Below are positions 1 to 64,000 of a DNA stretch of 64,000 bases, piece after piece. Within the stretch, counting starts at the first letter, position 1. The number at the start of each line of letters is the position of its first letter. The notes below the pieces were generated by a model, which made no database searches, was not told the DNA's origin, and saw only the letters and a program-made list of their open reading frames with translations. The stretch spans positions 202,651,013 to 202,715,012 of the forward strand of contig OY755038.1 in assembly GCA_963576565.1 (NCBI GenBank), in the 5' to 3' direction. This DNA comes from Aspidapion aeneum (taxonomy: Eukaryota > Arthropoda > Insecta > Coleoptera > Brentidae). The position numbers and the translations under genes were made by a program.

Positions 1-1074
1 GTTTTCCTGCACCGTGTGGGCGGGAAAGTGCAACTTTGCGCATAAAAAAATGTGTTTGGTGCAAAGTGCAAGTGCAAAGCTTGCGGTCACTTGGTAAATG
101 GTAACTAAAACTTTAAACTTGTTGTCTATATTATAATAAGAGCACTTTTAGTTGAGAAGATATCAGGCTCTGTTTTTTTTTATGGGAGGTTAAAGCAGGG
201 CTATCAAAACCGACGGGCCATGTTGCTCCACTTTGTTGACGTCACAACGGGGGCTGATTTTTTTTTTTGATGGTCACGTCACGACACAGGTGATTGCCTT
301 TAAAATATTGAAGTTGGAATGACGGTTCATGAGTATTTGATTTTTAAAAAAATAATTCTGGGTTTGAGATTGTTTTTACTATATTCTTGCAGAACATTTT
401 TTTTAAATGTATGGTAATCCTTAATTTTTTAGAGCCGCTTCATTAGCTCACACTAAAATGAAATTTAAAACAGAAGCGAATGTGACAAACTCAGATGACA
501 AAGTCAAATACATGTCAAATATAACAGTTAGCATGCGGTACATGCCGGGTAATTTGAATTTTAAATAAGGAATGCTAAATCTTGAAGATTTTAACCTTTT
601 AATCATCTTCCATCCTTACAAAAGTTTGGTGGAAGATGAGGATGGTCTGAGAATATTTCCCTGAAATTTCGCGGAAATCTGTAGTGCCATTTTGCAAATA
701 TCATAAAAAACGTCTGACCTCCCATAAGACGCAATGTAAAATTCAGCCCCCGGAGAACAGCTGATTTTTTTAGGGTCGGGGCCTGTATTTTTTTGTTGGC
801 CTTGGTTAAAGTAATAGCGAATGCTTTTGAGAAAGTTAGTGTGCAAAAAAAATTGCCCCAGTTCAGTTTTAAAAGAATACGAAAGTGCACTAGTGCAACA
901 CAAGCTCGGAAAGCCCGTGGCGAAAAATGTTTACTGAGTGCAACACTAGACTTGACAGTTACTCAAAAGAATACAAAAAAATTGCACTAGTGGCGCACCA
1001 GTACTGCACTTTTTTCCCAAAAGAATTTACCATAATACTAATCTAAGTATATTAAATATTTTATTTAATTTACC
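1..1074. other. AT-rich sequence without a supported gene
   Basis: Short reading frames exist on both strands but none resembles a known protein and none has convincing codon structure. The first 90 bases and the stretch 880-1015 repeat the word GTGCAA or TTGCAC many times, which links them loosely to the GTGCGGTAA repeat cluster that follows. Confidence 0.6.
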
Positions 1075-1075
1075 T

Positions 1076-1370
1076 ACTCGCGTGCGGTAAGGTAAGTACT
1101 TTACCGCACGCCGTACGGTAAAGTTACTTTTACCGCACGCGCACCACTAAATAACCTTAGCAACGCGTCAATATTTGTTTACATTTCAATCTGACATGTT
1201 TATTTATAAATTACATTCATTTAAAAAAAAGGTACTTATAGGTAAAATATTGTACCTAACACATGCGGAAAGTGCCTTTACCGCCCTTAAAGGCTTGATC
1301 GATCTCCGCTCCGCGTCGTTCGGCCAACTGCAGTAAAGTATTACTTTCCGCACTTGTTAGGTAAATAACT
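1076..1370. repeat. Cluster of short inverted GTGCGGTAAA repeats
   Basis: Positions 1080-1142 hold the word GTGCGGTAA and its complement TTACCGCAC several times in alternating orientation, so the segment can fold into two small hairpins. At 1262-1350 a second block has TGCGGAAAG at one side, CTTTCCGCA at the other, and a GC-rich core (CCGCTCCGCGTCGTTCGG). Blocks with similar ends and core occur at 54748-54870, and a weaker relative begins at 18328. I read these as remains of one short dispersed element. Its superfamily is not clear and no target duplication was found. Confidence 0.45.
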
Positions 1371-1619
1371 ATTACAGGTTCTACCTATATCGACAATTTC
1401 TCAGGAAAAATTGATAACAGAAACTGTCATGCTACTTTTCCACTTGAAAGCGATTTTTGACATTAAAATGCGTTGTTATGATTGGCTTAAATGCAAATGA
1501 GGTAAATATCGTGTTAACATTTCCGTTTGTTTCAAAACTGCATTTTTGTTTTTTCCTCATGTTTTTCTTTTATGGGTATTTTCCTTCCTTTTATGCCTAC
1601 CTACTTCTTCCTTTCAGAA

Positions 1620-2045
1620 ATTCATATAGCTGCTGTGGCAGTCGCGCTCGGCTCCGTCCGCGTCTCGTCGTCGCTTCATAACGAACGCCCGAAGTTCGTT
1701 GCATGTTTCTCTCTGTGTGTACGCGCTTCTCATTTCTCGCACAGAACACTGTTTCTCGTATGAAACGGAATCAGAGTGTTGTCGGTTTCGTGCAAATGAC
1801 AGAATATTTTTGTGGAATTGTGGATTTTCGTTTGTTCTTCGACAAAATTTAACGAGATTTTAAACAATATGGTGTCGAAACACATCCGGTCGCGTTACGT
1901 GTGATTTCGTAATGCCAGTGCGTGAATTTTAGTGCAAAACAGCGCGTTTTAGCTGTGTTTTTCTCTTATTACTGGATTAACTTTTATTGGGTACACTGCA
2001 TCTCGAATATATTAATCGAAGAGCATTCTTTAGTCTTCCTAGCTG
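1620..2045 (+). promoter_or_regulatory. Possible host 5' UTR exon followed by a short intron
   Basis: This stretch is clearly richer in G, C and CpG than its surroundings, has no long open frame, and ends in a strong splice-donor consensus (CTG|GTAAGT, donor at 2046). A pyrimidine-rich acceptor (TTTTGTTGCCACAG) ends at 2133, which would make an intron of 88 bases, a normal short size for insects. A non-coding first exon with coding exons far downstream is the simplest reading. This is inference from composition and splice signals only; no protein similarity supports it. Confidence 0.3.
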
Positions 2046-2133
2046 GTAAGTTTTCGAAAAAATATATAAAAAACCACACCTAATCAAGCGGTTTTTACCA
2101 AATTGCTTAGCTATTTTTCTTTTGTTGCCACAG

Positions 2134-3440
2134 GATGATTGACTCTACCCATCTTCGTCAGACATTTATTTCTCAAACAGCTGTCTGTCTCGCTCTAATT
2201 TGTATTCAAACACCGTCCAGTTTCCTGTCTTTGTTTGACATGCATAAAACTTATTTACGTTTTTGTCAGCGGCAAAAATGCTTACGTATGTTTCCGTGGA
2301 AGCCATTTTGAGATTGTCGGGTCCCAATGTCCCTCTATTTATTTCTTTTTAGTGCCTTTTGTGGTTGTTTTTCAATTTTGCCTTTGGGACTGGTTTATGG
2401 TTCTTCAAGATAAGATGTGGAATGACATGAAAAGAATTTTTATACTTTTTTGTTGTCTACAAAAAGGGTAAACTCGAGGATAAAAATATTTTTTGACGAA
2501 TTTTCCACAGTAACCTAGGTATTTAGAAAAAACAAAAGAAATTGCTTGTTTATTTTGTAACCTATCCTATTTTGAAATTTTCTAAAATACAAAATACTAG
2601 TTTAATTTTTTCATATGAAAACAAAAGTCAACTCCAGGTGATGAAGTCAAATTCTTCTAGGATTAGGGCCAACAATAAAAAAGAGGCCTCAGTCCAGAAA
2701 AATTCAAATGATTTCTTAGCAGGGTGATTCATATAGGGTCCTCAATAGGGTCTTATTGGAGGATCGAGGTTTTTTTTGCTATATTTTATATAATATGTAT
2801 GAATAAAATATCAGTGTATAGGTATTGTATTGTATTCGAAAGTGGTGGCAGGCCCTACTGGACCTCCATGCACTGTGACCACATATGGATCTATTGTGGC
2901 CACATACCCACATACTGAGTTTGACTAAAGTGGCATATTTTTTTTCCACCCAGCACATAAAAAAACTCTGCAGATTACAACAATAAATAATTTAGGCTAA
3001 ACACTTTGGCTCAAAGATATACCACTAAGGCCTCAGCAATATCAGTGTATAGGTACCTATATATCAAAAATGGGTTTTTAGGGAGCTTTGAAACTTTTAC
3101 CTTCCTAACCTGGACATGAATGTTTAAAGAAAGCAAGTTGTTTTCAATTAATAAAAAAAAAATGGGGGAATGCCAAAAATGTGTGATTTGAGTGTATTGT
3201 CTGTTCAGCCCATGATAGCTCCTGAGCCTCTTAACAAATTTTCATGAGGTTCTCATGAAAAATAGTGTTAGACACTGTAACGAGCTGAAAGAAGTTTGGT
3301 CAAATATAAATAATGCTAAATACAGTTTTTACCACTTAAAAAATTGAAAAAATGCCAACTTTTTAACAGCATCACATCAATAATTTGTGTTATAATCAGA
3401 AACTTCATAGCAGCTTTCATTTCTGAGATGAGAGGTTTAT
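2134..3440. other. AT-rich sequence, no gene recognised
   Basis: No coding region could be supported. The phrase ATCAGTGTATAGGTA occurs at about 2810 and again at about 3041, suggesting small duplicated repeat pieces. From about 3190 on the text resembles the dispersed repeat also seen near 31.1-31.9 kb. Confidence 0.5.
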
Positions 3441-4900
3441 ATGAGGCAGTGGCGTATATAGAAAAAAGTTTCGGGGGGGGGGGGGGCGAGACCTCATGAG
3501 GCCGTATTTTATGCTAATTTATGTTTGGGGGGTGGGACGTCCAGTTCAGTTCAGTTTTATTTGAAAAAACTTTTTAGTTTTTCCAGGGGGCATAATTAGT
3601 AATTACACCCCACTACCCTCCTCAAATTGGTGCTTGTAGCAAAATCTTAGGGCTAAAAACTAGGTGATCAGATAGTAACTCGGAATTAAACTAATCTCAT
3701 AAGTCTTTTTAATAACCTAATTGTTAAGTAATAACTTTTTATTTAATTATTTACTTATTAATTAGTCATAAATTTATGATCTTATCATTGAACACAAACA
3801 TATCAGAACATCTTGAAAAAGCCTAAGAAATATTTCCAAATTAACCAGATTCACAAATCAAATTTTATTTATTACAAAAGCCTAACAACCACAAACACAA
3901 CAATTTTTTTAGAGATAATAAAGGTACTTCCCTGTTTTGTGTTTGTGGCACAAAAGAAGAACTCTGGTGAAAGATTTAAAAAAGCAACTGTATTCAACCT
4001 ACCTGTTAATCTATCAACTCTAGACCCAGGCAGAGTGATCACGAAGTCTTTAGGGCTCTTCTGAAGCTGAGCCTTTGCAGCACCTTTGCAGAGAAAGATG
4101 TTGATATATTGCAAATTTCACAAGAGAAATATTTTTTAACCACAGAACATCAAAGGGATCCTCCACAGGACACCGAATTCTCAACTGCAAAAAGTTTTTC
4201 TTTACAGTGGACCAGTGAAATTCAGCTGTTTTGCATTGATGAGCAAGAGTGCATTTATGTTAATTATTTTATGTCAGATTTTTATGCTAGGTATATTTTA
4301 AAAATATAAAAAGAAATGAAAAAAAAAACACCACGATAAAAATACGCTTTTTGGAATTTTTCATAATTTTAACTTTCCTAGCCCGCGCAGCAATGACTAT
4401 GTGTACTTCTGACACGAAAGCTCCTAAACCGCTAAACCGATTTTCATAAAATTTTTGGGTAAAATAGTTTTCGACACTTTAACAAGCTGATTAGATTTTG
4501 GTCAAAATCCATTAATGCTAATGACAGTTTTCTGACAAATAAATAATTGAAAAATTGCTAACTTGTCAATGGAGCATCACATCCATATTCGGTTTTCGGA
4601 CTTAAAACTTTGTAGGAGCTTTAGTTTCCGAGATATTTACAAAAAAACTGTCCTCAAACCTGATATATCATGGCTTCACTTAAAGTTTGCATTAGCCTAT
4701 TAAGGCTAGCTAGGAAGCATCATGGATCCATTTATTTTTCCTTAGAAACTATCGCTACATATACCCGGAATTTTTATCGGAATAGAAAACAATCATTTTT
4801 AGTGTACGAATTCTTTAAATCGGTAAGAATGAGCATCTCCAATAGATATGGGGAAATCAAGTTAAATTGCGTGCGCCGTTTGACTTTCACCCGATTTTGA
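3441..4900. repeat. Dispersed repeat related to 16.1-16.5 and 31.7-31.9 kb
   Basis: The segment 4608-4745 (phrases GGAGCTTTAGTTTC, GATATATCATGGCTTCACTT, GCTAGCTAGGAAG, ATGGATCCATTTATTT) reappears with modest divergence at 31777-31890. The tail phrase, with GATCCGTCACGGATCCATTT, appears again at 16471-16500. A CAGTGGCGTATATAG word at 3445, followed by a long G run, looks like the end of one of the common short hAT-type elements, but its partner end was not found. No protein is recognisable. Confidence 0.5.
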
Positions 4901-6215
4901 GGGAATACTCCATTAAGAATCAAGATTTTTCCTGAAAGACCACCGAGGAGCTCGGTGAGGACCTACTTTTGTATGGATGTACAGATATCAACACAGACGT
5001 CAGAACGACATTGGTCATTTATTTGAAAAGAAAGTCCAAATTATACATTTTTTACGTTTAATCTCAAACTTTTGGCCGAGTACACACTGAACACTGGCAT
5101 CGCCAAGAGGAAGGATGGGGGGAAGCTCTCCCATATCCCCTTCAATGTTGCCGAACAGTTGGGTAATTTAGGATGAGTAATAGAGGAAAATTGATCAAAA
5201 TGGAGAGGACGTTTTTTTTATCACAATTTTTTTTCACCAGTGTGGAATAAGATATCTACACTGGTTTAATCAAGAAAATGTAACCACCTCCTCAATCAGA
5301 AAGAATCACAGAAGACCAACAAAAGAATGATGGGTGGTTAGTCTTCTACATTCGCTAGCTGATGTAACGATAAGCCGTACCTCCCAAAGACACTGCACAT
5401 GCGCACTTGACCAAATCGTTTGTCTTGTCATGATGCGTGCCGTGGTTATTAGTCCCTAATTTTAGTTAACTACGGGTTTCACTTCCATACCCGTTTTTAA
5501 CTTAATAGGATCACTTATCAATAACTTATTATCTTTGTTTTTTACTTAAATGAAAAAAGAGAGAGAGATTCTTTTGTTTACAGGGTCAAGGTATCTGTCT
5601 CAAATTAGTATACTATACTTGGACGAGGTCGTCTTAATCACTTTTTTTTCCGAGGGGTAGGACACTCCTAAAATAGGTGTTCAAATTTTGAAATACTTTA
5701 AAATAACAAAAAAAGTGAAAAATGTGTATTTGAGAAATAGGTGTACAAATTTTGGAGAGTGTCCTAGTTCTTGTTCTTATTTAAAAAATAAAGGGAGAGA
5801 TGCCTTTCTCGGCGATAATTTATACTAACGAATAGAGCATCAGATTAGTTGTTGGATTGCAAATTGCACTTGTTGCAAATTTATGGAGCTGACCTGGGTG
5901 GTGCAAGGTCAAGGGGCAGAGCCAGGAAAGCATTCTTAAATTAAAAACAAATTTTTAAAAACTTGTGCCAAATCAAACGAAACGGTCTCTAGTGGCAATG
6001 GTAAACATTTTAGAAAATTGTGGAATAATAATCTTTCAGTGTTCCATGCACAAATGTGGTGATTGAAAGATTATTTAGTTGCATTAACAATTTAATACAA
6101 AAATTAATATAAAAGAAAACTGCACTGAAATTTATTCAAAATTAAAAATAAATAATATAATTTAACTTTTAAAAATATATAGGTGTACCTATTTAAATTA
6201 AAAAAATATGCATTT
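4901..6215. other. AT-rich sequence, no gene recognised
   Basis: I see no coding region, RNA gene or clear repeat here beyond short A/T runs and a GAGAGAGAG stretch near 5559. Confidence 0.5.
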
Positions 6216-6830
6216 TGTTTAATCTGGGAGCACGGCAGTGCCCCGCCAAGGTAGCGTAAACTGCTGTACCATCTTTTCTTGAAACACTTCAGCCCATATT
6301 TGACCTATCTAAAACTTCAGAATGAGCTACGAAACTCAAACGTTGCAAAGTTGTAGATCTTCATGAACTTCCATAAAGTAGTAAAGTAGTTACGAAATTT
6401 CAAAAAAGTCGAAATTGCCAAAGCTGAAATTTGGCAGACTGAATTATGACCAAACTCTTGGAAAAAATAACAAATCCCCAAAATTATAATTTACTCCCCT
6501 CCCCTATACATGTAAAGTTATGTAAAAGTAACATTGCCCACTTGCAGAAGCGCTAGAGGGCTGAGCTTTGGCAGACTGACAGGAAATATGATAAAACTAT
6601 AAAAAAAATTTAAAAACCAAAAAAAACCTTTCAAAAAGGAGTGAAATCATAACAAAAACATTTCATGTAAAAAAGCCAAGTACGCGAAAATGGTATTCTG
6701 TAAAAAGAATTAAGATAAAAGTAAAACCAAGTTCTCTAATACAAATTTTAAAATGAAAGGTTCTTACTAGTTTAGAAAGTTTTTCTAAACTTTGCTATTA
6801 CGGCTGCAAATGACTCTTACGCAAAGTGCT
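6216..6830 (+). repeat. Dispersed repeat, copy 1 (partner at 55.07-55.81 kb)
   Basis: This block aligns in the same orientation with 55070-55806. They share CTGTACCATCTTTTCTTGAAACA, here cited only by its position near 6269, then AAATTTACTCCCCTC and AACATTTCATGTAAAAA, and end in the same 36-bp segment (6795-6830), which is inverted between the two copies. A third, partial copy lies in opposite orientation at 7987-8165. Together, 6650-6830 and 7987-8165 form an inverted repeat around the CR1-like remnant. No protein is encoded; it is a non-autonomous element of unknown class. Confidence 0.65.
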
Positions 6831-6831
6831 T

Positions 6832-6862
6832 TACTTTACTTTACTTTACTTTCTTTATTGTC
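6832..6862. repeat. TTTAC microsatellite
   Basis: Four to five copies of TTTAC in tandem sit between the end of the dispersed repeat and the 3' side of the CR1-like remnant. Confidence 0.8.
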
Positions 6863-7113
6863 CAAAAAGATGATCAATACAATCACACAGACAACGTCTA
6901 AAACTAGGATCTAAGCCTAAATCTAATCTAGAAAAAATTTTTACATTTTGCTTATTTATTCTATGTTGACACAAAATAAAATGTATAAAATGTCACTATT
7001 GTTAAAATATTGGCTTATAGAAAAATAAATTATAAGTTAAAAAGACAGATACAAAGGTTAAAAGACAGATTAAAATAGTAGATACAAATTAAATAATATA
7101 ATGTGTTTTTTTT

Positions 7114-7975
7114 TCAATTAAAGTTAAAGTCATAATAGCATTTAAGTTTTAGGTACTGAACAGTTTCCCTTCTGAATTTTTGATGGTCTTGTATTTCTTT
7201 AATATTTGATGGCAAAGTTTCAAAAGTTTTTATTGATCTGTACTGGGGACCCTTTTCACTTTTCAAAGAAAGTGGAGTTATGAGCTGGAATTCGTAGGTT
7301 ATCTCTGAATCTTGTGGAAATGTGCATATTATTATATCGACTGGAGTTTTTTACAAATAATTCTGGGTTTTTTTAACCAATGTTACTAGAGCTAGAAAAT
7401 ACAAATATGGAGCTGTAAGTACTGCAAGCTTTTTAAAGTAGGGCAAGCATGACACTTGGGGATGCAAATTATAGATACATCTTATAATGCGGTTTTGCGC
7501 TATAAAAACACGATTTGCAGCGGTCGAGGAGCCCCAAAAGAGGATACCATAGCTTATTGCAGATTGTACAATTGCATTGTAAAAAAGTTTAATTATTTCA
7601 TGAGATAATTTATCTCGCAATCTCCTTATAACAGCACAGCTGCTGCTTAATCTTGATACTAGTTTCTCAGTTGTTTTAACCCAGCTAAGTGTTTGATCAA
7701 GTTGTGTTCCAAGAAAGTCAACATTTTCTACTATTGGTATCGTTCTTAGGCTACCCCTAACATATAAAGATGCATTATTACTTTTGTTTTTTGATAGTCC
7801 TGTTTTTTCAGTATTCAGTCTTAGGTTGTGCTTTTTACACCATTCTTCCATTTCGTGTGTGGCTTGCGAACAGAGTCTGGACAGTTCCTCGGCAGACCGA
7901 CCCGTCAACAGCACCGTACTGTCGTCAGCAAACTGGCAGATCAGTCCCACGACAAACCCATCACATAAACTGTTG
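7114..7975 (-). pseudogene. CR1-like non-LTR retrotransposon, C-terminal reverse transcriptase remnant
   Basis: On the minus strand, 7950-7351 is open for 199 residues. It begins just before the reverse transcriptase catalytic motif (QFADDSTVLL, the F/YADD box of the palm) and runs through the thumb and connection region, with RLNTEKT, a FLGTQLD-like step and ISYGILFWGSS. Beyond the stop at 7351 homologous text continues in other frames (TRFRDNLRIPAHNST, then PQYRSIKTFETLPSNIKEI) to a final stop near 7114, the usual C-terminus of CR1/Jockey-type ORF2 proteins. At least one frameshift or stop therefore interrupts it. The endonuclease and N-terminal RT are missing, a normal 5' truncation. The clade call rests on the C-terminal pattern and is moderately sure. 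It is not a live gene. Confidence 0.8.
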
Positions 7976-7986
7976 CTAAAATGAAC

Positions 7987-8165
7987 ATAAAGAAGTTTTG
8001 CTGTAATAGCAACGTTTAAAAAACATTTCCAATTTACTAAGAACCTTTTATTTTGAAATTTGTATTGGAGAACTTGGCTTTACTTTTAATTCAATTATTT
8101 TTACGGAATACCATTTTCGCGTACTTGGCTTTTTTTACATGAAATGTTTTTGTTATGATTAACGC
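7987..8165 (-). repeat. Inverted partial copy of the 6.2-kb dispersed repeat
   Basis: The reverse complement matches 6650-6800 well (CATTTCATGTAAAAAA, GCCAAGTACGCGAAAATGG, AGGTTCTTA). It is cut off near the 5' truncation point of the CR1-like remnant. Whether the LINE inserted into a fold-back element or lies beside an independent copy cannot be settled from this window. Confidence 0.7.
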
Positions 8166-8970
8166 TATCTCTATTCTTTCCCCTTCTGAGGGTGTCCTGT
8201 ATTGAGGCCTAAAAAATCTGGTTCCCTAACTTAAACAACAAAATAAAAACCAAACATTATGCGAAATAATATAAAAGTTAACAGAGGATGTTTCCAAAAG
8301 CTATTATCGCGTAATTTAGTTCAGCTGTGAATCCCGAAAACCTCGTTGGGATGAAAACAACAAAAAAAGTGTTTTGTGGATTCGTGAAAATGTTTGGAAA
8401 TTAAACCGGTACGTGGGTGCCATATTGATTTTGTCGGAAAGTAACGCTCGGGGAATTTTTTATAGGTAAATAACGAGTAAATGCCCAGTGGGATGAGAAA
8501 GAGTATTTATTTGTTTTTCAATTTTGTCTTGATTCAGAGGGGCAAATAATATAGAAACGACAAAAAAGTACACTGTTAGGTTGACGGTTGTACGAAAAAA
8601 ATAGGCATTTTTAGTTTAAAACGCAAGGATAGTTTTGTTTTAGGACGCATAGAGCAGGACGCTGATTCTTGATGGCCCGTGAGGTGAGGCGAGCTAAGTT
8701 TTTACTGTCACGGGTGAACCTGGAACGCTTTCAGCATCTTTTTACATGAGGAAATAAATCCACCGGTGTGAGCGCTCACCTCATTTTACCTCACGGGCCG
8801 TCAATAATAAACGTCCAGAGACGTGAGCAGGAAACAGTGAGCAGAGGCAATATCATATTAGAATCCGTCTACGGTTTCGTGCGTTCGTTTGACCTACAAC
8901 CCAACCAATTTTCGTTTAGATGCTTTGGTAGTTTGTTTACTGCAGTGTTCACAATAGGGATGGGCGGAAC

Positions 8971-10230
8971 CACGGTGGATAGAATAGACCGGTGTTCGGA
9001 TCACGTAAGTTGGCGGCATATGGGAAACTTTTTTATTATTAGCTTTACGAAAAAAAGTTATTCTTCATAAAAAGTTCTGCATGGTCCAAAACCTAAAATG
9101 CAACCATCAGATGTTAAATTTTTTCAGTCATATTACGAGGTTTGTCAAAAAATGTGATTTTTGCTTAGAGTAAAGTACCTTTCTTTTTGACAAAATTGAA
9201 AATTGTTATAAAGAAAAGATGTTTAGAATTAAAAATAGCTTTCAAATATTCAACATTGTTTATTTACATGAAAAAAATATTTTTTTCTACATTTTCTCTG
9301 CGATTATATTGGAAATTTAAGTTTGCACATTAATGCATTGCATTTATTAATTATAAATTTTTTTAATGTAAATAAACAATGTTGAATATTTGAAAGCTAT
9401 TTTTAACTCTAAACATCTTTTCTTTATAAAAATTTTCGATATTGTCAAAAAGAAAGGTACTTCACTCTAGAGCAAAAATCAAATTTTTTGACAAACCTCG
9501 TAATATGACTGAAAAAATTTAACATCTGATAGTTGCATTTTAGGTTTTGGACCATGCAGAACTTTTTATGAAGAATAACTTTTTTTCGTAAAGCTAATAA
9601 TAAAAAAGTTTCCCATATGCCGCCAACTTACGTTTACACACTGTATATGTCGAATTTTCCACGTCACTGGTGGTCCAGCTGATTTTTGTAAACAAAAGTT
9701 AGATCTGTTATGAACAACGGAACAACTAATATTTTTTGAAAACTAAGGCCATTTTTCTACTGTTTTCTAGTACACCTTTATAAAATGAAATTTTCTAGAT
9801 GTATTGTCGTTATTTTTTTTAGCCCGCTTTATTTTTTATTACACAAAACTTAAACTACAAGTCAAACTGAATTCGATCGTTTAATATCAAAGGTGAACCG
9901 AGCACTACTGGGTAGTAAACAAAGAGGTATGTCAGCGGATAATTTTTGAAGCTGAAACGAACACATTCATTTCTTCGAATTTTAGTTTTTGTGTAAAGAG
10001 AAATGAAGCGGGCTAAAAAAAATAACGACTGGTGTGTCTAAAAATATTATTTTATAAGAATATACTAAAAAATAGTTCGAAAATTGTCTTAGTTTTCAAA
10101 AAAATCAAAAAATATTAGTTGTTCATATCATTTCTAACTTTCGTTTCTAAAAATCAGCTGGCCCACCAGAGACGTGAAAATTCGACATATATTTATAAGA
10201 TCTGAACACCGGTATATTCTATCCACCGTA
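8971..10230. mobile_element. Long-inverted-repeat element with 9-bp TSD (Mutator-like?)
   Basis: It is inserted in the hAT-like element and flanked by a perfect 9-bp direct repeat GGGCGGAAC (8962-8970 and 10231-10239). The outer arms (ACGGTGGATAGAATA, ACCGGTGTTC) pair at 8972-9003 and 10197-10229. The pairing continues past an interruption, 9645-9836 with about 10000-10190 (CGAATTTTCCACGTC with GACGTGAAAATTCG; TTAGCCCGCTT with AAGCGGGCTAA). A total arm near 220 bp plus a 9-bp TSD recalls Mutator-like fold-back elements. That class call is inference; no transposase is present. Confidence 0.7.
9004..9632. mobile_element. 629-bp palindromic element nested in the left arm
   Basis: Arms 9004-9269 and 9366-9632 are near-perfect reverse complements (CGTAAGTTGGCGGCATATGG at one end, its complement at the other) around a 96-base AT-rich loop. 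It interrupts the left arm of the surrounding element after GGATCA, since the opposite arm continues without it. No clear target duplication is visible. No coding capacity. Confidence 0.75.
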
Positions 10231-10767
10231 GGGCGGAACAGCGTATTTTTAGGAACAGGTACAAATTGTTCCGGTTCCAGAAAAACCTGTTCCGAAAATT
10301 CTGCTCCTGTTCCGAACTGGACTGGTCAAAATAGCGTGGCGTGCCTTACGGCGCGGGGGGTCGAATGCTGCAAAGGGTGTCCATAAAAATTTTGCGACCA
10401 AAAAAAAAAAGAAAAAAAAAGGTCATCAGGTCTTTACTTTTCTCTTTTTGTTCTTCGAAAGCCGATTTACCGCCCCCTCGAAAAAACTGTTCCGACAAAA
10501 CGGAACAACTTGACAAACCTGTTCCGACCTGTTCCGAGTAAAAACGTGTTCCGAAAAGAACAGGTACTGCTCCGAGAGCCCATCCCTAGTTCACAATATC
10601 GTTAAAAGTTCTGTGTAAAAAATTGAAGGTGTTTTTTATAATTTTTTTTGCCTGCTGTGGTTTGTCGTGTCCAATTTTCATCTACAGCAGTGTGTGTACT
10701 GCAGGTAGCAGGCTTAGAATCGGTGTAAGTTATTGTCTTTTTATCCAAAATATTACCTATACCTAGA

Positions 10768-10917
10768 GTCCCTGTATGTGGACATATAAGTTCATTCCAT
10801 AATTTTTGAGATAACTGTTTGATAGTATTCAGGTTACCATAACAAATAGAATAGGCCAGCGAAAAAAAATCGTAAAAAGTTATCCCAAAAATAATGATAT
10901 GGACATACAGGGACACT
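10768..10917. mobile_element. 150-bp inverted-repeat element with 13-bp direct repeat
   Basis: The ends GTCCCTGTATGTGGACAT and ATGGACATACAGGGAC are inverted copies. The flanks are a perfect 13-bp direct repeat ACCTATACCTAGA (10755-10767 and 10918-10930). A related copy without the same ends lies at 25713-25838 (TAACAAATA, CCAGCGAAAAAAAATCGTAA). A 13-bp duplication is longer than usual for short DNA elements. Confidence 0.6.
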
Positions 10918-10930
10918 ACCTATACCTAGA

Positions 10931-11491
10931 TGCAAATGCAAGAAAAATTAAAAGAAAAACGAACTTAACTCTTTTAGAGCTGTTTTTATCACATAGGCTT
11001 TATTTGGTCAGGCGAAATACCATTGTTGTGATTCTTCTACATAAGAAACAATGAGCTTTTTAATTGTTGGATTCTGTCTGCCATCTTGGAATTTAAGATG
11101 GTGGATAAAAAAATATTTTGAATCAAAAGTCTAATGAATTCCTTACAAAGTGCAGTACTGCGGGGGGACAACAAAAAAGTTAATATTACAACTTATTACA
11201 CGCGGAGTTGATTACCCCATTGTGTCTGAATCGCCCTCAAGGTATTTTTCTTATTATTGCCCTGAAACCCCCAGAAAAAATAAAGACCCTTAGGACTATT
11301 TATCTGCAGCTGGTCTAGATATTAGGGCGTTAAATCCTTGACTGGAAGGGTGGGTTTCTCCGCTCTATTTAATTTAGATATGAGCATGAAGCAGTGGCGT
11401 GCAGTGCTAATCAAAGCAGGGCAGGTAAAAATTCACATTGTTTTAACACTTACACGCTTTTTATTATAGCTATTAATTATGAAATCGAGAT
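10931..11491. other. AT-rich sequence with a solitary CAGTGGCGTG word
   Basis: No gene is recognised. At 11394 the phrase CAGTGGCGTGCAGTG resembles the common terminal word of short hAT-type elements, but I could not pair it with a second end. Confidence 0.45.
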
Positions 11492-11499
11492 GTTCTGCC

Positions 11500-12002
11500 C
11501 GAGGGGTGAACAGCTCTCACAATCGGTGTACACATTTCTCACAATCTTTACACAATCCCTCCCAATCACTCACAATCTGTCACAATCTTACCACAATCCT
11601 TCACAATCCCTCACAATCCTTCACCATCCCTCACAATCTTTACACAATCCCTCCCAATCTTACCACAATCCCTCACAATCTTTCACAATCCTTCATCCCA
11701 CAATCCTTCACAATCTTTACACAATCTGTCCCAATCACTCACAATCTTACCACAACCCCTCACAATCTGACCACAGTCTTTCACAATCCCTCGCAAAGGA
11801 ACCTAGAGACATGATGACCTTTTTTTTTGGTCGCAAGAATTTTTGATGGGCTGTCGTCCCCCCGCCCCGTCATGCACGCTACACCGCTGCACAGTCCTCC
11901 ACAATCCCTTACAATCTTACCACAATCCCTCACAATCTTAGCAAAAGATTTGAGGATTTTCACTATCGGTGTACACATTTTGGGTTAGCTTTTCACCCCT
12001 TG
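11500..12002 (+). mobile_element. Decamer-array TIR element, copy 1
   Basis: The left end is CGAGGGGTGAACAGCT and the right end is AGCTTTTCACCCCTTG, inverted copies of each other. The flanks GTTCTGCC (11492-11499) and ATTCTGCC (12003-12010) are an 8-bp target duplication with one mismatch. A TGTACACATTT motif lies near both ends. The centre is an array of CACAATCCCT-type 10-bp units, interrupted at about 11800-11896 by a segment with the GACC-T-run-GGTC module and a C run. No transposase is present. Open frames across the array come from the repeat, not from a gene. Confidence 0.85.
11515..11798. repeat. CACAATCYYT decamer array
   Basis: About 25-28 units of a degenerate 10-bp motif (CACAATCCCT, CACAATCTTA, CCCAATCACT), mostly in strict 10-bp register with occasional 1-2 base slips. 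A few further units follow the inserted segment at 11896-11942. Confidence 0.9.
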
Positions 12003-12010
12003 ATTCTGCC

Positions 12011-12769
12011 CGAATATGGAAGGCAGGTAACTAGCAAAAAAAACAAAATACGTTTTTTGTTACCTACCAGTTAACCAGCCAGTTAATCTTAAATTATTTT
12101 ATATTTTGCGCCCACATTCCACCTAAAAGAAGTAATTTAATAATTTTCTCGAAAAACTAAACCTTTGCTAGGTAGATTTTCCATAAATTTGTTAATTTGC
12201 GGATTCCATCTTTCTCTATAGTGGGCAGAATTAATTTTAACCAAGCAAAGCACACGCATGCATATGCATGTGCAAGGGATGCGGACCTAACACGTGATGC
12301 CTCCTTGTTCTGTCTCTCTCATTCTTACAGCGCCAGCGGTCTGCAGAATCAAACTTCTGTCAAAAATCCAAAAATGCTTAGCCTTTTTTTATCCCAATAG
12401 CCATAATAGAAATAAATCACACCGCCCTCTACAAAATTCTTATGGAACAGCTATAAGGAAAATATTAGATAAGAAATGCGCGATAATGCAGTATATGCAA
12501 TTAATATTTCTTACGACGTATTTAGAATAAAAATTAATGAAAAAATGCTTAATATGGATATTTTTGTTGAATATGTCATGAGGTTCAAGTTACTTAAAAT
12601 ATGATGATGTGAAAAAAAAGTGTTTTAAATTTTATCTCTCTTTTTATATTTTCCATATGGGCACGTTACTAAAACTTAACCTCAGTCTTTATCTAACCTA
12701 AATTCAAAACGTCAGTGTGATACTTATGGTTGTATAGCTACTGTAAATTTTTTAACTCAACGAATCAGT
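12011..12769. other. No gene recognised
   Basis: The sequence is AT-rich. Short frames at 12197-12530 show no similarity I recognise and lie in sequence without splice or promoter signals that would support them. Confidence 0.5.
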
Positions 12770-12912
12770 CAGTTTTTACAACTTTTAAAGAAAATTATTT
12801 CAACAAGAATGCCTTGCCGAGTTGATTTCGGTTTTCGGTAATGAAGCACCACATCACTCGACAGTTTCTCGCTGGTATATGGAGAATTCAAGCGTGGACG
12901 GATTACCCTTAG

Positions 12913-13158
12913 TGCATTGGCGGTGCGTGTTGTAAAACTTTGGGGGAGCACACCCAAAAAAAAATTGCGGCGTAAGCGAAAAATTTTTGTAGTGCCATGC
13001 CCAACTTTTTGGGCCATCGAGTAACTACGAAATCAGAACAATACGGCCCGACCGATAACGCTAAGGGCACTAATTTAAGGTGCACGTAAGCTAGTTTTAA
13101 GTAAAATTTGGGAGTGCACAAGTATATGTACACTTATGGAGGAACCTGCCTGCCTTAG
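12913..13158. mobile_element. About 240-bp insertion in mariner with CCTTAG TSD
   Basis: The mariner reading frame leaves off after CCTTAG (12907-12912) and resumes after a second CCTTAG (13153-13158), so the intervening DNA is an insertion with a 6-bp target duplication. The insert has no recognised coding sequence and no strong terminal inverted repeat. Confidence 0.65.
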
Positions 13159-13888
13159 CCACGATCCAAGGCCAGGGCACCAAAACCGGCTGTTACCCAC
13201 GAAAACATCGATGCTGTGCGCATGCTTATCACGGAAGATCGACATGTGACATATCGCGAGATTGAGGCTTCATTGGGGATTTCAAAGACCTCAATTATTC
13301 AAAGAGATTTGCATGAAGAATTAGAGGTAAGAAAATTAGTTTCCCGCCGGATATCTGTTAATCGAAGACAGAAAGTGAGGCAGAGAACTCCAAAAACGTG
13401 TACAGCATTGTCAGTGGCGATAAATCATGGATTTACCCGAACCGAACCGAACCGTCAGTGTTTGGGTGTTCCAAGATGAAGAAAAGCCAACAAACGTCAT
13501 CCGTTCTCGAAGTGTATCCAAAAATCGCGACATTTGCTTCAAAAGCAGGTCATGTTGCAACAATTCCTCTGAAAGATCAAATGACTGTTACTGCCGATTG
13601 CTACATCACCATTTGTTTGCCGAAAGTCATCGCTGAGCTTCGAAAAACGAACCCCAAACGACGAATCATGCTCTACCAAGAAAATGCAAGTTCGCACAAA
13701 GCACAAAAAACCATTGAATTTTTAACCCAACAAAACGTCGAATTGTTGGACCATCCTCCATACAGTCCCGATTTAAGTCCCAAGATTTCTATACATTTCC
13801 GAAAATCAAGAATGGGCTACGTGGTCAAAGGTTTCAGTTGCCAGAGGAAGCAGTCGACGCCTTCAAGAATGTAATTTTGACAGTAACG

Positions 13889-14481
13889 CGGGGTCTACAC
13901 AACGTTTTGCCTGACGTTTTACTTGATCAGGTAAAACGGATCAGGCAAAACCTTTTGTGTAGACAATAAAACGTACTAGGACTGAAGTCGGACCTGTTGA
14001 ACTGATCGGTAGAGGCTTTGTTTCCGGTAAAACGTCAGTTTTAGCGGCATTTCTTGTGGTAGTGCATACAATTATAATTCCTTTCGAGTGCAACTTAGAA
14101 GTTGGTATACGAACCGTCCGACATTAGATAAGATACTTTTCCTCCCTCCACTAATTTTTAATATGTTTTAAACAAATAGTCCCGACATGTTTCGTAAGCA
14201 GAAACTTACATCTTCAGGGGACATTATCAAACTAAATCAGCACAACATTTTGAAAAACTGGTTAAAAAACTATGTTTAGCTACTGAAACGGTTAAGTCAT
14301 AGACATTTAAAACAAAAAACATTATTGACAAAAGCAGTGCTTCCTCCATGGTGTATCAAAAACTGATCTAAAAACGTACGTTAAAACTATCAAGTGTGTA
14401 CGCTAGTCTTTCAACTGTCATACTTGACCCTTTTGACTGACAGGCAAGACGTAAAGTAAAATGATATGTCTAGACCGGGCT
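13889..14481. mobile_element. 593-bp insertion in mariner flanked by TAACG
   Basis: The mariner reading frame stops at TAACG (13884-13888) and resumes at TAACG (14482-14486). The ends are imperfect inverted repeats (GGTCTACACA and TGTCTAGACC). The first 80 bases fold on their own into a hairpin (GTCTACACAACGTTTTGCC with its complement near 13945-13968). A phrase about 14180-14220 (CCCGACATGTTTCG ... CATCTTCAGGGG) is a word I have seen in dispersed insect repeats. No transposase is present. Confidence 0.65.
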
Positions 14482-14600
14482 TAACGAGTGAAAGCTTTGA
14501 CAACTGGTTTGAGCGCGTGGAGAATAGTTCTAGAAACAATAAAGTCTTTAAAAGTTATCTACTATTTTATTCCTGCTGTATATACAAAACTTAAATGACA

Positions 14601-15022
14601 ACCCTCGTACTATAGGTATATCGAAAAAATTACTGAAACGGGGGTATATTTTTGCTACCATATAAGAGTAGTTTGCATGTCTTGCACCCATAAAGGTAAA
14701 ACGAGCTTTTTGGAAAATTAATTGCAGAATGAGTTCCTTTAAAGCCTGGGGGTTTGACGGTGGAGACCGAAGCTTGTCACGCTTGATCGGATTATATCCT
14801 TTATGGCATCCCCCTTCTCATTCATTATTGCCATTTTACTATCTAGACACCCTTTATAAAAATTGTCTGCAAAACAGTCAATTACTGTAAATAAATAATT
14901 GATTACCCAGAATAGAGATGCTTAAATTAATTTGTAGCAACATTTAAAAACTAAGGAAGATGGGTTGTATTAGTTTAGGCCCTACGTCTGAGATTTGAGC
15001 GATATTCTGCGTATTAATGAGA
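14601..15022. other. No gene recognised
   Basis: This is AT-rich single-copy-looking sequence between the mariner remnant and the second decamer-array element. Confidence 0.5.
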
Positions 15023-15046
15023 CAACTACCCGAGGGGTCATCAGCT

Positions 15047-15467
15047 TTCAACAGTACTGTACAAATTTCACAACAGGACCCGACAGTATCACGACAGGAC
15101 CCAACAGTACTCGACAGTACACGACAGTACCCAACAGTACTCGACAGTACCCAACAGTACTCGACAGTACACGACAGTACCCAACAGTACACGACAGTAC
15201 CTAACAGTACTCAACAGGACCCAACACTACTCGACAGTACCCAACAGTACTCAACAGTACACGACAGGACCCAACAGTACTCGACAGTACCCCACACCCA
15301 ACAGTACTCGACAGTACCCAACAGTACTCAACAGTACACGACAGGACCCAACAGTACTCGACAGTACACGACAGTACCCAACAGTACTGAACAGGACCCA
15401 ACAGTACTCGACAGTACACGACAGTACCCAACAGTACTCAACAGGACCCAACAGTACTCGACACTAC
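15047..15467. repeat. ACAGTACYCR decamer array
   Basis: About 40 units of 10 bp, chiefly ACAGTACTCG, ACAGTACCCA, ACAGTACACG and ACAGGACCCA, often alternating so that a 20-bp dimer is visible. The array continues after the insert at 15797-15960. The ACAGGAC form links this array to those of copies 3, 4 and 5. Confidence 0.92.
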
Positions 15468-15796
15468 CATGGGCGCACCCAGGGGGGGCCCCGGGGTCCG
15501 GGCCCCCCACAAGCCTTAGATTTTTTAATATATTCTACATACTTGATGATTAAACATGAAAAATACCTTAAAATTTGACACCAGGAGGCTTCGGGCCCCC
15601 CTCGCAACTACCCCAAGCAGTGGCGTAGTTGCAAAAAGACATGATGACCTTTTTTTTTGGTGGCAACTTTTTTGAGGGCGCGCTTTGTAGCTGTCGGGCC
15701 CCCCCACACATGATGACCTTGTTTTTTTTTTGTTTTTTTTTTGTTCTTCTTCGTAGCTGTCGGGCCCCCCCAAGACACATTCCTGGGTGCGCTACT
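15468..15796. mobile_element. GC-rich element nested in the decamer array
   Basis: The ends GGGCGCACCCAGG and CCTGGGTGCGC are inverted, and GACACTAC occurs at both junctions (15460-15467, 15797-15804) as an 8-bp duplication, as for hAT elements. It contains long G and C runs, a CAGTGGCGTAG word at 15617, and two copies of a module ATGATGACC-T-run followed by GTAGCTGTCGGGCCCCCC (about 15640-15702 and 15709-15770). Confidence 0.75.
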
Positions 15797-16013
15797 GACA
15801 CTACACGACAGGACCCAACAGTACACGACAGTACTCAACAGGACCCAACAGTACACGACAGTACTCAACAGGACCCAACAGTACTCGACAGGACCCAACA
15901 GTACTCGACAGTACCCAACAGTACTCAACAGGACCCAACAGTACACGACAGGACCCAAGTCCTGTTGGACGCTGTACAAAATTTTAGGGTGCCGATGACC
16001 CCTCGCAACTACC

Positions 16014-16736
16014 CCAAACATTTTACGATGGGAAACAAGCCCCCGCCAGGGAGGCCCCCTCCTTAAACGTGCTTTTTGGTAGTATTTTGCTAATAATCAT
16101 TTTTCTAGCTCACACAGCAATGGCTAGATAAGATATGACTTTCGACGACAAAACAAATTTTTTTTTTTAATAACGCCGAAAATGTGATATTTGGGTCTAT
16201 TTTGACCTGTCTTAGCAATATTATTCGTGATGTCTGTCATTTTGGGTCGCGGATTTTACACTTTGTTACCGTTATTGTTATTACTGAGTCTGCGCACTAA
16301 CAGCTTCTCGCTCCTTTTCGTTATTTACGGTAACGGTGCCCGTTACTTACGGTGGGCGTCCTTTAATGTTACCGTTATTTTTTAAGGTAAGTTTTGTATT
16401 GTTTTTTTAATGCTGTTGAATTTTTCGTAGTTCGAAGTTCGGTAGTTTGGTTGTGTGCTAATAGGCTAGCATGAATCAGATCCGTCACGGATCCATTTTT
16501 TCAGTACCAAAAAAGGGTAAATTTTTATTATTTCTTGTGGTATCCGTTCTTTATCCTCGTTTGGGTGTCCTTTGTACTCCTTAGCTGCCAAGCTTAAGGC
16601 GGGCAATTAGGACACCTGAAGGAGGTAAAAGGAATTAAGCTCTCAATTTAAAAAAGTCATTTTGAAATACAGTAAATCCATCATAAAACGGCACCGACTG
16701 ACTTCTACTTACAATTCACAATCAACGCTTCTAGTA
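16014..16736. repeat. Fragments of a dispersed repeat, no gene
   Basis: The piece near 16105 (CTAGCTCACACAGCAATGGCTAG) resembles 4378-4400, and 16470-16500 resembles the ends of the 4.7- and 31.9-kb repeats. The rest, including CGGTAACGG words near 16267-16390, shows no gene. Confidence 0.45.
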
Positions 16737-17414
16737 CAGTAGACTCGCGTTGGTGTGAACACACGCTTATGTGAACCTCCCAGTAGTGTGAACAGTGAAG
16801 ATCAATGTATTATAGTAGTATAAAGAATAACGAGTCTAGATCGTATAAAAACGGAAAAGAGGTGTTATTCAAATGGTAAAATTTAGGGGAATTACTGAGA
16901 ATTACTCAGTTTTAATTCGTTTTTGTGTAAATACTAGTACCATTTCATGTTTTGCTTTGTAAAATGGTAAAAACCAAGAAGTTTTTAATTCTTGCTCCCA
17001 GAGGTAAGTTTGGAAGGCGAATCTGAGAACGATCTGAAGACACCTAAAAAAGTAGCAGTAAAGTAGGTTTTGGAATCACTTTAAGTGGTTACATTATAGT
17101 TAGAAACAAACAACATATGGAGACCGAGCGGTAGCCATTGGTCAGCTAGATAAGTACGGATTATGTAAATTTTGAAGTTTCATAAAAATTCATAATTGTA
17201 GTATTTGTCGATACTTTAAATTGTCATTTTCAGCAGAAACTTATAGATTTGCTCTAAATTATAAGAATAGTTACATTTAAAAGTTGATAGGTATGGATTT
17301 ATTATATCTTACCAATAATATTTCGGTTTTAGAATAGACCTTCCGTGGTGTGAACGGTCTCCATGGTATGAACGTGCAGATTTTTTTCGTGTTCACACTA
17401 GCGCGAGTCTACTC
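16737..17414. mobile_element. 678-bp TA-flanked element (pogo-like ends)
   Basis: The terminal repeats match over about 25 bp (AGTAGACTCGCG, then GTGTGAACAC), with TA on both sides (16735-16736, 17415-17416). The word GTGTGAAC recurs several times inside near both ends. TA duplication and the CAGTAGACTCGCG style of end suggest the Tc1/mariner-pogo group. There is no transposase, so it is non-autonomous. Confidence 0.8.
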
Positions 17415-17705
17415 TATTAATACGTTAATCATGACAAAATAAAATCTTAGTTGTAAAAGCACTTAATTGGAGTCAGTTAACTACCTAGCAACGCACGTGC
17501 AAGCCAATTAGCTCAAATTTCAGGAACATTCACCATCATGCTGGGGCACACACATACCTAATATCTGAGTCGCCGGTGGGTCCATTTCGGGTGTTCCCAC
17601 TCGAGCGGAACGAATATTCGTACGAGCAGCGGCGCGGCGGCTCCATAAGGTCATTTGATCAATGACCTTCAAAAATAATGTCTCTTATAATGAGTTTAAT
17701 AATTT

Positions 17706-18008
17706 ATGATATACACCATATATACACTAAAGTTTGCTGAAGACCAAGTAATTGTAGCTAATGATAAAGAAGACATGGAGTATATGATGAGAAAGTTAAC
17801 GGACGAATATCAAAAGTGGGGGTTAATAGTGAACGTGGACAAGACACAGTACTTAGGTATTGGAGAGGAATCAAGTGAGTTAGAACTAGACAATCGGCAA
17901 ACAATATCTCCATGCAATGAGTATGTATACTCGGGTGTCACATTTGATGAGATAGGAACAGACTGTAAAGAACTGGAAAAAAGAATAGTAAAAGCAATAG
18001 ATGGCTGG
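17706..18008 (+). pseudogene. Non-LTR reverse transcriptase fragment, family X copy 1
   Basis: It reads KFAEDQVIVANDKEDMEYMM, the catalytic-loop region of reverse transcriptase with the usual ADD changed to AED. Then come WGLIVNVDKTQYLGIG, a conserved GVTF step and ELEKRIVKA. The fragment is truncated on both sides; unrelated sequence follows after about 18008. Three more fragments of the same family lie at 24812, 37505 and 41375. This copy keeps the frame across the A-rich ELEKRI codons, where copies 2 and 3 have lost one base. The clade (RTE-like or another endonuclease-type LINE) is not certain. Confidence 0.8.
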
Positions 18009-21000
18009 GAACATTCCATTTTCACATTTTTCAAGCAAGGCATTTCTTCTCTTAAATCAAACTTATTAATTTCTTATTTAGAAAGCCATATTTTCATGTT
18101 TCCAGCAAAAAACAATACTTTTTAAAAACAACAAGGCTTTAATTTTCTCAACTCGAAAGAAGTAATTTTCTCGGCTTGAAATAAGCGTTATCTCAATTTG
18201 AAATATTTTATTGTATTAAAAGCGCACTCTATCTTCTCTTTACTATATTTTCGGTTTTGTAGCTTTTGGTTATCTAACTAACGACTACATAACCGAGTTC
18301 TAAGGAAAAACTAAAAGTATACTACAGTGCCGTGCGGGAAAGTTACTTTTTATACGACTGTCTTGTAAAAGGGGGTTTTGCGCACGGAGAACACGATCTG
18401 AAAATTGCATTTTTGCGCACGCCTAGGTCATTTCTGCATACGGGTCTCCCGTCATTGTGATTTTTGTTGTTGTCACCCATCAATATAAGTTGGCTTAGTT
18501 CCGTAGCAACCGTCACTGCTCGTATGTTTTGTTGATTAGATACGCCAAAAAATTGTTGAATTTTTAAAGTTTTGTTGTAAAAATGTCGGAAATAAAAACA
18601 AGTTAAATTAAAATTTGATTTTTCTTTCTTTATTAGCAGTCGTATAAAAAGTATTGTAAAAAACTCGTTTGAAAACCTCTTTGCACACTCCCTCGACTTG
18701 TAGACCTCGCCTTCGACTCGGTCTACCAAACTGTCTCGATTGTATGCAAAGAGTCGTTTTCAAACCTTGTTGTTTAATAGTTATTTAAACAACAAACACA
18801 TTCTATTTAAATGAATTAACCTTCGAGTCCCTGAACTGTACGCACCTGTACGAAAGTTATGATGCACGAAACAGAACGATTTTGTTTGCGCTCAAAAGTA
18901 AACTCTTGAAAAAGGAAAATACGTATATTTATGTTGTAATATCTACTACACTTACACTTAGGCTAATATAGGCAAACAAAAATCTACAAAGGAGTTTTAT
19001 TAGGAATAATAAATTAAATACCGGATTTGATGCGGTCAGAATTTTGACCACTAATTATTCCAAAAAAAAAACAAATTGTCATTCTGAGTTTTTATCGTAA
19101 AAACGATATAAAAGATCGTACTTAATAACACTATCTTTTATGACTTTAAATTCGTCAAATCAATTAATTTTTTGTTTATTCCGATAAATCAAGATTGTGA
19201 TACCGTGAACACTTTAAAAGAAACCAAAATAAAAAGATCGCACGAGAAATGTTCAATCTTGCAAAATGTCGCCCATTTGGCTTCTTGACAAGAGTATTTG
19301 GCGTGGAATTGAGAATTCAGACTGCCTCGAGGGACTTGGAGACTGCCTGTCCTGCGGTTAGGTAAATAAAATTTTAGGAAAAAGCAAAAGTAAAAAAATA
19401 CTAGGTCATTGTTTTAAAAAGCATCAGAAATGCGATCTAAATATATTAAAGCAAGCAAGCTCGTGTAGATTGAAGCGAATATTGTTCAAAACATGCAAAT
19501 CCTGGATATTCCGCGGATAGTCGCGAGCAGAAGATATGAGGGGTGAATGTTATATTACAAATAATTTTTTCATCGACTATTAACACCCCTAGATTTTGAC
19601 CCAGATCCGCGCTTGCCAGGTATCTACCTACACTGCCTTTATTTTAGTGTAGAATAACAGATACTTACGTAAGTAACATATGAAATTTAAAACAAATTTG
19701 TGAAGGTGTAAAGTTAAACGACTAAACAAAAAGTTTAACGGGTAAATAATCTTCAACTGGGAGACTCTGCATTTCTGATTTTTAATGATTCAGCTCGACC
19801 ATAACCAAAAAATGAAATAAGATGAACTTTGTTTATATTTTGTTAAGTTCGGCGTTTGGCTACAATGTATAAAATAATTTAAAAAAAAACGTCGATTTTA
19901 GCATCTTTACAAAAAAAACGGCGATATTTTGACACGTGTGCAAAATTTTAGGTAATTATATAAGTTTGCTCGTCAACTATAATATATCTGCTCATTGTAC
20001 CAAATTTCAAAAATGTATCCCGATAGGGAGCTTGATTGTTATTTTTAAAACGTTGAAACGGTAAAAAAGTACCCTTTTTAAAAAAAACATGGCCTACTAG
20101 AATAAGTAATTGCATACAGAGCGCCACCCCGCAGATAGACAAATGTGATATTTTTTTATTTAGAAATATATAAGAAACAAACTGTATTACCAGATATAAT
20201 CTGCTTCAGTAGAAATGGGAATGTTATGAGGTAAAAACTGACAAAATTGAAATAAAACCAAAAGACACCAAATAGGCATTTTTAATATTTCTCATTACTT
20301 GTGTGGCTTATCCTTGTATCTAGAATTTTTTTTTTGTGAAAGAACCCTAAACCTACTTTAAGCTGGTGCTTAATTCATTTAAATGATTAAAATGATTTTA
20401 AAGAAAATTTGATTACTCCAAGTCAATATCTTCAAGAAAATGCGATTTTGCTCGGTTTTTGGCATCACAAAAACTTATTGTGTTTCCCCTGTAGCATATT
20501 TTATTTTTTATGATTTTTTAGTAGCAGAGAAACCCCAAAAACTTTCTGTTGAAAATTGAAAAAATAAAATATATATTTTTTTAAAAATATCAAATTTTCT
20601 AGAAAAACTAAATACTTGCTCATATTTTTTCATAATTTCAAAAAAAATTGTAATAATGTAATTCATCATGTTATTAGACATTTTAACAGCTTTTAAAAAA
20701 TGTAGGCAGCATATACAGTTTAGTCCCGGTTGTGAAGAAATATAATAAATAAGAAACTTATGTTTGAAGAAATTCCGTATCTCAGTAAATCGCCTCTGCG
20801 CCACAGAAAAGTTAACAAAAAACTTAACGGAGTAGGTTTTTGGAACCGTGGAAGGGTACTGTATATGTGTACAAAGTTTGGAAGAGTTTTTTGCCTGCTC
20901 TAGGACATTCGGACCGAATAACAAGATAAAAATTCGTTAGTTCGGTTTGGTTTGGCTTGTGCAATTTCGAACTTCTATCAAAATTTCCGCTTTCCCCACA

Positions 21001-21240
21001 AATTTCTGAATATTAATTGTTTTCATTTGTTTTAGGTAAGTGTTAATGTGTCATCCAAGAAGAAGCTGGAAAAAAATAGATAAATACCTGGAATGGAAGT
21101 AAGGTATATTGTAAATTTTTTTAGTTTGCTGTAATTTTTAGAAAAAAATCCCGAAAGATTACTAAAAAGTCATTCGATTTTTTAAAAATCGAATTGTATG
21201 AAAAAGTAGAATCAATGCGTATCTTGGTGTTTTTAAAAAT
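18009..21240. other. Long AT-rich stretch without a supported gene
   Basis: Frames of up to 138 codons occur on the minus strand at 18343-18729 and 20508-20924, but neither resembles a protein I recognise. The first overlaps an inverted repeat (CTTTTTATACGACTG at 18348, its complement at 18641). The start near 18328 (CCGTGCGGGAAAG) is related to the GTGCGGTAA repeats. Confidence 0.5.
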
Positions 21241-21246
21241 ATTATA

Positions 21247-21480
21247 CTACCGTCGTCCCTAAGAAGAAAACCGGATGTAGAAATTTTATGTTTTGAAAAA
21301 AAACTGGTTTAAAATGCATAGTTTTTTATTATCTTATAATTTTGAAACAAAAATTTTAAAAAATAAAACCGCATCACTTTTATTTTAAAATTATTAGACA
21401 ATAAAAAGTATAAAACTTTTAACCCGGTTTTCTCAAAACGTAAAATTTCTTCATGCGGCTTTCCTCTTAGGGACGGAACT
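21247..21480. mobile_element. Fold-back element, about 234 bp
   Basis: The left arm (CGTCCCTAAGAAGAAAACCGG, read from 21253, then AAATTTTATGTTTTGA) is the inverted partner of the right arm ending TTAGGGACGG (about 21410-21477). The inner 90 bases are AT-rich. No target duplication was secure. Confidence 0.6.
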
Positions 21481-21916
21481 ATACAGGATGTAGCAATAAG
21501 TTATCTAGAAAACTATTTAGCTAAAAAAACTGTTTTTATTAAAATGCAAATCAAAATATTGATGAAAATAAATAAAAATCACATTTCCATTTAAATATCC
21601 GTTGCAATAATTGTCAAAAACTCGTGCTGAACATGCGCCCTATTATTATTGAGCAAAATTTATATTTTAATATTTTTTTGCAAAATGTTTTTTTTTTTTT
21701 TTAATAACGATTTTGGCACAGCGTCTATAAAAGTTTAGAAGTCACCAAATGATAATTTTTTTCCTACAAATGATAAATTGGCACTTTTGCTCTATCACGA
21801 ATAACTGTTTTATTTAGTGCCAGCCTTAAGCCCCTCATAGCCACACATGCATATCGTACGTTTTGTCTGTACAGTTTCAAGTCGTCATGCAAGATGGAGT
21901 GTGTATGGTATCAAGT

Positions 21917-22072
21917 CTTCCGTTTTATTGATTGTGTTCCGTCAATGGTCTTTGTGTTCTGTCAATTGTTTGGCTTGAAGAAAATCAGCTATGTCTTCGG
22001 TTTTGTTGATTGTGTTTCCTCAATGGTCTTTGTGTTGTGTCAATTGTTTGGCTTGAAGCAAATCAGCTATGC
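21917..22072. repeat. Tandem duplication, two 78-bp units
   Basis: Two adjacent copies of a 78-bp unit differ at about nine positions (first begins CTTCCGTTTTATTGATTG, second CTTCGGTTTTGTTGATTG). Because 78 is a multiple of three, one frame stays open over both, but the translated text is not a protein I recognise. Confidence 0.8.
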
Positions 22073-22085
22073 ACACCTATGTTAA

Positions 22086-24798
22086 CCTGCCATGCAACCC
22101 ATGCTTATCGTACGTTTTACCACAAAGTGTTTTTACTGTACAAGTAAAACGGAAGACAATACTGCGTGTCTATGGGGGCCTTTAGAGTAATAATTACTTT
22201 AACGTGTCAGCTGTAATTTTTTGTTGGCACTGTAAAATTAAATTTTGTTGAAATGCGACCAATAATTGTAAAATGACGATATTTATTACACTGTACCTAT
22301 TATAATAGATCAGTTGCTTTAACTTGGATATTTGTCATTTTCTTACAGAAATCATGATCAAATTCCTTTTTCATTATTTTTTTGCTATATAAAGCAATAA
22401 TCACAAAAAAAACAATGCAAAAAATCAAAAGAATCTGGAACGAAACACCTCCCCAACAGAAAACAAATATAGAATGCAAAATCGTTAGTTAAAAAAGTGA
22501 CAGCTCAGCTGACAAATTTCAACAAACTGTCAAAATAAGACCGCCGTTACATAAATACTGCATGGCTTTATTTGTGCACTAACAAAGTTTAGCATAATTT
22601 TTATTAACCCATTTACATTATATTATATTATATTACAGTAACACATATGTGGCGTCAAAAAAAATAACTCCGCTACTTCATGTTTAACATTGGGTCAATG
22701 GTATCGTCCATATTGTAAGCCAAAAATTCTCAAATTTTTAATAAAAATATACTGCTAGAATTATTAGTGCTAGACGTTATTCCACTTGCAATAAGTCTCT
22801 ATTTATGTCTGGTTATTGAACCAAATTAAGTACCGACAAGTTATAATCTTAAGTGTCGTATCGATTTTATTCAAATGAGCGTTAAGTATAATTATTTAAA
22901 TAATATGCTAAGCCTCTTAAAAGAAAGGAGACCGGTTAGCATTTTGATGTTTAAATGATTTAACCCACCGAAATTATAATTGAAACAAAAAAACCTTCAC
23001 AGCACCGGTCATGCAATACGTTACAAAAATATCGATGCTTAAATTACTTAAATTATTTTTTACGTTTACATTGAACATACTCAATTAATATTTAAAGTGG
23101 TCACAACACCAGTAAGAATTTCTTAAAAGTAACAGCAACGTACCCCGCTACGTCGCAGTAAACCGACACCGACGTGCCCACGTGGTATTTCTCTAAGTGG
23201 AAACCAATTTCTCGCTATGATTACGTAGTCACACCCGCGAAGAGCGAACACATGGCGACCACACTACTGTATCACATGAAAGTAGCTACTACGTCGGTCG
23301 GAGGGCTGCGTTTTTCCGTAATGGCCCAAAAAGAGCGGAGTAGTTAAAAATAATATTAGGGACTTATTGGAATAAAACCTGACTTTTACATTACATACAT
23401 AACATTATTATTACACAATATGGTGACCACAACAGTAAACAAAGTCGCTAAGTTTTTTAGTTTGGTTATGGCTATAATATGTACTAGTAAACATAGTCGC
23501 TATGTTATCTAAAAGTGTGAGATTTTACGAGCAAAAAATGAACATTCAACTATGACGTAAATTTTTATGTAAAACATGTATCATTTGTATTACAAAAAAA
23601 TTGTTTTTTGCTATGTGATGCAATTTTTTGTTGTGGTTGTTAAGGTTATGTTGTCATAATCGGCAGTTATCTCCACTAAATGGCGTTTAATATGAACATT
23701 TGGTTAAGATTTAATCAAATTGTGCATAAAATAGAATGTCTCTTTAATCTAGGCTCAAAAAACGAAAATAAAAAAAAACAATTTCTCTAATAATAGTGGA
23801 GAGGGCTACTTGACTGTAGTTCCGCTTTTAAAGTCTCAAAAAGTGTTTTTTTTTCTACTTTACCATATCCTATTGTTACGGGTTCACAACGACAAAGAAA
23901 CGAGCAAATGTCAAAAAACCATATGTCAATTTATTTCGACAACTCAATGTACAAAAATGTCACTAAAAGTCACTAATAACTCACTACTGAAATCGGTCTA
24001 TTAACTTCGTGTTAATATCTCGCGATTACTACAGATCGTTATCTCTGACTGACTAGTTAGGCGATGCCCACTCGCTTATATACCTATCTTTCCTTTTTCG
24101 GCGTCTAGAACAGTCGCGTATACAAGCGAGCGCAAGTCACAGATAACGCAACTAAAACCTAGACTAATAATATTATTATTATGTTGTATATTATGGTACT
24201 TAAGGACACCAGATACTATGTTCAACTTATTCCCTTAGCAAAAAAGACTCATTTCAGCTTCATAGTGCCTAAAAATTGCTAATAAAATTAAACGCATCCT
24301 AAAAAAAATCAATAAATTGTAATAACAAAAAAAGTTGAAATATTGAGATGCGTCTTTTTGGCATTGAACGGCAGTACACTAAACCTAAATAAATTATAAC
24401 TATAAAATTTAAATCACTTAAAAACAGTATATTACTCCCATAAACCGAAAATAAACATCAAAACCCCCCGTCTAGCTACACAAATAGTGAGTGTCACAAA
24501 ACAGTTTTACATTGTTGGAGACCTAAACACTTACACTACATTAATTTTTAAAAAATGTATGGCATTCGCATGTAAACAAGGTAATTATTTAAATTACTGT
24601 TAAGCCGCTGGTAACAGGTTTAATGTCCCAGCTTGATATCCAGTGATCAGTGAGTTAAAACAACGGATTTAAAAGATACTGTAGAAGTAGTATTAATAAT
24701 TACAACACGCAGTTCTGACCAAGTTTCTTTTTGGAATTGGTTGTTGGAACCAATAATATCTCTAATAAATTAAAACTATTATTTTCTTTATTGTATAG
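22086..24798. other. AT-rich stretch; one solitary element end
   Basis: No gene is recognised. Positions 23355-23387 match the terminal sequence of the palindromic element at 57976-58541 (TAGGGACTTATTGGAATAAA), so a solitary end or truncated copy lies here. A GC-richer patch precedes it (about 23140-23340) without recognisable coding. Confidence 0.5.
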
Positions 24799-24811
24799 GT
24801 ATTCAAAATAA

Positions 24812-25445
24812 GTACTTATGTTTTGGAAACGAATCAAGTGAGTTAGAACTAGACAATGTACAAACAATATCTCCATGCGATGAGTATGTATATTTGGGTG
24901 TCACATTTGATAAGAGAGGAACAGACTGTAAAGAACTGGAAAAAAAATAGTAAAAACAAAAAAGGCTATTGGATGTCTTAGCAGTATTTTATGGAGAAGA
25001 AATAAAAAAGAATGTAAAATTTAACATATATGAAAGAATGGTGAAAAGCACGCTATTGTATGGAATGGAGACTTGTCGCGTAACAGAAAAATACAAAACA
25101 AAAATGGAAAGTGTCGAAATGGATGCAATAAGAAGATCAATGAGAATATCTAGAACAGATCATATAAGAAATGAAATCATAAAAGAAAGAATGGGAATCG
25201 GGGGAAGCATAACGGATAACATCACTAAAAGGCAACGGATAAACGACGAAAGATTACCATAGCAGGTCCTACAATTGCAACCAATAGGGCACAGAAAAAG
25301 AGGGCGTCCTAAACTAGAATGGCAACAGTCAATCCAAAAATCAATGAGTCAAAAAAACCTGACAGCAGATGATTGTCAGGATCAAACGAGGTGGAGAATA
25401 GGCATCGGACAACGTAGAAAAACGTTTTAAACCGACATAGTAGTA
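24812..25445 (+). pseudogene. Non-LTR retrotransposon, family X copy 2, 5'-truncated insertion
   Basis: This is a complete insertion event: a perfect 13-bp duplication GTATTCAAAATAA flanks it (24799-24811, 25446-25458), its 5' end is truncated, and it ends in a TAG repeat tail. The coding part is the C-terminal third of a LINE ORF2: GVTFDKRGTDCKELEKK, SMRISRTDHIRNEIIKERM (conserved C-terminal block), KRGRPKLEWQQ and a final stop at 25430. One base is missing in the A run near 24945, causing a frameshift shared with copy 3. A TAG stop near 25259 adds a second defect. RT copies such LINE RNA at the target site; this copy is inert. Confidence 0.85.
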
Positions 25446-25971
25446 GTATTCAAAATAAACAAATAGGTAAATTTTATTATTTTCCTATGGCAGCATCTTT
25501 TGGATCCTCCCTCGTATTGGGCAAGGAATTCGCGCTTTACGATCAAAGCCGAATCAACCCCATATTTTGTCTCTGGCCGAGCCCTTGCGGTTTCGATATT
25601 TCCCTCTCTTTCAGACCCTGTCTATAAAACCATACTTAAATAACCCGCAAAATAACGTTCATGGAATTTGCTGCCCATAAAGCAGTCCTGGAATATGAAT
25701 CTTATTTACCTAGTGTATAGTTCATTCCAAAATTTTTGGTATAACTTTTTGATAGTAATCAGCTGTTACCATAACAAATAACATAGACCAGCGAAAAAAA
25801 ATCGTAAGAAGTTGTCCCAAAAATAATGGTATGGACCTTACGAGAAACGATTTCATGGCTTGTTTATTTGAGATTTTTTTCTAATTTTATTACAAGCTTT
25901 TATTTAGCTTCAGATGTTCTGTCTAACTATCTAACTAACTATCTAACTAATTATCTATCAAATCTTGTGAA

Positions 25972-26440
25972 GCGTTTTTGACACACATCCGATTTGGATG
26001 ATATTTGGTACACACATAGTGGTCCCATGACAATACAACATTAAGAAAAAAATATGACACCCTTCCCATTATCCGATTTGGATGAAATTTGGTATACATA
26101 TAGTGGTCCGATGACAAAACAACATTGAAAAAAAAATCCTACCACTCCTACCCCCACCCCCATCTATAGAAAAATGCGTTTTTGACACACTTCCCATTAT
26201 CCGATTTGGATGAAATTTGGTATACATATAGTGGTCCGATAACAATACAACAATAATGAAAAAATGTCCTCCCACCCCTACCCCCACCCCATTCCATAAA
26301 AAATGCGTTTTTGACACACTTCACTTCAAATGACTTTTATAAAATTTGGTATATGCATAAAGGTCCGATGGCAATGCAGCCCAAACAAAAAATATATTTC
26401 TACCTCTACCCCCACCCTCTCCTTCCCCTAATAGAAAAAT
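25972..26440. repeat. Degenerate tandem repeat, about 82-131 bp spacing, four units
   Basis: The phrase CCGATTTGGATGAAATTTGG begins at about 25989, 26071 and 26199, with a decayed fourth near 26330. Each is followed by AGTGGTCCGATGACAA-type text and, in later units, a CTACCCCCACCCC run. The repeat phrase is related in wording to 56565-56600, a style common in dispersed insect repeats. Confidence 0.75.
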
Positions 26441-26557
26441 GAGTTTCCAAATAACTCACGATCAGCGATTTCATTATAATCTAGAATAAACTCTTATGTT
26501 CTGTTATTGAACAAATCTTTTCATTTAATAGAGTAGATAGCTGAGGCTAAAAAGTAG

Positions 26558-27046
26558 AAAATAAATTGGTAAAAAAAAATTTTTAAGTCACAAACTTTTA
26601 TAAAATGCACTAAAATTTAAAAAATTATTTTCTAACATTCTAATATTATCATAATAATAAAAGCGATGGCCGCAAATCAAAGCATAAGTTAATCTAAATT
26701 TGTGATCTAAACACTTAAAGAATATTCAACATAGCAGGTCATCAAAGATATGTTTGATGTGCCGCAATGTTATGCCATTGCCATACCTATGTCAGAGAAA
26801 TGCTGGGGTATCTTGGGTCGGGTTGGGTGGATTTGGTAGCTCTGCACTTTTCTGCTAGATTGATTCTTGCAAATAGTGATATTTAATTGATACGGATATC
26901 TTATCGTGCTAACATCGTCAAAATTTCCATCAGTCGGCCATCGCTTTTATTATTATGATAATATTAGAATCTTAGAAAATTATTTTTTAATTTTTAGTGC
27001 ATTTTATAAAAGCTTGTGACTTAAAAAAAAATTTTTACCAATTTAT
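26558..27046. mobile_element. Fold-back element, about 490 bp
   Basis: The left arm 26558-26675 (AAATTGGTAAAAA ... AATAAAAGCGATGGCC) and the right arm 26937-27046 (GGCCATCGCTTTTATT ... TTTTTACCAATTT) are inverted copies around a 260-base unrelated centre. A TA-flanked element starts four bases after it. Confidence 0.7.
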
Positions 27047-27049
27047 ATA

Positions 27050-27231
27050 CAGTAAAGTCCGGATACAGTGAACTCGAAGATTGCACGGAAACTGGTTCGC
27101 TATATCCAAGGTTTACTATAGGAACATAGACTATTGTATACCTAAGTAAAAATTTTTTTGGTTATTTTGAACGGGGTTCGTTATAAGCGAGTGTTCATTA
27201 TAAACGGGTTCGCTATATGCGAACTTCACTG
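27050..27231. mobile_element. 182-bp TA-flanked element
   Basis: The ends CAGTAAAGTCCG and GAACTTCACTG are imperfect inverted repeats with TA on both sides. The words TTCGCTATA and TATAGCGAA-like steps (GGTTCGCTATATCC, GGTTCGCTATATGCG) recur. The style matches pogo-like non-autonomous elements. Confidence 0.7.
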
Positions 27232-30200
27232 TAGTTAAAAACTTGAAATGACTGTAAATTTTGTGTTATCCTCGGATGTCTTAAACAAGACATCCGTGAT
27301 TAGCACATGTGTAAATAGTTTTATGATGTTTCTGGTGCAAAAAATAAAACTATTTAAAAACAAGTGACAATAGGGCAATACCTCTTTTATAGTAGTTTAA
27401 TGTGTTTTGGTCCAGAAGGTAGGAAGTTATATCGCGTGGCCAGCCTTCTATCTAGGGGTAGGATTTTTGCATTGGCCATAAGGATTGCATGGGAGAAAAG
27501 AAATGCATTAAACCAACGTTGCCGGTTGAGCAAAAATATCAGTATATGCCGCGACTCAATTCGCGAAAGGTTAATTTAGTCAGCTTTGTGTAAGTGACAA
27601 ACGAGGCTATACATAACCAGAATAATACATTAAAATTCTGCTTGTTCATAAAAGTAATTCACTTACTTTTACGTTACATTATTTTCGTTTCACATTCACT
27701 AAAGTCAATTTTTTTTTGAAGGATAACTTACCAATCTAGAAGTGAGTTACCTATTATTTAATTTTAGTTTTTTAATGCATTTTTAGTCCAACGTGTGACG
27801 CAACGTGGGTAGAGTACGCGTTAGAGGGCGAGACCCTAGGGGGTGGTAGAGGTGGTATGAAGCCACAAAAGTAGATCCTGATTGAGTACTTTTCCTAGAC
27901 AAATATGAAAATTATGAGTAGCAGTTCCTCTTAATCCACAAATGAACATTTGAAAAAAGGAGCAGGCATTTCTTGAGTAAATGCGTCGGAGACAAAATTT
28001 TCAGAAAATATTGGAGCAATAATACTTTAAATGCTCGCATGCGGAAATAGATACAAAGCGAACTTTTTTCATAACTCAAAACCTACACACATAAAAAAAA
28101 ATGTCTTCAGTCAATGCAAATTGCTTTGACCCAAGAAAAAATCTGCACGAAAACGACATTTTCTTAACAAAAAAAACTATTCTCTTGAACTGCTGGTTTC
28201 CGTTGAAAATAAAAGTTGCATTTATCCAAGAAAATTGATTTGTTTTGAATGGAAGCGGCAACCTTCTTGTTTTGTGTGTTCTAGTATTATGGAATAAATC
28301 ACCATTTTCGTTTTGAGATGCCGCATATTTTGAGTTAAAAAATTGAAAGTCTTTAGGCAAAGTAAAGCTTTATTTGTGTTAAGAAGATATTAGTAAGACA
28401 TGTTATATCTTGCTTCAAAACCACTTTTTCTTCGCTAAAGGCAGTTTGTTTTAAACCAAAACATTTTACCAAGACAATTATTTTTTTTTTCACAAAACAA
28501 ACGGTTTGCTTAGATGAAAAGAAAACATTTTGTTCGGAGACTTTTGCTTTTGGGTCAAGATAATTTTTTCAAGAAAACTACTTTTCTTAACTGAAGAACT
28601 TCTTTTTTTCTGTGCAGAAGATAGTTTGAATCCGGAAAAATAAGCCGCAGGTAGCAAAAATCTTTTCACGTTAATTATCTTTTTAGAACAATGCTGCACT
28701 TTTTGTCAAAGAGCGACATGCACCACAGGCAAAAATGTTTTAAATCCAGATTTTTAAACAAAAGTCGATGCCAAAATCTAATGCCACCAAAAGACTTTTG
28801 TATCTTATTGGGTCAAAATCGTTTAAGGTGTTCTTGATTTATCGTGTGTATTCAAACAGCCAATTTATTTTATTCGCCGATTTCTGTGTTTTAGGACCTA
28901 AAACTCACATTTAATAAAATTAAAAAATTTAATTTTTACGTTTTTAGTAGAGTCCACCTCTTGTATGGTGGACTAAACATCAAGTCATGTAATAATTCTT
29001 GCAATAAGCAAATGTTTCAGTTTGTCCGCCCTTTGATGACTGCGACCACTTGCGTCTGTAGTTATTTATCAAGGATAACATTTGGCAACGCTGGAACGCT
29101 TTCGGCGGGAATCGGTCGTATTGCGGTCTCTTATTAACATGCTATACTCTATCTGTTTTTATACTCTTATAAGCGTATAAAAAAGGATGAACAAATGGAA
29201 AGCAAGAAGTCAGTGAGGGAGCAAAGACGCGCATATTCAGGAGCGTTTGCCGGTGTGACTCAAAATTCATTAATAGTTTTTTATTACTAAACAGGAGCAA
29301 TCACAGTAAGATATCCACTTTTAAAAGACGAAGCAATAGTCATTAATATTTATTTCGTTATTTTAGCTTTAATCAGGAAACATTAAGTTGATAAAAATTC
29401 AATTTTTTAATAATTTTTTCTTACACAATAACCTTGCTCTTTTATTAAAGTGGCCCTTAAATGCCGCTCAAGTGTGTTTCGTGAAGCCAATCTCCTGGCG
29501 GCGGCTCACGAAGTCAAGTTGCTAAAAGTCACCATACACTATCCAGGAAACAGAATAGGGTACAACATTTTTGGGGGTAGGGATGTACGACAGCCCTAAA
29601 CCTCTTGCCTTCTACTGGTTTCAGTCTGCAGAAAAAAGTATTTGGCACGTTTTACTACTCCTTTTAAAATTTTGTTTTTGCTCCTAAATTAAGCATTTTC
29701 ACATTTTCTAAATTATGAAAAAGTGAAAGAAATAAATAAAAAAGTAATTGTCAACTACTTTTTTTATTTTGCAAGTAGGAAATTTATAATTAAGTTATTT
29801 TTTGTTGTAATTAATTACACAGTTTTCTAAGTACATTCCTGTAAAGTAATTTGTAATCTAATAGTTACTTTTCAAAGTATTGGTATAAGACCAAGAAATT
29901 TGTTATCCATAAAGTTGAATTTATGGAATATTTTGTTTGTGCGTGTAGTAACCTCCTTTAACATTTTTGCCATGTTATAAAGCTCTACCTGTACACTTAA
30001 CTATGGATTCGCAGTATTGATTATTAGTCATACAGTTCAAATGATATCTAAGAGATGGCGCTACATCAATTAAAATCAAGGGGTTTTAAGGATTTTCTTA
30101 AATTTTTCTTCTTAATTTAATAATCTTCTCTCACATGCATCGCCGTCTTTGGCCTACTCAGCCGGTAAGAGTAACGTCAATAGATCGTGAAAAGAAAACC

Positions 30201-31960
30201 ATTTTCTTGAATTGCTAACTTGAGAACAGCGCTAAACTATTTATCTCTCTTAGTGCCATTTATTTAAATAGCGATCTTACTTCAATTCACATATTTTTCA
30301 ATGGCCAAACGATCGTTGAAGAACCCTGTATGTGGACTTGTTCACGCGGTATCTTAAAAGGTAGAATGCACGTAGTTTTAGGCAGTTTTTCGCGTATAAT
30401 TTTGACCTAAGCTTAAGCGATGTTGTCATAATATGTGGTTTGTGATGAGTGATGACAGAGAATGACCCTTCTATATTAAAATCCACGAGTCTTTAGTTGC
30501 GGTTAGACTGTTTCTTTCAATACGAATTCAAGAAGGCCCCTTTGTATTCTATTAGCTTTTTATGTTCAGAACAGCAAACTCGATACCAATTCATGATAAA
30601 GATTCAAGTTCAGTTAGTATAAAATCACATTCTTTATTTCTTGGGTAAATGCGAATGGAGATTATCTTCTACAGGTATATTATCATTTTTAATGGTCTTT
30701 TCTTTTAAAAGGCTTTTGAGCAGTTTGAGTACCAATTCTTGTATACATTTATTACCTGGTCTTTCCGTTTTTGCTTTGTTATCAGATGGAATTCACAATT
30801 ATTACCCTTAAATTTTATGATTAGACACTTAAAGTGGATAAGTACGCAATTCATATCGCGTTGTCGTATTCGTAACTAAAGTCGGTACGTTATAAGAAGT
30901 CGGATATCGGATTATATCTCCAAAAAATGTTATCGCTTTTTGAACAGTAAGTCAGTTAAGTTAGAATGCCCTCGCTGTACTTGATCGTACCAGACATCCC
31001 ACTGGTTCACTGTATTCGGCATAATATGAGTGGGCTAAATCAGCGGTCTTAAAACAAAATTATTTAAGAATCCGTTTAGTCGAGATTCAAACTTATCGCA
31101 GAGCTTTGAAATTTGGCACATTAATAGGCATCGACAGACTAAATCGAAATGGATTCTTGCATTTTTTCGATTTGAGCCCCCCACTCCCCGCTATAGGCAT
31201 AAATATGTCGAAACAGAAAATTTGACATGGCGTAGTTAGTTTACACCTGGAAGACACAATTTAACGGTAATGATTTATGATTTTTTTGCAAGCCAGACAA
31301 TAGCGCATTGTCGGCGTCTTAAAATATGACACAAATTTTAATGGTTTTTTGGAAAAAACTCAAAAAGTACCAAACTAATCTAAAATCTGATATTTATAGA
31401 TCTTGGTAGGCCCTATCTATAAAGTTATTCTAAATTTTTCATTTTAACGTCTCTGTTTCGAGATATAGGCAAATAATTGAAATGTAAAAGAATGCTGTTT
31501 TTGAAAAACACAGGGACCTATTGCGCGTCAATGCACTAAGTGAGCGACATCTAAAACCAAAAATTAATTTTTTTGACCGTAGAAATAGGTTCAGCCAAGG
31601 GCTGTCAAGTTACCGGGTCTAGAAAAAAAATAGTTTCTGAGATATGACCCTTCAAAATTGTACATAAAAACGCTGATATCTTAAAAACGACTGAGCATCG
31701 TATCGATATGCGGTTTTCGGTATATAGTAGACTACATTTTGCTCAATAATTTGTGTTATAACCAAAAACTCCGTAAGAGCTTTAGTTTCTGAAATGAAAA
31801 CTGTTTTCAAGGCTGATATATCATGGCTTCACTTGAAGTGGGCTAATGCTAGCTAGGAAGGTATCAGATCCGTCATGGATCCATTTATTTAAATAAAAGT
31901 AAACATGAATAATCAAGAAAAGGTAGAAATAGTAAATTGCAATCCCAAATTTTTTAAACA
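27232..31960. other. Long AT-rich stretch without a supported gene
   Basis: Nothing here reads as a recognisable protein. The part 28060-28750 is a loose, degenerate pattern of AAGAAAA and TTTTCTT words resembling 59840-60190. The part 31660-31890 is a copy of the dispersed repeat near 4.6 kb. A GC-richer stretch near 29020-29130 has no recognised coding. Confidence 0.5.
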
Positions 31961-31964
31961 ACCT

Positions 31965-32310
31965 GAACAACTGAGAAGTGATGACAATTTTGAGAAAAAG
32001 AGTTAGACATACTTCTGGCTATTCAAGAAAACCCCAAAGAAATCATTATCAGCACGTTTACAAGAAAAATACTAAAAAAGCACAAACTCAAACCTTTTAA
32101 GCCAAAATTTATTCACACTTTAATAGAAAGAGATTTGAATCAGCGCTGGGATTTTTGTGCATGGCTTTTAGAATGTTTAGAAAATAAAAGAGTTTTTTTG
32201 AAAAAAAATTGTTTTACTGATGAAGCAGTATTTACAACAAACGGGATATTTAGCTCTTGAAATTCTGGGTATTGGAGCACTGAGAATCCACATTGGTCGG
32301 TAGAGTGTCG
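31965..32310 (+). pseudogene. Transposase fragment (DDE type, mariner-related)
   Basis: In pieces, the translation resembles the middle of an insect DDE transposase: a linker helix (LAIQENPKKSLSA), then KILKKHKLKPFKPKFIHTL, RWDFCAWLLECLENK, and FTDEAVFTTNG, where the aspartate is the likely first catalytic residue. At least one frameshift and a TGA at about 32258 break it. The text continues toward YWSTENPHW and then changes abruptly into a LINE fragment. It may belong to the same class as the helix-turn-helix ORF at 45588, but I cannot confirm that. Confidence 0.6.
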
Positions 32311-32745
32311 TAGCCAGTCAGAATTAGATGGATGCTGGGACGGACACGAAAAGACCTCGGACTGCTGATAGGTACTCTAACCGGACATAACCGGTTGAGG
32401 AGGCACATGACACGTATAGGAGTCGAGAATGACCCTACCTCTCCAGCCTGTGGACAGGAAGAAGAGACATCAAGACACCTCGTGGCAGAATGCGAGGCCT
32501 ACGCAAGGATGAGACAACAGGCACTCGGAGCGCCAATTCTGAGCGAGGAAGAACGGTACATGCTCAAATGGGCAGACTTACTGGACTTTGTAAAGAGAAC
32601 AGGAAGGCCCAATGAGTTACCCGACCATCAAAGGGAAGTGCAGAGAGTGGGTTAAGGAACAGACTTGGGGCATGGCAAAAAGGGCCTACTCTGGCCTACT
32701 TGTCAGACCTGCGGGTCAACCCCCCTACTACTACTACTACTACTA
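32311..32745 (+). pseudogene. Non-LTR retrotransposon 3' end (I/R1-type C-terminus)
   Basis: The frame 32332-32655 reads SRxDL-like text as TRKDLGLLIGTLTGHNRLRR, then a Cys-His cluster (CGQEEETSRHLVAEC), the usual C-terminal zinc-knuckle-like end of I-, R1- or LOA-type ORF2 proteins after RNase H. The stop is at about 32653. A short 3' UTR and a CTA repeat (32725-32745) follow, matching the simple-repeat tails of such elements. Everything upstream of the RNase H end is missing. Confidence 0.75.
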
Positions 32746-32802
32746 GCCAGTACTCTGAAAAGGTTAATGTTTGGTGTAGGATATAAGATACAAGGTAAAT
32801 CA

Positions 32803-33065
32803 TTCATTCTTTTTGATTTACCTTGTATCTTGTAGTCAGTTTGATTACTGCAGTCAGGCAAGCCACGCTGAGGATAGAAATGCTTTTTTCCGAAACACCG
32901 GTGTCCGTGGTTAACTTTAATCCTTTGAAATTGCCTTTTATCCCTTGTTAACTCATTGTTTTCGATTCCGAACCGACGCCGTGGAGACGGTGATAGCATG
33001 GTCTGGTTGAACTGTGACGAAATGTCTTTCTTCCTTATAGACCGGTGGACGTTTCCTTCCCGCCA
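32803..33065 (-). repeat. Fragment repeated at 41.15-41.35 kb
   Basis: The reverse complement aligns with 41150-41350 (GGCACCGGTGTTTCGG-like, GAAAAAAGCATTTC, GACTACAAGATACAA, CACCGGTCTAT). In the 41-kb copy the segment runs straight into family X reverse transcriptase text, so it may be an upstream part of that LINE. Confidence 0.65.
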
Positions 33066-33544
33066 TGGACTTAGTTTACTTGGTTTGGTGTCGTTTCACT
33101 CGTTGAATGCAACATAGGTTCGGTTCGGTTACAAATTGATTTTGAAGATTAATTCTAATTCATGATCCCTTTTTAATCTGTTTAAATGTCTGGTTTATAA
33201 TAGTCTACCTATTTAGCTGCTTTAAAAAACTCGTTTGTTAGAAGAAGAAGCAAATCGCCAAACAAAAGCAGGGAGCTGTAACAGCTAACTAAACACAATA
33301 AAAACCCTCACATATACAAAACCACTTCTAAATATTAGAGTTAACATTTTCACCCCATACGGTAGGGTTGCTTTATATTAAGTATTCAAGCAGAGTAATA
33401 AGGGTGGATGAAAAAATGGGTTTTATTAGGGCTTAAAATTTTAAGAGGGTAGGGAGAGTATCAAGGGTTAAGAATTTTTTATCATATTTTAAAATATATA
33501 ATGTAAAAAAGTTTTTATCTTTTGGATATGATATTTGGATTAAT

Positions 33545-34700
33545 GCGTCCTAAATTTTGGAAAGTTGCAGAAATTATCGGGATTCCAAAGCCAGGAAAGC
33601 CACCCCATGAGGCTATCTTTGCTGCCAATTATATCCAAAAAAAATATTACTTCTAAGAATAAAACCATTCATAGAAAGAGAAGAAATTATTCCATCTCAT
33701 CAATTTGAATTTCGGGACAAGCATTCAGCGATAGATTAAATACAAAGAACTACTAATATAATAGAAAAAGCACTAGAAGAGGGAAACGTTTATTCTGAAG
33801 TCCTTCCAGATGTAGCACAAGCATTTGACAAAGTATGGCATAAAGGCCTAAATTTTAAACTAAAACGTTTTCTGCCAAAACAATATTCTAATATTTTGGA
33901 ATCATACATATCTGATAGACATTTCAGAGTAAAACAGGAAGATTCATACTCAAATTTAAGAGAAATTCAAGCAGGCGTGCTCCAGGATAGGGTATACAAT
34001 GATATTTATACTTGTGATATCCCAAAACCAGAAAAATATCACTTCGTAACATTTGCCGATGATACTGGTTTATTGACGGTAGAAAAGTCTATTGATGATT
34101 CAATACAAAAACTTCAGGGTGCAGTCACCAAAGTTCACATTGGATCACGAAGTGACGAATAAAATTAAATGAAACCAAATCAATTCATGTTGATTTTACA
34201 AATAAAAGTATAAATTACATACAAATCACAATTAACAACACTCCCGTACCATATTCAAATAAGGCGAAATATCTCGGTATGACACTTGATGCCAAATTGC
34301 GCTGGAGAGCACATATTAAGAAAAAAAAATAGAACTTGAGATAATGTATTGAAAAATGAACTGGCTAATTTGAAGGAAGTCCAATTTAACAATTCATAAC
34401 AAGTTAGTCCTTTAAAGAGAAATATTGAAACTGGTATTAACGTATGGTTCAACTATTGGGTTGTACTAAAGAGAGTATCGTCCTAGTTTTACAGATACTT
34501 CAAAATAAAGTATTAAGAAACATTGTGAATGCACTTGGTACGTTAGAAATAGTGACCTTCATCGGAACCTAAAAATGTAGCAGAGATTATCAAAAATTAT
34601 GCAAAAAGGCATGAAGATAGACTCTATCGACATGTGAATGTGGAAGCAATTGAGCTACAAGACAATACATGCTAGACTAAAAAGAGTTAAGAGGTGTTTG
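33545..34700 (+). pseudogene. Jockey-like reverse transcriptase, decayed
   Basis: Conserved reverse transcriptase blocks can be followed in order across several frames. There is PKFWKVAEIIGIPKPGKPP, then an SLLP step, a long helix (RIKPFIEREEIIPSHQFEF), the first catalytic block with the usual DVxxAFD as DVAQAFDKVWH, a QAGV step, then FADDTGLL, the catalytic Asp-Asp box, at about 34051. After that come YLGMTLDAKLRW and a C-terminal region to about 34700. Frameshifts, stops and a deletion between QAGV and the catalytic box show it is long dead. The order of blocks and the KYLGMTLD phrase fit the Jockey clade. Confidence 0.8.
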
Positions 34701-35478
34701 AGCCAGTGAACTAAATGAAATATATAAAACAAAATAATGCTTTAAATACAATACAAATGTGAATTGCCGATGAAGCAAAGTGGGGAGAACTGTTGAGCTA
34801 ACTTTAAGTTTAAAGTGAGGATGGGTTAGCGGGAAATACGGAAAGCGTTAGAGATTTAGGCCTCTTTATTTTTTGGCGACGTTTCGACGGTAGTTTTCCA
34901 TCTTTTTCTTTGAAAATAAAGGGGTGTTACATCTCTCACGTTGTCCTTATTTCCGGCTAACCTTTCCTCACTGTAAAATCTAAGGACGTCAACTTAAATT
35001 TAACTTTTCTAGTAATTTAAGTTAAAACAAAATTGCTATAATTAGTCTTCAAACAAGTTTTCGTGGCTAATCGGGTAAAAAGAAGTTTTTGTTTCTTTCA
35101 TATTTTTTTGTGGGTAGCTCGAAAGCTTAACCTCTCGGGGGTCCAAGATCTAATGGACACCTAATAAGTGCTGACAGTTTACTGTTTCGTCCTTATGGGA
35201 CTTCTCAGAACACTGTTTGGTCAATGTTACATCCTTGCGAAGTTAATTAGACGGTTTTGTCTCTAATCCTATGTCTATAGTGAGAAAACCCTCGCAAGAA
35301 GCGCCATCTACCGAGATACGAGAGAAACTAGAACGATTAGCCACGAAAACTTGTTTGATTTTTAAATTCACGGGTACTAAAATTCACGTTTATTAGTCTT
35401 GTCTTATTGACCAGATTGTAATACAACAAACACAGTGTTGGTTGACAAATAAAAAATATATTTTGGATATTCCATATA
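34701..35478. other. No gene recognised
   Basis: AT-rich sequence. The phrase GGCGACGTTTCGACGG near 34877 is like words found in dispersed insect repeats. Confidence 0.45.
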
Positions 35479-36078
35479 CAATGGTGACTCGATAATCCGT
35501 ACACGCGATATTCCGGATGCTTCGGTAGTCCGGATAGCCTCAGCAGTCCATAGAGGTATTCGGTAATCCGGATTTTACTTGATTCAATAATCCGGACTCG
35601 CGTTTTTTCCAGAAAATGCTTTATATTTCACATAATAATGCAGGTTTTAGCATGTCATTTGGTTGGTTTAATGCGGCGTGTGGTGCCAAAGGCCGCATTC
35701 AGAAGTTCTCAACTAGCTTTTCGGGCAAGGGCAAGGGCAATCAATGGGTCCAATCAAAAGGAACCATAAAACTTTAACCACAAAAGAGAAGTCAGAGATT
35801 TCTGATGCACTAAAAAATGATAGCGTTACTGGAAAAGCATTAGCTCTGGAGTATGGTGGATACATCAACAATCAGCGATATTGGAAAAAATTAAAGGCTT
35901 TATATTCAATTCTTTGAAAATCCATGTATGTTTTTTTAATCGCGCGGGGAAAGTAGTGGATGTGTGCAGATAGGACATTACATTTTTTGTTATTAAAAAA
36001 ATGTCCTCAACAATCCGGATTTCTTGATAATTAGGATCGGCCCGGTTTGAATTAATCCGGATTATTGATTCACCACTG
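35479..36078 (+). mobile_element. 600-bp TA-flanked pogo/Tigger-like element
   Basis: The terminal repeats match over about 21 bp (CAATGGTGACTCGATAATCCG against a right end with GGTGAATCAATAATCCG), with TA on each side. The word ATCCGGAT recurs inside. It retains a small piece of transposase (next entry), so it is an internally deleted relative of an autonomous element. Confidence 0.8.
35744..35917 (+). pseudogene. Pogo/Tigger-like transposase, N-terminal remnant
   Basis: An ATG opens 57 codons whose start (KRNHKTLTTKEKSEISDAL, then GKALALEYG) resembles the CENP-B-type helix-turn-helix that begins Tigger/Jerky transposases and binds the element ends. The frame then loses similarity and stops. 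The rest of the DNA-binding region and the whole DDE catalytic domain are absent, so it cannot transpose itself. Its position inside matching inverted repeats supports the call. Confidence 0.7.
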
Positions 36079-37504
36079 TAGTTCTATTATACTCTATCCA
36101 CGCGGTTATTGCCAAACAAAAGTAAAATAAATGTTTGTAAACCGAAAACGGAGAGCCTTTACAAATTTTTTGCCTTGCCTATTAGATAGATTGTTGTTTT
36201 TTATTTTATCACAGAAAAGCTTATAAGTGTGCTTTTATCGATCGATTCCGCCACGCCTTACAAATGGAATAAAAATGAAATGGTTAAAGCAGGTCTTTCA
36301 AAGTCGAAGTTAAAAATGTTGCATGCTGGCAAACATAAACTTCTCAAACGTGAAAGAAAAAGCACATAATGACGTCAAGGAAAACAAATTGATAGGTGTA
36401 GCAAGTATAATTTCGAGCGACTAAAATAACACGTTCAGAATTCAGAAAGGCTAATTACGACCGGCTCTCGTATTATTAATGACATTAAAAGTCAATTAGT
36501 ACACGGTTACTTGACTTTGTTCTTTATTTATTTAGAACACATTTAGGTACCTACTTGCTGACTTGGAAATAGACACCTTTTAAATTTAATTTGCTTGGTT
36601 TTTTATTAACATAATTTTACTATAAAGGATGATTCTAGCAAAAGTGGGCTATATGGATATCATTTTTGGTCATTGCCTTTAAATAACAGTACAGCACAGT
36701 AAATAATTTTGTTTTTTTAAATTTATGTAACTAATTAGGTGTAAGCTAAGAAACATTTATTTTCCCGAATTTTAGGAATTATTGCATAAAAATTCCAGAG
36801 GGATGAGTACCAGAGGAATGAGTTTTTTAATGGTTTTCCAATTTAAATCAAAATCTATTTAGACTACTTAACTAAGTTTTATATAAACAAAGTTTCTATA
36901 CTTATAATTTTAAAACAATCAACAAAAAATTATACTGTTGATATCAGTCGAATATTTGCTTACCAGAGGAATGATAATTGAAGCGTTCCTTTTTGATTTC
37001 TGAAAATAAAAAGATCTATAACTTAAACCAAACTAAAGTTGACATTATCTGTCACAACTTGTCACCCTCACAAGTAAATTAGATATCCTGGGCCGTTTCT
37101 TTCTCTAGAAATTAACCGGTGGTATTCACAAATATTGTGTTATTAAAAATGGAGCACGTGTAAAATTGTAAAATTTTCCGGGGAAGATGTAAATTCGGAT
37201 TTTCAAAAATATGACTGCAAACTTAAGTTTTATCAATTTGTTGATAAATAGTTAAGACTTGGTTAAATATTATTTATTAGGATATTTTTTTCAATTTGAG
37301 TTTTTAATATTTGGTTTGGGACTACACCAGAAATTATAAACTTTTTATACATTAAACTCAAATGCTCCATAAAGAAAACATTTCGTTTTAAATCCTATAA
37401 CTAAAACTATGCTTCATTTGCAGTCTGTGTTTGAAAAATATGCATTCCCACTCCACAGCACCATTTTTGTAGAATCATCCATAATTTAATTATTGAAATG
37501 AAAA
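36079..37504. other. No gene recognised
   Basis: AT-rich sequence without similarity that I can support. Confidence 0.5.
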
Positions 37505-38256
37505 GGAGTGCCAGAAATATAGAGACTCATAACACTCACCTACAAAAAGCATATGATACCGTTCCAGTAGAAAAATTGTGGACAGTGTTAGAGCAAACTA
37601 ATATCACTCATACAGACATAAAAGCGATAAAAGAACTATACAAAGGGTCAAAATCTAAAATTAAAATTGGAAATCGACTTTCAAAAGAATTCCTGGTACA
37701 GAGATGTTGTATCTCTCCAACTCTTTTTAAAATATATATCGCAGTTGCTCTCAAAAACTGGAGACGTAAAGTACACGGCATGGGAATTCAACTTAACGAC
37801 CGATTTACCATATATACACACTACAGTTTACTGACGACGAAGTAGTTGTAGCTAATGATAAAGAAGACATGGAGTATATGATGAAAAAGTTAACGGAAGA
37901 ATACCAAAAGTGGGGATTAACAGTGAACGTAGACAAGACACAGTACTTACGTATTAGAAACGAATCAAGTGAGTTAGAACTAGACAATGGGCAAACAATA
38001 TCTCCATACAATGAATATGTTTACTTGGGTGTCACATTTGATAAGACAGGAACAGACTGTAAAGAACTAGAAAAAAAATAGTGAAAGCAAAAAAGGTGAT
38101 TGGATGGCTTAAAAGTATTTCGGAGGGAATCGAGGGAAGCATAACGGATGAGATCATTAAAAGGCAACTGATATGGTACGGCCATGTACAACGGATGAAC
38201 GACGAAATATTGCCAAAGCAGGTCCTAGAATGGCACCCAATAGAATGGCAACTATA
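37505..38256 (+). pseudogene. Non-LTR reverse transcriptase fragment, family X copy 3
   Basis: This is the longest family X piece. It holds LQKAYDTVPVEKLW (first catalytic block; the usual DLxKAYD lacks its first residues), LYKGSKSKIKIG, CCISPTLFKIYIAVALKNW and LLTT at the catalytic loop (decayed). Then, in another frame, come WGLTVNVDKTQYL, GVTFDKTGTDCKELEKK, and after a one-base loss in an A run, KVIGWLKSISEG joined directly to GSITDEIIKRQLIWYGHVQRMNDE. That join shows an internal deletion. Several frames are needed, so it is inactive. Confidence 0.82.
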
Positions 38257-39281
38257 CTATGATTTCGTCATGTTTACAAAAACCAACGAACAAAAACATT
38301 ACCAGTTAAGCATGGTGATGGCGAACCGAATTATGCAGCATAAATAAGTGTCGAGGACCTAAATAAGTCATGTTTTTTCAAAAACTAAACCCAACAAGAA
38401 AAACATGCCCATAAATAAAAAAAATTTGCGGCGAAATGTTTAGCATCATAACTCAAAAACCTTTTATCTAACAAAAAAAGTGCAGCAGCCTTTCTGTAGG
38501 ACATTTTATTACCCCCCCCCCCCCAAAGTCGAAAACTTAATTTTTTTTAGGACTCCAATGTGAACGACATATGTAAAAATCGCGACTACACCACCTTTTG
38601 CAAGCTAAAATTCTTTTTATCAAAAACCAAGCTTTTTATTAATCTATACCTCGACGTAGACAATAAAGTTTCCATTTAAACGATGTATAACAGGGTGGAA
38701 CTGATTTTATTATTACCGCTCCAGTGGTGTCCTTAATTTAAAGTAATTTTTAAAAATCACCAACAAATCAATTTTGTTATATGTTTTATCCAATTTTCTT
38801 AAAAACCAAATTGTGTTTCCTAATTTACGGTGCGATTTCCTTTCAAACACACAGGCTGTACGGTGGTAATATGTTTAATTCTCCTTAAATTAAGGTTACT
38901 TTCAAAAATTACCAAAAAACCAATTCTTGTTAAATTTTCCTAAAATCTAAAGTCAGTACATATACCAGAAGACATAAACGTTTATATTTCCTAAAAAATA
39001 CTACACATTTTGTGGTTTTTAAGAAAATTTTATAAAGCCCATAATAAACATGTTTTTTCTAAATAATTCTAATTTAGGGACGCCAATACATCGTTGGAAA
39101 GGCAATTTTGTTCTTCACAAAAAATTGTGTTCGGTTCAGCAATTTTTGGTTAATTTTCGAGAAAATTGAATAAAACCTAAAAAAATCCATGTTTGGGAAG
39201 TTAAGCAGGGGTTTTCTTTCAGGTCGAGGTCGAAATAGACCATTTGCGTAAGAGTAATAAAATAATTATATTTCCGTAAAG
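38257..39281. other. No gene recognised
   Basis: AT-rich sequence with a run of about 14 C at 38512-38525. No coding or repeat structure was supported. Confidence 0.45.
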
Positions 39282-39451
39282 CAGGTGCGGATCTACGGGA
39301 GGGGAAAAAGGGGAAATTCCCCCCAAATCTCAAACTATATGTAGCTTCGACACACACAATACACCTCCTGGTCACTATGCAAAATAGTTTTATGCAATAT
39401 TTACTATGAAATATCCCCCCCCTTCAAATAAGGTTGCTAGATCCGCCCCTG
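39282..39451. mobile_element. 170-bp hAT-type short element
   Basis: The ends CAGGTGCGGATCTA and TAGATCCGCCCCTG are inverted repeats. CGTAAAG precedes and CATAAAG follows, a likely target duplication with one mismatch. The centre holds G and C runs. There is no coding capacity. Confidence 0.7.
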
Positions 39452-41149
39452 CATAAAGAGGTTTTATTATTCTTGTTTAAGAATTTTTTTGTTTTGTGAC
39501 TCGGGAAATACTGAGGAATATTTTTTCAAGCTGAGGTCTTATAAATGATTGTAGCAATCTTGCACTAGATTTCTTATTTTATAATTAACAGAAAATAACG
39601 TGAAGCCTTTTTATAAAGTAGCCAACATCCTTATTATATGTTAAGTTACAAAAGGAAAAAGAATATTAAAATCAACATTGTGTGGGGTAGAAAAAGATGA
39701 ACATTTTCAAGCGACACGACATGGGCAAAAAGGCTTTAACAAAAGAAACCCAAGGATAATGGGGTTACCGTGTTGTTATTGCCAGAAGGATCGCATTGTG
39801 TCTTTTTTTTATTTCAGGCTTTTATGTCGGGCTTAAAAGCCGTGAAAAAAATTCAGAGGTATTGTTAATCTTGATTTCATTATGGCGAGGTCGATTTCGA
39901 GATGAAATTTCATCAATATTAAACCTGTTTTTTAATTGTTTCTTTATTGTATTCTATAGTTAAGGATGTATATAAGTGACACCGCGTCATAGCTATGGTA
40001 AACCAAATTTTGTGGCAAAATCTAAGTAAAGAAGCCTCAAAAAATTGTTGTTTCACTTTGTACCTGCAGTGTGCCGCTTTATATGTCTATAATAAAACCA
40101 CGGATCACCTAAAACACCGAGACCTAAAATAGGTACTTATCTAATAAATAAAGATCCCAAACAAAAGAGAATCCAAAATTATATTAAAATGCGGGCAAAT
40201 ATTAATTTAGTTGCAAAAACGGTGATTTGTTTTGTAAAAAGTCGGTCCCAATTTGTTTGACATTAAAACAGTCAAAACAACAACGAATAGACAACGTCAA
40301 ATCCCAGCTAAATCAATATGTTCGTAACAACCAGACAAGAGTATATATGTTCCTTTCTAATAAAATCGTTTAGAAGAAGACATAAATAAAAAGCAAGTAA
40401 AATAGTAAGCTAATGACTAATTAGTGCAGTGCCTCTTTTTGGGAATCAATACTAATAATAATTACAGGAAGTGCGGGCCACTGTATGTACCCCTCTACTC
40501 CCTTCCCGTGTACACCCAGGCTTATTTCGCGAAAATTTCCCTAGATCTGACGCACTTTTAAAGATTTGGCACCAACCCGGGTTAATTGGCGATTTTGTAT
40601 TAACTTATGAAAAAATGCTTTTGTAGGTAAATACATAGTTGATGTGATGTTCGGAAGGCGGCCTTTTGACCTATTTTATAATGTTTAACGAATTGATTTA
40701 TTAATTTATGGGTTTAGTTAAATTTCAAATGAAAAAATATTTGGGTTGTCTTTTATGGTGTCACAATTTAAAATTCATAAAGTTTTTGCGAATTTTATTT
40801 TCTCGGATTTAATTAAATGGCTTTTAAAAAGATGGTAGTTGAATAGGTTTTTGAATTTGTTGTTTCTGAGCTGGGCTGCGAACTTGATAAACTATTTCTA
40901 AAATTTACTTGACTTTCTTCTAGTTTTACCTGTTTTTCTTCTAAAAACTTAATTTCTTGGTCTTAATTCTCAAATTTCATGAGAAAAATTTGAAAAAATG
41001 CTTTGATCTCGTTGAGTTTGTTGTAGATAAAGTTTTCTCCTGTTGAGGTGTTTTAATTGGCCTCTTCCAATAACACGGTATAATAATAGTCTGTTACATT
41101 AGCTAATTCAGAATGTCTAGTTTTAATTTTTGCTTCCAAAATCAACTTT
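39452..41149. other. No gene recognised
   Basis: AT-rich sequence. I see no coding region or convincing repeat. Confidence 0.5.
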
Positions 41150-41776
41150 AAATCAAAATATAAAAGGCAACTTCAAAGGGGTAAAATCAACTACGGGCAC
41201 CGGTGTTTCGGAAAAAAGCATTTCCATCCTTAGCGTGATTTGCCTGACTGCAGTAAATCAAACTGACTACAAGATACAACGTAAATCAAAAAGAAGAACA
41301 GCGAACCAACTAAGTCCATGGCGGGACGAAATCATCCACCGGTCTATTCTATAAGGAATAAAGACAATTAAAAAAAAATTATGGACAGTGTTAGAGCAGA
41401 CTAATATCAAAGAACTATACAAAGGGTCAAAATCTAAAATTAAAATTGGAAGTCGACTTTCAAAAGAATTCCTGGTAACAAAAGGCTTAAGATAGGGATG
41501 TTGTATCTCTCCAACTCTTTTTAAAATATATATCGCAGTAGCTCTAAAAAACTGGACACGTAAAGTGCACGGCATGGGAAGACAACGACCGATTTACCAT
41601 ATACACACTACAGTTTGCTCATGACCAAGTAATTGTAGCTAATGATAAAGAAGATATGGAGTATATGATGAGAAAGTTAATGGAAGAATACCAAAAGTGG
41701 GGATTAACAGTGAACGTGGACAAGAGACAGTACTTATGTATTGGAAACGAATCCAGTGAGTTAGAACTAGACTAGA
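41150..41776 (+). pseudogene. Non-LTR retrotransposon fragment, family X copy 4
   Basis: The first part (41150-41350) repeats the segment at 32.8-33.07 kb. The second part (41375-41776) is family X reverse transcriptase: KLWTVLEQTNI, then a deletion, LYKGSKSKIKIGSRLSKEF, a stop-broken linker, CCISPTLFKIYIAVALKNW, a catalytic-loop region read as FAHDQVIVAND-like text near 41610 (the ADD box is altered), and WGLTVNVDK. It ends within SELELD. Multiple frameshifts and deletions show that it is inactive. Confidence 0.75.
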
Positions 41777-42028
41777 GAGATGGAAACAATATTTATGCTC
41801 ATATTGACGTTTAGGTTTAAGAGTGGATAATTTGTGGATTTGCAAAAAATTGAAAAATGTTTATTATGCAAGAGATAAATTGCAAATTTAGACATTGAAA
41901 TATAACTAAACTAGAGTTTTTGTGCAAATTTTTCAATTAATTGTTGTGTTAATGTTTCTTTAAATAAATTAATATTTTTTAGTCAAATATTTAATCAATA
42001 CCAATTTAAGGACCAAAATAAATAAATA

Positions 42029-42196
42029 CAGTCGAACCTCTCTAACTCGAACCTCTATAACTCGAACCTTTTAAGTGGTCCCTGCACTTTTTGTATGTAT
42101 TATAACCCCTTTAACTCGAATTTCTATAACTCGAACTCTCTATAACTCGAACTGTTTTGGTTGTCCCTTGAAGTTCGAGTTATAGAGGTTCGACTG
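42029..42196. mobile_element. 168-bp TA-flanked element, CAGTCGAACCTC family copy 1
   Basis: Terminal repeats CAGTCGAACCTC and GAGGTTCGACTG with TA on both sides. TATAACTCGAA recurs several times inside. The same family recurs at 45135-45289. Such ends are typical of pogo-like non-autonomous elements. Confidence 0.8.
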
Positions 42197-42339
42197 TAAT
42201 ATGTTACATCCTAAAAAGTATGTATGTATTTTTAAGCCGTTTTTGCGTACAGTTTTCACTGAAGATTTAAGATGACCGTGAATGAGCCACCTGTATTAAA
42301 ATTCACGAGCCACCACAGCACTGCAGACTGATATTATGT

Positions 42340-42744
42340 CGAGGGGTGATCAGCTGCCCACAGTAGGTGTACACATTTTTCTAGAGGACCTCACAGGACT
42401 TACACAGGAATCCACAGGACTATACAGGACTTCCACAGGAACCCACAGGACTTCCACAGGACTTTACAGGACTCCACAGGACTATACAGGACCCTGAGGG
42501 TACTGGCGCCTAAGGGGGGCCCTAGGCATGATTTTGTACTGAGGCCACGCGATTTAAGATGTGATGACCTTTTTTTTTTGGTCACGAATTTTTTTATGTG
42601 CACCTTTTCAGCCACAGGGCTATACAGGGCTCCACAGGCAGGACTATACAGTGTACAGGATTTATACAGGACTATACAGGACACTACAGGACCAAAAATT
42701 TATGTAGGACGGTGTACAAATTTGGTTCAGCTGATCACCCCTCG
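42340..42744 (+). mobile_element. Decamer-array TIR element, copy 3
   Basis: The ends CGAGGGGTGATCAGCTG and CAGCTGATCACCCCTCG are perfect 17-bp inverted repeats with a perfect 8-bp duplication TATTATGT (42332-42339, 42745-42752). Just inside are GTGTACACATTT and, inverted, AATTTATG...GGTGTACAAATTT. The array unit is ACAGGACTNN (ACAGGACTTC, ACAGGACTAT, ACAGGACCCT). It is split at about 42490-42610 by a segment with TGGCGCCTAAGGGG, a GACC-T11-GGTC module and TTTCAGCCACAGG. Confidence 0.9.
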
Positions 42745-42752
42745 TATTATGT

Positions 42753-44726
42753 ACGAAGTCCGGCAAGAATAAAATGAGGCGCAAAAGAAATGGCTGAACT
42801 CAAACTATCTCCCTCTGTTTACAGCACTTTGGTCATCCTGAGTGGTCTTCATTTTTAGCAAATTTACCATGAACAAAATTTTAATATTACAAGCAAAAAC
42901 GGTACTCGTCTGGTACGTTTAACGTAATCGACTCCAGCCCGTTCATAATTCACATCCTTTTATTGTTTTTCTATTGTTACCGGTGGCCTGAAAGTGACCC
43001 CGGCCCGTTCACAATTCACACCCTTTAATTGATTTTCTATTGTTATCGTACACATTCTATACCAACAAAAAGAAACAGTGGGGTATCATTTAGTTTTTTT
43101 AGTTTTTGAATAAAACTGTGTGGAGTTCCAATTTTAAAGATATAACGAATGGTTTTGGATTTTCGCAATTTTTAGAAAGTCAATTGGTATTTTTTTAGGT
43201 TTCTTGATTCGTATGCACCTAACTATTGAAATACTTCGTATATAGTTCAATGATTGAAATAGGTAGGTACCTATATAATATAACAAGTATAAAAGATTTA
43301 AAAGAATATTTATTTTTAAGAAAAATAAACTGTGGAGTTTTCCAGCAAAATAAGGTTTAGGAGGGGTAAAATATAAAATTAATACCTAATAACAATGAAT
43401 ACAAGTCGTGTATTCATTGCTAATAATAATGAATTAAACAATTATAACACGCTACTAGACGGACAATATACTCTCACTACAAAAAATCTCTAATATTTTT
43501 GCCTCACATGTGTCGGTGTCTATCCAGTTTATAAACTAAAAATAAATCACTACCCATAGTTAAAGGCGGTGTTAACCAAACAAACGAACTAAAATTTAAC
43601 GACAATTTACAAATTACATTACATTAAATTGAATTAATTAGTGAATTAAGTTATTTCGTGGTGTGGAAAGTTTCACCGTAAATCAATAATCGTAATTGAA
43701 TAGATAGGCAGACAGATATTCATTAAACTCATTAATTTTGACTGTTTAGATAAGTACCTAGTAATTAGGCTTTAAATTAATACATGAAAAAACGCTTTTA
43801 GCTCATTACTAAACGCTTCAAAGCTGAAACAAGCCATTCATTATCTTTATAGATAGTTTTTTTTTACCTTTGTGAAGCAAAGAAAATACTAAAACCGTAT
43901 TGTTAGAGTCATTAAATTTAAAAACACATGCTGGTTTGTTATTACTTAAACAATAAGTATGGTTAAAGTATAGTTGTTATATGTTTAGTTTTAATATTGC
44001 GATATTTTATTTAAAAGCTATTTTTTATATTTTGCGGAAATCATACATCTTAATTACAAAATTATGTACCTACACAAAATAAACATATTGCTTCAAAGTA
44101 GGTTTATTTTTTTTGTGGGCCTAGTTAAGAGAGACTTGGGAAACGTTATAAAAAATCAAAGCTTTTACGTACAGGGTCTTTTATTTTTATATATGTAAAA
44201 AAGGGAGATTTTAACAAAAAAATATATTTTTTTAACAAATTTAATAGAATTTTTGTAAAAAGTGTTTTTGTGACTATTTTCTGTTACCTTGGGCATACCA
44301 TATACCTAATATTCCAATACTTTCTGTTACCTATTTACACAATGGTTGGCGTTTGATGCAAACATTCAGAAATAAAGGTACGAAAAATGCACAGATACCA
44401 AATTTACATAGATAGAGTTTTTGTCAATTGTACGCCGTTGATTTGACGTAACAAATACAAGAATAAAATAATATTCATGCGTAAAAGTATAACCAATCAG
44501 GACATTTTATCTTAAGGACCGTAAACAGGATAGACTTATACCCATTGATATTGCTATTTCAAATATGTTTGCATTCAGCATCGTAAGGTATCGCAATAAT
44601 ACGTACTAAATGGAAATAATATGCATATGTCTTTGAAAGCAACCAATCAGACCCCAAGGCCCTTATGTTTGCATCATAAATGGGCAGTTACCGTGGGTAT
44701 TGGAATATTAGGTATATGGAAATACC
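42753..44726. other. No gene recognised
   Basis: AT-rich sequence. A phrase with GCCCGTTCATAATTCACATCC at about 42938 is partly repeated near 43003, a small local duplication. No coding was supported. Confidence 0.5.
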
Positions 44727-44734
44727 TAGGGACC

Positions 44735-45120
44735 CGAGGGTGATCAGCTGAACCAAATTTGTACGCCGTCCTACAGGACTTTAATAAATTTTTGGTCCTG
44801 TAGTGTCCTGTATAGTCCTGTACAAGTCCTGTATAGCCTTGCCTGTATGGTCCTGTGGCTGAAGAAGGCGCCCATAAAAAAATTCACGACCAAAAAAAAA
44901 AAGTCATCACTCTCGTTTTTCTTAGAGGGCCGATTTGCCTTTGCCGGCCTTAGTACTTAAACATGCTTAGGGCACCCCTTAGGCGCCAGTACCCTCGGGG
45001 TCCTGTAGAGTCCTGTGGAGTCCTGTACATGTCCTGTATAGTCCTGTACAGTCCTGTATAGTCCTGTGGGGTCCTGTAGAAAAATTTGTACACCTACTGT
45101 GGGCAGCTGATCACCCCTCG
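44735..45120 (-). mobile_element. Decamer-array TIR element, copy 4
   Basis: The ends CGAGGGTGATCAGCTG and CAGCTGATCACCCCTCG are inverted. The flanks TAGGGACC (44727-44734) and TAGAGACC (45121-45128) are an 8-bp duplication with one mismatch. Read on the minus strand, it has the same parts as copy 3 in the same order: ACAGGACTNN units, the junction GAGGGTACTGGCGCC, a C/G-rich segment, a GACT-T-run-GGTC module, and CAGCCACAGGACC. Copies 3 and 4 therefore descend from one master that already contained the inner segment. Confidence 0.9.
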
Positions 45121-45134
45121 TAGAGACCCATATA

Positions 45135-45289
45135 CAGTCGAACCTCTATAACTCGAACCTTTTAAGTGGTCTCTGCAGTTTTTTAACCTCTTTAACTCGA
45201 ATTTCTATAACTCGAACTCCCCATAACTCGAATTGTTTTGGTTGTTCCTTTGAGTTCGAGTTATAGAAGTTCGACCTCGAGTTCGACTG
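45135..45289. mobile_element. 155-bp TA-flanked element, CAGTCGAACCTC family copy 2
   Basis: Terminal repeats CAGTCGAACCTC and GAGTTCGACTG with TA on both sides. It aligns with 42029-42196 through most of its length (AACCTTTTAAGTGGT, TTTAACTCGAATTTC). The right end has a small duplication of the GTTCGA word. Confidence 0.8.
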
Positions 45290-45327
45290 TACATATGTAT
45301 GATATATTTTTAAAAATATATCATATA

Positions 45328-46145
45328 CAGTATGGTTAAAAGCTATAGGATTCATAGACTGCTTGCTGTGCGACATGTGTGTAAGAGAGAAGTAAAAGAG
45401 AAAAATCTATTTTGGGCGGTGTCTTGAAATATATTTCGCTGTTTTAGACCCGTATTGGGGCTGGTAGTGGGAAAGTAGGGGAGTACATCGTGACCTCGTC
45501 TTCACGAAGTTTTTCGTCATTCCGTCGTGTGAAGCGAAACAGGTGCGAAGTGGGTATTTGTTTTTCACGTAAATTCTAGCTCAATCCATGCCGCGTATTA
45601 CATATAGCGTTCAGGAACAAGTACAGATGGTTCAATGGTATTTCGGAGGAAATATCTTTCAAGATGTAGCAAATTTATTTGTTGTCGTGTTTGAGGGAAG
45701 GGATATTCCAAGCTATAGTACGTTCCAAAAAACAATCGACGTCATAAATTTCCTCTCTCTACTTTATCGGGGCGCACAGACAACAGGTATTGGCTGAAAC
45801 AATGGGCGTAACGTGTAAATGTCTATCCTTTTTTCTTACATACTACATATTGTATGTATCTGCAGTTGTTCTTATCTTATATACAGTAATAATTTCCCAT
45901 GAATCCTATAGCACTTAACCATGCTGTACACAGGATTTTTAGGAATGTGTAGTAAAAACATGCCTCCCTCGACTTTACCGGGGCGCACAGACGACAGGTA
46001 TTGGCTATTCTGAAACAATGGGCGTAACCACGTGTAAATTTCTATCCTTTTTTCTTACATACTACATATAGTATGCATATGCAGTTGTTCTTATCTTACA
46101 TACAGTAATAATTTCCCATAATTCCTATAGCACTTAACCATGCTG
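45328..46145 (+). mobile_element. TA-flanked DNA element with duplicated right end
   Basis: The left end CAGTATGGTTAAAAGCTATAG pairs with a right end CTATAGCACTTAACCATGCTG that occurs twice, ending at 45926 and at 46145, each followed by TA. The two right ends belong to a tandem duplication of about 214 bp (45750-45962 and 45963-46177; CGGGGCGCACAGAC, TTTCTTACATACTACATAT). It contains a short helix-turn-helix ORF. TA duplication points to the Tc1/mariner group broadly. Confidence 0.7.
45588..45797 (+). pseudogene. Transposase N-terminal helix-turn-helix remnant
   Basis: An ATG opens 69 codons. Residues 1-47 (ITYSVQEQVQMVQWYFGG, then VANLFVVVFEGRDIPSYSTF) resemble the N-terminal helix-turn-helix (DUF4817-like) of insect mariner-related transposases, which binds the element ends. 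After about residue 50 the similarity stops, and the frame ends in the tandemly duplicated segment. The linker and DDE catalytic domain are missing, so the element depends on a transposase made elsewhere. Confidence 0.6.
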
Positions 46146-46438
46146 TATACAGGATCTCTAGGAATGTGTAGTAAAACATATCTTGGAATTGTTTGAAATT
46201 CTAGCTGTGTTGAAAAAAATCATTGTTATAAATATAAATTTAAATTAGATAGATAAATATATGTCAAAATGAGGTCTGAAGTGAGCATTCTACAATGTAA
46301 CGTTATTATTAACATTCATTTGTAATAAATATGTGTGTTTGTTTTGCACAATCGAGCTTTCATTCTGTTGAGTATAAATATGCATTATAAACCCACAAAC
46401 AGATAGGGCGCTCTATGGGGAACTGTTTAATTCTTTTA

Positions 46439-47070
46439 CCGTAAAACGAGGTTACTTTGCTCCACTTTTTTGAGTTATTTCGAAAAATTCAAATAAATAA
46501 CCAAAAATTATACCATAAAAAATGTTTTTTTGGTTTTAATGAAAAACACATGGTATAGGTATTAACAAAGGACATTTTTATTACAAAATACTTAGTATTA
46601 TAAATATTTTTTAACTTGAAAAGTGGAGCAAAGTTTCCCATAGTCCGAGGTTACTTTGCCCCACTATATAAAATATGAAAAAAAAACATTGGTGTTTTAT
46701 ATGTTGACGCAAACTACACCCAATATTTAGTTAGCTTTTCTCCAAACATTCAAAATAGTAAATAAAAAATTTAAAAATATTGGTTTTTAAGTTTTTATTG
46801 CATAGAAAACGATAACTGCACTAGACACCAAATTTTTCGAGGTCAAATTTTAAAGGAATTTCAAGCTGCACTTCACTCTGGTATTAACTCGAGACGACTA
46901 AGCGGAAAACAGCGCCTACCGCGTCTTTGAGAAGTCAAATTCGCAACGGATAATTCACGCGTGGTGGCGTTGTGGTGCATGCGCCGATTTTTAATGTAGA
47001 ATAACTAAGAACTTTTTTTCGCAATGGAGCAAAGTAGGACCAGGGGGCGCAAAGTAACCTCGTTTTACGG
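46439..47070. mobile_element. 632-bp TA-flanked element
   Basis: Terminal inverted repeats of about 22 bp (CCGTAAAACGAGGTTACTTTG) with TA at each side. GGAGCAAAGT and its complement recur inside, including a second GAGGTTACTTTG at about 46650. No coding capacity. Confidence 0.85.
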
Positions 47071-47862
47071 TATATGGATATATACACTCAAAACTTTCCT
47101 AGATTCCAGTCAATTTTTAGGATAATGGCGCAATTTGGCAACAAAGCGGGTTCTTTTCTAAGTTTGTATTAAATCATATATAGAAGGGTGCATTTCCAAA
47201 TAGTTCATATCATTGATTGCGAATTTCCTGTAAGGCTGGGCTTGTGAAATTTTAGGAATTTCTAAATAGTTTTCTTTATTGATTTAACTTAACTTAAGTT
47301 TAGGTACGAATTAATTATTTAAGTAATTGGTAATAAACAGAAATATTAATTAAAACCACAACAGGAATAAATTTAAAACTAATGCGTTAGTTGGATTATT
47401 AAACACATTTACTCAAAAAAATACTGCTTAAACTGTCACATTGAGAACCTTTTTTTGGGCCAGAATGACCAGCAACAGACTCCGAATATAAACGACAGTT
47501 CAGAGATAGCCTGATATGTTCTTATTTAAAATAAGTATGTAAGGTTTTTAATTTCTTTACAGGGAATTTTTCACAAAAATTGTTGGCAACACTGAGTTGA
47601 CTCACTTATCTTGGCTAGTCTGATAAGCTAAAAAATTTTTAATTAGATTTTAAGCTTTAGATGAATAAATGCTATTTGAATTTGAATTGAATTTGATTTA
47701 TGAGGCGAGAACCCACTGATTTCAGTACCCACATAACGAGTCGGAAAAACCCAAGTTGTTGACAAAAATATTCGGAATTCTTAGATCGATATCAGTTCAC
47801 CTTGTTAAATTATTTTCATTCATCCCTTATCATACCTACCAGGTCAAAACCCCCAATCAATG
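47071..47862. other. No gene recognised
   Basis: AT-rich sequence upstream of the LTR element. No coding or repeats were supported. Confidence 0.5.
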
Positions 47863-47866
47863 CGCG

Positions 47867-48083
47867 AGTAATATCCCTGGAATAATAACATCTCATCTTG
47901 TTTGTAATAACAAATATATTGCTGACGCCGTACATTGAAGTTTATATATGCACCCAAATGGTCTAATTAGGCATCATTATACTTTTACAAGTTGTATTGG
48001 TCACTTTAGTTATAAGTATTTTTTGTAGTCTTTTCAAATAAAAAGTTTTTTAAAAGCTACGTCACCGGACTTCGTATTTAATT
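47867..48083 (+). repeat. 5' LTR
   Basis: 217 bp, AGTAAT...TTAATT. An AATAAA polyadenylation signal lies at 48037-48042. No good TATA box is visible, as is common in this group; TCACTTTAGT at 48001 is a possible initiator. It differs from the 3' LTR only at 48070. Confidence 0.95.
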
Positions 48084-48100
48084 GGCGCTGCGAACAGGAT
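48083..48100 (+). promoter_or_regulatory. Primer-binding site
   Basis: TGGCGCTGCGAACAGGAT begins at the last LTR base. The TGG start pairs with a tRNA CCA end, and the TGGCGC beginning is usual in errantiviruses, which mostly use tRNA-Ser or tRNA-Lys. I cannot match the remaining bases to a particular tRNA with confidence. Confidence 0.8.
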
Positions 48101-48432
48101 AGTGCGATTTCGTCCTTTATCGGTTTTCCGTTGTACGAAAGTGACTTTTAAGTCTTAGTGCGCTATTCAAACCGAACTTTACGTCCCGTACGAATTGTGA
48201 ACTTTTTCTTAAAAGAAAATACCTTTTACGACGTCGAACGTAAAGAAGTGTTGTGGAATAAAGCCTGGAGTTGAAGCTAGTGACGTCTACCGTGTTGTAT
48301 GAGTCCCGCCGAAGCCAAAAGCCTAACCAACGACACATCCCTACTGAGCCCGGTGTCATAGGCAGAAAAGCTAAAGTCAACCCCCATTTATAGGATTCCT
48401 TTTGGTGGCGTAACCTCTACAGAACAAGCCTT

Positions 48433-48461
48433 ATGGATTTATCCTCGATTGTTATGTAAGT
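48433..48461 (+). promoter_or_regulatory. Leader mini-exon start and splice donor for env mRNA
   Basis: An ATG at 48433 opens seven full codons plus two bases before a strong donor GTAAGT (48456-48461). Unspliced, this mini-frame ends at once in TAA (48457-48459), upstream of gag. Spliced to the acceptor at 52418/52419 it stays in frame with env and adds a hydrophobic start. Errantivirus env is known to be made from a spliced mRNA, so the role is well founded, but the exact sites are inferred from sequence. Confidence 0.65.
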
Positions 48462-48477
48462 TTTTTTGACTTTCTTG

Positions 48478-50109
48478 ATGCCTAGGCGATTAAAGAATAT
48501 TTTAGAAAAGAACAAAACAAAACTAGGATTAGGAGCAGAAAATAAGAAAGAAAACGTTAAAACTGAAATTGAAAACTATCTAGCAAGTTTGAAGAAACCG
48601 TCTTTAAATTTAAATTTTGAGCAAATAAGTAGTTTGCAAAGTAGTTTAAGAAATTTAAGTGGTCAGTCGACATCGAGACTAGACACTCAACAGCAATTAG
48701 AAAGTATAGAAGAAAATACTGAAAATAATTTAGAAAATAGATTTTTAGAAAATTTTGATTCTTTAAATTTTGCAAATTTAAACACTAGTTTTAACAGTAG
48801 TTTAAGTAGCGTTAGTAGTAACCAATTAGATAACACTTTACAAAACGAAGAACTTTCTAACACAATGGAAAATCTTAAATTTTACACGTCATTGTTGCCC
48901 ACATTTGATGGCAGTCAATCCCATTTAGAAAGTTTTTTGATTTCTGTACAAGAATTTTATGAACTTTATTTTGGTAATTCTATTGAGCAACAAAAATTGG
49001 TCCTGTCTGCCATAAAATCGAAACTGGTAGGCAAAGCTCAAAATTTTCTATTAGAAAGGCCAGATTTAAATACTTTTGAAAAAATTAAGTTAGCTTTAAG
49101 ACAAAAATTTGGTGATCCAATTAATCACGAAATTTTGATGCAAGAACTTCAGTACATTAAAATTGACGCAAACGAAGACATTTTGCAGTTTATCGATAGA
49201 CTTAAGGCCTTTTGCCAAAGAATTTTTGGAAAAATTCAATGTGAAGTAGCAGATAACGCACAAAAGTTACTGCTTATATCTCAAGTAGAAAAAGTATCTG
49301 TTTTAATTTTGACCGCAAACTCCCCAGACTCTTTAAAAACGCTTCTTATGCTTAAAACTCCTGCAACTTTAGACGAAGCCTACAAGGACGTCATGAGTAA
49401 TAACATAGTAGAAGCGCAAGTCAATTTTACAAGTAATAACTCGAACTTGCACAAAGGAAATAATTCATTTTTAAAACCCAACAATAACTTTAGACAAAAC
49501 CAAAATTTTAATCGCAACCCCCAAACTAATCAAATAAGACCAAAACCACCCCAACAACGTTTTAACCCGTTTATGCAACCTTTTTCGAACCCTCAGTTTA
49601 CCAGACAATTTAATTTTAATCCACCTTTTAACTCTCAATTTAGACAACCTAACTTTAATTTTAATCAACCTAGACCTTTTCAAAATCAACCTCAAAATTT
49701 TCAAAATTTTGGAAGACCAACTAACGCCTTCGCCCCACAAAATAAACCCATTTTAGACAAGCCAACCCCTATGTCGACATCAACAATTGGTCCGTCAAGG
49801 CAACACTATCAAAGACCCCCATACAATCGACCTTCAGGAATTTTTAAACCCTCAGGATTTTTGACAAATGTAGAAACATACCCAGAACAAACTTACGAAC
49901 AAAACTACGAACAAACCTACGAACAAACCTGTGAAAATCAAACTTACAATAATTATAGTGAAGAAAACCCTGACTATTTTTACGATCCTCATTTTTATAA
50001 CGAAGAACCCACTAGCCAACAAGAAAACTGCTCTTACGAACATAATTTACAAACAAACGCCGCAAGCGAAAATTTTCAGGAAACAGCCTTGGATCCCCCG
50101 TCGACTTAA
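48478..50109 (+). CDS. gag: Gag-like structural polyprotein
   Basis: A 543-residue open frame starts at the first ATG (48478); the open frame extends four codons upstream only through a non-ATG codon. Residues 1-135 are polar and Asn/Ser/Leu-rich with coiled-coil-like stretches. About 136-330 resemble the errantivirus capsid region (LPTFDGSQSHLESFL, then LRQKFGDPINHEILMQELQY and ILQFIDRLKAFCQRI). About 335-470 are rich in Asn, Gln, Phe, Pro and Arg with no CCHC zinc knuckle, as usual in this group, and probably bind RNA. The last 70 residues include a short YEQTYEQ repeat and are acidic. The role is assembly of the cytoplasmic particle that packages element RNA. The frame is intact, with no internal stop, and overlaps pol in the -1 frame. 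It is A-rich in codon use like the rest of the element. Confidence 0.9.
   Translation: MPRRLKNILEKNKTKLGLGAENKKENVKTEIENYLASLKKPSLNLNFEQISSLQSSLRNLSGQSTSRLDTQQQLESIEENTENNLENRFLENFDSLNFANLNTSFNSSLSSVSSNQLDNTLQNEELSNTMENLKFYTSLLPTFDGSQSHLESFLISVQEFYELYFGNSIEQQKLVLSAIKSKLVGKAQNFLLERPDLNTFEKIKLALRQKFGDPINHEILMQELQYIKIDANEDILQFIDRLKAFCQRIFGKIQCEVADNAQKLLLISQVEKVSVLILTANSPDSLKTLLMLKTPATLDEAYKDVMSNNIVEAQVNFTSNNSNLHKGNNSFLKPNNNFRQNQNFNRNPQTNQIRPKPPQQRFNPFMQPFSNPQFTRQFNFNPPFNSQFRQPNFNFNQPRPFQNQPQNFQNFGRPTNAFAPQNKPILDKPTPMSTSTIGPSRQHYQRPPYNRPSGIFKPSGFLTNVETYPEQTYEQNYEQTYEQTCENQTYNNYSEENPDYFYDPHFYNEEPTSQQENCSYEHNLQTNAASENFQETALDPPST
50070..50076 (+). promoter_or_regulatory. Probable -1 ribosomal frameshift site
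   Basis: AAATTTT lies in gag phase as A-AAT-TTT, a valid X-XXY-YYZ slippery heptamer, inside the 64-base gag/pol overlap (50046-50109). Slipping back one base enters the pol frame upstream of the protease. A downstream RNA structure was not evaluated. Confidence 0.65.
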
Positions 50110-51812
50110 ATAACGTTGCCCGACAAATCGAACTACCATATTTTTATTTACCAAAAACGCAAATAACAATTCTTATCGATTCAGGAGCCTCAGACTCTAT
50201 AATCTCCCCAAAAATAGCCAAAATGTACCCCAATAATCTATTTTTTGAACCCTTTGAAGTAACCAGCTGCAGAAACACATATAAAGAAAATAATAATTTA
50301 AAAATAAATTTATTACAAGAACTAGGAATAAACGAAAATATTAAAATGCGTGTTGTAAACTGGCATAAAGACTTTGACGCATTAATAGGCTTAAGAGACC
50401 TTGAAAAGTTAAAGGGTATGCTCGATTTAAAAAATAGTATATTAACTTTAAATAAAAATGTAAAAATTCCTCTTTCTATTGCTTATAATAACCCTGTTAA
50501 GCAGCCAATCCAAAATTATCAAGTAAACTACCAAAAAGATATTGAACTCACACCCTCTTTTAGCTTCAAAGAACAATACATTCCTAACTGTCCAGTAACA
50601 GTTAAAGAATTTTGTAAAATCCCCTATCCAAGTCCAAACGTTAACATTAACTTTCACCAACAAATAAAAGTAATCCCACAAGAAAGATTTAAGAAACAAC
50701 CTATTCAATATTTTCACCCTGAAACACAATTAAAATCAGACTACATCATAACACCGGAAGGTACTGAACCAAATTTAATAAAAATCGACTGCATTCAACG
50801 GTACTTAATTCCAGAAACTCAAAAAGATACAAATTACGAAAAAGAAAATGTAAATGTCGTTGCTAACGCCCTCTTGAAGATAAATTTTAACATACATGAA
50901 ATAAATAAAGCCAATGCACCCACCGTGCGTAACTCTGTTACCAACTTAACCGATTTTAATCTCACGGAACACGTAATTAACGAGCAATACAAAGAACCCC
51001 AAGCTAATGTAACCGTACTCAATGAAAAATTAAAACCGCCAAAAATGAATTTAGAGTATTTTGTGCCCCTCCAAAATGACGCCCGAGACAACGCCTCTGA
51101 CGTCACTATTCACTCAAATAATGAGACACAAAGAAAACATTTATCTACATCCGAACTGCCCCTTAATTATACAACCAATCGATTGGTTATTAATTATGGA
51201 CAACAATATAAACATTTTTTCTCTAAACCATTTAATAGAAATCATAATTTTGTGACAATAAATGAAAAACAACAAGAGCACATTCTTAAAATTCTAAAAG
51301 AGATAGTGAAACCTGACTCTCTATTTACTATTTACATTCCAAACAATGAACTTAAACTAGAATTTCAGAAAGTAGTTAACTCTATTTTTAACCCATGTGC
51401 AAAACTCATATTTTCGACTAAATACCTAATTGACGTGATAAACGCAGAAAAACAAAAAGAATTAATATTAAAATACTATGGACCTAATCATAAAAACAAA
51501 ACAGAGATCTTCAATGAAATAAAACAAAAATATTACTGGCCCAAACTAAGAGAATCGATTACCATCTTCATAAACAACTTTAAAATATGTCTTCAAAACT
51601 CATATAAAAAGCATTCTTATAAAATTGCTTATAAAGGACCCCTTTTAGATGAAAAACCATTTAAAACATTTGTATCATTTAGACATCTTTCAATTTATAA
51701 ACTGTCAATTTTGAACTTAAATAGATTTGTTTCAAAATACACAAAAAATTTTATAACGATTTTTGAAAACCACTTTTCTTATAAGAACACAAAAAAAATA
51801 AACAAAAGATAA
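50077..51812 (+). pseudogene. pol: Pol remnant: protease kept, RT/RNase H deleted, integrase start decayed
   Basis: The frame is open from 50046 to the stop at 51810-51812 (about 578 codons after the frameshift site; full pol is about 1000-1100). In order it has an aspartic protease with an intact DSGAS active site (50178 on) and ALIGLRDL; an unrecognised stretch; a piece of the RT thumb (TPEGTEPNLIKIDCIQRYLI, about 50753); and, directly after it, the tail of RNase H (NVVANALLKINFN). The RT palm with its Asp-Asp box and most of RNase H are absent. Near the end is an integrase zinc-binding region (YGPNHKNK ... KYYWPKLRE ... NFKIC) that lacks one of the two histidines and one of the two cysteines. 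The start of the catalytic core has lost its acidic residue. Losses are large, yet the frame stays open. Confidence 0.85.
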
Positions 51813-52013
51813 TAAAATAAACAATAAAATAAAAATAAAAAAAAAAGATAACAAAATTGATAACAACCTTTTAAAATATTTATGTCAAATATTCTGCAAC
51901 GAACAACTTTCTCTAGACTACACATTTTGAATATTTAAGAAATTTAAAAATTTAAACATCTTGAAGAAACTTCTCAAAATATTATGACGTCAGCCATACT
52001 AATATATACTTAA
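51813..52013 (+). pseudogene. Decayed integrase core region
   Basis: A very A-rich stretch with stops in all frames, including TAA at 52011 in pol phase. It lies where the integrase catalytic domain should be. Only loose hints of integrase text remain (from about 51960), so most of the D,D-35-E core is deleted. Confidence 0.6.
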
Positions 52014-52478
52014 TCAGAGAGTACACTCTATTACCGATCATTTTTAATTTTCAATTTTATACAGCCTTATGTGAACAAACCAAACATAAATAACGACCTC
52101 ACTCTTTTTGAACAATATAATGAACAACGAAAGAAAGAACTAATACCTTTTCACGATCAAGTTTTCAAAAAAGCATATCAAAAACAGTTACACACCACAC
52201 AAAAACAAAATAAAAACACCGAAGAGCCCCCTCAAATTCAAAAAGATCAAACTATCTTTAGAAAAAACACCCTTCGAAATAAAATGAACCCCCAATTTAT
52301 CCCTACCAAAGTAACTAACGTCAATAAAAATGTTATAACTGGTATCTCAAAAACTAAACCAATTAACACACATGTCAGAAAAATAAAAAGACTCAGAAAA
52401 AAACCTAAATCATTCCAGGTTCCTGATCCTGTCCCTCCTGACATTGACGAACCTCAACCAGGCCCTTCAGGTCAATAG
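52014..52478 (+). pseudogene. Integrase C-terminal remnant, in pol phase
   Basis: Reopening in the same phase as pol, 155 codons read from about SESTLYY through PNINNDLTLFEQYNEQRKKE, then TKVTNVNKNVITGISK and RKIKRLRKK, to an acidic-proline end (VPDPVPPDIDEPQPGPSG). The order fits the end of integrase and its C-terminal DNA-binding domain in insect errantiviruses. It could be mistaken for a separate small gene, but no ATG begins it, the phase equals that of pol, and the env frame overlaps its last 60 bases in another phase. The call of integrase C-terminus is inference from layout and wording. Confidence 0.6.
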
Positions 52479-53991
52479 ATTGGACAATAATGGATTCTAC
52501 ACCGAAGAAATCTCTCCTTCTTTAGTTGTAAGCCATTATCATACTATGTACATACCTTTTAATATGACAAAAATTAAAACGTCTCTAAGCCAACTTTTTA
52601 CTACTAATTCCCTATTTTTATCCCCTTTAGTCAATCAAGTTAATAATACTTTATTAAAAATACAATTTCAATTCCTTGAATCATGCTTAAACGATACGTA
52701 CAATACTTATGAAAAACTAAATTCTTTAGAAAACAATGAACTTAGAAAGAAACGTGGTTTATTCAACCTACTGGGAAGCGGTATTAAATTTGTCACAGGA
52801 AACCTAGATAATACCGACCTAGACACAATAACGCAGAACTTACAAATACTGAAACAAAATCAAATTAACACGATGCACAAGATAAATGACCTTAGTTCAT
52901 TTGCCGGGAATATTATAAACAAATTCCAGGAAAATGTAAACATTATAAATAAAAACGCAAAATGCATTCGCTTCGAAATTTTAAAATTGAATAATGAAAT
53001 CACGTTATTACTCAGTATGCAAAACCAAATTTTACAAATCTCAAAACTAAACAAATTTTTGGAAAAAATGCTGAGAATGATATCTTTTGCGCATCTGCAA
53101 ACTTTAGATTTAGAAATTTTGAATGTCAATGAAATTAGGGAAATTTGGCAATATTTGACAGCTCATTATCCAAAAAATTCTCTATGGCCACTAAAACACC
53201 TGTCAGAATTAACTCTTATATGTAAAACTGGCCTTATTCTGTTAAAAGATATGTCAATCATTGTAGTGAAAATACCAATCTTTGAAAAATATTCTTGTAG
53301 TCTTAAGATAGTTTATCCAATACCTAATAATGAATCAAAAATATTAATTAGCCCCAGTAAATACTATTGTAACAATTTATGGTATCAGCAATGCTCTGAA
53401 ATTAACTCAAATTGGATTTGTTTCAACCCCATTGCATATAGTTGCCTTTTACCAAAAAATTGCCCTTTCGCCACAGTAAAAAAAAATAATTTTCAAATTC
53501 ACACTTTAACTTATAAAAGTGGTCTACTTTTCTGTACAAAAAACACCGAAACAATTTACGAAAATTGCTTCCAGTTTCAGAAAACCACACTTCAAAACTG
53601 TTATCTTATTAACAGCCAGTGTGACATAATAATTAATCAAAATAAATATTCATTATCAATAAATAACATTTCTGTTTCATTGCCAGATATAATAAAGCTT
53701 CCTGAAACAAACTTGTCTATCAATTTGCAGATAAGACATTTAGAAAACCCGCAAAAAATGCAGGAAGACCTTTTGGATCCTTTAGTCCTACAGGAACTTA
53801 ATTTTGAAAGCCAAAATTACATTATCTTAACTTTATGTTTGGCAGTAATCTTGATATTTATTTTTATTTTCTATTTTTGGCGAAAACAAAAAACCTCAAA
53901 GACAAAAAATATTCCCTTAAGGGTTCTCCAAAAACTCATCAACGAGGACGTTGACGAAACTAAGGGTGGAGGAGTAATATCCCTGGAATAA
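52419..53991 (+). CDS. env: Env: baculovirus F-like fusion glycoprotein, expressed by splicing
   Basis: The open frame runs from an AG|G splice acceptor (after 52418) to the stop inside the 3' LTR (53989-53991). It has no ATG until 52546, so initiation must come from the leader mini-exon (ATG 48433). That exon, together with the first codons after the acceptor, gives a hydrophobic secretion signal. Features in order are a cleavage site RKKR (about 52750) followed by a GLFNLLGSG-type fusion peptide, a long heptad-like helical region (about 52810-53060), a cysteine-rich ectodomain with several Asn-X-Ser/Thr sites, a membrane anchor (about 53820-53880) and a basic cytoplasmic tail. This is the layout of insect errantivirus Env, which derives from baculovirus F proteins and mediates membrane fusion. 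The frame is intact. Confidence 0.88.
53962..53972 (+). promoter_or_regulatory. Polypurine tract
   Basis: AAGGGTGGAGG lies directly against the 3' LTR, where plus-strand DNA synthesis is primed. It is also coding sequence of env, as is usual in the group. Confidence 0.9.
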
Positions 53992-54189
53992 TAACATCTC
54001 ATCTTGTTTGTAATAACAAATATATTGCTGACGCCGTACATTGAAGTTTATATATGCACCCAAATGGTCTAATTAGGCATCATTATACTTTTACAAGTTG
54101 TATTGGTCACTTTAGTTATAAGTATTTTTTGTAGTCTTTTCAAATAAAAAGTTTTTTAAAAGCTACGTCACCGGAATTCGTATTTAATT
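53973..54189 (+). repeat. 3' LTR
   Basis: 217 bp, identical to the 5' LTR except A at 54176. AATAAA at 54143-54148. The first 19 bases encode the end of env. Confidence 0.95.
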
Positions 54190-54193
54190 CGCG

Positions 54194-55060
54194 AATAGGT
54201 TTGAACCACAGAAAATAAAGAAGGATGAGCCGACAGTAAATTGTTGTCAAGTTGTCTTAAGTTTGTATCCCTAAAAATTTTATTTTCGACATTATTCATA
54301 AATACTAGTGTACCTGGAAGGTAAAAATATCTTTAAACCTCAGATAAATCTAACGAAATAATTTTTAATTATAATAATTGCTGCATCGGATGTTCGATTC
54401 AAATCTCTAAAGTTTTGTATCCAAGATAATCAAGTTTTTTCTTCCCGGTTCCGAAATGATTGAGACCGTATTACACATTGACCCAAGGCTTACCCCTTCT
54501 GTTAATGTTAAAGTATACCGATAAAAGTAATAACAAACGATATCTCGACTTTCATTGCAGTTGCAAAGGAGAATAATAACAAATTTCTTAATTAATCCTA
54601 TTAACATCAAAGCAACCAACGCAACGGACGGGAATGTTATTGTTTGCTGTTTGTTTATTATAAATGACCACATAGAGTAGGTTTAATTACCAATTACGTC
54701 TAGTTTATAGTTTAAGTTAATAAGGGGGTAATGGTAGTTATCCTAATCAGTGTGCGCGGTTATGTTTTCCCGCACGCGGAACCAGTTAAACGAATGACGC
54801 GAAGCGGAGTTCGGATAAGCTTTAAGTGCGGAAAAATTATCTTGCGCACTTGTCAGGAATAATATTATTTCTTCGAGCATGCCGAAAACATAAAATCCGA
54901 TATAACTGAGTTGACTGTGTGTGTAGTACGCTTACCAAGATACGAACCCTGAAGTGTTAACAAGACACCCGTTTCCTATATATGCTAAATAGAATGACAT
55001 TAATAATTTTTATATAATTTTTCAAAAGGTAAGCATAAGAGAAAATATGCGATAAACTTT
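54194..55060. repeat. AT-rich flank with one GTGCGG-type repeat
   Basis: No gene is recognised. Positions 54748-54870 (GTGTGCGCGG, GACGCGAAGCGGAGTTCGG, GTGCGGAAAA, TGCGCACTTGTC) are an inverted relative of the block at 1262-1370. Confidence 0.5.
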
Positions 55061-55069
55061 AGTGTAGAC

Positions 55070-55806
55070 AAGTAAATCTGAGGGAACGACAGTGCCTCGC
55101 CAAGTTCGCGCAATTGCTGTACCATCTTTTCTTGAAACATTTCAGCCCATATATCTAAAACTCTACTTCGAAATGAGCTAGGAATCTCAAACTTTGCATA
55201 ATCGTAGATCTTCATAGAATTAGTAGTTACGGAATTTCAACAAATGTCGAAATTGCCACTCACTCACTCACTCATGTATAGATGATCAAAGTTCCACTGT
55301 ACTTCCAGACATGCTATAAAGCTGAAATTTGACAGACTTATAGAAATTATGACCAAACACCTGGAAAAAATTTAATTTTAATTTAAATTTACTCCCCTCT
55401 CCTATACTTGTAAAGTTATGTAAAAGTAACATTGTTTACTTTCAGAAACGCTCGAGAGCTGAGTTTTGGAAGGCTGATAGATTAGGAACTATGATCAAAC
55501 CATGGGAAAAAATTTAAAAACCTCAACATTTTAAATAAGGCATTGCAAAAGTTTTAATATTCCGCATATTTTACTACTTTGAAAATTAAATATTATCCAA
55601 TTCCTTTAAAAAAGATGTGAAATCATAACAAAAACATTTCATGTAAAAAAAGCCAAGAACGCGAAAATGGCATTCCGTAAAAAGAATTGAGATAAAAGTA
55701 AAGCCAAGTTTTCCAATACAAATTTCAAAATAAAAGGTTCTTACTAGTTTGGAAATGTTTTTAAAACTTTAGCACTGTGCCTAAGAGTCATTTACAGCCG
55801 TAATAG
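55070..55806 (+). repeat. Dispersed repeat, copy 2 (partner at 6.22-6.83 kb)
   Basis: Same orientation and order of phrases as 6216-6830 (AGTGCCTCGCCAAG, TTACTCCCCTC, CATTTCATGTAAAAA, AAAGGTTCTTACTAGTTT). It has an extra piece near 55255-55320 with CACTCACTCACTCA. Its last 36 bases (55771-55806) are the reverse complement of the corresponding segment in copy 1. Confidence 0.7.
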
Positions 55807-56100
55807 TTTTTGTTATGATAACACTTTTAGTAGCATGCTTATTTAAACAGAGAGACACAAAACAACACCGTGTACAAATCGGATATCATAAAACGATAGA
55901 AAACGACTGTCTAATTTAAAGATTAATATTTAATTAAGTAATTATAAACGACGTCAACTTGTTTGTAATACTAAAGGATAACAGAAGAAATTGTGGTTTT
56001 ATCGTGTTTTTATGTCTATTGTAATTTAATGGAAAAAATATGTTGATTTAATAAATTATTAGTTTATTTTTAAAATTTATGGAATCAACATATTTTTTCG
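55807..56100. other. No gene recognised
   Basis: AT-rich. Positions about 56038-56095 form an imperfect inverted repeat (AAAAATATGTTGATT with AATCAACATATTTTTT). Confidence 0.5.
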
Positions 56101-56485
56101 TAATTATTTATGGGCAGCTTTGCCAATATATGGGCAGCGAAGCTCACACTAGGTGCTACATATATAGTGTATGTGTGAGCTAATATAACTAAAAACTGAA
56201 ATATATTTTATTCAACTCCAGACTCAATTTTTCAACCTTTCGTTTGATACGACACAAGCCATGTTTTGACTTTTGGAAATCTACCCCCAGCCTTTTATTT
56301 GCCTGTGGATTTTGTTTATTAGCTCACACATATACTATACTATAGTAGTGTGAGCTATGGTGATCCTAATTTTTTCGAGAAAAAAAAAGTTGCTCCGATT
56401 TCAAAAATTTTTATATATCTTTGCGTTTCAGATGATTTTGAAACTTTTTTGTTGCGCCGTCTGTCTGTCTGTCTGTCTGTCTGTA

Positions 56486-56528
<43 letters not shown>

Positions 56529-57210
56529 ATGTCTGTAACGACCAACGCGCATAACTCAAAAACCGCTTGGCCGATTTTAATGAAATTTGGTACCTAGGCT
56601 GGGTTTTGGGCCGAGATGGTCCCATTTAAAAATGAACAAAATCCACCGAGCACAAACCAAATAAAAGGGTGGGGGTTGATTTCAAAAATTAGAGTTTATG
56701 GAAAAATATGGCGTGTGTGACATCAAACGAAAGGTAATTGAGTCTGGAGTTCAACAAAAAACATTTTAATTTATTTAAAAAAAAAGGGTGGGGGTATATT
56801 TCAAAAATTAGAGTTTAAGTGAAAAAATGGCGTGTGTGATATCAAACGAAAGGTAATTGAGTCCGGAGTTTAACAAAATACATTTTAGTTTTTGTTTTTT
56901 TAAGGGTGGGGGTAGATTTCAAAAATTTGAGTTTAAGTGAAAACATGGCTTGTGTGGTATCAAACAAAAGGTAATTTAGTCCGGAGTTGAATAAAATATA
57001 TTTTAGTTTTTATTTATATTAGCTCACACGTACACTATAACTATAGTACCTAGTGTGAGCTTAGGGGCCCATATATTGGCAGAGTATTTTTAAATGAGAC
57101 TATCTCGACCCAAGACGTAGCCTAGGTACCAAATTTCATTTAAATCGGGCAAGCGGTTTTGGAGTTATGCGGGTTGGTCGTTACAGACAGACAGACAGAC
57201 AATTTCTCTA
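56101..57210. repeat. Inverted-repeat complex with CTGT microsatellite and 119-bp triplicate
   Basis: Three AGCTCACAC...GTGTGAGCT hairpins lie at about 56139-56182, 56320-56357 and 57021-57061. A (CTGT)n tract is at 56458-56537, with its complement (CAGA)n at 57184-57202. The phrases next to them (ACCGCTTGGCCGATTTTAATG against CATTTAAATCGGGCAAGCGG) are inverted copies. Between them a 119-bp unit (AAGGGTGGGGGT, GGCGTGTGTGA, CAAACGAAAGGTAATT) stands three times in tandem, starting at about 56664, 56783 and 56902. A fourth, inverted copy lies at about 56195-56300. Confidence 0.8.
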
Positions 57211-57975
57211 TGATTGGTAGATTTAGATTACACGAGGAGTCGTATTAGCTACTAACCTTTAGATGCAACGCACGCATTTAAGCGCGATTATGTGTTTAAT
57301 CGCGATTAAGTCCTTGTTGCTCACATACAAAACAAGAAAGAGGAAGAATGGATTAGCTAAGCTTTGTTACGGTGCATCTGAGGGTAAGCCGGTCAGCATC
57401 TATACCAGCGTTGCGTTGGCACAAACTTTTGTGAGAAATTCCCTAAACAAAATTTCCCCAGACTTCCCTAAATTTAAAAATTGCCGATTCTGGAAGGGTC
57501 GATGAAGTAGTTTTTTTCTGCAGTCGTTTATTGTCAGCCTTAAAAGATTTTTTTTTGGATGTTTGGAACATTACAACAAAAATGTCTTCTTTACTTTAAC
57601 GATAAAAAATCTTGGATAGTGATATATAAGAAAGTGATTGGGTAGACATAATTTTATAATAAATAACTTTTTGATTTACAATCACTTTGTAAATTGAACA
57701 TTAAATTTAAATCAACAAAAATTCTATTTTAAAAGTCTCAAAAGATCCCTAAACCCCGAAATCTGCCAAAAATTTCCGTAAAACAGGGAAATTTACCTAA
57801 ACTAGGCAACCCTGATCTATAACTCCAAGATATTTTGTGCGGGACTCTGCATCTCATTTTGTCTCCAACATTGGTGAGGTTCTGCCAATTGGCGTGCTTC
57901 TGCTAAAGGAAACTATTTTTTTGGGAGTTAGTTAGCTGACTTCTTGAAATACCTTCTTAATTTCATGTACTTTAT
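57211..57975. other. No gene recognised
   Basis: An 80-codon frame at 57263-57505 has no similarity I recognise. Otherwise AT-rich sequence. Confidence 0.5.
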
Positions 57976-58541
57976 TAGGGACTTATTGGAATAAAACCTG
58001 ACTTTATTTTAAAGTCGGCTTTATTCTGACAGATTTACAAGGAAAACTGAGCTGACCTCTCAAAATTGACATACCAAAGACAAATTTTTAAACAAAGTCG
58101 CTAACTTTCATTTAATAAAAACACTAGACACTAATAAATCCGGTTCTTAAATACCCAAAGACCGAATTTTAAAAGAGAGCAGCTGCTTTTTATATGTAAA
58201 TCTGTCACAATACTGTCGCTTTTAAAATAAGGTCAGGTTTTATTCCAATAAGTCCCTATTAGACACTTATTGGAATAAAACCTAACCTTATTTTAAAGTC
58301 GACCTTATGGTGACAGATTTACATATAAAAAGCAGCTGCTCTCCTTCAAAATTCGGCCATTGTGTATTATAAAACCGGATTTATTAGTGTCGGTATTTAT
58401 TAATTGAAAGTTAGCGACTTTATTATTAAATTTGGCTTTGGTATGTCAATTTTGAGAGGTCAGCTGTTAGTTTTCTGTGTAAATGTGTCAGAATAAAGTC
58501 GCCTCTAAAATAAAGTCAGGTTTTATTCCATTAAGTCCCTA
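57976..58541. mobile_element. 565-bp palindrome made of two head-to-head copies of one short element
   Basis: Each half (57976-58257 and 58260-58541) begins and ends with inverted forms of TAGGGACTTATTGGAATAAA, so each is a complete short inverted-repeat element. The second half is the reverse complement of the first along nearly its whole length (GACCTCTCAAAATTGACATA, AGTCGCTAACTTTCA, GAGCAGCTGCTTTTTATATG). A solitary end of the family lies at 23355. No coding capacity. Confidence 0.85.
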
Positions 58542-58861
58542 TTGTTTCATTTTAAAACTGAACAAATAAAATTTGCCTACCTATATAATATTATTAATAC
58601 GTAAAACATTTTCGATATTATATATTTATTATACTAAATTTAATAACTTTTATGATATATAAAACTCATTCGATTCGAAAATGTAAATTTTATTGAGGCG
58701 TAAATTAGTAATCAAAATCAAAGTTAAAATTTTATACAGCCGGGAGTAGGCCGTAAACGAAAATAATGATTTTCACACAATGAACGATGAAAATCGAAAT
58801 TTAATTTTATTTTCAATACCAATTTTACTTTTTAGTTGAGTGGCTTTTAGTCAAAAATTCG

Positions 58862-59485
58862 TGTTCCGTGGGATAGTTGAGGAATATTTTTTAAAACTAA
58901 CCCTGGATCGATTGGTAATAGATCACACAATTTTTAATCACCATGTGTTTGTCTCCAGTTTAAGTAGAAAGGCCTGTGTAATCCAAGATGCCGGCTTTTT
59001 TCATGTTTTTTAACAAACTTTGACTTATTAAGTTTTGCAAAATAAATTTTACAGAAAAGCTGTGAATACGTTTTTCGTGTGCAATAGAACAACAATTAAG
59101 GTAGTAGAGAATTATCTTTATCTTAGAAGCTAACAAAGATATTAATTATTTTTCAAAATACAAAAACTAGTAAGTTTTGTTACCCAAAAAAAATTAATAT
59201 CTTTGATAGTTTTTAAGATATGAAGCTAATTCCTTTACTATCTTATTTGTTTGTTTTCTTGCAAACAAAAAACGCATTGGTAGTCTTTCTGTAAAATTAA
59301 TTTTGCAAAAGTTGTAAGCCAGTTTGTAAAAAAAAACATGAAAAAAGCCGCCATGTTAGATTTCTGACGTCACATCGACCCGCCTACCCAAATTAGAGGC
59401 CCGGTGCCTTAAAATTGTGTAATCTATTACCTATTGATCTTGTAGTTTAAAAAATCTTCCACATTTATCCCACGGGATACCTTAG
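58862..59485. mobile_element. Fold-back element, about 620 bp
   Basis: The outer ends (CCGTGGGATAGTTGAGGAA and the complement of TTCCACATTTATCCCACGGG) and the inner arms (GGCTTTTTTCATGTTTTTTA at 58992, its complement near 59330) are inverted repeats. The pairing continues over most of the element (TTAATATCTTTG with CAAAGATATTAA). No target duplication was secure. Confidence 0.65.
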
Positions 59486-60697
59486 GCCTCTCAACTATTT
59501 TGTGTATTTGTGGCGTACGTCCAAAATATTATAGCCTATTGTTCGGACTTTAAAATAAAACAGGCTATTCCAAAATAAGTGTCCACACAAAAAAAATGCT
59601 GGGTTGATTTTACTAAAAATATTGGCTCATCATTAATTTGCCAAAAATAGTTGATTTGGCTACAAACTCATTGTTTTAACATAAAGATTTATAGTTGTTT
59701 TACCAATTATATTATGGTATAACATCTTAAACTAACTTTAATCATCACATTGGGTTAATCTAACTACTATTTTGTAGCTTATTCTTTAAATTGTAGTTTA
59801 ATGAATCTACTAAAATAGCTGTATACACGGTAAACATTTTTGTCTACAATGAAAAAACGTTCTTTTCTTGAATAAATTGTTTTACCTTAAAACAATTTGT
59901 TTTAAATTAAAATATTTGTTTTTAGTTCAACGCAGCGTTTAATCTTGAAATGAGACTTTATTTTTCTTCTTTGATTGTTTTGTTTCATACTAAATTTTGC
60001 AACAAAGCAAATTGTCTTCATATAAGTAATATTTTGCTTTCAGAGAAAACTGTACCTTAGAATAATTCAGTTCCAATTTATAAAACAATGTCTGTTTCAC
60101 CTTAAAATAAAGAGGTGAATAGGAAAGCACAAATTATTTTACTTCAAAGCAATTTGCTTTGATCTAAGACAATGTTTTCTACCTTGTAGTCTTTTGACTA
60201 TTTCCTAGCAATATCCGTGTTATTTTATTGTATACTTTTGTGTTAGGATACTTACTGAGACTGGTTATATCTATTTCCATAGTGACGTCACATCATTTTC
60301 ATGACTCTTTTTCAGATATCACCACTTATTTCTTCTCTATCCCATGGTTACGCTCGAATAGGGTGTTTGACAGTAGTAAAAAATAAATATATATTTATTT
60401 TTAGATATCTCTTTAGGTCTTGGGAATGCTAAAAACAAACTTTTTTGTTTAATTTTTTCTCAAATTCATAGTTCTTTTAATTAAATAAATTCATTGAATT
60501 AAAACAATTGCCACGTGATTCAAAACAGGCGGTCTACCAATCAGCTGCGAGTGACGTCACAAAACAGTAAACGCCTCGAACGAACCTATTTTCTGTGTTA
60601 TTTTCTTATGGAAGGAAATGTTTGCTTTGGTTTAAAGTGCGAATTATCGTCCTAAATTAGATTTTATTTTGTGTTTTGCTTATAAAAAACATTTTCA
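59486..60697. other. AT-rich stretch, no gene supported
   Basis: The part 59840-60190 is a loose pattern of TTGTTTTA and AAAACAATTTG words, similar in style to 28060-28750. A short region before 60698 is less AT-rich and could be a promoter for the small frame that follows, but that is speculative. Confidence 0.45.
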
Positions 60698-60823
60698 ATG
60701 GAAAACGTATTCTCCAAAGCCGATAGCTCCAACTTGCCAATGCTGAATTCCTTTATGGTAGCAGGCTTCTTTGCCAACAACAGTGATTTTGTTCTGCGGA
60801 ATTTAGAAACGTTAAGATGTTGA
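60698..60823 (+). pseudogene. Possible degenerate first exon, 41 codons
   Basis: An ATG opens a short frame whose text (FSKADSSNLPMLNSFMVAGF, then FANNSDFVLRNLETLR) resembles the N-terminus of insect proteins that carry a YqaJ-like nuclease domain, as far as I can recall that family. A TGA stop (60821-60823) comes just before a good splice donor GTAAGT at 60825, so the exon could not read through. Either it is a dead copy or the resemblance is chance. The surrounding GC-richer, unrepeated sequence makes it worth checking. Confidence 0.3.
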
Positions 60824-61001
60824 TGTAAGTATTCGATGAGTTGTTTTGTATATAACTGAAAGTTTTTTTACGATATTCTTCGCCTACTTTTACTCATTTA
60901 GATTTTGAGGTTAAGTTATATGTTTTGCTTTTTTGTTTAATATGCCACTTACAATAGATTCATTATCTGAAAAAAACAAAAATAAAATTCATGTAATAAA
61001 C

Positions 61002-61250
61002 CGAGGGAGGGACAGGTAGGCAAAAAGTATACAACGACCAGCAATACTTGAAGTAAGGCATAGGTTACACTGCATAGTCCTGCGTAGGTACTGCCTAGTC
61101 TTGCATATACACTGCTCAGTCCTACATTTAGCCTGCATGTGCACTGCCTAATCCTGCATTTAGAGGTACCCCCTAGTCCTGCCTAATAACTGCCTAGCAC
61201 CGCCTAAAAATTTGTACACCTTTCTGCCTATTATAGTTGTTCACCCCGTG
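61002..61250 (+). mobile_element. Decamer-array TIR element, copy 5
   Basis: The left end CGAGGGAGGGACAGG and the right end GTTGTTCACCCCGTG are decayed inverted repeats. The flanks TAATAAAC (60994-61001) and CAATAAAC (61251-61258) are an 8-bp duplication with one mismatch. A right subterminal AAATTTGTACACC motif is kept. The array unit is CTGCCTAGTC (complement GACTAGGCAG), clearly related to ACAGGACTNN of copies 3 and 4 when complemented. It is the shortest and oldest-looking copy and has no inserted GACC-GGTC module. Confidence 0.75.
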
Positions 61251-61258
61251 CAATAAAC

Positions 61259-64000
61259 ATAACCTCAAAAATTTCATCGTCATTTACGAAATAGTTATAT
61301 ATATTATAGACAACTTGAGAAAAATTAATAGAAACAATTTAGTTATACTCACATCAAAGTGATCTTCACAAATGTAAAGTGAAGATGTATTAGAAAAGGC
61401 CCTTGGGTCTCTTCGAACAAGTTCTAGCCACTTTTTCCGTTATTTTACTGCTGTAGGCACATGAATAAATAGTTTTTTAGGTGTTTTTTTGCTAGTATTC
61501 GAACACTCAGGCACTACACACCACTTATAGGACATTTTTTTACATAAAAAATATACTATTTTAACAATTTTGCATAGCAAATTAGGGATCTATGTATCAT
61601 TCTAAACTCTTTTCTTAAATTTGTCAAATACCCTATTGATATATCCCAATAAGGACGAAACACAGGTGTCTACGAGCTACCCTGTCCCAGGGCCTTATAC
61701 AACTCAATGCCTGTCCCACTTTTGAGGAACTACCCGCAAACCTGTTTTTGGACTAATTCCTCGGAGTGTCCGTATTATTTTATGAGATAGGGAATTATCA
61801 TCGATCTTCGGCTTCCTGAACAACGGTGTATTAATAGTTAAATAATAATGATTGGCATATAGCCAGAACACATCGCACAGCGTTAAATGGATTTGCCAAC
61901 ATGTCTCAATTATAGTGATTAAAATCTCGACATTTTACTGGAGAAAATTTCTTATAATTCAAAATGATTTGCCACTTTGTTTTCTCGAAACCCACTTAGA
62001 TGATATTGTGAACTTACACAATCAGGTAGCTATTTATATAAATACCATCTAATTTTTGAACGGATGATTTACCAAAAATAATTTTTATCACAAAAGTAAT
62101 TAAAAAAATGTTATCGAAAAGTTTAAAAACACAATTTAGCAAGACTTTTTGACAATTTCATTTAAATTAAAATATTTTCTCAAATTTAGAAGTTTTCTGA
62201 TCAGTAGTTTTTGTCAAACTTATTTTTAAAAAAATCAAAACTGCTAATTTGGCTCAGACATGTACTAAAATAAATTTAGATATCTCGAGAACTACTAACA
62301 CGAATGTAGTGGTATAGTCAGTTGAACAAAGGTTAAAGCCGACCATCGGCATATCCTTTAAAGACATGGGTGGCGGTAGATATACTCATGAAAATTATTT
62401 CATTTAATTATGGCGTAAACTAAAGAAATAAAAATAGAATATAAAACTTTCTATTCCTGTACCTACAGAAACGACACTGATTTATTTTCTAATTCTGCAT
62501 ACTGCCGACTAAAGGGGTCCCGCAAAGAACACCTGAAAGCAATTAAAAGCGCATCTCAAAAAAATTTGCCAATCAGGTGCCGTCTATCCACCTGTGCTGG
62601 GTCGGTCAGAAAACAAATATTTTGTGTTCGGCCCGCAAAGGGCGCGCCTTTTCTCTGCCGGTAGGGTTGAAATTACACCAGGAAGATTTTATATGAATTT
62701 GGATAGAACCCTGTATTAGGAGCATTTCAGGTGACTTTGCAAAAACTATATATGGCTTGTTCAAAAATCTTTAAAATAGCTTTTGAATGATCTTTAAAAA
62801 GCAATCAATTCTAAATCAATTTTTTATTTCATCAAAATCGGTTTAGTAGTAATGCATTTATAAGGAAATAAATCAAGGGTTAAGGGAAAAAACAAGGAAT
62901 GTCACATTGACTGTGGTTTGAGATAATTAAAAATTTAGCATTTGGGAGTGAATATCTTTAAACCAAGGTATTAAGGAAATGATATAAATTTATATTTATT
63001 AAAGAAAAAGTATCATCTAATAAATATATGAACACATTTTATTCAAATTTTTAGAGAACAGATGAAAAAAATAAAAAAGAATCTTAACTACACGAAAAAA
63101 ACGAAAAAAGCAAGGAATGTCCCAATGTCACATTGTGGAGCTCTGGTTGCACAAACTTCCAGCAAAGCTAAAAAATATCACTGTTAATAAAAATAAAGAA
63201 CAAAAAAGGGTTTGCTTGCCCTAACTAGTAAAGCAAATCCTATTATTTGTAAGGTAGGGCAGTGTAATAGGCCTGAGCATCACGTTTCCGAAACCTCATC
63301 AGTGTCATCAGATTTTTGAATTTTGCAGCAGGAATTGGTAATAGATCTGAAAATTTAAAATCAAAATGATAATATTTTTTGACAGGCTCACATTAAACAA
63401 ACTTGTCAAAATGTGTCTTATTTTAATGTGTTATAGGTTGTACTTGTTTTGCAGACACAAAGAATCAGATTACCAGTATGACAAACAGTTTCCAAGTGCA
63501 AACATTTTTAATATTCGGAAAATACTTTAATCTGAAATGTTGTACCGTAAAAAACACACACATTATAACTTACCGACATATGCGGGTGATGGAAGTTCAA
63601 ACTTCCCTTCAAAGATTATAGATTATAATATATATTATTAAGATGGGCCACTCAAAATTATATTATTATTATATACAGTGTGTCGAACGTACATAAGTTC
63701 GGGTAAGCAGTCCAAAGATGGCGCTACAAACATTTTCAAAAATCGCGCACGGGTGATATATTTAATGTTATTTAAATATACTAAGTGATTCAAAAATATT
63801 TTTAATATAACTTAAAGATTATTAATATTCCATTTTCTTTGGATTATATTAAAAATTATTTTTAATATTTTAGGAATTCATTTTAGTGAAATGAATCCAA
63901 AATGTCTCAGCTACTACTTGTATTGAAAAGTCTTTATATTTTATATTTTAGATAATCATTTCAACGAAATACATAAAAAAACAACCCAATAACTACACAT
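61259..64000. other. AT-rich stretch without a supported gene
   Basis: Short frames (for example 61852-62052) show no similarity I recognise. No RNA gene, array or clear inverted repeat was found. Confidence 0.5.

Follow-up and report, generated by a model that had tools for sequence, protein, structure and literature searches.

Non-autonomous inverted-repeat elements carrying one-directional arrays of about 10-bp period in the genome of Aspidapion aeneum

Results

Five elements in the window

The window, that is, the whole stretch of 64,000 nucleotides from Aspidapion aeneum analyzed here, contains five elements with inverted ends, E1 to E5. E1 (11500–12002, plus strand, 503 bp) carries the decamer CACAATCYYT in array blocks at approximately 11536–11796 and 11892–11934. 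It is flanked by GTTCTGCC (11492–11499) and ATTCTGCC (12003–12010), a target site duplication (TSD) with seven of eight positions matching. E2 (15031–16005, plus strand, 975 bp) has the unit ACAG[T/G]AC... in two arrays (approximately 15074–15467 and 15797–15960) separated by a G+C-rich core, and lies between perfect copies of CAACTACC (15023–15030 and 16006–16013). E3 (42340–42744, plus strand, 405 bp) has the unit ACAGGACTNN, the exact 17-bp sequence at both ends, and a perfect TSD, TATTATGT (42332–42339 and 42745–42752). E4 (44735–45120, minus strand, 386 bp) shares this unit and is 74% alike to E3 over nearly the full length; the sequences on its two sides, TAGGGACC (44727–44734) and TAGAGACC (45121–45128), match at seven of eight positions. 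E5 (61002–61250, minus strand, 249 bp) has a GCAGGACTA-like unit (CTGCCTAGTC on the opposite strand) and lies between TAATAAAC (60994–61001) and CAATAAAC (61251–61258), again with one mismatch. All five elements, with their ends and 8-bp TSDs (two perfect, three at 7/8), were reproduced where the original prediction had placed them.

When lengths from 2 to 12 were tried, 8 bp alone gave at least seven matching positions in E1–E5; for randomly paired positions of the window, 7/8 was reached at a rate of 0.00107. Among 1928 inverted end pairs of the window, screened under a loose definition, E1–E5 were all recovered, at 7/8 or 8/8. A TSD of at least 6/8 was seen in 23 of these pairs, including chance pairs and one using internal E2 sequence.

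The element ends start with CGAGGGG, and also with CAAGGGG and CACGGGG, so that the second base of the terminal inverted repeat (TIR) is mostly G. The inverted match amounts to about 17 bp plus a TGTACA box. This predicted subterminal motif, sought as GTGTACA-N-ATTT with at most one mismatch, is present at eight of the ten element ends and at four other places (12 matches against 3.19 expected). Divergent boxes are found at the E2 right end (TGTACAAAATT) and at the low-coordinate end of E5 (GTATACA), which is badly diverged; the low-coordinate end of E4 lacks one G. Open reading frames of at least 120 amino acids across E1–E3 read through the repeats, as judged by eye, and E4 and E5 have none of that length. 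An Rfam scan of the window gave no family above threshold.

Copies in the genome

In the 1.286-Gb assembly, the 17-bp end occurs at 4810 and 4762 sites (9572 in total), against 3 and 7 for the reversed-pattern control. An inverted partner was present at 34 of 40 fetched end loci, and 27 of those 34 had a TSD of 7/8 or 8/8; among the fetched loci 20 TSDs were perfect, with 14 distinct sequences. Left ends of two subfamilies gave 852 and 872 sites and 778 and 779 sites (controls 0). There are two or more such high-copy subfamilies, with different units. The size range is wide. Minimal copies of 118–170 bp (L042, L043, L051, L061, L064 and L074) have both ends, few units and a TSD of 7/8 or 8/8, and long forms carry more than 50 units. 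Furthermore, an E2-type copy in the hAT copy L107 is missing from the paralogous site in L115, a hAT copy 97.4% alike.

Inverted ends with TSDs at many independent places, and a size of 249–975 bp without an internal transposase gene (frames judged by eye), are the features of MITEs. E1–E5 belong to one large family of non-autonomous cut-and-paste DNA transposons. The claim of a single mobile family with an interior array of about 10-bp period and TSDs at many places was borne out. In the original prediction the family may also generate satellites; the copies do carry arrays.

Outside this genome, the 17-mer end was found in no viral contigs and in 9 prokaryote contigs, and a 15-mer of it in 18 viral contigs. 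The 27 viral and prokaryote loci with an end match contained five loose inverted pairs, with a best TSD of 4/8. The core pattern described below had no matches in viral contigs.

Units, period and orientation of the arrays

The array periods of E1–E5 are 10.35, 10.00, 10.40, 10.20 and 10.60 bp, respectively, which is roughly the length of one turn of the DNA helix. The unit profiles of E2, E3 and E4 resemble each other more closely than column-shuffled controls do (fraction of 3000 shuffles: E2/E3, 0.0053; E2/E4, 0.0003; E3/E4, 0.0000). The E5 profile shows a weak likeness to the others (0.024–0.127), and that of E1 is at 0.30–0.57. A simpler comparison of consensus strings, which is too weak to separate most unit pairs, gave a clear result for E3/E4 (0.0004), values of 0.064–0.067 for E2 against E3, E4 and E5, and chance level for other pairs. 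This means that the units of E2, E3 and E4 are one family, that E5 is weakly related and that E1 is not distinguishable from unrelated. The original prediction had described arrays of different decamers; given the common unit family of E2, E3 and E4, they are not all different. It had also called them interchangeable; unrelated, interchangeable arrays are ruled out for E2–E4 by the unit profiles and for E1–E4 by a common core.

By eye, the unit in the left end resembles the array of the same element: ACAATC in E1, ACAGTAC in E2, CACAGTA in E3 and E4, and GCAG in E5. In 27 further copies with ACAGGAC units, 132 of 195 spacings were 10 or 11 bp (90 and 42, respectively), and values from 9 to 12 averaged 10.36. 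When these copies were oriented by their two distinguishable ends alone, the strand of the array agreed in 25 of 27, the remaining two being ties; reverse units number one or two per copy at most. The units keep their direction across the core, unlike the long inverted repeats of tandem units that define foldback elements. Higher-order repeats of 20, 30 and 50 bp are seen in E2, and a run of approximately 21-bp repeats in another copy (L059).

The core within the arrays

A non-repetitive core of 40–60 bp, TGATGACC-T(n)-GGTC, is common to E1 (11807–11852, plus strand), E2 (approximately 15637–15678), E3 (approximately 42557–42601) and E4 (approximately 44868–44919, minus strand); the motif was looked for in E5 and not found. 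Of the earlier statement that the period is conserved and the core is not, the first half stands, at 10.0–10.6 bp, and the second is corrected by this common stretch in E1–E4. In the ACAGGAC-type copies, the ends are better conserved than the core when gaps are counted (84 and 80% against 68%) and no better when gaps are set aside (86 and 88% against 87%). The latter result counts against the explanation preferred below.

Probably the core is what is left of a second hAT MITE, of CAGTGGCG type. It should be mentioned that 19 bp in the E2 core (15598–15616, plus strand) are identical to the E2 right junction with its TSD (15999–16017). A clean nested-MITE account of the E2 core, with GACACTAC as its TSD, is suggestive, but L106/L107 contain a counterpart of its left junction.

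Relation to hAT elements

The TIRs of hAT elements are usually of the form C/T-A-R-R-G, and their TSDs are of 8 bp. The TSD length found here is that of the hAT superfamily; the second TIR base, mostly G, and the presence of MULEs (Mutator-like elements) in the genome count against hAT. hAT genes are abundant: the 150 scored of 3687 first-look candidates gave 150 matches to PF05699. Thirty hAT loci, fetched at 3.2 kb each, showed no transposase frame between E-type ends, and neither did ten 9.9-kb regions around ten of these loci or two 801-bp 3' stretches, all together a small part of the 3687 candidates; this too counts against the preferred explanation. Two loci, L077 and L080, had been candidates for autonomous E-ended transposase genes. 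Larger fetches revealed complete E2-type copies (976 and 960 bp) with their own perfect TSDs, which adjoin the hAT frames and do not enclose them.

A sixth and different element, F (8955–10588, no strand assigned), is present in the window. It has the TIR TAGGGATGGGC, GGAACAG-type subterminal repeats, the E-type core motif on the minus strand and a perfect TSD, GTTCACAA (8947–8954 and 10589–10596). Over 76 bp, the right end of F and the ends of the hAT-encoding copies L081, L084 and L083 are 85.5% alike; L114, with PF05699 at 72 bits, is the same locus as L081. Of these F-like hAT copies the 3' end alone was found, with GGAACAG repeats inside it. Ends in common with a hAT-encoding element were seen for F only, and at one end. 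This similar small element was counted in favor of the preferred explanation.

Discussion

Proposed origin of the arrays

The ends, TSDs, copy number, spacing and orientation of the arrays, minimal forms and one empty paralogous site are all observed features. The best overall explanation, held tentatively, is a hAT-mobilized family in which an end-proximal unit was amplified in helical phase. Each end would consist of a TIR of about 16–17 bp followed by one short unit and a TGTACA-A/C-ATTT box, with distinct left and right ends. The end-proximal unit might have multiplied into the interior array through slippage during replication, unequal exchange or interrupted gap repair. The unit is considered to be a present or former putative transposase-binding site; the single orientation and the spacing of 10–10.6 bp would be kept for this reason, since helical phasing keeps the sites on one face. 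The transposase that mobilizes the family is most likely a hAT enzyme whose gene lies elsewhere in the genome. As the hAT loci examined yielded no autonomous partner sharing these ends, we infer both hAT membership and the binding role. The weak 10-bp periodicity of the F repeats (autocorrelation 0.24–0.33) and the findings on deep sites in Hermes count against this explanation, as does the E1 unit, which cannot be shown to be related to the others.

A further reading, which seems distinctly doubtful, takes the decamer array as a helically phased platform for loading transposase. Copies would compete by growing sites on one DNA face, and the units of each subfamily would diverge together with its own end unit as the transposase changes in its DNA-binding domain. 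If so, past shifts of transposase specificity within one genome would be preserved in the array as a fossil record.

Alternatively, the array may play no part in transposition and have an accidental period, a MITE having captured a slippage-prone repeat on one occasion and carried it along as a passive passenger. This is possible, if somewhat unlikely. The higher-order repeats of E2 (20, 30 and 50 bp) and the run of about 21-bp repeats in L059 have the look of simple slippage or unequal exchange, other MITEs are known to contain tandem repeats (excerpts of PMC9659126, PMC12628747), and the Hermes results, as far as the accessible text goes, oppose a role of deeper sites. Against it, the period of 10.0–10.6 bp is held across divergent units, the orientation is fixed, and the end itself, by eye, holds a unit resembling the array of the same element.

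Membership of the MULE superfamily is unlikely. The MULE domain PF10551 has 66 matches in the assembly, and the accessible text of PMC5225508 describes insect MULEs with 8–9-bp TSDs and subterminal tandem repeats of 9–15 bp, whose derivatives vary in repeat number. MULEs are characterized by TSDs of 8–10 bp and TIRs typically longer than 100 bp. In E1–E5, however, the TSD fits 8 bp only, the ends match in inverted orientation over about 17 bp and the TGTACA box, and the array runs in one direction instead of being inverted at both ends; none of these points is decisive. P elements have 8-bp TSDs as well. A Galileo-like family of the P superfamily, with tandem repeats bound by a THAP domain, would agree with this length and with the internal repeats carrying extra transposase-binding sites described there (excerpt of PMC4079207), and is nevertheless very improbable.

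Only a few cases have so far informed the debate on why tandem repeats grow inside transposons and whether they seed satellites. The genome studied here offers 9572 end sites, forms from minimal to more than 50 units, at least two subfamilies with different units, and unit-bearing ends. In such a family, the effects of array length and phase on binding and mobility could be tested directly.

Comparison with known systems

Sixteen bases of the end, taken in both orientations, had no match in the literature searched (subscription papers and Repbase lying outside its scope), and the accessible text of a weevil-genome paper (PMC8576890) contains nothing on such arrays. The prediction that no family like this has been described was nevertheless too strong, as the excerpts consulted describe MITEs that contain tandem arrays (PMC9659126, PMC12628747) as well as insect transposons with 8–9-bp TSDs and 9–15-bp subterminal tandem repeats (PMC5225508).

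According to the accessible text of PMC5225508, Muta1 and other Aedes aegypti MULEs resemble the present family in their 8–9-bp TSDs (all 14 families), short subterminal repeats of 9–15 bp (tandem in 10 of 12 long-TIR families) and many non-autonomous derivatives of variable repeat number. They differ in having mostly long TIRs (less than 60 bp in 2 of 14 families) and repeats in both inverted ends, whereas here the TIR is about 17 bp and the repeats run in one direction at a spacing of about 10.4 bp. No MULE gene has so far been tied to the E-type ends.

In Herves, a short end motif is bound by transposase as four direct repeats (PMC3143072, in excerpt), and the Hermes left end is likewise a precedent for transposase-bound short motifs. 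In the accessible part of PMC10368747, the bound Hermes repeats are some of those near the tip of one end, right-end repeats are unbound, and support by extra transposases deeper in the ends is judged unlikely. The likeness lies in short motifs inside distinct left and right ends, bound by transposase there and predicted to be so here. The difference is between few scattered motifs, with deeper sites apparently unimportant in Hermes, and arrays of tens of units.

The Drosophila foldback elements Tetris and Galileo also have internal tandem repeats derived from terminal sequence, and added transposase-binding sites were proposed to drive their expansion; their units are of 220 bp and lie within long inverted repeats (PMC4079207, in excerpt). 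Xstir and miDNA4, as presented in the accessible text of PMC9659126 and PMC12628747, are non-autonomous TIR elements with tandem arrays and possible seeds of satellites. They have other units, miDNA4 belongs to Tc1/mariner, and helical phasing is not mentioned in that text. Elements carrying tandem repeats are, in other words, already known, and the E family is well suited to testing what makes such repeats grow.

Ends and arrays of the five elements

The five inverted-repeat elements of the original prediction, E1 (11500-12002), E2 (15031-16005), E3 (42340-42744), E4 (44735-45120), and E5 (61002-61250), are confirmed, every one of them with inverted ends and an 8-bp direct repeat. When lengths of 2-12 were tried, the direct repeats fitted 8 bp alone, and the target site duplications (TSDs) are, as predicted, perfect in two elements and matched at 7/8 positions in three. 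The two ends of an element differ and are not symmetric. One leads from the terminal inverted repeat (TIR) through a unit-like stretch to GTGTACA-N-ATTT, the other from the TIR through a AACCAAATT-type sequence to TGTACACCG. With the elements oriented by array strand, the summed left-left and right-right score exceeded that of left-right and right-left in 10/10 pairwise comparisons.

The best periods of the internal arrays are 10.35, 10.00, 10.40, 10.20, and 10.60 bp in E1-E5, respectively. The array decamers had been described as different between elements. This was not borne out for E2, E3, and E4, which belong to one common unit family according to learned unit profiles (column-shuffle fractions of 0.0053 for E2/E3, 0.0003 for E2/E4, and 0.0000 for E3/E4, of 3000); the E1 unit is indeed not distinguishable from unrelated ones (0.30-0.57). 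By the same profiles, the E5 unit is weakly like those of E2, E3, and E4 (0.127, 0.024, and 0.034, respectively). A plain consensus-string test, which is weaker than the profiles, is clear for E3/E4 only.

A non-repetitive core near TGATGACC-T(n)-GGTC is common to E1-E4. A 16-base core pattern (≤2 mismatches) has 7 matches in the window versus 0.39 expected; one of them, at 28094, is outside every described element. The E2 core also contains 19 bp (15598-15616) identical to 15999-16017, a stretch that spans the right junction of E2 with its TSD and runs a few bases further. By eye, this duplicate is absent from two other E2-type copies, and a template switch was possibly behind it.

Element F and other repeats in the window

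A sixth, different element, F (8955-10588), has the TIR TAGGGATGGGC and a perfect TSD, GTTCACAA. It holds the same core as E1-E4, its 10-bp periodicity is weak (0.24-0.33), and GGAACAG-type repeats lie near its end. One F end matches the 3' end of the hAT-encoding copies L081, L084, and L083 (85.5% alike over 76 bp); a hAT dimerisation domain (72 bits) was found in L114, which is the L081 locus. Thus, a hAT lineage of this genome has an end that itself bears short repeats. The opposite end of these hAT copies was not found.

The window has a G+C content of 33.9% over 64,000 bp. It contains several reverse-transcriptase fragments and a mariner-type DDE_3 fragment. Direct repeats of 222 bp (47866-48087 and 53972-54193; 99.1% identical) bracket gag/env-like frames at 48460-53991 and mark a young LTR element. 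The env-like frame of an LTR element in the window has 24 relatives; the three named ones come from the beetle Hypothenemus hampei (43-51% identity), which makes an insect the likely source of the DNA. The Tigger/pogo-like TCTATAACTCGAAC repeats near E3 and E4 (42047-42194 and 45138-45275) are 87% alike. Other tandem arrays have units of 128 bp (26055-26417), 219 bp (45752-46176), and 118 bp (56659-57011).

The family in the genome

In the assembly (1.286 Gb, 149 contigs), the 17-bp end occurs at 4810 forward and 4762 reverse sites with ≤2 mismatches, against 3 and 7 for the reversed-pattern control; this count takes in the E2-type left ends (2 mismatches) and leaves out the E2-type right ends (4 mismatches). 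The E3/E4-type left end (31 bases, ≤3 mismatches) gave 852 and 872 sites and the E2-type left end (38 bases, ≤3 mismatches) 778 and 779, both with a control of 0.

Forty loci on contig 1 were sampled at exact ends, all biased toward well-kept ends: 15 with both ends exact, and 25 from the first 26 listed sites lacking an exact partner. An inverted partner (≤5 mismatches) was present in 15/15 and 19/25, respectively. The predicted association of such pairs with TSDs was upheld: the match was 8/8 in 11, 7/8 in three, and lower in one of the former, and 8/8 in nine, 7/8 in four, and lower in six of the paired latter. The 34 paired loci are 118-2220 bp long. Fourteen distinct TSDs were found among the 20 perfect ones; ATCCAAAC or its complement occurs in five loci, and CATATACT and GAGCAAAG in two each. 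Since some TSDs recur, not all sampled insertions are independent. The five ATCCAAAC loci (L045, L046, L048, L049, and L055), together with the left flank of L069, form a very similar group. This suggests a single insertion into a repeat that was multiplied afterwards.

In 27 copies with a 7/8 or 8/8 TSD, oriented by their ends alone, the expected strand holds more units in 25; the remaining two have one unit each way. Among 195 spacings of the ACAGGAC motif below 60 bp, 90 are 10 bp and 42 are 11 bp, and those of 9-12 bp average 10.36. In six small copies (118-170 bp), only a few units accompany the ends. A run of ~21-bp repeats occurs in L059, and L050, L060, and L066 contain other inserts. 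L056, L072, and L073 have ~2.5 kb in common (93-94% alike) adjoining an E-type right end, with other short repeats and no partner within 2.6 kb; they represent either an extended variant or an element engulfed by a larger repeat.

Movement and turnover

A complete 960-bp E2-type copy with the TSD AGGAAATT lies inside the hAT copy L107. L115, 97.4% alike to L107 over 2507 bp, is without it; its site reads AGGAAA-ATAAC-TTAG, ~5 bp different, with no clean single TSD. When three E2-type copies were compared, identity was 100% and 98.9% over the outer 40 and 62 bp, respectively, and 73% in the middle (63% counting gaps), the array alignment being uncertain. The simple reading is that array and core would have turned over following recent spread. 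In the E2-type cores of L106 and L107, the poly-T core motif is repeated head to tail, forming a second-level tandem repeat.

The contrast between ends and interior is less marked in ACAGGAC-type copies: with gaps set aside, identity is 86 and 88% in the ends and 87% in the core, and with gaps counted it is 84, 80, and 68%. This comparison used 13 copies (12 in the case of the core), leaving out four of the five same-TSD copies and copies outside 300-600 bp.

Candidate source of the transposase

Genes for hAT transposases are abundant (150/150 scored matched, out of 3687 candidates), and MULE genes gave 66 matches. One hAT family has the ends TAGGGGTGGGACAT / TAGTGCTGGGCGAT and perfect 8-bp TSDs (L108 and L113). 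Another, with CAGGCCCGTCGCC ends (L097-L103), carries an open frame of 765 aa at seven places; identity over the compared stretches is 99.95-100%, which indicates very recent activity. A third (L116 and L117), assigned via a common 333-bp stretch, has the ends TGGCGTAGCTAGC...GGGGGGGCC. By eye, these resemble two parts of the E cores, CAGTGGCGTAG and GGGGGGCCC; the E core is therefore probably a leftover of MITEs of this lineage. Among the inspected hAT loci, none had CGAGGGGTGATCAGCTG ends flanking a hAT gene.

Possible origin of the arrays

By eye, the unit in the left end adjoins the TGTACA box, and several copies have an inverted unit in their right end; the array repeats the end unit in a single direction. 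The most likely origin is that putative transposase-binding sites were amplified into an array, which afterwards would have turned over through slippage and unequal exchange. In Herves, the transposase binds not only a short motif in the subterminal region but also four direct repeats of that motif (PMC3143072). In Hermes, binding involves the left-end repeats close to the tip, and their exact phasing is important (PMC10368747); moreover, the authors of the Tetris study considered that extra binding sites may favour expansion (PMC4079207). However, the right-end repeats were unbound in the complex of the Hermes paper, which also regarded support from transposases bound deeper inside as unlikely (PMC10368747); both points count against reading the array as binding sites.

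Were the array a passenger, its fixed period and strand would be an accident of common descent from a single founder. For the E3/E4 type this is possible; for the divergent E1 and E5 it is less so.

Tandem repeats in MITEs are already known, as are transposons whose subterminal repeats measure 9-15 bp. Less usual here are a near-helical period that persists across units that have diverged, and the resemblance of the end unit to the array unit.
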